A DNA stretch of 34,122 nt from Acrocarpospora catenulata (GTDB taxonomy: Bacteria; Actinomycetota; Actinomycetes; Streptosporangiales; Streptosporangiaceae). The first letter of the stretch is position 1, and each line of letters starts with the position of its first letter. Below are positions 1 to 34,122 of this stretch, one piece after another. The stretch spans positions 1 to 34,122 of the forward strand of contig NZ_JAHCST010000084.1 of NCBI RefSeq assembly GCF_018476525.1, given 5' to 3'. Below the pieces are notes generated by a model. That model was not told where the DNA came from, did not search any database, and worked only from the letters and a program-made list of their open reading frames with translations. The translations under genes were made by a program, and so were the position numbers.

Positions 1-271
1 CCACCCACCCACCCTCGTGACCCTCCGGGTCCGGGCCCGGCTGCCGCCGGGGCGGCGACAACCGCTGGGCGCATGGGAGTTGGTTGCCGTGGTTCTCCCA
101 CCCGCTCTGTCTGGCCTTCGGCCGGGCCCGGCTCCGCAGGGCGGGCCTTTTCGACGCTCACTCGACCGCCAACGCCTATAAGCCGCAATCAATGCCCACC
201 GCGCCACAACTGCAAATCGGAAACCAACGCCCGCAAGGCCGCCGCCGGCCACGAGTTGGCAGGGCCAAGGC
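1..271. other. Left-edge non-coding stretch
   Basis: No convincing gene is seen between the window edge and the stop of the septum-formation gene. The short open frames here lack family resemblance and a ribosome binding site. No tRNA could be folded: there is no T-loop-like motif with paired flanks. The stretch contains a G/C-rich foldback followed by a short T run, listed separately. In many actinobacteria a DUF501 gene directly follows the divIC-like gene; it is not present here. Confidence 0.5.
101..151 (+). terminator. Possible intrinsic terminator, plus-strand reading
   Basis: Bases 101-109 can pair with 137-145 over nine positions with one G-U pair. An inner arm, ggcc-ttc-ggcc, is nested at 113-123. 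The fold is followed by cctttt at 146-151. This would suit the end of a plus-strand gene lying left of the window, but no such gene is visible. Confidence 0.3.
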
Positions 272-676
272 TCACTTGGCGCTCTCCGCGATCTTCTTGG
301 TTTCGCCATTGTCGGCTGCCTCGACGGACTCCCAGAGGGTGACGTACCAAGGGGCCTTGCCCGTGACCTCGGGGCCGGTTTGGGCCTTGCCCTGGGAGGG
401 GGCGGTGAGGACGCCGTAGCACTTGGCGCCGGGCTCGCAGAAGTGGAGTTTCTCCTTGGCCTGGCGTTTGACGTAGTCGGGGTCCTCGAGACGCTTGCGT
501 TGCTCTTCGAGGGCGCGCAGGTCGCCTAGGGCCTTGGCTTGTTGTTGTTCCAGTTGGGCGATCTGGCGGCGTTGGGCGATGAACTCGCGTACGGGGTAGG
601 CGAGGCTCATCGCGATCGCGCAGACGACGACGGCCAGGATGGCCGCTCTGCCGGTCAGTTGCGGGCGTTTCGCCAT
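272..676 (-). CDS. Septum formation initiator family protein (FtsB/DivIC-like)
   Basis: Small bitopic membrane protein of 134 residues, expected to join the FtsL/FtsQ-type divisome subcomplex at the septum. Visible features are a short basic N-terminus, one membrane segment at about residues 10-29, a Q/E/R/L-rich coiled coil at about 31-66, and the family hallmark DPDYVKRQAKEKLHF just after the coil. The C-terminal tail (about 85-134) is polar and variable. I start at the ATG at 676, because AGGGGG lies 5-7 bases upstream; the TTG one codon earlier is too close to that site. The gene lies 63 bp downstream of eno, a common actinobacterial order, with a strong hairpin between them. Family call is firm; whether it is the FtsB or DivIC orthologue is nomenclature. 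Confidence 0.9.
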   Translation of the reverse strand: MAKRPQLTGRAAILAVVVCAIAMSLAYPVREFIAQRRQIAQLEQQQAKALGDLRALEEQRKRLEDPDYVKRQAKEKLHFCEPGAKCYGVLTAPSQGKAQTGPEVTGKAPWYVTLWESVEAADNGETKKIAESAK

Positions 677-696
677 CAATCCCCCTCAGCCGGTTC

Positions 697-733
697 CGGT
701 ACGGCTCGCGCCATAAAGGCGCGAGCCGTACCG
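697..733 (-). terminator. Perfect 16-bp hairpin between eno and the septum gene
   Basis: Bases 697-712 and 718-733 are exact inverted repeats around a five-base loop (ataaa). The hairpin lies in the 63-bp gap after the eno stop and just before the septum gene's ribosome binding site. No U run follows on the minus strand (gaaccgg comes next). It therefore fits either a U-less actinobacterial terminator or a stabilising/attenuating hairpin inside a transcript. Confidence 0.6.
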
Positions 734-739
734 CAAAAC

Positions 740-2065
<1,326 letters not shown>

Positions 2066-2067
2066 CT

Positions 2068-2087
2068 ACCGAGGGCTACTCCTCGGT
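2068..2087 (-). other. Small inverted repeat over the mazG stop codon
   Basis: ACCGAGG at 2068-2074 and CCTCGGT at 2081-2087 form a perfect 7-bp stem with a six-base loop. The repeat spans the mazG stop codon at 2076-2078 and lies in front of eno. There is no U run. It may be a processing or pausing hairpin between the two genes, or chance. Confidence 0.3.
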
Positions 2088-3020
2088 AACCGCATCTTGT
2101 CCATCTGTCGAGACACGTGTCACCGCGTCCCGGAACGAGCGCGCCACCGCCCGCAGTTCGGCCTCCGGGTCAAGGCCCTGGGCGCGCGCCTCGCGGACCA
2201 GGTCGAACAGGCGCAGGCCCAGATCGGAGCCGGACGGCCGGAGGTCGGCGTGCGCGCCGGCCCGGCGGAGCAGCTGGGCGGCCAGGGAGAGCGCGGGCTG
2301 GCCCATCGGCACCCCGCTCAGCGGGGAGCCGGACCCCTTGGCGGCCCGCTCGGCCTTCTTGATCGCCTCCCAGTTGGCGTTGACCTCGTCGGCGTCGGCG
2401 ACGGTGACGTCCCCGAAGACGTGCGGGTGGCGCCGGACCAGCTTGTCGACGATGCCCTCGGCGACGTCGTCGATGTCGAAGCCGTCCTCCCGCTCCTGGG
2501 CGACCCTGGCGTGGAAGACCACCTGGAAGAACAGGTCGCCCAGTTCCTCCTGAAGGGCGGCGTAGTCGCCGGCCTCGATGGTCTCCAGGACCTCGTACGC
2601 CTCCTCCAGCAGGTACGGCACCAGCGACTCGTGGGTCTGCTTGCCGTCCCAGGGGCATTTGCGCCGGAGCTGGTCCATGACGCCCACCATGTCCAGCAAC
2701 CGCGCGCCGGGCAGATCGTACGACCCGGGCACGACCTCGATCTCGGGCGGCTCGGGAAGCGCCAGCGCGGCGTGCCCGACGGCTCGCATGAAGTCCTCGT
2801 CCCCGGACGGAGAGGCCAGCCAGACCAGCGTCTCCCCCACGGCCTCAGCGGCAATCCCCGGCGCATCCGCCCGAATCTCGACATTTCGGGAAATGAACGG
2901 GAGTAGGGGGTGGTCGGCGGACCCGGCAAGCAGCCGCCCGCTCGCCAGCACCTCCCAGGCGCGCCCGCTCAGCAGACCGGGCGCGACCCGCGGCGAGGTG
3001 GTGACGATGATCAGGGGCAT
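2076..3020 (-). CDS. mazG: MazG family nucleoside triphosphate pyrophosphohydrolase
   Basis: House-cleaning NTP pyrophosphatase of 314 residues that hydrolyses (d)NTPs to NMP and PPi. The MazG core lies at about residues 108-205: RKCPWD at 120-125, the Mg-binding LLEEAYE at 137-143 and EELGD at 158-162, and RRHPHVFGD at 196-204. Residues 1-100 form an N-terminal extension of the type seen in actinobacterial MazG. The C-terminal part (about 235-300) resembles the degenerate second helical region of long MazG proteins. Its ATG overlaps the stop of the upstream lipoprotein gene by one base (TGATG), which implies translational coupling. Catalytic acidic residues are intact. Confidence 0.93.
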   Translation of the reverse strand: MPLIIVTTSPRVAPGLLSGRAWEVLASGRLLAGSADHPLLPFISRNVEIRADAPGIAAEAVGETLVWLASPSGDEDFMRAVGHAALALPEPPEIEVVPGSYDLPGARLLDMVGVMDQLRRKCPWDGKQTHESLVPYLLEEAYEVLETIEAGDYAALQEELGDLFFQVVFHARVAQEREDGFDIDDVAEGIVDKLVRRHPHVFGDVTVADADEVNANWEAIKKAERAAKGSGSPLSGVPMGQPALSLAAQLLRRAGAHADLRPSGSDLGLRLFDLVREARAQGLDPEAELRAVARSFRDAVTRVSTDGQDAVTEE

Positions 3021-3646
3021 CAGCCGGCCGGCGCCGCGGCGACCTCGTCGGAGGCGGCGGTGGAGGCAGTGGAGCCGATCTTGCCGAACTTGGTGTCCTG
3101 CACCCAGCCCACGCTCGGATCGAAGTCACCGTAGCGGGGGTTGATCTCGACCTTGACCTTGTCGGCCTCGACGGCCAGCTTCTGCTGGCCGGCGGTCGCG
3201 GCGGCCTCGTCGGTGCCGCCACCCAGCTGGGCGATCATCTTCTGCGCGCCGATCGAGGCCCGCAGCCACTCCCGCACCATGGTCGGCGGCACACCCCGGC
3301 CGAGCAGCGCCGAGTTCACGGCGGCGTCGCCGCCCTGCTGGGCCATGAAGGCATCGATCTCACCCTCGCTGACGAACACCCCGTTGTTCTGCGCGACCTT
3401 GATGAACTGGCGCACGTTGACGAGCTGGAGCAGCACCGCCTGCGGCACGGTGCCGGGCAGCCGGGTCTGGTCGACCGGCATCTTGGCGGCCTCCAGCGCG
3501 GACTGGAACTCCTGCACGTAGTTGTCCAGCTGCTGGGTGCTGATGCGCTGGTCGCCGATGGTGGCGGCGGCGCCGACCTGGACCGGGCTGCAGGCGGTCA
3601 CCGCCGCGCAGGCCAGGGCCGCCGCGGCCAGTAGAACACGCTTCAC
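3020..3646 (-). CDS. SurA N-terminal domain-like lipoprotein
   Basis: Predicted exported lipoprotein of 208 residues. A lysine-arginine N-terminus and a hydrophobic stretch are followed by a lipobox ending VTAC, with Cys19 as the lipidation site. Residues about 30-150 resemble the helical SurA/trigger-factor-type chaperone domain (IGDQRISTQQLDNYV, then a helix-rich region with FMAQQGG). No parvulin PPIase domain follows, so this is a chaperone-like module at most. The start is a GTG with GGAGG eight bases upstream. It lies between mfd (37 bp upstream) and mazG (one-base overlap), an order common in actinobacteria. Role in exported-protein folding is inferred from the family. Confidence 0.82.
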   Translation of the reverse strand: MKRVLLAAAALACAAVTACSPVQVGAAATIGDQRISTQQLDNYVQEFQSALEAAKMPVDQTRLPGTVPQAVLLQLVNVRQFIKVAQNNGVFVSEGEIDAFMAQQGGDAAVNSALLGRGVPPTMVREWLRASIGAQKMIAQLGGGTDEAAATAGQQKLAVEADKVKVEINPRYGDFDPSVGWVQDTKFGKIGSTASTAASDEVAAAPAG

Positions 3647-3683
3647 GATTCGATCCTCCGGGGTGATGGACTACGTCACCCTA

Positions 3684-6600
3684 TCAACGGGACCCACTGG
3701 TGCCCGAAACGCGCATGGGCTCCAGGAACATGGCCTCCACCAGGTCCCCGCACCACTTGAGCAGTTCCAGGTCGCGCAGCGGCTGCCCGCCGATCGGCCT
3801 GGTCTTGGGCACCGGCACCAGCAGGGTCTCGGTGGCCTGCTTGACCAGGGCCTTCGGATAGAGCCGCTGAAGCCGTACGGTCTGCGAATCTTTCAGAACG
3901 ACCGGGGCGAACTTGATGTTGGTCCCCATCAGTTGCACATCGGTCAGCCCGGCCTTCCTGGCCCTGATCCGGAACCTGGCCACCTCCAGCAGGTTGTCCA
4001 CCTCGGTGGGGAGCCTGCCGTACCGGTCGGTGAGCTCGTCGCGAACGGCGGTGATGTCCTCCTCGGAGGAGATGGCGGCGATCCGCTTGTAGGCCTCCAG
4101 CCGGAGCCGCTCGCTGGTCACGTAGTCGTGCGGGATGTGGGCGTTGATGGGCAGCTCGACCTTGACGTCCGGCTGCTCGACGACGGTCTCCCCGGAGAGC
4201 TTGCGCTTCTGCTCCTGGACAGCTTCCGCCATCATCCGCACGTACAGGTCGAAACCGACGCCCTGGATGTGGCCGGACTGCTCGGCGCCCAGGATGTTGC
4301 CGGCGCCCCGGATCTCCAGGTCCTTCATCGCCACGTACATGCCGGCGCCCATCTCGGTGTGCTGGGCGATGGTGGCCAGCCGCTCGTGGGCGGTCTCGGT
4401 GAGCGGGTTCTCCGGCGGGTAGAGGAAGTAGGCGTAGCCGCGCTCGCGGCCCCGGCCGACCCGGCCCCGGAGCTGGTGGAGCTGGCTGAGGCCGTAGTTG
4501 TCGGCCCGGTCCACGATGAGGGTGTTGGCGTTGGGCACGTCCAGGCCCGACTCCACGATCGTGGTGGAGACCAGCACGTCGAAGTCGCGCTCCCAGAAGC
4601 CGACCATGATGCGTTCCAGCTGCTGCTCGTTCATCTGGCCGTGCGCGACCGCGATGCGCGCCTCGGGGACCAGCTCGTGCAGCCGGGCGGCCACCTTGTC
4701 GATGCTGCGCACCCGGTTGTGCACGAAGAACACCTGGCCGTCGCGCATCAGCTCGCGCCGGATGGCCGCCGCGATCTGCTTCTCGTCGTACGGGCCGACG
4801 AAGGTGAGGATCGGGTGGCGCTCCTCCGGCGGGGTGAGGATGGTGGACATCTCCCGGATGCCGGTCAGGCCCATCTCCAGGGTGCGCGGGATGGGGGTGG
4901 CCGACATGGCCAGCACGTCCACCTGGGTGCGCAGGTGCTTCATCTGCTCCTTGTGCTCGACCCCGAAGCGCTGCTCCTCGTCCACGATGATCAGCCCGAG
5001 GTCCTTGAACCTGACCTCGGGCGAGAAGAGCCGGTGGGTGCCGATCACCACGTCCACGCCGCCGGTCTTGAGGCCCTCCATGGTCTCCTTGACCTCGGCG
5101 TCGGTCTGAAAGCGGGAGACCGGGCGGACCACGACCGGGAAGTTGGCGAAGCGTTCCCCGAAGGTGGACAGGTGCTGCTGGACCAGCAGGGTGGTGGGCA
5201 CCAGCACGGCCACCTGCTTGCCGTCCTGGACCGCCTTGAAGGCGGCGCGGACCGCGATCTCGGTCTTGCCATAGCCGACGTCGCCGCAGATCAGCCGGTC
5301 CATCGGGATCGCGCGTTCCATGTCCCGCTTGACCTCGTCGATGGCTTCCAGCTGGTCGGCGGTCTCCGCGTACGGGAAGGCGTCCTCCATCTCGCGCTGC
5401 CACGGGGAGTCGGCGGCGAACGGGTGGCCCGGGGAGGCCATGCGGGCCGAGTAGAGGCGGATGAGTTCCCCGGCGATCTCCTTGACCGCCTTTTTCGCGC
5501 GGGTCTTGGCCTTGGCCCAGTCGGCGCCGCCCATGCGGTTGAGGGTGGGCGACTCGCCGCCGACGTAGCGGGTGACCTCATCCAGCTGGTCGGTGGGGAC
5601 GTAGAGGCGGTCGCCCTTGGCGTACTCGATGACCAGGTACTCCCGGGTGGCGCCCTGCACGGTGCGCTGGACCATCTCGATGTAGCGGCCGACGCCGTGC
5701 TGCTCGTGCACCACGTGGTCGCCGATCTTGAGCTGGAGCGGGTCGACCATGTTCCTGCGGCGGCTGGGCAGGCGGCGCATGTCCTTGGTGCTGGCCTTCT
5801 GGCCGACCAGGTCCAGGTGGGTGAGCACGGCCAGCCACGGGGTGACGAAGCCGTGCTCCAGGCGGCCGGTGGTGACGTGGACGACGCTCCGCTCCGGCGG
5901 GCCGGTGAGGGCGGGCACCAGGCGGGCGGGCACGTCGACGCCCTTGAGCAGCTCGACCATGCGCTCGGCCGGGCCATGGCCCTCGCTGAGCAGCACCACC
6001 GAACGGCCGGAGCCGAGCCAGCCCTTGATGTCGGCCAGCGCCCGCTGGGTGTCCCCCCGGTACGCCTCGACGTCGGCGGCGGCCAGCTCCTGGCCGTCGC
6101 CGAAGGGCGCGATGCTCCACCAGGGCTGGCCGAGCTCCCCGGCGTGCGTGCGGACCTCCTCCAGGGTGCGGAAGGCGGCGGCGTCCAGGTCGATGGGGGC
6201 CTCGCCACCGGCGGCGGCGGTGATCCAGGACGCCTCCAGGAACTCCTGGCTGGTGCGGACCAGCTCCACCGCGCGGCCCCGGATGCGCTCGGGGTCGCAG
6301 ACCAGCACGGCCGAGCCGATGTTGAGGTGGTCGAGCAGCAGGTCCATGCCCCCGGCCAGCACGGGCGCGAACGCCTCCATGCCCTCCACGGGCACGCCCT
6401 CGGCCAGCTGGTCGAGGATCTCCTTCAGCGCCGGGTGGGCCTCGGCCAGCTCGCGGGCCCGCTCCCGCACCTCGGCGGTGAGCAGCAGTTCCCGGCAGGG
6501 GGCGGCGAACAGGCCGTCCTGGGCGACCTCAAGGGAGCGCTGGTCGGCCACCCTGAACCAGCGGATCTCCTCCACGGTGTCACCCCAGAACTCCAGCCGG

Positions 6601-7196
6601 AGGGGGTGCTCCTCGGTGGGCGGGAAGACGTCGAGCAGGCCGCCGCGGACCGCCACCTCGCCGCGCTTCTCCACCATGTCGACCCGGTGGTAGCCGTTCT
6701 CCACCAGACCGGCGACCACGTCCTCCAGCTCGGCGTCGTCCCCGGCGCGCAGCCGTACGGGCTGGAGGTCGCCCAGGCCCGCCACGATGGGCTGCAGCAC
6801 CGCGCGGACGGGAGCCACCACGACCTGGAGCGGGCCCGCCGAGAGGTCGCCCTGGACGGGGTGGGCTAGGCGGCGGAGCACGGCCAGGCGCTGGCCGACC
6901 GTGTCGCTGCGCGGAGAGAGGCGCTCGTGCGGCAGGGTCTCCCAGGCGGGGAAGATCGCGACCCGGTTCTCCGGGAGCAGGCTGGTGAGCGCGGCGGCCA
7001 GGTCCTCGGCCTCGCGGCCGGTGGCGGTGATCGCGAGCACCGGCCGGGAGCGGGCCAACGCCGCCACCGCGAACGGGCGCAGGGCCGACGGCGCGATCAG
7101 ATCGACGCCGACCGTCTTGTTCTCCAGCGCCTCGGTGAGCCCGGGGTCGGAGACGACCACATCGAGCAGGCCGGAGAGGGTACTGGTTTCGGACAT
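3684..7196 (-). CDS. mfd: Transcription-repair coupling factor
   Basis: DNA translocase of 1170 residues that removes RNA polymerase stalled at lesions and recruits UvrA. From N to C: a UvrB-like damage-recruitment module; the CarD-like polymerase-interaction domain (LKIGDHVVHEQHGVGRY); and the RecG-like superfamily-2 motor with Walker A GDVGYGKT, the DEEQ box (IIVDEEQRFG) and motif III (MSATPIPRT). The TRCF C-terminal domain follows, ending near the stop. The open frame continues upstream to 7745, but the family N-terminus begins at the ATG at 7196 (MSETSTLSGLL). The extra 183 codons would overlap the divergent methyltransferase gene and look non-coding. It is the first gene of the mfd-lipoprotein-mazG-eno block. 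Confidence 0.97.
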   Translation of the reverse strand: MSETSTLSGLLDVVVSDPGLTEALENKTVGVDLIAPSALRPFAVAALARSRPVLAITATGREAEDLAAALTSLLPENRVAIFPAWETLPHERLSPRSDTVGQRLAVLRRLAHPVQGDLSAGPLQVVVAPVRAVLQPIVAGLGDLQPVRLRAGDDAELEDVVAGLVENGYHRVDMVEKRGEVAVRGGLLDVFPPTEEHPLRLEFWGDTVEEIRWFRVADQRSLEVAQDGLFAAPCRELLLTAEVRERARELAEAHPALKEILDQLAEGVPVEGMEAFAPVLAGGMDLLLDHLNIGSAVLVCDPERIRGRAVELVRTSQEFLEASWITAAAGGEAPIDLDAAAFRTLEEVRTHAGELGQPWWSIAPFGDGQELAAADVEAYRGDTQRALADIKGWLGSGRSVVLLSEGHGPAERMVELLKGVDVPARLVPALTGPPERSVVHVTTGRLEHGFVTPWLAVLTHLDLVGQKASTKDMRRLPSRRRNMVDPLQLKIGDHVVHEQHGVGRYIEMVQRTVQGATREYLVIEYAKGDRLYVPTDQLDEVTRYVGGESPTLNRMGGADWAKAKTRAKKAVKEIAGELIRLYSARMASPGHPFAADSPWQREMEDAFPYAETADQLEAIDEVKRDMERAIPMDRLICGDVGYGKTEIAVRAAFKAVQDGKQVAVLVPTTLLVQQHLSTFGERFANFPVVVRPVSRFQTDAEVKETMEGLKTGGVDVVIGTHRLFSPEVRFKDLGLIIVDEEQRFGVEHKEQMKHLRTQVDVLAMSATPIPRTLEMGLTGIREMSTILTPPEERHPILTFVGPYDEKQIAAAIRRELMRDGQVFFVHNRVRSIDKVAARLHELVPEARIAVAHGQMNEQQLERIMVGFWERDFDVLVSTTIVESGLDVPNANTLIVDRADNYGLSQLHQLRGRVGRGRERGYAYFLYPPENPLTETAHERLATIAQHTEMGAGMYVAMKDLEIRGAGNILGAEQSGHIQGVGFDLYVRMMAEAVQEQKRKLSGETVVEQPDVKVELPINAHIPHDYVTSERLRLEAYKRIAAISSEEDITAVRDELTDRYGRLPTEVDNLLEVARFRIRARKAGLTDVQLMGTNIKFAPVVLKDSQTVRLQRLYPKALVKQATETLLVPVPKTRPIGGQPLRDLELLKWCGDLVEAMFLEPMRVSGTSGSR

Positions 7197-7392
7197 CGCC
7201 TGTTGGCCCCCACATGTGTGCACCGCCGCGCCGGCCGTGTCGATGGCAGCACGAACATCCCGGAACCACTCTGGGACCGGGGGTATTGACACCAGGCTAC
7301 TTCCCCCGGGCCCGGCACTGTGCGAGTCGGGGCGGAAACCCCGATGAATGAGTAATCGATTGACTACTCTTCGTGACATGTCTGAGGTGCGA
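7197..7392. promoter_or_regulatory. Divergent promoter region of mfd and the methyltransferase gene
   Basis: This is the only non-coding stretch between the two divergent genes, so promoters for both should lie here. A TTGACA hexamer occurs on the plus strand at about 7286, and AT-rich sequence occurs at 7345-7380. I could not pair either with a convincing -10 box, so no exact promoter is called. Confidence 0.35.
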
Positions 7393-8103
7393 ATGACGGC
7401 CGCGGGCGAGGCGTTCAGCCAGCGGATCCGCGAGCAGTGGAACGAGCAGCTGGGGCGCCAGCTCGACATCCTGGTCGCCGGCTGCGGCCGCGGCACCCCT
7501 CTGGAGCTGGACCGGGTCACCGCCCGGGTGACGGGGGTGGACGAGGACCGGCCGGTGTTGCGGGCGGCCACGGAGGAGCGGTCCGATCTGGACTCCTGGG
7601 CACTGGGGGACCTGCGGTCGGTGCCGATGCTGCCCCGGTCGTACGACGTGGCGTGCGTGGAGTTCCTGCTTGAGCGCATTCCGCACGCGGAGCTGGTGCT
7701 GGACCGGATCGTGAACGGGCTGCGGCCGGGCGGCCTGCTGCTCATCCGGATACGGGACCGGGATTCGGCGTACGGCCTGTGCGCGCGGCTCGTCCCCGGT
7801 TGGGTACGGCGGCTCGTCTGGCGGTCCTTCGCCCCGGAGGGCGCGGTCGGGCCCCTCCCGGCGGTCTACGAGGCGGTGACCTCCCGGGAGGGAATGCACG
7901 CCTACTGCATGATGCGCGGCCTGATGGTCGCCGAGGAGCACGCGATGACCAGCGGCCCGGCCCGGCTGGGGCCACGCGGCGGCCTGGTGTCCGGGGTCTG
8001 CCGGATGATCGGGCGGCTGTCCCGGGGGCGCCGCACGGCCGCCCACGACGAGATCACCCTGGTCATCCGGAAACCCCAGCACCATTTCACCCGGCTGCTC
8101 TGA
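7393..8103 (+). CDS. Class I SAM-dependent methyltransferase
   Basis: Predicted cytoplasmic methyltransferase of 236 residues with unknown substrate. The Rossmann SAM site is clear: motif I ILVAGCGRG, then an acidic end of strand 2 (GVDED), a motif like GDLRSVPM, motif II (SYDVACVEFLLERIP) and the post-motif LRPGGLLLIRI. After the core there is a variable region with several aromatic residues and a basic C-terminus. Three in-frame ATGs exist at 7348, 7378 and 7393. I choose 7393 because TGAGG lies five bases before it and the preceding codons are unusually A/T-rich. The longer form from 7348 would be 251 residues. It stands alone between mfd and the beta-propeller gene, which it faces tail to tail with a 9-bp gap. 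Confidence 0.8.
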   Translation: MTAAGEAFSQRIREQWNEQLGRQLDILVAGCGRGTPLELDRVTARVTGVDEDRPVLRAATEERSDLDSWALGDLRSVPMLPRSYDVACVEFLLERIPHAELVLDRIVNGLRPGGLLLIRIRDRDSAYGLCARLVPGWVRRLVWRSFAPEGAVGPLPAVYEAVTSREGMHAYCMMRGLMVAEEHAMTSGPARLGPRGGLVSGVCRMIGRLSRGRRTAAHDEITLVIRKPQHHFTRLL

Positions 8104-8112
8104 GCGTGCGCC

Positions 8113-9261
8113 TCATCTGAGCGTGAACAGCGGGTACCAGATCTCCCCCTGGGAGGTGACCTGGCGGTCGGCCGACAGCCGGACCTTCTCCCCGCCGTCC
8201 ACGCTCATCAGGTAGTAGGCGAGGTCGCCGCCGAGCTTGCAGGACTTCTGGCAGGTGCTGACGACCAGATGGTCGTCGTCCGCCCAGGCGAGCAACTCCA
8301 GCGCCGGCAGCCGGCTGACCACCCGTCCGGTCCGCAGATCGGTCAGGAACGCGTCGCCGTGCGGCTCGTCCGGGGCGGTGCCGTTGGCGATCAGCCTTCC
8401 GTCCGGTGAGACGCCCGCCGCCTGGACGGTGTTCACCCAGCCGGGCGGCGTGGGCTGCCGGTTGCCCTCCTGGTCGTAGAAGACCCGCCCCGGGCGGGTG
8501 ATCTGCGGTTCCCAGATGAGCGCGCCGTCGTCGCTCCAGCCGAAGTCACGGCGGCTGGTCATGCCCTCGGCGGAGTCGTGGTCGCCCGCCGTGAGCGGGT
8601 GGAAGTCGACCTCTCCGGTGGCCACGTCCACGAAGGCGTATCCGGTCCTGCCGGCGTCCACGGGGAGCCGCGCGTCAGGATCGCGGGAATAGGTGGTGAC
8701 CAGCAGGCGGGCGCCGTCCGGCGACCAGACGACGGCCCCGGCCGGTTCCGGCAGCTCGATCCACCGGCTCACCTTGTTCGAAGTGGCCAGGTCGACGAGG
8801 CCGACCCTCCTGACGGGTAGCCCCCGCTCCAGCACGGCCGCCGTCCGCAGGCCGGGGGCGACGTCCACCCAGGCCCAGTCCGTCCGCTCGTAACGGCCCG
8901 ATACCGGGTTGTACACGTGCCACCTCCGCCCGGGCCGCCCGGGAACCTCCAGGTAGTAGGCCGAGAGGGCGACCCGCTTGGCGGCGATCAGGCGCGCCGG
9001 GGGGTCGGTCCGGGTGTCGGTCCTGATGTCGGTCGGGGCCGGGCTCGCGACGGTGTCCAGCCCGGCGGGCCCCGCGACGGGCCGGATCACGCCCGGCACG
9101 ACGATCGCCGTGACCAGCGCCGCCGCCGCGGCCACCGCGGTCAGCAGCGGACGGAAACGACGCCGCCGCCGGGCCAGTGCCCGCTCGGCCAGGTCGTCCG
9201 GTACGCGGGCCTGTTCCGACCAGCCCCGGAGGGTCTCCTTGAGCAGGGTCTCCTCGTTCAT
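8113..9261 (-). CDS. Membrane-anchored TolB/WD40-like beta-propeller protein, partner of the SigE-type sigma factor
   Basis: Protein of 382 residues. Residues 1-36 are a cytoplasmic tail rich in acidic then basic residues, ending RRRRRFR. One membrane segment spans about 38-60, and the rest should be extracytoplasmic. The outer part has propeller-type blades, visible as VWSPDGARLLVTTYSRD and VSPDGRLIANG. The start is the ATG at 9259-9261, which overlaps the sigma factor stop by four bases; the longer open frame to 9618 is the sigma gene's shadow. Position and topology suggest a sensor or anti-sigma-like partner whose cytoplasmic tail holds the sigma factor, but no known zinc anti-sigma motif (HxxxCxxC) is seen. 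Function is therefore inferred only. Confidence 0.8.
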   Translation of the reverse strand: MNEETLLKETLRGWSEQARVPDDLAERALARRRRRFRPLLTAVAAAAALVTAIVVPGVIRPVAGPAGLDTVASPAPTDIRTDTRTDPPARLIAAKRVALSAYYLEVPGRPGRRWHVYNPVSGRYERTDWAWVDVAPGLRTAAVLERGLPVRRVGLVDLATSNKVSRWIELPEPAGAVVWSPDGARLLVTTYSRDPDARLPVDAGRTGYAFVDVATGEVDFHPLTAGDHDSAEGMTSRRDFGWSDDGALIWEPQITRPGRVFYDQEGNRQPTPPGWVNTVQAAGVSPDGRLIANGTAPDEPHGDAFLTDLRTGRVVSRLPALELLAWADDDHLVVSTCQKSCKLGGDLAYYLMSVDGGEKVRLSADRQVTSQGEIWYPLFTLR

Positions 9262-9764
9262 GGGGTCACCTCCGCGAGCCTGAGTTCGGTGGCCAGGGCA
9301 CGCAGCCGGGCCAGCGACCGGTGGGCGGTGCTCCGTACCGTGCCGACGGAGCAGCCCATGATGCGGGCCACCTCGTCCTCCGGCAGGTCCTCGTAGTAGC
9401 GCAGCACCAGGATCGCCCGCTGCCGCGCGGTCAGCCTGGTCAGCGCCTGCCGCAGGGCCAGCCGCAGGTCCACCGCGCCGCTCGGGTCCGCCATCGGCCG
9501 GTCCGGCGGCACGGCCATCGCCGTCTCCCTGCGCCGCCAAGCCAGCCGCCAGGCGCTGATCTGCTGGTGGTACATGGCCTTCCTGACGTACGCCTCCGGA
9601 TCGTCGATCCGGGCCCACCGGGTCGCGACTTTGGCCAGGCAGATCTGGACCAGGTCTTCCGCCGTGTGCTGGTCGCCTCCGGTGAGGAGGTAGCCCAGCG
9701 CCATCAGGGCGGGCCCCCGCGCCGCCACGAAGTCGCGGAACCTCCGTTCGCCCTCAGCATCCAC
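9258..9764 (-). CDS. SigE-family ECF-type RNA polymerase sigma factor
   Basis: Group 4 sigma factor of 168 residues. Sigma region 2 covers about 14-80, with the -10-recognition helix around HTAEDLVQICLAKVATRW and a W/R-rich end. Region 4 covers about 105-155, with the helix-turn-helix LPEDEVARIMGCSVGTVRSTAHRSLARL. The start is a GTG with GAGGAGG 4-5 bases upstream. It is co-transcribed with the overlapping membrane beta-propeller gene. It is divergent from the APS kinase gene across only 74 bp, so the two could share control. Family assignment is firm and target promoters are unknown. Confidence 0.93.
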   Translation of the reverse strand: MDAEGERRFRDFVAARGPALMALGYLLTGGDQHTAEDLVQICLAKVATRWARIDDPEAYVRKAMYHQQISAWRLAWRRRETAMAVPPDRPMADPSGAVDLRLALRQALTRLTARQRAILVLRYYEDLPEDEVARIMGCSVGTVRSTAHRSLARLRALATELRLAEVTP

Positions 9765-9838
9765 GCCGCCTCCTCGTCCAGCTAATGTCAGCCTTCTAGA
9801 CGTCCCTGGACTGCCGCCGCTATGCCTAGGAAATACCT
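9765..9838. promoter_or_regulatory. Compact divergent intergenic region: sigma factor / APS kinase
   Basis: Only 74 bp separate the two divergent starts, so both promoters must lie here or overlap the coding ends. The plus-strand side carries taggaaat just before the APS kinase ATG, a weak ribosome binding site. No clear -35/-10 pair is visible, and there is no room for a sulfur-responsive riboswitch. Confidence 0.4.
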
Positions 9839-11068
9839 ATGAGTGATGCCCCCGAGATCGAGTGGACCCCCGACGCCCGTGAACTCGCCGACCTGGAACT
9901 GCTGCTGTCCGGCGCGTTCAGCCCGCTGACCGGGTTTCTCGGGGCGGCCGACGTGGCCGCGGTGCTGGCGCGGGGGCAGTTGGCGGACGGTACGCCGTGG
10001 CCCGATCCGATCACGATCGCGCTGCCGGAGGAAGCCGGGGTGGGGTCGCGGGTGACCCTGACCGACCCGGAGGGCGCGGCGCTGGCCGTCTTGACCGTGG
10101 CCGAGCGGGACGGGCACCACGCGTCCGGTCTGGTGGAGCCGGTGGGCGCCCCTGTTTACGGGCCGTTCGCCCGGTTGCGCCGTACGCCTGCCGAGGTGCG
10201 CAAGGACCTGCCCGAGGAGGTGCTCGGCGTCACCCTTCGCGGTCCCCTCGACTCGACCGCCCTGGCCGAGGTGGCCGCCACCGCCGAGGAGCTCGACGCC
10301 ACCGTGCTGCTACTCCCCCTCGTGTACGGCGAGTCCGGGCCCGCCGTGGTCCGCGCCGCGCTGAAAGCCTCCGCCGAGCTGCCCGGGTCGACCGTGGTGG
10401 CCGTGCCGCTGGCCCCCCGCGAGGATCCCGAGATCGACCTGGAACTGCGCGAGCACGTGGCCACCGCCTACGGCGCCACCGAGCACTACGCGGGCCCGGC
10501 CCCGATCAGCATCCCCGGGCCCCCGCACCGCCGCGGCCTGGTCGTCTTCTTCACCGGCCTGTCCGGCTCCGGCAAGTCCACGGTGGCCCGAGGGCTACGG
10601 GACGCGCTGCTGGAACGCGGCGGGCGCACGGTCACCTACCTGGACGGGGACGTGGTCCGCCGGCTGCTCTCCAAGGGCCTGACCTTCTCCCGGGAGGACC
10701 GGGACCTCAACATCCGGCGCATCGGCTACGTGGCCGCCGAGGTGGCCCGGCACGGTGGGCTGGCCATCTGCGCGCCGATCGCCCCCTACGCCGACACCCG
10801 GTTCGAGGTCCGCGAGATGGTGGAGTCGGTCGGGGCCGACTTCCTGCTCGTGCACGTCTCCACCCCGCTCGAAGAGTGCGAGCGCCGCGACCGCAAGGGG
10901 CTGTACGCCAAAGCGCGGGCCGGCCTCATCCCCGAGTTCACCGGGATCTCAGCACCCTACGAGGAACCCGACGACGCGGACCTCGAACTGGACACCACCG
11001 GCATGTCCGTGGACCGCGCGGTCGCCACCGTGCTCAACCACCTGGTCACCGGGGGCTGGGTGCGATGA
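9839..11068 (+). CDS. cysC: Adenylyl-sulfate (APS) kinase with degenerate ATP-sulfurylase N-terminal domain
   Basis: Makes PAPS by phosphorylating APS at the 3' position. Residues about 230-405 are a complete APS kinase: P-loop GLSGSGKST at 240-248, LDGD at 268-271, an FSREDRDLNIRRIGYVA segment, and DRKGLYAKAR at 351-360. Residues 1-215 resemble the N-terminal half of ATP sulfurylase (SGAFSPLTGFLG at 24-35, LADGTPWPDPIT at 48-59). The nucleotide-binding motif of active sulfurylases (QxRNPxHxxH) is absent: the region after TPAEVR reads RGPLDSTALAE. The sulfurylase part is therefore probably inactive, regulatory or structural, and APS should come from CysDN at 27082-29275. The four-base ATGA overlap with the permease gene implies coupling. 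Confidence 0.92.
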   Translation: MSDAPEIEWTPDARELADLELLLSGAFSPLTGFLGAADVAAVLARGQLADGTPWPDPITIALPEEAGVGSRVTLTDPEGAALAVLTVAERDGHHASGLVEPVGAPVYGPFARLRRTPAEVRKDLPEEVLGVTLRGPLDSTALAEVAATAEELDATVLLLPLVYGESGPAVVRAALKASAELPGSTVVAVPLAPREDPEIDLELREHVATAYGATEHYAGPAPISIPGPPHRRGLVVFFTGLSGSGKSTVARGLRDALLERGGRTVTYLDGDVVRRLLSKGLTFSREDRDLNIRRIGYVAAEVARHGGLAICAPIAPYADTRFEVREMVESVGADFLLVHVSTPLEECERRDRKGLYAKARAGLIPEFTGISAPYEEPDDADLELDTTGMSVDRAVATVLNHLVTGGWVR

Positions 11069-11940
11069 GCGTGCTCGACCCGGCCCTGGTGGCCGGCTCC
11101 TTCTTCGTCGCGATCATCGTCGGGTTGACCGGCATGGGCGGTGGCGCCCTGATGACACCGATGATGATGCTGTTCTTCAACGTGCCCCCACTGGCCGCCG
11201 TCTCCAGCGACCTGGTCGCCTCAGCCGTGATGAAACCGGTCGGCGGCCTGGTCCACCTGCGCCGGGGCACGGTGCACCTACCGCTCGTGGGCTGGCTCTG
11301 CGTCGGCTCCGTCCCGGCCGCCTTCGCCGGAGTCCTGATCATGCGAGCCCTCGGCGACGTCCAGGAGGTCGTCAAGTACGCCCTCGGAATCGCCCTCCTG
11401 CTGGCCGTGGCCGGACTGGTGGGCAAGGCCCTACTCGGGAGGCGGTCCACAAAGGTCGACGAATCTATTCACTTGCGCCCAATCCCGACCGTACTGATCG
11501 GTATGGTCGGCGGCGTAATCGTCGGCATGACCTCAGTAGGCTCAGGCTCCCTCATCATCGTGATGCTCCTGGTCGTCTACCCGATGATCAGCGCCAACCA
11601 ACTGGTAGGCACCGACCTGCTCCAAGCCGTCCCCCTGGTCATGTCCGCCGCCTTCGGCCACCTCCTCTTCGGCGACTTCCAACTGGACCTGACCGCCTCC
11701 CTCCTCCTCGGCTCCATCCCCGGCGTCTACCTGGGCGCCCGAATCTCCTCCTGGGCCCCCGGCCACGTCATCCGCCCCATCCTCGCCGTCGTCCTGTTCG
11801 CCTCCGCCCTGAAACTCCTCGGCGTGAGCAACACGGCCCTGCTGTGGTGGGTGGCGGGCTTCATCGCCGCCGGCGCGGCCGGCTGGCTGGCCGTCGCCCG
11901 CATGATCAAGCCGTCCACCGAGGTCAGCGCAGACACCTGA
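11065..11940 (+). CDS. TauE/SafE family anion (sulfite/sulfate-type) membrane permease
   Basis: Polytopic membrane protein of 291 residues with about eight hydrophobic segments. The family features are the GLTGMGGGALMTP repeat near the N-terminus (about 20-32) and its echo in the second half, GMTSVGSGSLIIV, which reflects the internal duplication of TauE/SafE carriers. The start ATG overlaps the APS kinase stop (ATGA). Coupling to an APS kinase suggests movement of sulfate, sulfite or a related anion, but direction and substrate cannot be told from sequence. The 3' end is separated by only three bases from the stop of the convergent NLR-like gene. Confidence 0.87.
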   Translation: MSVLDPALVAGSFFVAIIVGLTGMGGGALMTPMMMLFFNVPPLAAVSSDLVASAVMKPVGGLVHLRRGTVHLPLVGWLCVGSVPAAFAGVLIMRALGDVQEVVKYALGIALLLAVAGLVGKALLGRRSTKVDESIHLRPIPTVLIGMVGGVIVGMTSVGSGSLIIVMLLVVYPMISANQLVGTDLLQAVPLVMSAAFGHLLFGDFQLDLTASLLLGSIPGVYLGARISSWAPGHVIRPILAVVLFASALKLLGVSNTALLWWVAGFIAAGAAGWLAVARMIKPSTEVSADT

Positions 11941-11943
11941 CGA

Positions 11944-12951
11944 TCAGCGCGAAGGCTTTCCAAGTGTGGACAGGCTCTTTCGGACGGTCTTGGTTATCGG
12001 GTGATCGCCGCCTAGCACCCGCTCACAGTTGGCCAGAGTCTGCACATACAAGGGGATGGCCCGGCCCAGATCCCCCGCCGCCCGGTAGGCGCAGGCCAGG
12101 TTGTAACGGGAGGTCAGGGTGTCCGGGTGATCGCCACCCAGCACCCGCTCCTGCTCGGCCAGAGTCTGCTCGAACAGGGAAATGGCCCGGCCCAGATCCC
12201 CCGTCGTCCGGTAAGCGTGGGCGAGGTTATTGCGGGAGGTCAGGGTGGAGGGGTGGTCATCGCCCAGCACCCGCTCCATCTCGGCCAGAGTCTGCTCGAA
12301 CAAGGAAATGGCCCGGCCCAGATCCCCCGCCGCCTCGTAGGCGGAAGCCAGGTTGTTACGGGAGGTCAGGGTGGAGGGGTGGTCATCGCCCAGCACCCGC
12401 TCCATCTCGGCCAGAGTCTGCTCGAACAAGGAAATGGCCCGGCCCAGATCCCCCGCCGCCCGGTAGGCGGAAGCCAGGTTGTTACGGGAGGTCAGGGTGG
12501 AGGGGTGGTCATCGCCCAGCACCCGCTCCATCTCGGCCAGAGTCTGCTCGAACAAGGAAATGGCCCGGCCCAGATCCCCCGCCGCCCGGTAGGCGGAAGC
12601 CAGGTTGTTACGGGAGGTCAGGGTGGAGGGGTGGTCATCGCCCAGCACCCGCTCCATCTCGGCCAGAGTCTGCTCGAACAAGGAAATGGCCCGGCCCAGA
12701 TCCCCCGCCGTCCGATAAGCGTAGGCCAGGTTGTTACGGGAACCCAAGGTGTCCGGGTGATCGCCACCCAGCAGCCGCTCCCGCTCGGCCAGAGTCTGCT
12801 CATACAGGGGGATGGCCCGGCCCAGATCCCCCGCCTCCCAATAGGCGTAGGCCAGGCTGTTACGGGAACTCAGGGTGTCCGGGTGATCACCACCCAGCAG
12901 CCGCTCCCGCTCGCCCAGAATCTGCTCATACAGGGGGATGGCGCGCGGCAG
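11944..12951 (-). repeat. Eight-unit 126-bp tandem repeat encoding TPRs
   Basis: The motif ATGGCCCGGCCCAGATCCCC or a close variant recurs exactly every 126 bp; the unit frame marks are at 12055, 12181, 12307, 12433, 12559, 12685, 12811 and 12937. The four central units (12196-12699) are nearly identical in DNA, and two neighbours are identical over the full unit. The outer units are more diverged. Each unit encodes one 42-residue TPR hairpin, with most residue changes in the AxAYxxxGD segment. High identity at DNA level indicates recent duplication or gene conversion, so copy number may vary between strains. Confidence 0.95.
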
Positions 12952-14370
12952 GTCAGCCAGATTGGTCAGGTAATGGGCGCACCAGGTCCGTAGTCCAAGC
13001 AGGTAGGCGGACGGTTCGTCGAGTTCGGTGGTGGTGAGGGTGTGCAGTGCGGTGGTCTGTTCAAGCAACATTTCCACCGCAGGACGGGCAGCCCAGGTGG
13101 CGGCCCCGTGGGGGATCTCATAGTTGAAGCGGGCTAGCAGGGCGATGGCGTCGGCGACGATGTCGGGCAGTCGGTTGTCGTGCTGATCGCTGGTCTCGGT
13201 ATCGGGCTGGGGGGTATGGCGAGCGCGTTCGCGTAGGACCCGCTGGATGAGGCGGTGTATCCCGATGGTGGTGCCGTCCTCGCTGAAGGTGATCAGGGAG
13301 GTGTCGGCCAGGTCGGCCAGGAGCCGGTCCAGGTCTGAGGTCTGGGCCGGGTCGGGGGTCATCGTGCCGTACAGGATCGGTCGGGGGACGCCGGCAGGGG
13401 ACAGGACCGCCAGCAGTTCCAGCAACTGGCCCGCGCCGGGGATGGTGTCTTCGGCCTGGGTGAGCGACAGCAGGATCGCCTCGGCGGTCCCGGCCGGGTA
13501 GCCGTCGCCCGACTCCGGTAAGTGCTCGTGCAGGGGGAAGTCGCGTAGCAGGGTCAGGTAGGCGGGGTAGGAGAGGTGGCGGCGGGCGATCAGTGCGGCT
13601 GCCTGGCCCAGTGCCAGCGGTAGATAGCCCAGTTCCTCAGCTACATTCTCGGCGCCTGGGTCGGTGCGGCCGGTGCGCTGGTGCAGGAAGGTGATGGCCT
13701 GGTCGGGGGTGAACACGCTGACCTCGACCGGGTGGAACAGGGTGTGGAAGGCGCGGTTGCGGGTGGTGATCACGATTCGGGTGGCGCCGGTGGCCGGGCA
13801 CCAGGGGCGGACTGTGTCGAGGTCGGTGGCGTTGTCGAACACCAGCAGGCCCGGTTGGGCTGAGGCGGCCAGCCAGGCGCGGGCTTTGGTGGCGGAGGTA
13901 CGGGCATCCTCGTCGGGATCGGGCAGGTTCAGGCGGCGGGCGAGCGCGGCCAGTCCGGTCACGATCTGGTCTTCGGTTTGGGCGGTGATCCAGGCCACCA
14001 GCGGCCATCCGGCTTGCTGGCAGGTCCAGGCGTAGGAGGCGGCCAGCATCGTCTTGCCTACCCCGGGGGTTCCGGTGACCGCGTCCACCACCGCCGCGCC
14101 CGTGCGGCTGATCCGCTCGTGCAACCGTTCCAGCAGGTCCTCGCGCAGCTGGAACGCCCGGGGCTGCTGCGGGATGTCTCCCTCGACGATCTGCTCCCGC
14201 ACTGGTGGCGGCTCAGCGGTGCCGATGGTCACGTTTGCGGCGGTCTGGATCTGCACGAGGTTGCCGTACACGGTGGTGTTGGTGACCATCTGGCTGCCCG
14301 CCGGTGGACTGCCGTCACCCTGCCCACTGGTCCCATGCCCGTCTGGACTGCTGGGCTTCGGCGCCGCCAT
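11944..14370 (-). CDS. NLR-like STAND ATPase with eight TPR repeats
   Basis: Signal-transducing NTPase of 808 residues. Residues 1-28 are polar and disordered. Residues 29-50 hold a short hydrophobic/Asn/Gly motif (NTTVYGNLVQIQTAANVTIG) that resembles N-terminal amyloid-signalling motifs. The NB-ARC core follows: Walker A GTPGVGKT at 100-107, Walker B LLVFDN at 175-180, a TRIVITTRN sensor at 197-205 and a GLPL-like LGYLPLAL at 247-254. A winged-helix/ARM-like linker follows, then eight 42-residue kinesin-light-chain-type TPR units from about 465 to the end. Such proteins act as sensors in defence or development; the role here is unknown. No effector domain is fused. The start is uncertain: the ATG at 14370 has GGAG too close, and Met28 is an alternative. 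Confidence 0.88.
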   Translation of the reverse strand: MAAPKPSSPDGHGTSGQGDGSPPAGSQMVTNTTVYGNLVQIQTAANVTIGTAEPPPVREQIVEGDIPQQPRAFQLREDLLERLHERISRTGAAVVDAVTGTPGVGKTMLAASYAWTCQQAGWPLVAWITAQTEDQIVTGLAALARRLNLPDPDEDARTSATKARAWLAASAQPGLLVFDNATDLDTVRPWCPATGATRIVITTRNRAFHTLFHPVEVSVFTPDQAITFLHQRTGRTDPGAENVAEELGYLPLALGQAAALIARRHLSYPAYLTLLRDFPLHEHLPESGDGYPAGTAEAILLSLTQAEDTIPGAGQLLELLAVLSPAGVPRPILYGTMTPDPAQTSDLDRLLADLADTSLITFSEDGTTIGIHRLIQRVLRERARHTPQPDTETSDQHDNRLPDIVADAIALLARFNYEIPHGAATWAARPAVEMLLEQTTALHTLTTTELDEPSAYLLGLRTWCAHYLTNLADLPRAIPLYEQILGERERLLGGDHPDTLSSRNSLAYAYWEAGDLGRAIPLYEQTLAERERLLGGDHPDTLGSRNNLAYAYRTAGDLGRAISLFEQTLAEMERVLGDDHPSTLTSRNNLASAYRAAGDLGRAISLFEQTLAEMERVLGDDHPSTLTSRNNLASAYRAAGDLGRAISLFEQTLAEMERVLGDDHPSTLTSRNNLASAYEAAGDLGRAISLFEQTLAEMERVLGDDHPSTLTSRNNLAHAYRTTGDLGRAISLFEQTLAEQERVLGGDHPDTLTSRYNLACAYRAAGDLGRAIPLYVQTLANCERVLGGDHPITKTVRKSLSTLGKPSR

Positions 14371-14454
14371 GTCTCCATGCTGGCTATCCGACCCCTCCTC
14401 GGCAGCCGATCACGGGAAATAGCAACCAAACCGCCACACCTACCGACATCTAGC
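14371..14454 (-). promoter_or_regulatory. Short gap upstream of the NLR-like gene
   Basis: These 84 bp separate the end of the ABC permease gene from the NLR-like start, both on the minus strand. The segment is more A/T-rich than its surroundings (gaaatagcaaccaaaccgcc). It could hold a promoter for the NLR-like gene. No definite -10/-35 pair or terminator hairpin was recognised. Confidence 0.3.
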
Positions 14455-15261
14455 TCACGCGCTGGCCCCCGCGTACGAGCGCAGGGCGATGCGCCATAGC
14501 AGGGACGAGAGCACCAAGCCGATCACCGCGACGGCCATGGCGATGCCCGCTCCCGCCAGCGACAGGCGGCTCAGGAGGGCCAGGGCGGGCAGGGTGGTCA
14601 GTAGCGCGACCGGCAGGACGAAAGTGAAGAGCCGGGCCACGAAACCGCCGTAGAAGTCAACCGGGAAGCGGCCCACCTCGAAGACGGCGGTGATGAGGTC
14701 GTCGAGGCCGTCGGCCTGTACGGTCCAGACGAGCAGGGAGAGCAGGGTCAGGCCCAGGGCGTACACGATCAGTACTGCCGCGATGAGCGTGACTGCGAAG
14801 AGCAGCAGCAAGGCCACGCCTGGCGGGCCGTTGTACAGGATCGCGCCCGTCACGGCCGTTGCCAGGCCGAGCACGAGGTCTGGCCACAGGACCGGGTTGA
14901 AGCGGCGGAGGCTGACCAGGAACTGGGGGCTGGCCGGTTTGAGGAGTAGGTAGTCGAGGGTGCCCAGTCTGATGTGCTCGGCCATCTGGCGTAGGTTCGG
15001 TGAGACCAGGAACTGTCGTAGGCCGTTCATCAGGAAGAACATGCCCAGTACGGTGAGCGCCTCGGGGAACGTCCAGTCCAGGATGGTGTCCGTAAAACGG
15101 TAGAACAGTGCGACTCCGAGGATGGCCCAGGCGAGCCAGTAGAGGGTCATGACCAGTCCGGCCAGGAAGTCGGCCCGGTAGGCGATCTCGGCTCGTACCG
15201 AGTCGCGGTGGAACACGCGGAGCATGCGCAGGTAGTCGCGGGTGCGGCGGAGGTTTCGCAT
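14455..15261 (-). CDS. ABC-2 type exporter permease (COG3694/DUF990-like)
   Basis: Membrane subunit of 268 residues with about six membrane segments. The segment IRLGTLDYLLLKP at 97-109 is typical of this uncharacterised permease family. It is the last gene of a three-gene operon (ATPase, permease, permease); its ATG lies one base after the previous stop. The protein should pair with the 15263-16051 permease to form the channel driven by the 16051-17022 ATPase. The substrate is unknown. Its position next to the polysaccharide locus is suggestive, but the family is not a known Wzm-type glycan exporter, so a link is not claimed. Confidence 0.85.
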   Translation of the reverse strand: MRNLRRTRDYLRMLRVFHRDSVRAEIAYRADFLAGLVMTLYWLAWAILGVALFYRFTDTILDWTFPEALTVLGMFFLMNGLRQFLVSPNLRQMAEHIRLGTLDYLLLKPASPQFLVSLRRFNPVLWPDLVLGLATAVTGAILYNGPPGVALLLLFAVTLIAAVLIVYALGLTLLSLLVWTVQADGLDDLITAVFEVGRFPVDFYGGFVARLFTFVLPVALLTTLPALALLSRLSLAGAGIAMAVAVIGLVLSSLLWRIALRSYAGASA

Positions 15262-15262
15262 G

Positions 15263-16051
15263 TCACGACCCCACGGCGTCGTAGCGGCGCAGGCCGGCCC
15301 GCCACAGTACGCGGTAGAGCACCAGGAAGATCAGGATCCAGACGGCGGCGACGCCGAGCAGGCGCAGGGCCTCGGCCGCCGGAAGCTCGCCGATGAGGGC
15401 GTGTACGGGGGTGGCCAGCGTGGCCGCGAACGGGGACAGTTCGGCGACCGATCTGAGCCCTTCGGGAAGCGTGGCCAGCGGTGCGATCCAGCCGCTGAGG
15501 AAGAAGCCCACTCCCCACCAGAGCATGTAGATCCGGCCCACCTGGGTGAGCCAGAAGGCGAGCATGCTGATGGCGGAGGCCATCAGGAATTTCAGCGCGA
15601 AGGCGGCCAGCACCGCCAGCACGGCCAGCGCCGCCTCGGCCACCGAGCCCGGCCGCCGGAAGCCCGGCACCACGACCAGGAGCACGACGAGCGCGGCCAC
15701 CCCGACGGACCCGGCCAGGGCCCGGCGGCACAACTCCTGGCAGAGCAGGTGATGGACGGGGTCACGCGGGCGCAGCAGCCGCGCGTTCAGGCCGCCCAGC
15801 CGGATCTCACGGTCCCAGATGTAGGCCACCCAGACGGTGGTGAGCTGGTTGACGACCGCGGTGACCACGTAGTACGCGACGAAGTACTCGGCGTCGAGAC
15901 CGGCCGGGCTGGTCTGCCGGGAGACGGTGAGCCACACGCCCAGCATGACGAACGGGAACACGGTGCTGAGCAGGTAGACGACCAGCCCGGCGCGGAAGGC
16001 CATGGCCTCCCGCCAGGAGACCACCAGCAGCCCGCGATAGGTCTGCCACAT
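15263..16051 (-). CDS. ABC-2 type exporter permease (COG4587-like)
   Basis: Membrane subunit of 262 residues with about six hydrophobic segments. It contains the family-type segment DREIRLGGLNARLLRPRDP, the counterpart of the RLGTLDYLLLKP element in its partner permease. It starts with ATG in a TGATG one-base overlap with the ATPase stop, indicating translational coupling. It is likely to form a heterodimeric membrane domain with the 14455-15261 product. Substrate and direction are inferred only from the ABC-2 exporter class. Confidence 0.85.
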   Translation of the reverse strand: MWQTYRGLLVVSWREAMAFRAGLVVYLLSTVFPFVMLGVWLTVSRQTSPAGLDAEYFVAYYVVTAVVNQLTTVWVAYIWDREIRLGGLNARLLRPRDPVHHLLCQELCRRALAGSVGVAALVVLLVVVPGFRRPGSVAEAALAVLAVLAAFALKFLMASAISMLAFWLTQVGRIYMLWWGVGFFLSGWIAPLATLPEGLRSVAELSPFAATLATPVHALIGELPAAEALRLLGVAAVWILIFLVLYRVLWRAGLRRYDAVGS

Positions 16052-17022
16052 CAGGAACGCGCCGCCTTTGTGATCTTCTTGCGGAGCACGTCCTCCAGTG
16101 GCGGGCCGGCGATGGCGATGTCCCTGACCGGGTAGTGGTTGAGGATGTGCGCGGCCAGCGCGCTCGCCTCGTCGCGCGGCGCCCGGATCACGATGGTCGT
16201 ACCGTCCTGGCGCAGCGCGTCCACGCCGGGGATCACCACCGGCTCGGCGGTGGCGAGCTGGACGGTCAGCACGCGTTCCTCGTCCTCGACGCCGACCAGT
16301 TCGGTCAGCGTGCCGTCGTAGGCGATCCGGCCGCTGCCGATGATCATCACCCGGGACGCGAGCGTGGTGATGTCGTCCAGGTAGTGGCTGGTGAGCAGCA
16401 CCGTCGCGCCGTGCCGTGCCACGTAGTCCCGGACGAAGGAGCGGACCGCGTCCTGGGCGTCGAAGTCCAGGCCCAGGGTGGGCTCGTCCAGGAAGAGCAC
16501 GGCCGGGCGGTGCAGCATGGCGGCGGCCAGTTCGCAGCGGGCGCGCTCGCCCAGGCTGAGCTGGCGTACGGGCTTGCGCAGCACCGGACCGAGGGCCAGC
16601 AGCTCGGTCAGCTCCTCGACCGCGGCCTGGAACTCCGCCTTGCCGAGGCCGTAGATGGCCTGGTTGGCCAGGAAGCTGTCCCAGGTCGGCAGGTCCCAGA
16701 GCAGCTGGTTGCGCTGGCCCATGACCAGGGTGATCCGCCGGAGCAGGTCGCGGTGGCGGTGGTGCGGCGTGTGCCCGAGCACCTCAACCGTCCCGGAAGT
16801 GGGATGCAGCACCCCGGACAGGCATTTCAGCACGGTGGTCTTGCCCGCTCCGTTCGGACCCACGAAGCCGACGATCTCACCGGCTTCGAGCGAGAAGGAG
16901 ACCCCCGCCACGGCCGGCACGGTCGTCATCGGCGACCGTAACAGCCGCCGCAGACCGCGTTGTTCGGATGAGACCCGCACCCGGTAGTGGCGGGTCAATT
17001 CCCGCACGGTGATGACCGGCAT
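16051..17022 (-). CDS. ABC transporter ATP-binding protein (COG4586-like)
   Basis: Cytoplasmic ATPase of 323 residues that powers the two downstream permeases. Walker A GPNGAGKT is at 55-62, the Q-loop region is MGQRNQLLWD at 101-110, the ABC signature LSLGER is at 155-160, and Walker B VLFLDE is at 175-180 followed by PTLGLD. The H-loop is in LLTSHYLDD. The C-terminal 90 residues form the accessory domain usual in this family. The longer open frame to 17427 runs into the glycosidase gene; the ATG at 17022 matches the family N-terminus (MPVITVRELTRHY). It heads the three-gene exporter operon. Confidence 0.93.
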   Translation of the reverse strand: MPVITVRELTRHYRVRVSSEQRGLRRLLRSPMTTVPAVAGVSFSLEAGEIVGFVGPNGAGKTTVLKCLSGVLHPTSGTVEVLGHTPHHRHRDLLRRITLVMGQRNQLLWDLPTWDSFLANQAIYGLGKAEFQAAVEELTELLALGPVLRKPVRQLSLGERARCELAAAMLHRPAVLFLDEPTLGLDFDAQDAVRSFVRDYVARHGATVLLTSHYLDDITTLASRVMIIGSGRIAYDGTLTELVGVEDEERVLTVQLATAEPVVIPGVDALRQDGTTIVIRAPRDEASALAAHILNHYPVRDIAIAGPPLEDVLRKKITKAARS

Positions 17023-17135
17023 CGCTCCCCCGGTTCCTGTCGACGCCTTTGTCCCGATCTTCCGGACATGACAACGTGACTTCGGGGATGAAATCAACCC
17101 ATTTATTGCAGGGCCTCGCGCGGCTGGTTCCCGGG
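17023..17135 (-). promoter_or_regulatory. Gap between the glycosidase stop and the ABC ATPase start
   Basis: These 113 bp precede the ABC exporter operon and should contain its promoter. The sequence is locally A/T-richer (gaaatcaacccatttattgc at 17088-17107). I see no clear terminator hairpin for the upstream glycosidase gene and no certain promoter boxes. Confidence 0.35.
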
Positions 17136-18212
17136 CTATCCGGCGGGGACTTTCGTCACCGAGAAATGGGAATCGGTGGCGAGGGCGGTGAAGGCGGTCG
17201 CGGCGGCCGGGGTGGTGTCGAAGCGGGTGTCGCCGCGTGGGGCCCAGGGGGAGTCGAAGTAGACCAGGGCCTTGATCTGGGGGTAGGCGCGGATCTGGGC
17301 GCGTACCGAGCGGTAGAAGTCGGGCTTGAAGCGGGGATGGTCCTGGCGTTCGAAGGCTCCCCACTCGGCGACCATGATGGGCTTGGCGGGGAAGCGGGAC
17401 TGTGCCCAGCGGTAGAAACCCGGCCATTCCGGGTGGTCGGGGCGGGTCTTGTCGACCAGGCCGGCGAAGTCGGCGACCCGCCCGTCCGCGTACGGATCCA
17501 GACCGATCCAGTCGACCACGTCGTCACCGGGGTAGAGCCGCTCGAACCAGGGCTTGGACGACCAGTTCGGGGCGCCCATGTACGTCATGACAGTGACCGC
17601 GTTCCGTACGCCCTGGGCCCGCAGCCGGGTGACCACGTGCCGGAACATGTTCGCGTAGTCCTCGGCGGAGCGGCCGGGGGCGGCGGCGACGTCGTCCTCC
17701 GGCTCGTGGTGGATGGTGAGGAAGAACCGGCCGGGGAAGGTGCGCAGGATGTACGCCGCCAGGGCGTCGATGCGCCGGTCCACGGCGCCGGACGCGATCT
17801 CCGCCCAGGTGTGGCGGAGGGACGGCTTCCAGTTGATCAGCAGTAGCCGGGGGCCGGCGGCCAGGGCACGCTCCTCGGGGGTCGGGAAGAGCTCGCCGCC
17901 CCGGTGGTAGACGTGCACGATGTCGGCGGGCCGGCCCATGCGCTCCTCCGTGCGGGCCACGGCGCGGGACGGCCGGTGGCCGGTGAAGACCTCCGGGGCG
18001 ACGCCCCACCAGGCGCCGCAGGTGGGGATGAGCTTGGCGGTGACCACGCAGTCGTGGGCGAGCGGATGCCCGGGTGGGCTGAAGCGGGGGCGGGGGTTGG
18101 CCGACGTCGTTGAACCGGAATTTCCGGAAATGCCGGACGCGGCCGCGCAGCCGGTGAGCAGCGCGGCCGAGCCGATGGCCGCCACCCGCTTGACGTTGAA
18201 CGTGACGCGCAT
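17136..18212 (-). CDS. Secreted GH26-like (clan GH-A) glycoside hydrolase lipoprotein
   Basis: Predicted lipid-anchored glycosidase of 358 residues on the outer face of the membrane. The signal peptide ends with lipobox LTGC (Cys22), followed by a Ser/Gly/Thr-rich linker to about residue 45. The rest resembles a TIM-barrel beta-mannanase-like fold. HHEPE at 168-172 supplies a likely acid/base at E170, and MVAEWGAFE at 280-288 supplies a likely nucleophile at E283. VVDWIGLDPYA and the aromatic YFDSPWAPRGD match substrate-cleft segments of the clan. It is divergent from the Wzz-like gene across a 197-bp control region. It may trim, release or remodel the polysaccharide made by the neighbouring genes; the substrate is unknown. 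Confidence 0.83.
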   Translation of the reverse strand: MRVTFNVKRVAAIGSAALLTGCAAASGISGNSGSTTSANPRPRFSPPGHPLAHDCVVTAKLIPTCGAWWGVAPEVFTGHRPSRAVARTEERMGRPADIVHVYHRGGELFPTPEERALAAGPRLLLINWKPSLRHTWAEIASGAVDRRIDALAAYILRTFPGRFFLTIHHEPEDDVAAAPGRSAEDYANMFRHVVTRLRAQGVRNAVTVMTYMGAPNWSSKPWFERLYPGDDVVDWIGLDPYADGRVADFAGLVDKTRPDHPEWPGFYRWAQSRFPAKPIMVAEWGAFERQDHPRFKPDFYRSVRAQIRAYPQIKALVYFDSPWAPRGDTRFDTTPAAATAFTALATDSHFSVTKVPAG

Positions 18213-18409
18213 GCGTTCACCTTTCCATCAATGCCAGGGAGCGGGGGGCGTTCTTTCTCATATCACATGAGCCGACATGTCCGTTGAACGACGGTTATTG
18301 TCACGTGATTCGACGACAGAAAATCTTCAATATTCGGTGGGGGAATCTTCAGCCGCGCCTATAGTTCGTAGTCCTTTCACCGATCCGCCGTCCCGTCACG
18401 AGGTCCTTG
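18213..18409. promoter_or_regulatory. Divergent control region of the polysaccharide plus arm and the glycosidase
   Basis: This 197-bp region is distinctly A/T-richer than the neighbourhood. It contains an 8-bp palindrome TCACGTGA at 18301-18308 and two direct copies of AATCTTCA at 18322-18329 and 18344-18351. The copies are 22 bp apart, about two DNA turns, on one face. A TATAGT hexamer at 18360-18365 is a plausible -10 box for the rightward operon. The second direct repeat would sit in the -10/-35 spacer, which would suit a regulator that contacts polymerase there. Confidence 0.55.
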
Positions 18410-19201
18410 ATGAGCCTGTCGCCGCACAGCCGCGATCTCGCCGAGTACCTGGGGGTGTTCCGGCGGCGGTGGTTGTCGCTGCTGTTCTGCCTGGTCGCGT
18501 GGCTGGCGGCGGGAGCCGGGGCGGTGTTCCTGCTGCCGTCGGCGTACACGTCGGCGGCCGAGGTGCAGGTGGTGGCCAGCGGGGTCGCCGAACCGGGCAA
18601 TCTGGTGACGCAGCGGCAGCGGGAATCCCTCAATCTGGATACCGAGGCGCAGATCGTTCAATCGTCGGTGGTTGCCACCCAAGCCGCCCAGACCCTGAAT
18701 TATCCGGATGTGGAGGGGTTGCGGGATAGGGTCCGGGTCGATGTTCCCCCGAATTCCGGAATTCTCCGGATTTCGTTTACGGCACCGGATGCGGCGTCGG
18801 CCGCAGCGGGGGCGCAGGCGTTCGCGGAGGCGTACCTGAAACACCGCGCCGCCGCCGCGACGGAAACGCTTTCTGTGCAGATGAACGCGTTGATCGCGAA
18901 ACTCCGCCAGGTCAACGCCTCGCTCACCAAGGCCGCTGGCGAGGTGGCCACGCTCCCCCGGGCCTCGGCCGCGCGCAGCCTCGCCCTCCACCAGCAGTCC
19001 ATGCTGGCCCGCCAGGCGACCACCCTCGCCCTCCGGTACGACACCCTCAAAACCACCCCGATCACCCCCGGCACGGTGATCAGCCCCGCCCGTCCCCCGG
19101 CCACCACGAGCTCTCCCCGCCCGCCGATCTACCTCGGTGGCGCGCTCTTCCTCGGCCTGCTGACCGGCGTCGTCCTCGCCTTCGCCCGGGAGTCCAGGTG
19201 A
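18410..19201 (+). CDS. Wzz/YveK-like polysaccharide chain-length determinant protein
   Basis: Inner-membrane protein of 263 residues with the two-helix Wzz plan. A cytoplasmic N-terminus (SPHSRDLAEYLGVFRRRW) leads into a first membrane segment at about 22-42. An extracytoplasmic helical domain of roughly 190 residues, rich in Ala/Gln, follows, then a Pro-rich segment (ISPARPPATTSSPRPP) just before a second membrane helix at about 240-258. No tyrosine-kinase domain follows, unlike Wzc-type co-polymerases. It should control the length of the polymer made by the next gene. The ATG at 18410 follows GAGG at close spacing; a TTG one codon earlier is less likely. It is the first gene of a tightly overlapping six-gene operon. 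Confidence 0.83.
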   Translation: MSLSPHSRDLAEYLGVFRRRWLSLLFCLVAWLAAGAGAVFLLPSAYTSAAEVQVVASGVAEPGNLVTQRQRESLNLDTEAQIVQSSVVATQAAQTLNYPDVEGLRDRVRVDVPPNSGILRISFTAPDAASAAAGAQAFAEAYLKHRAAAATETLSVQMNALIAKLRQVNASLTKAAGEVATLPRASAARSLALHQQSMLARQATTLALRYDTLKTTPITPGTVISPARPPATTSSPRPPIYLGGALFLGLLTGVVLAFARESR

Positions 19202-20454
19202 GGGCGGTCTGGCCGATCTGGGCGCTGCTGGTGGGATATCCGGTCTGGTGGGCGCTGGGGTTCGGGGGGCTGGCGGTCGTCGTGGTGGCCGTTCCCATGG
19301 GCTTGGTGCTGTGGCGGCGGCGGCCGATCCGGGTCCCGAAGGGGTTCGGATGGTGGGCGCTGCTGATCGTGGGGTACCTGCTGAGCGCGCTCACCCTCGG
19401 CGAGTCGCCCGAAGGCACGTACGGGGAGTTCGGCGGCGGCCGGGTGGCCGGGTACCTGATGCGGCTGACCGTCTATCTGGCGCTGCTGGTCATGGTGCTC
19501 TACCTGGGCAACCTCACCCGGGACGAACTCCCGCAGCTCCGGCTGGTCCGGATGCTCGGCGCGCTCTTCCTGACCACGGTCGCGGGCGGGCTGCTCGGGG
19601 TGCTGGCGCCGACGTTCGCGTTCACCTCGCCGGTCGAGCGGGTGCTGCCGGGCTGGCTCGCCACGCACCCGTTCGTCACCAACCTCATCCATCCGACGGC
19701 GGCCCAGATCCAGTACGTGCTGGGCCACGCCCTGCCCCGGCCGGAGGCGCCGTACGAATGGGCCAACGCCTGGGGCAGCAACCTGTCCGTGCTGGTCATC
19801 TGGTTCGTGGTCGGCTGGTGGGCGTACGGGGGGCCGCTGCGCAAGGCGCTGCTGGCCGTGGTGCTGGCGGTGGCGGCGGTTCCGGTCGTGTACTCGCTCA
19901 ACCGGGGGCTGTGGATCGGGCTGGGCTTCTCCCTGGCGTACCTGGCGGTGCGGGGACGGCGGCTCCTGCCGGCCGGGCTCGCGGTGGCGGCGGGGGCGGT
20001 CCTCGCGTTCAGCCCGCTCGGCGGCCTGGTCACCCAGCGCCTGGACAATCCGCACAGCAACGACATCCGGGCGTTCACCGTGACCGCGACCGTCCGGGCC
20101 GCCGCGAGCTCGCCGGTCATCGGGTACGGGAACACCCGGTACGCCTACGGCAGCCACCGCACCATCACCACCGGCCGGACGGACTGGTGCCGCGAGTGCG
20201 GCCATCCCCCGCTGGGCAGCGACGGGCAGCTCTGGCTGCTGATAATCACCCAGGGGTTCGCGGGGGCAGCGCTCTACGTCGTGTTCTTCGCGGGAGCCGT
20301 ACGCCGGTACTGGACTGATCGTTCGCCGATCGGGCAGGCGGGTGTGCTGGTGATGCTGCTGGCGCTGTTCTACATGGTCATCTACGACGGCATGATCACC
20401 GCACTCAGCCTGTACCTGATCTCGTTCGCGCTGCTGTGGCGGAACGCCACATGA
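19198..20454 (+). CDS. O-antigen ligase/Wzy-polymerase-like membrane protein
   Basis: Polytopic membrane protein of 418 residues with about ten to twelve hydrophobic segments. It has one long outer loop at about 275-345 that includes NTRYAYGSHRT and a Cys pair in WCRECGHPPLGSDGQ. The region NRGLWIGLGFSLAYLAV followed by the loop and a membrane segment matches the Wzy_C/O-antigen ligase plan, where loop Arg and His residues bind lipid-linked glycan. Probable role is to join undecaprenyl-linked repeat units into polymer outside the membrane. It starts with GTG in a GTGA overlap with the Wzz-like gene, and its stop overlaps the next start. The Wzy versus ligase distinction cannot be made from sequence. 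Confidence 0.8.
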   Translation: MRAVWPIWALLVGYPVWWALGFGGLAVVVVAVPMGLVLWRRRPIRVPKGFGWWALLIVGYLLSALTLGESPEGTYGEFGGGRVAGYLMRLTVYLALLVMVLYLGNLTRDELPQLRLVRMLGALFLTTVAGGLLGVLAPTFAFTSPVERVLPGWLATHPFVTNLIHPTAAQIQYVLGHALPRPEAPYEWANAWGSNLSVLVIWFVVGWWAYGGPLRKALLAVVLAVAAVPVVYSLNRGLWIGLGFSLAYLAVRGRRLLPAGLAVAAGAVLAFSPLGGLVTQRLDNPHSNDIRAFTVTATVRAAASSPVIGYGNTRYAYGSHRTITTGRTDWCRECGHPPLGSDGQLWLLIITQGFAGAALYVVFFAGAVRRYWTDRSPIGQAGVLVMLLALFYMVIYDGMITALSLYLISFALLWRNAT

Positions 20455-21341
20455 GCGACGCCCGCCTCCGCCTCCGCTACCTCGAAGAGGTGATCACTTT
20501 GCTCTTCCCGCCCGACCTCCGCACCTCGGCCCGTACCCTGCTGCCGCACCGTCTGGTCCCCCGGCGGCTGGTCCCCCGCGCCCGCTGGCACGTGGGAGGA
20601 CGCCTGCTGGTCGGCGACGGTCCCGACACCATCGAAACCCACCTGAGCACGGTGTTCGGGCGGCGGGTACACACGGTGGTGCGGGTGCGCCCGGCCCGGC
20701 GGGCCAACCGCAAACCCGTCCTGGAGGCGTACGGGACGAGCGGGCTGCTCGGGTTCGTCAAGATCGGGGACAGCGACCGGGCGCGGCGGCTGGTCCGGCA
20801 CGAGGCGGCGACCCTGCGCGGGCTGCCCGAACTGCGCACGGTGGTGGCGCCGGAAGTGCTCCATCACGGCAGCTGGCGCGGGCTGGACGTGCTGGTGTTG
20901 TCCCCGCTTCCGATCACCACCGCGGGGATCGCGCCCGGGACGCTCGTCTCGGCGGTCGCGGAGATCGCGGCGCTGCATCCGTCCGGGGCCTGGCACGGGG
21001 ACTTCTCGCCGTGGAACCTGGCGGCGGGCGCGGACGGGCGGCTGCTGGTCTGGGACTGGGAGCGTTTCGGCACCGAAGTGCCGACCGGGTTCGACGCGCT
21101 GCACCACTTCTTCCAGTCGGCGCTGCGGCGGATGCGCCCGCCGGTGGCCGCGCAGGCGTGTGTCGCCCAGGCGGGGCGGGTGCTGGAGCCGTTCGGGTAC
21201 GCGACGGGAGCGGCCCGGCTGGTCGCCGCGCGCTACCTGATCACGCTCGCCGATCGCTACTCCGCCGACGGGCACCAGCCGCTGGGCGACCCCGTGACCT
21301 GGCTCAACCCTGTTCTGGATCATCTGGAGGTGCTGCCGTGA
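20451..21341 (+). CDS. APH/choline-kinase-fold phosphotransferase
   Basis: Cytoplasmic kinase-like protein of 296 residues with unknown substrate. The APH-type catalytic loop HGDFSPWN is at 182-189, and the metal-binding acidic segment is DWE at 202-204. An upstream Lys in GFVKIGD (K104) and Glu in RHEAATL (E118) are in the right places for the ATP-binding lobe. ATGA overlaps the previous gene by four bases, so the GTG five codons upstream is unlikely. Located between the polymerase and a sulfotransferase, it may phosphorylate a sugar, a lipid-linked intermediate or the glycan itself. Antibiotic resistance is not suggested by context. Fold is confident and role is inferred. Confidence 0.82.
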   Translation: MSDARLRLRYLEEVITLLFPPDLRTSARTLLPHRLVPRRLVPRARWHVGGRLLVGDGPDTIETHLSTVFGRRVHTVVRVRPARRANRKPVLEAYGTSGLLGFVKIGDSDRARRLVRHEAATLRGLPELRTVVAPEVLHHGSWRGLDVLVLSPLPITTAGIAPGTLVSAVAEIAALHPSGAWHGDFSPWNLAAGADGRLLVWDWERFGTEVPTGFDALHHFFQSALRRMRPPVAAQACVAQAGRVLEPFGYATGAARLVAARYLITLADRYSADGHQPLGDPVTWLNPVLDHLEVLP

Positions 21342-22189
21342 GCGCTCTGAAGACCACCGCCCACGCGGTGTCCATCACCGCCGGGCGGCTGACCGGACGC
21401 CGGCGCATGTTGCCGTCCTTTCTGATCATCGGCGCCCAGCGTTGCGGGACGACGTCCCTGTATCGGGCGTTGGCGCAGCATCCGCTGATGGTCAAGCCGG
21501 TGCTCCGGAAGGGCGTGCACTACTTCGACATGGCCTACGACCGGGGCTTGTCGTGGTACCGGGCGCATTTTCCGTTACGCGCGACGGCCGCCAGGCTGGA
21601 GCACCGGTACGGCTGCCGCCCGCTGGCCTTCGAATCCTCGCCCTACTACCTGTTCCATCCGCTGGCGGTTTCCCGGATCGCCTGGGATCTGCCGGGGGTG
21701 AAGCTGATCGTACTGGTACGGGATCCGGTGGAGCGCGCCTATTCGGCCCACGCGCACGAGTTGGCGCGGGGGTTCGAGACGGAGGCGTCGTTCGAGCGGG
21801 CCATCGACCTGGAGGAGGAGCGCCTGGCGGGGGCCGCCGAGCGGATGCGGAGCGATCCCGGTTATGTCAGTCACGCCCATCGGCACCAGGCGTACCTGTC
21901 GCGGGGGCGGTACGCCGAGCAGTTGGCGCGGCTGGATCTGCTGGTCGGGCCGGAGCGGCTGCTCGTGCTCGACAGCGGTCACTTCTTCGCCGAACCCGAG
22001 CCGGCCTATGAGCGGGTGCTCAGGTTCCTCGGTCTGCCCCAGCTGGGCAACCCGGTGTTCGAACGCCACAATGCCCGTCCCCGAGCGGAGATGCCCGACT
22101 CCCTCCGCCGCCGCTTGTCCGACTATTTCCTGACGTGGGATGCCCTCCTCCAGCCGTGGCTCGGGGGAACGCCGTCATGGCGGCATTGA
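21338..22189 (+). CDS. Sulfotransferase of the heparan-sulfate/NDST type
   Basis: PAPS-dependent sulfotransferase of 283 residues. The 5'-phosphosulfate loop is GAQRCGTTSLY at 32-42. The 3'-phosphate site is VLVRDPVERAYSAH at about 125-138, with Arg128 and Ser136 as likely binding residues. KGVHYFD at 58-64 and FESSPYYLF at 98-106 match the K-x-x-x-F-F and K/S-P-x-Y elements of glycosaminoglycan sulfotransferases. The C-terminal ERVLRFLGLP segment is also typical of that group. It should add sulfate to a sugar hydroxyl or amine of the polysaccharide or its lipid-linked unit. It starts with GTG in a GTGA overlap with the kinase gene. No membrane anchor is seen, so it should act in the cytoplasm. 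Confidence 0.9.
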   Translation: MSALKTTAHAVSITAGRLTGRRRMLPSFLIIGAQRCGTTSLYRALAQHPLMVKPVLRKGVHYFDMAYDRGLSWYRAHFPLRATAARLEHRYGCRPLAFESSPYYLFHPLAVSRIAWDLPGVKLIVLVRDPVERAYSAHAHELARGFETEASFERAIDLEEERLAGAAERMRSDPGYVSHAHRHQAYLSRGRYAEQLARLDLLVGPERLLVLDSGHFFAEPEPAYERVLRFLGLPQLGNPVFERHNARPRAEMPDSLRRRLSDYFLTWDALLQPWLGGTPSWRH

Positions 22190-23493
22190 TCCCCCCGGGC
22201 GGTCGGACGGCTGGTGAGAGCCGGAAGACGGCAGGAGTCACGGGGGTGCTCCTGCATATGGTCGGGCGGAAGAACGCCGCCGGTCTGGTGGGGGCAGGGG
22301 TGAACGCTGCCGCGCAGTTTCTGCTGGTCGTGGTGGTGACGCGGACGCTCGACACGGCGGCGGCGGGGACGTTCTTCACGATCACGGCGGCGATGGTGAT
22401 GCTGGCCGGGGTGCTTCGCCTGGACGCGGGGAACGGGTTGATCTACTTCCGCGCCCGCACAACCCGAGTCCCGAAATTTCGTGACATGGAGGTTCGGGGG
22501 CAGCCGGCGACGGCGTCGCCCTCGCGGCCGTTGTTGTGGGTGGCGTTGGCGCCGGTGGTGCTGGGGTCGGTGGCGGCGGGAGCAGGGCTGGCCAGCGGGT
22601 CGGCGATGATCCTTCCGGCGGCGCTCGTACTGCCTTTCGTGGTGGTCGCGGACGTGCTCGTGTCGGCCACCAGAGGGCGGGGATCGATGCGGCCGACGCT
22701 CCTGCTGGACGGCCTGCTCCAGCCCATCGGCCAGCTGGTCCTGGTGACGGTCGCCGTGCTCGCCGGGGCTCCTTTCCCGGTGATCCTGCTGGCCTGGGCC
22801 CTCCCGGCGATCCCGGTCACCCTGCTGGCGGCCCGCCAACTCGCCCGCAGGCCCTACGGTTCGGTCACCTGGCCGGAATTCTGGCGCTACACCGCTCCGC
22901 GTTCGGTGGCCGCCGCCATCCAGGCCGTGTTCCAGCGCCTGGACATCGTGCTCGTCGCCCTGCTAGCGGGTCCGGCCCAGGCCGCGATTTACACCGCCGC
23001 CACCCGGTTCAGGGTGGTGGGGCAACTGGTCAGCCAGGGGCTGGCGCAGGCCGTACAGCCGAGGCTGGTGCGCGCGATGGCGGACGGCGACCCGGCGGAG
23101 GCCTGGCGGGCCTACCGGCGGGCCACCCGGACGTTGATCGTGCTCACCTGGCCGCTCTGGGTGGGGTACGCGGCCTTCGCCCCATGGATCCTCCAGCTGT
23201 TCGGACCGGGCTACCCGCAGGCCGCGGACATCGCGCTGGTGTTGTCGATCACCATGCTGGTCGCCACCGGCTGCGGCCTGGTCGACGTGGTGCTGATCGC
23301 GGCCGGCCGTACCACCACCAGCCTGGTCAACACCGCCGCCGCGGTCGGCACCACCGTCCTGCTGGACCTGCTGCTGGTCCCCGGCCTGGGCGCGCTGGGC
23401 GCGGCGCTCGGCTGGTCCGGGGGCGTGCTGGTCAAGAACCTGCTCCCGCTCGCCCAGATCACCCGGAGCTACGCCCCCCGGGTCGCCGCATGA
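22177..23493 (+). CDS. Wzx-like polysaccharide flippase (MOP superfamily)
   Basis: Integral membrane protein of 438 residues with about twelve hydrophobic segments. Family-type features are the early AAGLVGAGVNAAAQFLLVVVVTR-like first helices, with the D-T-A-A-A-G-T-F-F motif following them. In the second half PRSVAAAIQAVFQRLDIVLVALL is very typical of Wzx/MurJ-like transporters. Likely role is to flip the undecaprenyl-linked, possibly sulfated, repeat unit for polymerisation. I chose the ATG at 22177 because GGGGGA lies about nine bases upstream; this overlaps the preceding sulfotransferase by 13 bases. The frame extends to 22135, but without a ribosome binding site. Confidence 0.87.
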   Translation: MAALIPPGGRTAGESRKTAGVTGVLLHMVGRKNAAGLVGAGVNAAAQFLLVVVVTRTLDTAAAGTFFTITAAMVMLAGVLRLDAGNGLIYFRARTTRVPKFRDMEVRGQPATASPSRPLLWVALAPVVLGSVAAGAGLASGSAMILPAALVLPFVVVADVLVSATRGRGSMRPTLLLDGLLQPIGQLVLVTVAVLAGAPFPVILLAWALPAIPVTLLAARQLARRPYGSVTWPEFWRYTAPRSVAAAIQAVFQRLDIVLVALLAGPAQAAIYTAATRFRVVGQLVSQGLAQAVQPRLVRAMADGDPAEAWRAYRRATRTLIVLTWPLWVGYAAFAPWILQLFGPGYPQAADIALVLSITMLVATGCGLVDVVLIAAGRTTTSLVNTAAAVGTTVLLDLLLVPGLGALGAALGWSGGVLVKNLLPLAQITRSYAPRVAA

Positions 23494-24368
23494 CCATCCT
23501 CGTCACGGGCCTCCCCCGCAGCGGCACCAGCTGGACCGGCCAGATGCTCCGCGCCTCCGGCGAACTCGTGTACGTCAACGAACCGCTCAACCCGGAACGC
23601 GACTACCCGGGCGTGCTGAACGGCCCCCGGCCCTGGCGGTTCCAGTACATCTGCGCCGACAACGAAGCCGACTGGCTGCCCGCCTTCACCGCCACCGCGC
23701 GCCTGCGCTACCGCTTCCTGCCCGAGCTGCGCCGCAACCGCGACCCGGGCTCGCTGGCCCGGCTGGCCAAGCACGGCACCGCGTTCACCCTCGGCCGGCT
23801 GCGCGGCCGCCGCGCCCTGCTGGACGACCCGTTCGCCCTGTTCTCTGCAGGCTGGTTCGCCACCCGGCTCGGCTGCCAGGTGATCATCCTGGTCCGCGAG
23901 GCGGTCCCGTTCGTGGGCAGCTGGCAGCACCTCGGCTGGACCGTCTACTTCCACGAGCTGCTGGAACAGCCCCTGCTCACCCGCGACCACCCGGGCCTGC
24001 TCGCGCTGCGCGAGCACGTCGGCAGCCAGGACCGCCTGGCCAAGGCGGCGGCCCTCTGGCGGGCCGCCCGCGACGTGACGGCCACCATCGCGGCCGGCAC
24101 CCCGGGGGTCCGGGTGGTCGGTTACGAGGCCCTCGCCGCCGATCCCCTGGCCGGCTTCCGCGACCTCTACGAATGGTGCGGCCTGCCGTGGACCGACCGG
24201 GCGGCGCGGCTGATCCACCGCGCCTGCACCGGTTCCGCCGCCGAGCGGCCGTTCGCCTGGTCCGGGCTGACCCGGACCGCCTTCCGCCGCACCGACAGCG
24301 CGGCGGCGGCCACCCGGAGCAGGCTCTCCCCCGCCGAGGCCCGCCGGGTGACCGCGCTCGTCAGGTGA
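23490..24368 (+). CDS. PAPS-dependent sulfotransferase (second)
   Basis: Sulfotransferase of 292 residues, unlike the one at 21338. The 5'-phosphosulfate loop GLPRSGTSWTGQML is at 7-20 and a conserved EPLNP follows at 31-35. The 3'-phosphate site is ILVREAVPFVGSWQHLGW at about 133-150, with Arg136 and Ser144. The C-terminal part has a helical region ending RLSPAEARRVTALVR, where a late PSB-adjacent loop would lie. Cytoplasmic, with no signal peptide. ATGA overlap with the flippase shows it belongs to the same operon and is its last gene. It ends inside the convergent glycosyltransferase gene with an 8-base overlap. Acceptor is unknown; a different position on the same glycan is my inference. 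Confidence 0.88.
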   Translation: MTILVTGLPRSGTSWTGQMLRASGELVYVNEPLNPERDYPGVLNGPRPWRFQYICADNEADWLPAFTATARLRYRFLPELRRNRDPGSLARLAKHGTAFTLGRLRGRRALLDDPFALFSAGWFATRLGCQVIILVREAVPFVGSWQHLGWTVYFHELLEQPLLTRDHPGLLALREHVGSQDRLAKAAALWRAARDVTATIAAGTPGVRVVGYEALAADPLAGFRDLYEWCGLPWTDRAARLIHRACTGSAAERPFAWSGLTRTAFRRTDSAAAATRSRLSPAEARRVTALVR

Positions 24369-25182
24369 ACAGGCGCCTGACCGCGCAGAGGGTTAACAGG
24401 CCCAGCGCGTACGGCAGGTCGTCCACCAGGTATCGCCTGGCCAGCCGGGCCGGTTCGGTGGCCAGGCGGAACAGCCACTCCAGGCCGAGGTCGCGCATCC
24501 AGGCGGGCGCCCGCTGCACCGACCCGGCGGCGAAGGCGATGGCCGAGCCGCAGCCGACGAACCAGGCCCCCGGCAGGTCGTCGCGGAGCCGCTCGATGAC
24601 CAGGTCCTGCTTGGGGAACCCGAGCCCGACGAAGACCAGCAGCGGCGCCGCGTCCACCAACGCCTTGCGGACCTGCTCGAACTGCTCGTGGTCGTGCTCG
24701 AACCCGTACGGCGGGGCGTCCACCCCGGCGATGATCAACCCCGGATACCGGTCGCAGAGCGCGATGGCGGCCTGGTCGGCCACCCCGGGCGCGCCCCCCA
24801 GCAGGTAGACCGGCACCCGGTAGAACGCCGCCGCCTCCGACAGGGACCAGATCAGGTCGGCGCCGGTGATCCGCGCCGGCACCGGACGGCCCAGCAGGCG
24901 GGCCGCCCAGACCAGCGGCATGCCGTCCGCCACCGCCAGCTCCGCCCGGAGCACCAGCGCGCGCAGGCGCTCGTCCCTGGCACAGGACCGGCAGATGTCC
25001 ACGTTCGGGGTGACCAGATGACCGCCGCGCCCGCGCCGGAGCGCGCCGATCACCCGGTCCACCACCTCGATCTCGGTCAGCCGGTCGAGCTCGATCCCAG
25101 CCACCGCCACCCGGCGCCGCCGCACCGGCCGGTCGGGGGAGAGCCGCTGCCGGGGAATGACCGGTAGAGAAGTCAGCCGCAT
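24361..25182 (-). CDS. WecG/TagA/CpsF family glycosyltransferase
   Basis: Glycosyltransferase family 26 protein of 273 residues; family members add N-acetylmannosamine-type or related sugars to lipid-linked intermediates. Visible features are TPNVD at 58-62, the catalytic-region ADGMPLVWAARLLG at 85-98, ITGADL at 105-110, YLLGGAPGVADQA and the late LVFVGLGFPKQD. The C-terminal RxxxEPxRLxRRY element (ATEPARLARRY) is typical and helps bind the lipid-linked acceptor at the membrane. It starts with ATG, one base overlapping the GT2 stop. It is the last gene of the minus arm. Donor sugar cannot be read from sequence. Confidence 0.92.
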   Translation of the reverse strand: MRLTSLPVIPRQRLSPDRPVRRRRVAVAGIELDRLTEIEVVDRVIGALRRGRGGHLVTPNVDICRSCARDERLRALVLRAELAVADGMPLVWAARLLGRPVPARITGADLIWSLSEAAAFYRVPVYLLGGAPGVADQAAIALCDRYPGLIIAGVDAPPYGFEHDHEQFEQVRKALVDAAPLLVFVGLGFPKQDLVIERLRDDLPGAWFVGCGSAIAFAAGSVQRAPAWMRDLGLEWLFRLATEPARLARRYLVDDLPYALGLLTLCAVRRLFT

Positions 25183-26063
25183 CAGATTCCGTGACCCCTG
25201 GTGTGCAACAGGGACAGCACGGTGCGCGCCGGGACCAGCCCGGCCGCCACCGCCAGCGCGATCGGCGCCCGCGGCTCGCTCCGCCGCGCGGCCATCGCCC
25301 GCACCGCCCAGCGCGCGGCCTCCCGGCGGCGGCCCAGCGCGGCGTGGTGGAAGGCAAGCTGGCCGTAGATCCTGGCCACCCCTCGCTGGTCGGCGGCCAG
25401 TTCGGGGTGGCGGGCCAGCATCCACTCCAGCCCGGCGATGCGTTCCCCCCAGCGGGCCACCGCGCGCTGCCCGTCCCAGCCGACCCGGACCAGCGGCCGG
25501 TCCACGTGCGCGATCGGCCGCCGCTTGGCCGCGCGCAGGGCCAGGTCCCAGTCCTCGTTCTGGCCGCCGGGGGCGCTCTCGTCCACCCAGTACGCGCCGC
25601 GGCGGAACAGGAAGGTCGAGGAGTGCACCATGACCATCCGGGATCGCACCAGGTCGGTGAGGGTGATCTCCGGTTTGCCCGCGGTGCGGGTGATCCGGCG
25701 CGAGCCGTACGCGACCTCGATGGCGCAGCTGGCGAACTCGGCGTCGCCGAGGGCTTCGAGCTGGGCGGCGAGCTTGCCGGGCAGCCACAGGTCGTCGTCG
25801 TCGCAGAAGGCCACCAGGTCGGTGCCGAGCGCGGCGATGCCGGTGTTGCGGGCGCCGGGGAGGCCGGGGGTGAGCCGGTTGGGCAGCACCCGGACCTGCC
25901 GGGTCAGGTCGCCCAGCTGGCCGGCGACGTCGATGGGATCGCAGTCATCGGCGACCACGACCACGGCGGCGGGTTCCTGGGCGAGCACGGCGGCCAGGGC
26001 CGCGCGCAGTGGCCCCGGCCGGTCGCCGCAGGTGGGGATGACCACACCGACGGACGGGTTCAT
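25182..26063 (-). CDS. Family 2 glycosyltransferase
   Basis: GT-A fold glycosyltransferase of 293 residues. The N-terminal VGVVIPTCGDR begins the nucleotide-binding domain. LPGARNTGIAALGTDLVAFCDDDD leads into the metal-binding acidic cluster at 88-91 followed by LW. The catalytic-base region is GGQNEDWDLALRA at 167-179. Residues after 220 are helical, with no clear membrane segment apart from a weak hydrophobic stretch near 270-285. ATG follows GGAG by about seven bases. It lies 16 bp after the third sulfotransferase and overlaps the next gene by one base. It probably adds one sugar of the repeat unit; the sugar is unknown. Confidence 0.9.
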   Translation of the reverse strand: MNPSVGVVIPTCGDRPGPLRAALAAVLAQEPAAVVVVADDCDPIDVAGQLGDLTRQVRVLPNRLTPGLPGARNTGIAALGTDLVAFCDDDDLWLPGKLAAQLEALGDAEFASCAIEVAYGSRRITRTAGKPEITLTDLVRSRMVMVHSSTFLFRRGAYWVDESAPGGQNEDWDLALRAAKRRPIAHVDRPLVRVGWDGQRAVARWGERIAGLEWMLARHPELAADQRGVARIYGQLAFHHAALGRRREAARWAVRAMAARRSEPRAPIALAVAAGLVPARTVLSLLHTRGHGI

Positions 26064-26079
26064 AGGGGTTCTCCGTAGT

Positions 26080-26994
26080 TCAGCGGTAGGCCAGGCGGTA
26101 GCCGTACCGGAGCAGAAAAGGCAGGGTGATGAGGGTGACCGCCCAGCGGTGGTGGCGCGGGAGGCCGGGGGTCGTGCGCCGGAACCTGACCCGGCCGACG
26201 GTGAAGCGCATCGGGTTGCCGGAGACGGTGTGGGCGACGCCGAGGCGGGCTTCTCGGCCGGTGATGAAGTCGAGGGTGTCGGGGGCGCACTGCAGGCCGA
26301 GCCGGTCGGCCAGGCCGCGCAGGGTTTCGGCCGGTTCGGCCACCAGATCCTCGTAGTGCACCCGGAGTACCGGCACGCCCCGGCCGCGGAGCAACTCGAA
26401 GGCGAGATTCTGGACCAGCCAGTGCACCGCGGTGCGGGCGGGGCTCCACCTGGTCATCGGATGGCCGTCCTCCGGGCGGGCCACCTTGCGCCGCCAGGAA
26501 GCGGCCACCGCGCGCGGGTCGCGCACCACGTGCACCACCCGCAGGTCGATGATGGCGGCCAGGCAGTAGGCCAGCGAGGCGTGCTTGCTGGAGTCCACCA
26601 CGACCTGGCCGCCGCCGATCTCCGCGGCGGCGGCGTAGAGCCGGTGGTAGGCCGCCACGTACTCGGTGAGCAGGGCCTCCCGGCTGATCAGGCCGAGCGC
26701 GAAGACCGGGACCCGGCGGGTGCGGTCCACCTGGTCACGCAACTCCAGCAGCCGATCGGCCTTGCCCGGCCGCCAGCCACCGAACGCGCGGTCACCCACC
26801 CGGTGCCAGAAGGGGCACTGGGAGAACGGCAACCGGCAGCCGCAGGGCTCGTCGGCCCGCACGCCGCGCTGCCACAGGTGCACCACCTCGCCGAGCGCGG
26901 CGACCCCCGGCAGTTCGCCGAGCAGGCGCTCCAGCAGCGTGGTGCCACTGCGGCCCAGCCCGCCCACAAAGATCACCGGCAGAGCGTCAGTCAC
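26080..26994 (-). CDS. PAPS-dependent sulfotransferase (third)
   Basis: Sulfotransferase of 304 residues, again a distinct subtype. The 5'-phosphosulfate loop GGLGRSGTTLLERLL is at 11-25. A cysteine-rich patch CGCRLPFSQCPFW at 51-63 follows. VVVDSSKHASLAYCL at 131-145 matches the DSSK element of this group. The 3'-phosphate site is HVVRDPRAVAASWRRK at 155-170 with Arg158 and Ser166. It starts with GTG, with GGGAG about eight bases upstream. The gap upstream to cysN is 87 bp, so it may have its own promoter or continue the cysQDN transcript. The family is widespread in actinomycetes; acceptor is inferred to be the local glycan or its lipid intermediate. Confidence 0.9.
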   Translation of the reverse strand: MTDALPVIFVGGLGRSGTTLLERLLGELPGVAALGEVVHLWQRGVRADEPCGCRLPFSQCPFWHRVGDRAFGGWRPGKADRLLELRDQVDRTRRVPVFALGLISREALLTEYVAAYHRLYAAAAEIGGGQVVVDSSKHASLAYCLAAIIDLRVVHVVRDPRAVAASWRRKVARPEDGHPMTRWSPARTAVHWLVQNLAFELLRGRGVPVLRVHYEDLVAEPAETLRGLADRLGLQCAPDTLDFITGREARLGVAHTVSGNPMRFTVGRVRFRRTTPGLPRHHRWAVTLITLPFLLRYGYRLAYR

Positions 26995-27081
26995 GTACGA
27001 CTCCCGAAAGGAATACGGAACGTGCTGACGTTAGCGCGGAGAGTAACCGGATGTTCAGCGAACGGGCAATGTTTTACCTGG
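26995..27081 (-). promoter_or_regulatory. Gap between cysN and the third sulfotransferase
   Basis: This is the widest gap within the minus arm (87 bp) and is A/T-richer than the flanking genes. It could hold an internal promoter for the sulfotransferase and the two glycosyltransferases. A TTGCCC hexamer on the minus strand is followed 17 bases later by TTACTC, a weak match only. No terminator hairpin is visible. Confidence 0.3.
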
Positions 27082-28326
27082 TCAGACGATCATTCCGGCC
27101 CCGACCGTGCCGTTGGTGGCCTCGTCGATCAGGATGAAGCCCCCGGTGAGCCGGTTCCTGGCGTAATCGTCCACGAACAGCGGCTGGGTGATGCGGAGCG
27201 AGACCCGCCCGATCTCGTTCAGCGTCAGCTCGGCGGCCGACTCGTCACGGTGCAGGGTGTTCACGTCCAGCCGGTAGTGCAGGTCCTTGACCAGCGCCCG
27301 GGCGGTGCGGGTGGTGTGCTTGATGGTCAGCTTGGTCCGGGGGCGCAGCCGCAGGCCGTCTGCCATCCAGCAGACCATCGCGTCGATCTCCTGGGTGACG
27401 GCGGGCTGGTTGTGCGGGCGGCAGATCATGTCGCCGCGCGAGATGTCGATCTCGTCCTCCAGCCGGAGCGTCACCGACATGGGCGGGAACGCCTCCTCCA
27501 CCGGCCCGTCGAAGGTGTCGATGGCCGCGATCCGGGTGGTCAGACCGGAGGGCAGGTGGAGCACCTCGTCGCCCGGCTTCAGCACGCCACCGGCCACCTG
27601 ACCGGCGTAGCCCCGGTAGTCGTGGAACTCGGTGCGGTGCGGACGGATCACGTACTGCACGGGGAAGCGCACGTCGACCAGGTTCCGGTCGGAGGCGATG
27701 TGCACGTTCTCCAGGTGGTGCAGCAGCGAGGAGCCCTGGTACCAGGGCATGTTCTCGGAGCGGGAGACCACGTTGTCGCCGTGCAGCGCGGAGATCGGGA
27801 TGAAGGTCAGGTCGCTGGCGTTGAGCTTGGAGGCGAAGGAGGTGAACTCCTCGCGGATCTCCTCGAACCGCTCCTCGGAGTAGCCGACCAGGTCCATCTT
27901 GTTCACCGCGAGCACCAGGTGCGGCACCCGGAGCAGGGTGGTCAGGAAGGCGTGCCGCCGGGACTGCTCCAGCACGCCCTTGCGGGCGTCGATCAGGATG
28001 ATGGCCAGGTCGGCGGTGGAGGCGCCGGTGACCATGTTCCTGGTGTACTGGATGTGCCCGGGAGTGTCGGCGATGATGAACTTCCGCTTGGGCGTGGCGA
28101 AGTAGCGGTAGGCCACGTCGATGGTGATGCCCTGCTCCCGCTCGGCGCGCAGGCCGTCGGTGAGCAGCGAAAGGTCGGTGTACTCGGTCCCCCGGTCCCG
28201 GCTGGTGCGCTCCACTGCCTCCAACTGGTCCTCGAAGATGGCCTTGGAGTCGAAGAGCAGGCGGCCGATGAGGGTGGATTTCCCGTCGTCCACGGAACCT
28301 GCGGTGGCGAAGCGAAGGATGTCCAT
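27082..28326 (-). CDS. cysN: Sulfate adenylyltransferase subunit 1 (GTPase)
   Basis: GTP-hydrolysing subunit of the CysDN ATP sulfurylase that makes APS from sulfate and ATP. It has 414 residues, an EF-Tu-like layout and intact GTPase motifs: GSVDDGKST at 10-18, DTPGH at 87-91 and NKMD at 142-145. Two beta-barrel domains follow. There is no fused CysC kinase domain at the C-terminus, unlike many actinobacterial CysNC/NodQ proteins, so PAPS formation needs the separate kinase at 9839-11068. The open frame runs upstream to 28737, but ATG at 28326 matches the family start, with GGGGAG eight bases before it. Confidence 0.96.
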   Translation of the reverse strand: MDILRFATAGSVDDGKSTLIGRLLFDSKAIFEDQLEAVERTSRDRGTEYTDLSLLTDGLRAEREQGITIDVAYRYFATPKRKFIIADTPGHIQYTRNMVTGASTADLAIILIDARKGVLEQSRRHAFLTTLLRVPHLVLAVNKMDLVGYSEERFEEIREEFTSFASKLNASDLTFIPISALHGDNVVSRSENMPWYQGSSLLHHLENVHIASDRNLVDVRFPVQYVIRPHRTEFHDYRGYAGQVAGGVLKPGDEVLHLPSGLTTRIAAIDTFDGPVEEAFPPMSVTLRLEDEIDISRGDMICRPHNQPAVTQEIDAMVCWMADGLRLRPRTKLTIKHTTRTARALVKDLHYRLDVNTLHRDESAAELTLNEIGRVSLRITQPLFVDDYARNRLTGGFILIDEATNGTVGAGMIV

Positions 28327-28356
28327 TACCGGCGCGCTCCCCTGATCTGGACGGCC

Positions 28357-28368
28357 ATTTCTAGAAAT
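28357..28368. repeat. 12-bp perfect palindrome over the cysD stop
   Basis: ATTTCTAGAAAT is a perfect 12-bp palindrome containing the cysD stop codon and lying just ahead of the cysN ribosome binding site. It stands out as an A/T-rich CTAG-containing site in very GC-rich DNA. It could be a short mRNA hairpin or protein site, or chance. Confidence 0.35.
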
Positions 28369-29275
28369 ACCCTTCCTTCTTGCGGTCTTCCATCGCGGCC
28401 TCCGAAGCCCGGTCGTCCGCCCGGGTGGCCCCGCGCTCGGTGATCCGGGTGGCCGCGATCTCGTCGATGATCTCGCTGACCGTGCTGGCGGTGGACGGCA
28501 CCGCGCCGGTGCAGGTGATGTCGCCGACCGTGCGGTAGCGCACCACGGCCTCGAAGAGCGGCTCGTCCTCGCCGCGCTCCAGCACGTCGGACTCCGGCAG
28601 GAGCATGCCGTCCCGCTCGAAGACCCGGCGGGTGTGGGCGAAGTAGATGGACGGGATCTCGATGCCCTCGCGGCGGATGTAGTCCCAGACGTCCAGCTCG
28701 GTCCAGTTGGAGAGCGGGAAGACCCGGATGTGCTCACCCTTGCGGATCTTCGCGTTGTACAGGTTCCAGAGCTCGGGCCGCTGGTTCTTCGGGTCCCACT
28801 GGCCGAAGTCGTCGCGGAAGGAGAAGACCCGCTCCTTGGCCCTGGCCTTCTCCTCGTCCCGCCGGGCGCCGCCGAAGACCGCGTCGAACTCCTGCTCCTC
28901 GATCGCGTCCAGCAGGGTGGTGGTCTGCAGGCGGTTGCGCGAGGCGCGCCGGCCGGTCTCCTCGACCACCCGGCCCGCGTCGATGGACGCCTGCACCGAG
29001 GCCACCACCAGCCGGGCGCTCAGCTCGGCCACCCGCTTGTCGCGGAACTCGATGACCTCGGCGAAGTTGTGCCCGGTGTCCACGTGCATGAGCGGGAACG
29101 GGATCGGGGCGGGCCAGAACGCCTTCTCGGCGACCCGCAGCATCACGATCGAATCCTTGCCGCCGGAGAACAGCAGGCAGGGGCGCTCGAACTCGGCCGC
29201 GACCTCACGCATGATGTGGATCGCCTCGGCTTCGAGGACATCGAGCTGCGACGTGGTGTAGTCGCGCTGAAGCAT
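28361..29275 (-). CDS. cysD: Sulfate adenylyltransferase subunit 2
   Basis: Catalytic adenylylating subunit of the CysDN ATP sulfurylase, 304 residues, a normal length. The PP-loop LLFSGGKDS is at 34-42. Other typical elements are PLMHVDTGHNFAEV, VFGGARRDEEKARAKER and FPLSNWTELDVWDYI, and the C-terminal RxSERxGR-like end (TERGATRADDRASEAAMEDRKKEGYF) matches the family. ATG at 29275 follows AGGAAG by about six bases. That ribosome binding site lies within a duplicated segment described separately. It is co-transcribed with cysQ upstream and cysN downstream (34 bp). Confidence 0.97.
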   Translation of the reverse strand: MLQRDYTTSQLDVLEAEAIHIMREVAAEFERPCLLFSGGKDSIVMLRVAEKAFWPAPIPFPLMHVDTGHNFAEVIEFRDKRVAELSARLVVASVQASIDAGRVVEETGRRASRNRLQTTTLLDAIEEQEFDAVFGGARRDEEKARAKERVFSFRDDFGQWDPKNQRPELWNLYNAKIRKGEHIRVFPLSNWTELDVWDYIRREGIEIPSIYFAHTRRVFERDGMLLPESDVLERGEDEPLFEAVVRYRTVGDITCTGAVPSTASTVSEIIDEIAATRITERGATRADDRASEAAMEDRKKEGYF

Positions 29276-29281
29276 GGGGGC

Positions 29282-29324
29282 TTCCTATCGGTGGAGGTCG
29301 GTGGAGGCTTTCCTATCGGTGGAG
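29282..29324 (-). repeat. 28-bp-spaced direct repeat at the cysQ-cysD junction
   Basis: TTCCTATCGGTGGAG occurs at 29282-29296 and again at 29310-29324, with a partial third copy (CGGTGGAG) at 29299-29306. Read on the minus strand, each full copy contains the sequence of the cysQ stop codon TAG and an AGGAA element. The copy next to cysD supplies its ribosome binding site. It looks like a small tandem duplication that lengthened the spacer. Confidence 0.75.
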
Positions 29325-30071
29325 ATCATGGATTCCGGCGAGCAACGTCGGCGCCAGATCCGGTAGGGAGACCAGGATATCCGGCAGAGAGGGGTCACCC
29401 TGGTTGTAGGTGAGCGGCGAGCCGTCGATTCGGCTGGCGTGCGCGCCCGCGGCCAGGGCCACCGCCACGGGGGCGGCCGAGTCCCATTCGTACTGGCCAC
29501 CGGCGTGTACGTAGGCCTCGACCTCGCCGGTGAGCACGGCACAGATCTTGGCGCCCGCGCTGCCGATCGGGACCAGGTCGGCGCCGACCAGGTAGGCCAG
29601 CTTCTGCACGAACTCCGGCGGCCGGGTGCGGCTCACCGCGATCCGGAACCGGGTGCCCGCGTGGCGGGGCAGCTTCGGGGGCTCACCGGTGGAGAGCGTG
29701 CGCCCCTGGGCGGGCAGCGCCACCGCGCCCGCGGCCAGCCGGCCCTGCTCCCAGAGGGCCACGTGCACCGCCCAGTCCGCCCGGCCGGCCTCGCCGAACT
29801 CGCGGGTGCCGTCCAGCGGGTCGACGATCCACACCCGGTTGGCCGCCAACCGGGCCGGGTCCGCGCGCTCCCCCTCCTCCGACAGCACGCTGTCGCTCGG
29901 GCGCAGCCGCTCCAGCGACTCGGTGAGGAACCTGTGGGAGGACCGGTCACCGGCGTCCTTGAGCGCCTTGGGGTCGTCGAAGCCGTACTTGGCGCGCAAC
30001 TGGAGCAACTTCTCGCCGGCTTCGGTCGCCAGGTCGGCGGCCAAGGCGTGGTCGTCCCGAATCGTCTTCAC
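29313..30071 (-). CDS. cysQ: 3'(2'),5'-bisphosphate nucleotidase (PAP phosphatase)
   Basis: Inositol-monophosphatase-fold enzyme of 252 residues that converts PAP, the by-product of sulfotransferases, to AMP and can also remove 3'-phosphate from PAPS. Metal-site motifs are intact: SEEG at 64-67, WIVDPLDGTREF at 81-92 and EWDSAAP at 195-201. A GTG start lies three bases after the stop of the sugar transferase, so it is coupled to the polysaccharide gene. Its place among sulfotransferases and cysDN fits PAP clearance. PAP inhibits sulfotransferases, so this step would keep sulfation going. Confidence 0.94.
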   Translation of the reverse strand: MKTIRDDHALAADLATEAGEKLLQLRAKYGFDDPKALKDAGDRSSHRFLTESLERLRPSDSVLSEEGERADPARLAANRVWIVDPLDGTREFGEAGRADWAVHVALWEQGRLAAGAVALPAQGRTLSTGEPPKLPRHAGTRFRIAVSRTRPPEFVQKLAYLVGADLVPIGSAGAKICAVLTGEVEAYVHAGGQYEWDSAAPVAVALAAGAHASRIDGSPLTYNQGDPSLPDILVSLPDLAPTLLAGIHDLHR

Positions 30072-30074
30072 TGT

Positions 30075-31520
30075 TTAGTACGCTCCCGCTCCGCGTGCCA
30101 CGGCCGACCACGTCTTCCAGAGGATCTGAAGATCCAACATCAGCGACCAGTTCTCGACATAACGTAGGTCCAACCGTACCGATTCCTCCCAGGAGAGGTC
30201 GGATCGCCCGTTGACCTGCCAGAGGCCGGTCATGCCCGGGCGGACCAGCAGGCGGCGGCGGACGTCGTCGCCGTACCTGGCCACCTCGGCGGGGAGTGGG
30301 GGGCGCGGGCCGACCAGGGACATGTGGCCGCGGGCCACGTTGAGCAGCTGGGGCAGCTCGTCCAGCGAGTGGCGGCGGAGCCAGGCGCCCAGCCGGGTCA
30401 GCCGGGGATCGTGACGGATCTTGAAAAGCACGCCCTCGACGTCGCTGACCAGCTCGACCTTGCGCGCCTCCGCGTCCACCCGCATGGTACGAAATTTCAG
30501 GATCGTGAACTCCACGCCGTCGCGGCCCACCCGGGTCTGCCGGAAGAGCGCCGGGCCCTTGCTGGTGGCCCGGACGCCGATCGCCAGCCCGGCCAGCAGC
30601 GGGGCCAGCAGCACCAGGGCCAGGCCCGCCACCGCCCGGTCGAAGCCGTTCTTGATCAGCCGCCGGGCGCCGGCCAGTTCGGGATGCTCCACGTGCAGCA
30701 ACGGTAGCCCCGCCACCGGCCGGATCGTGGTCCGCGGCCCGGCCACCTCCATCAGCGCCGGAGCCACCACCAGGTCGGTGCGGCTGCGCTCCAGCCGCCA
30801 GGCCAGGCGGCGCAGCGCGGTGCCGTCGAACTCGGGGCAGGCCAGCACGGCCACCGTGTCGGCCCGCAGCTGGGCCACCACGATCGGCACGTCGGTGAAG
30901 TCGCCCAGCACCGGCACACCCACCTCACCGCGCCCGGTGGGCAGGCAGGCGGCGACCACGTCCATGCCGTGGTAGCGCTCCCGGCGGAACCGGCGGATCA
31001 GGTCGGCGACCGCCTCGGGGTGACCGACCGCGATCACCCGGCGCATGCAGTGCCCCCGGGCGCGGCGGCGGTGCAGGGCGCGACGCAACCCGTACCTGCC
31101 GAGGAGGGTGAAAACGGTGGTCAGCGGGAGGGCCAGCACCAGATAGCCGCGGGCCAGGTCGGTCTTGGTCACGTAGGCCACGACGGCGACCGCGGCGGTC
31201 ACCGCGAAGCCCGACTGGGCGACCCGGCGGAACTCCTCGGAGCCCACACCGATCAGTCGGGGCTCGTAGACGCGGTTGAGTCCCATCACGATCACCCATA
31301 ACAATGGGAGCGTTCCACTCAACGCTACGTAGGGCACCACGTACGCAGTGACTTCGCCGAAGCGCACGGCCACCGCGACCGCACCGGCGAGAAGGGCGCA
31401 CACGATGTCGCACAAGACCGCAGCGGCACGGTATCGGATGGTCCAGCTCGGCGGGCGTGCGCCTGCTGGAACCGTCTTCGGCCGTTCGGCGACGACCGCC
31501 TTCACCTCACCGTCCCACAC
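30075..31520 (-). CDS. Exopolysaccharide initiating sugar-phosphate transferase (polyprenyl glycosylphosphotransferase)
   Basis: Membrane enzyme of 481 residues that should transfer a sugar-1-phosphate onto undecaprenyl phosphate, the first step of repeat-unit synthesis. The N-terminal half has four or five membrane segments (about 30-145), then a Rossmann-like domain (CMRRVIAVGHPEAVADL onward). A further hydrophobic segment near 300-318 precedes the Bac_transf catalytic domain. FRQTRVGRDG, FTILKFRTM, DELPQLLNV, LVGPRPP and RPGMTGLWQVNGRSDL all match that domain. The start is GTG at 31520 with GGAGG about seven bases before it. It heads the minus arm, followed at 3 bp by cysQ. Donor sugar is not readable. 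Confidence 0.95.
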   Translation of the reverse strand: MWDGEVKAVVAERPKTVPAGARPPSWTIRYRAAAVLCDIVCALLAGAVAVAVRFGEVTAYVVPYVALSGTLPLLWVIVMGLNRVYEPRLIGVGSEEFRRVAQSGFAVTAAVAVVAYVTKTDLARGYLVLALPLTTVFTLLGRYGLRRALHRRRARGHCMRRVIAVGHPEAVADLIRRFRRERYHGMDVVAACLPTGRGEVGVPVLGDFTDVPIVVAQLRADTVAVLACPEFDGTALRRLAWRLERSRTDLVVAPALMEVAGPRTTIRPVAGLPLLHVEHPELAGARRLIKNGFDRAVAGLALVLLAPLLAGLAIGVRATSKGPALFRQTRVGRDGVEFTILKFRTMRVDAEARKVELVSDVEGVLFKIRHDPRLTRLGAWLRRHSLDELPQLLNVARGHMSLVGPRPPLPAEVARYGDDVRRRLLVRPGMTGLWQVNGRSDLSWEESVRLDLRYVENWSLMLDLQILWKTWSAVARGAGAY

Positions 31521-31600
31521 CTGAGGACCTCCGTGTAACCGTCCGCATACCTAACGTATACGACCGCTGGAAATGCTAGCGCCGCCCTGGAGAGAATTCA
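31521..31600. promoter_or_regulatory. Divergent promoter region: sugar transferase / exonuclease
   Basis: These 80 bp lie between two divergent starts and are A/T-rich in the middle. CGTATACG at 31555-31562 is a perfect 8-bp palindrome at the centre. On the minus strand TAGGTA lies nearby as a possible -10 element for the sugar transferase; on the plus strand GGAGAG at 31589-31594 is the exonuclease ribosome binding site. Exact promoters are not certain. Confidence 0.45.
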
Positions 31601-32179
31601 GTGAAAGCCGAGACCTACATATCCGTCGATATCGAGGCCGACGGCCCCATTCCCGGCCCGTATTCCATGGTCAGTTTCGGGATGGCGGTGGCCGGGCGCA
31701 TGACCGGGCGGGTTTTCGAACCGCTCGATCCCACCGCGACCACCTTTTATGCGGAATTACGCCCGATCAGCGATGATTTCGTCCCCGAGGCGCTGGCGGT
31801 CTCCGGCCTCGACCGCGACCTGCTCCTGCGCGAGGGCCGCGACGCCCGCGAGGCCATGAAGGCCGCCGCGGCCTGGATTTCCCAGACTTGCGGCAAAACC
31901 ACACCGGTGCTCGCCGCCTATCCACTTTCCTACGATTGGATGTGGATGTATTGGTACTTCATGAATTTCGCGGGAGCCTCCCCGTTCGGCCATTCCCGGT
32001 GCATTGACATAAAAACCCTCTACGCCGCCAAAGCCGGGGTACCGGTCGGCTGGTCGACAAAACGCCAAATGCCCCGCGAACTTCGCGCCACCCGGGCCCA
32101 CTCCCACCACGCCCTCGACGACGCGATCGAACAGGCCGAACTCTTCCAGAACCTGATGACCTGGCGTCCCTCGCCCTGA
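31601..32179 (+). CDS. DEDDh-type 3'-5' exonuclease/exoribonuclease
   Basis: RNase T/DnaQ-fold nuclease of 192 residues. The first acidic motif is SVDIEADG with D10 and E12, the second motif Asp is in YDWMW (D112), and the third is HHALDDA with H169 and D174 spaced as in DEDDh enzymes. The aromatic run DWMWMYWYFMNF at about 112-123 is notable. Single-domain size and motif spacing are similar to the Rv2179c-type exoribonuclease family, but that is a resemblance and not a proven orthology. It starts with GTG, with GGAGAG seven bases upstream. The 5' third has unusually A/T-rich codons. It converges on pth with a 14-bp gap. Confidence 0.83.
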   Translation: MKAETYISVDIEADGPIPGPYSMVSFGMAVAGRMTGRVFEPLDPTATTFYAELRPISDDFVPEALAVSGLDRDLLLREGRDAREAMKAAAAWISQTCGKTTPVLAAYPLSYDWMWMYWYFMNFAGASPFGHSRCIDIKTLYAAKAGVPVGWSTKRQMPRELRATRAHSHHALDDAIEQAELFQNLMTWRPSP

Positions 32180-32193
32180 AGCGCGCCCGCGGG

Positions 32194-32784
32194 TCAGCGC
32201 GGCGGACCTGACACGTTGAGGTCCGCCGCGTGGAACTTGTTCTGGGTGGGTTCCAGGCCCACCTGGATCAGGGACTCCACCACGTCGGCGGCCCGGTCCA
32301 CCAGGAAGGGCAGGTCCTTGCGCTCCGCCGTGGCGAAGTCCTTCAGCACGTAGACGGCCGTGTCCATCCGGCCGGGCGGCCGGCCGATCCCGAAGCGGAC
32401 GCGCAGGTAGGCCGGGCCGCCCAGCGATTTCGTGATGGACTTCAGGCCGTTGTGCCCGTTGTCTCCGCCCCCGAGCTTCATGCGCAGCGCGCCATAGGGG
32501 ACATCCAGCTCATCGTGGACGACAACCAGCTGGGTGGTCTTGTAGAAGTCGATGAGCGCCTTGACCGGGCCGCCGGACAGGTTCATGAACGACAGCGGCT
32601 TGGCCACCACCGCGGACACCCCCGCCAGCCGCCCTTCGACGACCTCGGCCCGCGCCCGGTGCACCTTGAACCGGCCACCCATGCGGGCGGCCAGCTCGTC
32701 CGCCACCATGAACCCGGCGTTGTGCCGGTTCCCGGCATACTCCGCTCCGGGATTCCCCAGCCCAACGATCAGCCATTTGTCCAC
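32194..32784 (-). CDS. pth: Peptidyl-tRNA hydrolase
   Basis: Releases tRNA from stalled peptidyl-tRNA in the cytoplasm. The 196-residue length is normal. Active-site residues are in place: GLGNPG at 8-13 (N11), HNAGF with the catalytic H21, FMNLSG with N68, HDELDVPYG with D94 and GGDNGHNGL with N112. The start is GTG at 32784. In actinobacteria pth and mfd are often close; here the whole polysaccharide/sulfation locus, the NLR-like gene and the ABC operon lie between them. Confidence 0.97.
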
Positions 32785-32824
32785 GCGTACGACTCTAGGG
32801 CACCCCGGCCGTGAGATCGGAAAG

Positions 32825-33439
32825 CTACTTCTCGGGGCAGGCGATCTTGGAATCGTAGGTGAAGATCACGCTGTCGAATTCAGGGTCCTTGTTCCGTTTG
32901 GGGGCGCCGAAGGTGAAGGCGACGCCCACCGGGTGCTTCTTGAGGTCGCGCAGGGGGATGGAGACCGCGAAGTCGCCGTTGGCCTTGCGCTTGGGCACGA
33001 TGACGACCATCATCACGGCGCACTTGGGGGCCTTGCGGTGGGCTGTGACGTTGACGTTCTGGGCGTCCAGGTCCTTCACCAGCCGGTCGAAGTCGATCTT
33101 GTTCTTTCCGGCGGAGTGGACGGTGAGCTTGAGCAACTGCTTGGGCTTGGCCTCCGCCGTGGCGAGGTGGGCGGGGGACGTGGCCGGCCGGCTCGCGGCG
33201 GCCATGGGGGCGGCGGGCTGTTCGGCCGGGGGGCGGAAGAGGGCGAACACGGTGGCGACGATGGTCAGGGGGGCGGCGACGCCGATCAGGAGGGGGCCGC
33301 GCCACGAGGGGCGGGCGGGCGTTTCCCGCAGGTGGGTCATCAGGTTGTCCTTCAGCAGACGGTGACGGTCGCCGGGGAGGCCGGTGATGGTGGGGGGCGG
33401 CAGTAGCCGGGCCAGTTCCTCGTGCTCTGGGGGGTTCAT
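32825..33439 (-). CDS. Single-pass membrane protein encoded with an ECF sigma factor
   Basis: Unrecognised protein of 204 residues. Residues 1-45 form a cytoplasmic tail ([22 protein letters not shown]), one membrane segment lies at about 48-68, then an Ala/Pro-rich linker and an outer domain (about 98-204) ending [17 protein letters not shown]. The tail, with its G-x-x-x-x-R-x-x-L-K element, resembles the N-terminal part of actinobacterial membrane proteins paired with ECF sigma factors (CU044_5270-like). ATGA overlaps the sigma gene stop by four bases, which supports a functional pair, possibly as anti-sigma or sensor. Two outer-domain cysteines (in APKCAVM and IACPEK) could form a disulfide. 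Function is inferred from position. Confidence 0.75.
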
Positions 33440-34053
33440 CGGGGTTGCTCCTGGATCGACCGGACCGCGGGTGCGCGGTCAACTCGTACCTGTCCGCCGG
33501 CGTATCGGCGCTGCAGTTCTTTCTCGGTGAGCCTGTGCAGGCGGGCCCTGGCCCGGGAGAGGTGCGCGCGGACCGTGCTCTCCTTGACGCCCAGGGCCTC
33601 GGCGGCGGCCGCGTGGCTGAGTCCGGCCCACACGCACAGGGCGACGACCTCGCGTTCGGCCGGGCGCAGGTGGTTCAGCGCCGTCCGGGCCGCGCGCAGG
33701 CGGTCGGCGTCGGCCAGGCGGGTGACCAGTTCGTCGGCGAAGTCGGGGACGGCGTCCGGGGGCGGGAGGCGTACCAGGGCGTTCTGGTGGCGGCGGGCGG
33801 CGCGGGTGGTGTTGCGGAGCACGTTGACGGCGATGCCGAAGAGCCAGGGCTGGAGGCTGTCGCCGTCGGGGCGCACGCGGGCGCGCAGCCGCCAGGCTTC
33901 CAGGAAGGTGAGGGAGACCACGTCCTCGGCTTCGGCGGGTGAGCCGGTCATGCGGGCGGCGTGCCGGTAGAGGACGGGCGCGTGCGCGTCGAAGAGTTCG
34001 GCGAACGCGTCGGGGTCTCCGGCCCGGACCCTGGCCCGTAGTGAATGCTCCAC
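33436..34053 (-). CDS. ECF-type RNA polymerase sigma factor
   Basis: Group 4 sigma factor of 205 residues. Region 2 covers about 13-82 with AEAEDVVSLTFLEAWR and the PWLFGIAVNVLRN segment. Region 4 covers about 122-175 with a helix-turn-helix (LSHAAAAEALGVKESTVRAHL). A 25-residue tail rich in Arg and Gln follows. The start is a GTG at 34053 with AGGGA five bases upstream. It is co-transcribed with the overlapping membrane protein gene. The cognate promoter sequence is unknown. Confidence 0.92.
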   Translation of the reverse strand: MEHSLRARVRAGDPDAFAELFDAHAPVLYRHAARMTGSPAEAEDVVSLTFLEAWRLRARVRPDGDSLQPWLFGIAVNVLRNTTRAARRHQNALVRLPPPDAVPDFADELVTRLADADRLRAARTALNHLRPAEREVVALCVWAGLSHAAAAEALGVKESTVRAHLSRARARLHRLTEKELQRRYAGGQVRVDRAPAVRSIQEQPR

Positions 34054-34090
34054 GTTCGTCCCTGTCCGGTCGCAGGGTTGCGCTGCACAA

Positions 34091-34121
34091 AAAACCCCGC
34101 CCGGTGGCCCGGGCGGGGTTT
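34091..34121 (-). terminator. Strong intrinsic terminator at the right edge
   Basis: Bases 34092-34104 pair perfectly with 34109-34121 (a 13-bp G/C-rich stem) around a four-base loop. On the minus strand the stem is followed by a run of T (complement of the A run at 34089-34094), a classic Rho-independent terminator. It probably ends a minus-strand gene lying right of the window and isolates the sigma factor gene from it. A TTT on the other side makes it weakly bidirectional. Confidence 0.88.
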
Positions 34122-34122
34122 C

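Follow-up and report, generated by a model that had tools for sequence, protein, structure and literature searches.

A conserved Wzx/Wzy-type locus of Acrocarpospora that very probably makes a sulfated surface polysaccharide

The window is a stretch of 34,122 nucleotides of DNA from the soil actinomycete Acrocarpospora (Streptosporangiaceae). Judging from its sequence, it holds a locus whose product is very probably a sulfated sugar polymer destined for the surface of the cell or spore. Conservation of this locus extends to 13 named genera, all in one actinomycete family. Its kind is already published as wps-1 of Actinoplanes missouriensis (PMC13390465, June 2026), with which the window is compared here by published description only.

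Gene content and layout

Pfam and NCBIfam profile searches find every feature that a preliminary description had named for positions 17136-31520, namely a GH26-like enzyme, Wzz, Wzy, Wzx, 3 sulfotransferases, WecG-type and GT2-type glycosyltransferases, CysN, CysD, a CysQ-like protein, and an initiating sugar-phosphate transferase (Table 1), although the assignments of Wzy and CysQ are softer than the others. The 2 converging arms that it saw are also there, with the stop ends of the ST2 and wecG genes overlapping by 8 bases (24361-24368). It had overlooked 3 conserved members, which are the kinase, CysC, and the methyltransferase.

Table 1. Features of the locus in the window. The start codons of the wzz, Wzx, WecG, and CysN genes were chosen in this analysis.
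Feature	Position	Strand	Evidence
SAM methyltransferase, conserved left end of locus	7348..8103	+	Methyltransf_11 37.8 bits
CysC, APS kinase with N-terminal PUA-like remnant of ATP sulfurylase	9839..11068	+	APS_kinase 188.9 bits; PUA_2 65.7 bits
GH26-like enzyme, probable lipoprotein (LLTGC near N terminus)	17136..18212	-	PF02156 24.1 bits (cut-off 20.2)
Conserved promoter-like block upstream of wzz	18318..18365	+	AGAAAATCTT...CCTATAGT
Wzz-like chain-length determinant	18410..19201	+	PF02706 37.3 bits (cut-off 25.5)
Wzy-like polymerase, O-antigen ligase/polymerase superfamily	19198..20454	+	68-78% identical in 12 relatives
Kinase, APH/fructosamine-kinase fold	20436..21341	+	AF2 model pLDDT 94.2
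Sulfotransferase ST1, heparan-sulfate type	21338..22189	+	PF13469 45.8 bits (cut-off 27)
Wzx-like flippase	22177..23493	+	MatE 36.8 bits (cut-off 24.9); Polysacc_synt_3 29.5 bits; both above cut-off
Sulfotransferase ST2	23490..24368	+	PF13469 39.3 bits (cut-off 27)
WecG/TagA/CpsF glycosyltransferase	24361..25182	-	PF03808 184.2 bits (cut-off 27.4); TIGR00696 138.5 (cut-off 69)
GT2 glycosyltransferase	25182..26063	-	PF00535 59.2 bits (cut-off 23.3)
Sulfotransferase ST3	26080..26994	-	PF13469 70.7 bits (cut-off 27)
CysN, sulfate adenylyltransferase large subunit	27082..28326	-	TIGR02034 585.9 bits (cut-off 336.1)
CysD, sulfate adenylyltransferase small subunit	28361..29275	-	TIGR02039 449.5 bits (cut-off 396.6)
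CysQ-like phosphatase (putative PAP phosphatase)	29313..30071	-	Inositol_P 114.6 bits
Initiating polyprenyl-phosphate sugar transferase	30075..31520	-	PF02397 (Bac_transf) 218.3 bits (cut-off 27); TIGR03025 412.5 (cut-off 295.55)

The initiating transferase, the glycosyltransferases, Wzx, Wzz, and, by way of its relatives, Wzy together give the gene complement of a Wzx/Wzy-dependent locus. The window Wzy itself has no Pfam match; 6 hand-picked relatives (31-46% identical) all match PF04932 Wzy_C, 3 of them above cut-off. Modeling Wzy with AlphaFold from 13 sequences gave a pLDDT of 51.7, and the model was left unused. NCBIfam cut-offs are also passed by CysN, CysD, and EPS_sugtrans, and the WcaJ and WbaP models both fall below theirs on the initiating transferase. 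The GH26-like enzyme has no NCBIfam match, and its place in GH26 comes from a profile score above cut-off together with E170 (HHEPE) and E283 (EWG), invariant in all 13 aligned sequences, which we take to be the catalytic glutamates. Its LLTGC is presumably a lipobox. The kinase model has as its best PDB match a putative fructosamine-3-kinase, with WbdD also in the list, and H187, D189, N194, D207, and E209 are invariant in 51 sequences.

In the 12 relatives whose stretches include both CysC and gh26, about 1 kb or less separates the two. In the window, positions 11944-17022 between them hold an ABC-2 exporter set and an NB-ARC/TPR gene, which we rejected as cluster members because the relatives examined have nothing matching there. 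Upstream of wzz is the promoter-like block. Of 79 gh26-wzz regions, one from the window and 78 from named loci, 74 have TATAGT (shuffled mean 2.5). It is preceded by AAAATC[TC]T in 44 of the regions and by a looser form in 62, with a shuffled mean of 0.0 for both; a strict form of the pattern occurs once in the window's own genome. A WhiG-type sporulation promoter is not indicated, with 3 of the 79 regions matching against a shuffled mean of 3.0, and 0/73, 1/73, and 0/20 in 3 other regions tested.

Conservation and published counterparts

The same gene set and order, which the preliminary description had proposed to look for in other actinomycetes, is there: of 64 named loci that exceed 20 kb, 60 keep this order as far as their 10-kb flanks show, and hence the grouping is not a matter of chance. 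The methyltransferase precedes cysC in 63 of these 64. Seventeen genomes have WecG matches of 47% or more; in 11 of them, a near-complete set from gh26 to cysN-cysD-cysQ lies in one stretch, the other 6 being cut by contig ends, on a 7-kb contig, or from another family. In a scan of genome contigs, the best 80 of 118 encoding stretches include Nonomuraea, Microbispora, and Herbidospora and none titled Actinoplanes. Beyond the close group, 19 chosen stretches all have ST1 near wzy, and 18 of them also have the kinase; the wzy-ST1 linkage holds even in other families.

As described in PMC13390465, wps-1 is AMIS_7280-AMIS_7380 with AMIS_7390 as neighbor. The contents in common with the window are GT2, a WecG-type GT26, GH26, a methyltransferase, Wzx, 2 sulfotransferases (one of heparan type), a protein-kinase-like protein, Wzy, and Wzz, and the published text gives the shared order wzx-sulfotransferase-kinase-wzy-wzz. 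By description, the window methyltransferase is comparable with WpsF, the kinase with WpsI, ST1 with WpsH, WecG with WpsC, GT2 with WpsA, and ST3 with WpsB. A further point in common is a sulfate adenylyltransferase/APS-kinase-family gene, which adjoins wzz in A. missouriensis. Beyond wps-1, the window has ST2, for which that text describes no counterpart, the initiating transferase, and cysNDQ in the second arm. It also differs in having no DUF4262 gene among its scanned frames, in the placement of gh26 and the methyltransferase, and in its 2 converging arms. Most wps-1 deletion mutants are reported to have defective sporangia, and sulfation of their polymer is putative (PMC13390465).

Two more distant systems are of interest. 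The Synechocystis xss cluster for synechan (PMC8205485) likewise combines a Wzx/Wzy system with 2 sulfotransferases. It differs, so far as the accessible text describes it, in having 8 glycosyltransferases and the regulators XssS/R/Q, in being plasmid-borne and from another phylum, and in that no cys genes are mentioned; sulfate was measured in synechan. WbdD of E. coli O9a (PMC3482155) is likewise a case of a protein-kinase-fold sugar kinase and a methyltransferase in polysaccharide synthesis. WbdD is described as a kinase-methyltransferase, whereas these are separate genes in the window, its structure matches the window kinase only weakly (TM 0.34-0.36 by query length), and it works with an ABC-transporter pathway, unlike the Wzx/Wzy type of the window. 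Among the open-licence literature matches listed, we recognized no actinomycete description of such a locus other than PMC13390465.

Sulfotransferases and the source of PAPS

ST1 has as its closest solved relatives 3rnl, a bacterial sulfotransferase, and the heparan sulfate 3-O-/N-sulfotransferases. It has Gly at the position of a Glu in the aligned heparan-type enzymes, which we take to be their catalytic base. Among ST1 matches, 77 of the 78 named ones and 14 of the 19 far ones have the form KG[VI]H[YF]F; the other 6 do not match this motif, and none of them has the Glu form. ST2 has GLPRSGTSW invariant in 14 of 14 sequences and a profile with only marginal PDB matches, and ST3 distantly matches tyrosylprotein sulfotransferases. 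In all 3, the motifs that we take to be PAPS-binding are invariant in the aligned sequences, which, with their profile scores above cut-off, places them among the PAPS-dependent sulfotransferases. The sulfotransferase family is also matched by 13 open frames elsewhere in the genome.

The P-loop of CysC, GLSGSGKST, shows no variation among 13 sequences. CysC does not qualify as a bifunctional ATP sulfurylase/APS kinase, with no PF01747 match and a PRK05537 score of 346.9 bits against a cut-off of 669, and no Sat-type sulfurylase (PF01747) was found in the genome. The best match of the CysQ-like protein, TIGR01331, is below the equivalog cut-off (111.7 versus 228.8 bits); from its context, the protein is likely a PAP phosphatase.

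The preliminary description had inferred a Wzx/Wzy-type pathway making a sulfated glycan with its own sulfate-activation supply. The gene content, the PAPS motifs, and the wzy-ST1 linkage favor the glycan, but the supply is not the locus's own. No other copies of CysD or CysC were found in the 98%-complete draft genome, in which 13 other open frames match the sulfotransferase family. All 4 inspected family members whose stretch lacks wzy (G010, G011, G014, and G022) have kept cysC and cysN-cysD-cysQ-pth together within 20 kb. The sole copies and this retention lead us to reject a dedicated set; CysDNQC serve other pathways too.

The same two facts favor reading the cys genes as housekeeping neighbors with no functional tie, linked by chance of position between mfd/eno and pth, as does the report that AMIS_7390 is not co-induced with wps-1 (PMC13390465). 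We regard this as a serious but somewhat doubtful reading. Three of the 4 relatives retain a kinase homolog between the cys genes and one also an ST1 homolog, and cysN or cysC appears again in 7 of 19 Wzy stretches of other genera. It also runs against the published sporangium defect of the AMIS_7390 mutant, termed "unexpected" (PMC13390465), and CysC would be needed for PAPS alone if CysH reduces APS. The genome's CysH (L260:7075-7818) has CC and CAPC motifs and scores 231.7 with the APS-reductase model (cut-off 235.3) versus 167.3 with the PAPS-reductase model (cut-off 254.2), although it passes NF002537, a model named phosphoadenylyl-sulfate reductase. It looks like an APS reductase, at a score just below the model cut-off, and therefore CysC should serve PAPS-dependent sulfation only and not cysteine, which would explain the AMIS_7390 defect. 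For C. glutamicum, a published report has cysteine made without CysC and CysH as an APS reductase, but our control genome of that species has an APS_kinase match, whether strong or weak, in conflict with the reported absence.

Proposed pathway and site of the polymer

Taken whole, our proposal is a sulfated heteropolysaccharide made via Wzx/Wzy, with PAPS from the flanking cys genes and a likely place in the coat of spores or aerial hyphae, and we hold it to be probable. The gene content, the motifs, the conserved order, and the single CysD and CysC of the draft genome are observed; the enzyme activities, the polymer sulfate, the polymer site, and the step order we infer from these. The initiating transferase would load a hexose phosphate on undecaprenyl phosphate, and the WecG- and GT2-type transferases would extend the chain. 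The sulfotransferases, perhaps also the kinase and methyltransferase, would modify the repeat unit while it is still inside the cell, after which Wzx would flip it, Wzy polymerize it, and Wzz set the length, with the GH26-like lipoprotein trimming or releasing chains outside. The only sulfate-activation genes known in this genome flank the cluster and would supply PAPS, with CysDN making APS, CysC making PAPS, and CysQ clearing PAP. By likeness to wps-1, the polymer would coat spores or aerial hyphae, the most likely site. A strictly sporangial role is unlikely because Nonomuraea and Microbispora, among other genera, carry the locus. These two and Herbidospora are not known to be sporangial, so a sporangium-only role is untenable as stated.

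The polymer might instead be a vegetative wall or capsule glycan, which we consider unlikely. It would fit with genera that have and lack sporangia both carrying the locus, with the failure to find a WhiG-like promoter in the regions tested, and with TuaG and TarA models being among the weak matches of the glycosyltransferases. It fits poorly with the reports that wps-1 is induced at sporangium formation and that its mutants grow normally (PMC13390465). Quite improbable is a glycan that stays unsulfated, with lipids, proteins, or small molecules as the acceptors of the 3 sulfotransferases. The acceptor specificity of sulfotransferases is not predictable from sequence, and the missing Glu of ST1, the marginal PDB matches of ST2, and the tyrosylprotein leaning of ST3 leave room for it. 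Nevertheless, ST1 is nearest to 3rnl and the heparan sulfate enzymes and is tied to wzy in other families, and A. missouriensis mutants without WpsH are reported to have squashed sporangia like those of mutants without Wzx, Wzy, or Wzz (PMC13390465).

A bolder extension of our proposal, which we offer as rather speculative, concerns the module of Wzy, kinase, heparan-type sulfotransferase, and Wzx, which is found in several actinobacterial families and outside the class as well. Its product would be a glycosaminoglycan-like polymer bearing both sulfate and phosphate, possibly methyl phosphate, and ST1 would be a heparan-type enzyme that acts in the absence of the usual Glu base. In effect, CysC would be a developmental gene, because PAPS would not be needed for cysteine.

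Among bacteria, sulfated polysaccharides have been called exclusive to cyanobacteria (PMC13390465, PMC8205485), although sulfated capsules are also named for marine Vibrio and Cobetia (PMC11641403, PMC11766843). If our proposal is true, sulfated surface glycans would be ordinary in spore-forming actinomycetes, with the locus in the 13 named genera and its core module in many more genomes, and the unexplained phenotype of A. missouriensis AMIS_7390, as published, would gain a simple and testable reading as loss of PAPS.

Genes of the locus

Contig C165, which the window covers in full, belongs to a draft genome of 10.29 Mb; the source of the window is Acrocarpospora, of the Streptosporangiaceae. 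Pfam and NCBIfam back the presence of the genes listed in the preliminary description, whose observation was right. Two assignments are softer on profile scores, the putative Wzy being recognized by way of relatives matching Wzy_C (3 of 6 over the cut-off) and the putative CysQ being a best hit that scores under its cut-off. The interpretation of these genes as a Wzx/Wzy-type pathway for a sulfated glycan is likely; the accompanying claim about sulfate supply is the part that needs correcting. Three genes had been missed.

Features of the window, with the genes that the preliminary description lacked
Feature	Coordinates	Position	Preliminary description
Methyltransferase	7348-8103		Absent
Second ECF-like frame	9258-9764	Adjoins cysC	
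CysC, APS kinase	9839-11068		Absent
NB-ARC/TPR gene and ABC-2 transporter set	11944-17022	Between cysC and gh26	
Promoter-like block	18318-18365	Upstream of wzz	
Kinase	20436-21341	Between wzy and ST1	Absent
ST1, heparan-type sulfotransferase	21338-22189		
ECF sigma factor and small protein without Pfam match	32825-34053	Beyond pth	

The kinase gives a good structure model (pLDDT 94.2), whose closest PDB entry is a putative fructosamine-3-kinase at TM 0.47-0.50; the list also holds, amid many protein kinases, the O-antigen kinase-methyltransferase WbdD at a low TM-score. CysC carries a PUA-like sulfurylase remnant, and Pfam and NCBIfam find no match in it to the sulfurylase catalytic domain. 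In the residues KGVHYF of ST1, Gly stands at the position of Glu in aligned heparan-type enzymes, and the same type of Gly motif recurs in ST1 from other families.

Conservation in relatives and across the class

The preliminary description had proposed that other actinomycetes be searched for the same gene set and order, and both were found. A WecG scan of 60 genomes, own included, gave 17 others at 47% identity or more, the remaining matches being at most 39% save two short fragments (50-51%). Among the 17, 11 carry in a single stretch nearly the whole set from gh26 to cysN-cysD-cysQ, flanked by mfd and pth matches; one of these has no wzx match (G019), and another matches the initiating transferase over a short length only (G009). 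Four more (G001, G002, G003, G007) agree with the window up to their contig limits, one 7-kb contig holds only wecG and the initiating transferase (G021), and one genome of another family has, on a 5-kb contig, a partial set that differs (G053).

A named-genome scan found 118 encoding stretches, of which the best 80 were taken; they come from 13 named genera as well as from MAG and unassigned records. The 64 exceeding 20 kb enter the counts, with gene presence set by our own score thresholds, and the 16 shorter ones are excluded. Within 10-kb flanks, 60 of the 64 loci are collinear with the window. All 64 have wzy, kinase, ST1, gh26 and wzz, while wzx, ST2, cysC and methyltransferase are each in 63. 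The four deviating loci lack wzx (L118), methyltransferase and cysC (L124), or wecG (L158), or are rearranged without ST2 (L166). Counts for the right arm are limited by the flanks: wecG 57/64, GT2 and ST3 56/64, cysN 47/64, cysD 39/64, cysQ 31/64 and initiating transferase 12/64. In relatives, methyltransferase and cysC adjoin gh26 with a gap of at most about 1 kb. The NB-ARC/TPR and ABC-2 exporter genes have no match at that place in the relatives examined, and hence, on this sequence comparison, are likely a later insertion.

Upstream of wzz there is a recurrent, conserved block, AGAAAATCTT ... CCTATAGT. TATAGT occurs in 74 of 79 such regions (shuffled mean 2.5), preceded at the right distance by AAAATC[TC]T in 44 and by a looser upstream form in 62, both against a shuffled mean of 0.0. 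A search of 21 genomes with a strict pattern gave matches in 3 of them, including a single one in the own genome; all lie upstream of wzz, and the reversed control gave none. The other 18 genomes, four of the same genus among them, have no match, so the strict form is not a general one. The regions tested gave no signal for a WhiG-type promoter.

More widely, Wzy matches at E ≤ 1e-10 occur in 76 of the 394 class genomes scanned, the own genome counted, and 56 of these score at least 288 bits by hand count. One family has matches in 77 of 101 genomes, some weak only, and another in 3 of 22; in the phylum, a broader Wzy profile matches 16 of 396 genomes (own included) at E ≤ 1e-20. From 60 class genomes matching below the top group we chose 19 Wzy-centred stretches: ST1 is in all 19, kinase in 18, and by inspection wzy, kinase and ST1 are directly adjacent in 16. 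Neither kinase nor ST1 lies within the 1.5-kb flanks of several weaker Wzy matches (L283-L289, L291, L209, L210), nor of the stronger match L276, and therefore the module is confined to part of the Wzy matches.

Sulfate activation and a possible fate of PAPS

In the own genome PF01507 matches two proteins, the CysD of the window and a CysH encoded on contig C98; PF01583 has one match, the window CysC, and a PF01747 profile search none, counts that rest on a draft assembly 98.4% complete, in which a copy may have been missed. Four relatives (G010, G011, G014, G022) have no wzy in the stretch, yet keep cysC and cysN-cysD-cysQ-pth in one 20-kb stretch. Because CysD and CysC are the sole copies found and these relatives keep the cys genes, the "own supply" of activated sulfate is better described as the cell's only known supply, with the cluster beside it. 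PF13469 matches 13 further open frames outside the window, so CysC is not exclusive to the locus.

Between the cys genes of the four relatives are a kinase homologue (3/4), a GT2-type match (2/4) and an ST1-type sulfotransferase (1/4). Among such stretches without wzy, L251, L252 and L253 have the kinase homologue between cysC and cysNDQ, accompanied either by a GT2/GT28-type protein or by a sulfotransferase of ST1 type. Other sulfotransferase genes of the own genome are at L261, L262, L263, L264, L265, L266 and L267, two of them close together on contig C132.

CysH has CC and CAPC motifs. The APS-reductase model fits it far better than the PAPS-reductase equivalog, yet CysH falls 3.6 bits short of the APS-reductase cut-off; the model it passes is named for PAPS, and we take that model to cover both APS and PAPS reductases. 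If CysH here uses APS, then PAPS would serve the sulfotransferases alone. According to PMC1266029, Mycobacterium tuberculosis CysH is a proven APS reductase and that of Corynebacterium glutamicum an inferred one, in an organism described as without CysC. The C. glutamicum control of our PF01583 search lists an APS_kinase match, which may be at odds with that absence.

Comparison with wps-1 of Actinoplanes missouriensis

This kind of locus is already published as wps-1. According to PMC13390465, its order is GT2, sulfotransferase, WecG-type, DUF4262, GH26, methyltransferase, Wzx, heparan-type sulfotransferase, kinase-like, Wzy and Wzz, followed by AMIS_7390 of the sulfurylase/APS kinase family. 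Deletion of wpsA, C, G, H, I, J or K gave squashed sporangia and of wpsE or wpsF abnormal ones; the wpsB mutant looked normal and released fewer spores, and the wpsD mutant was normal (PMC13390465). That the product is a sulfated polymer is the authors' prediction, with proof awaited (PMC13390465). The AMIS_7390 mutant had a severe defect, unexpected to the authors, and the gene was not co-induced with wps-1 (PMC13390465); the lack of co-induction counts against a tight link. If AMIS_7390 is like the window CysC, it would be the PAPS source for the sulfotransferases. What is new here is a variant conserved across a family, added members, and this explanation by way of PAPS.
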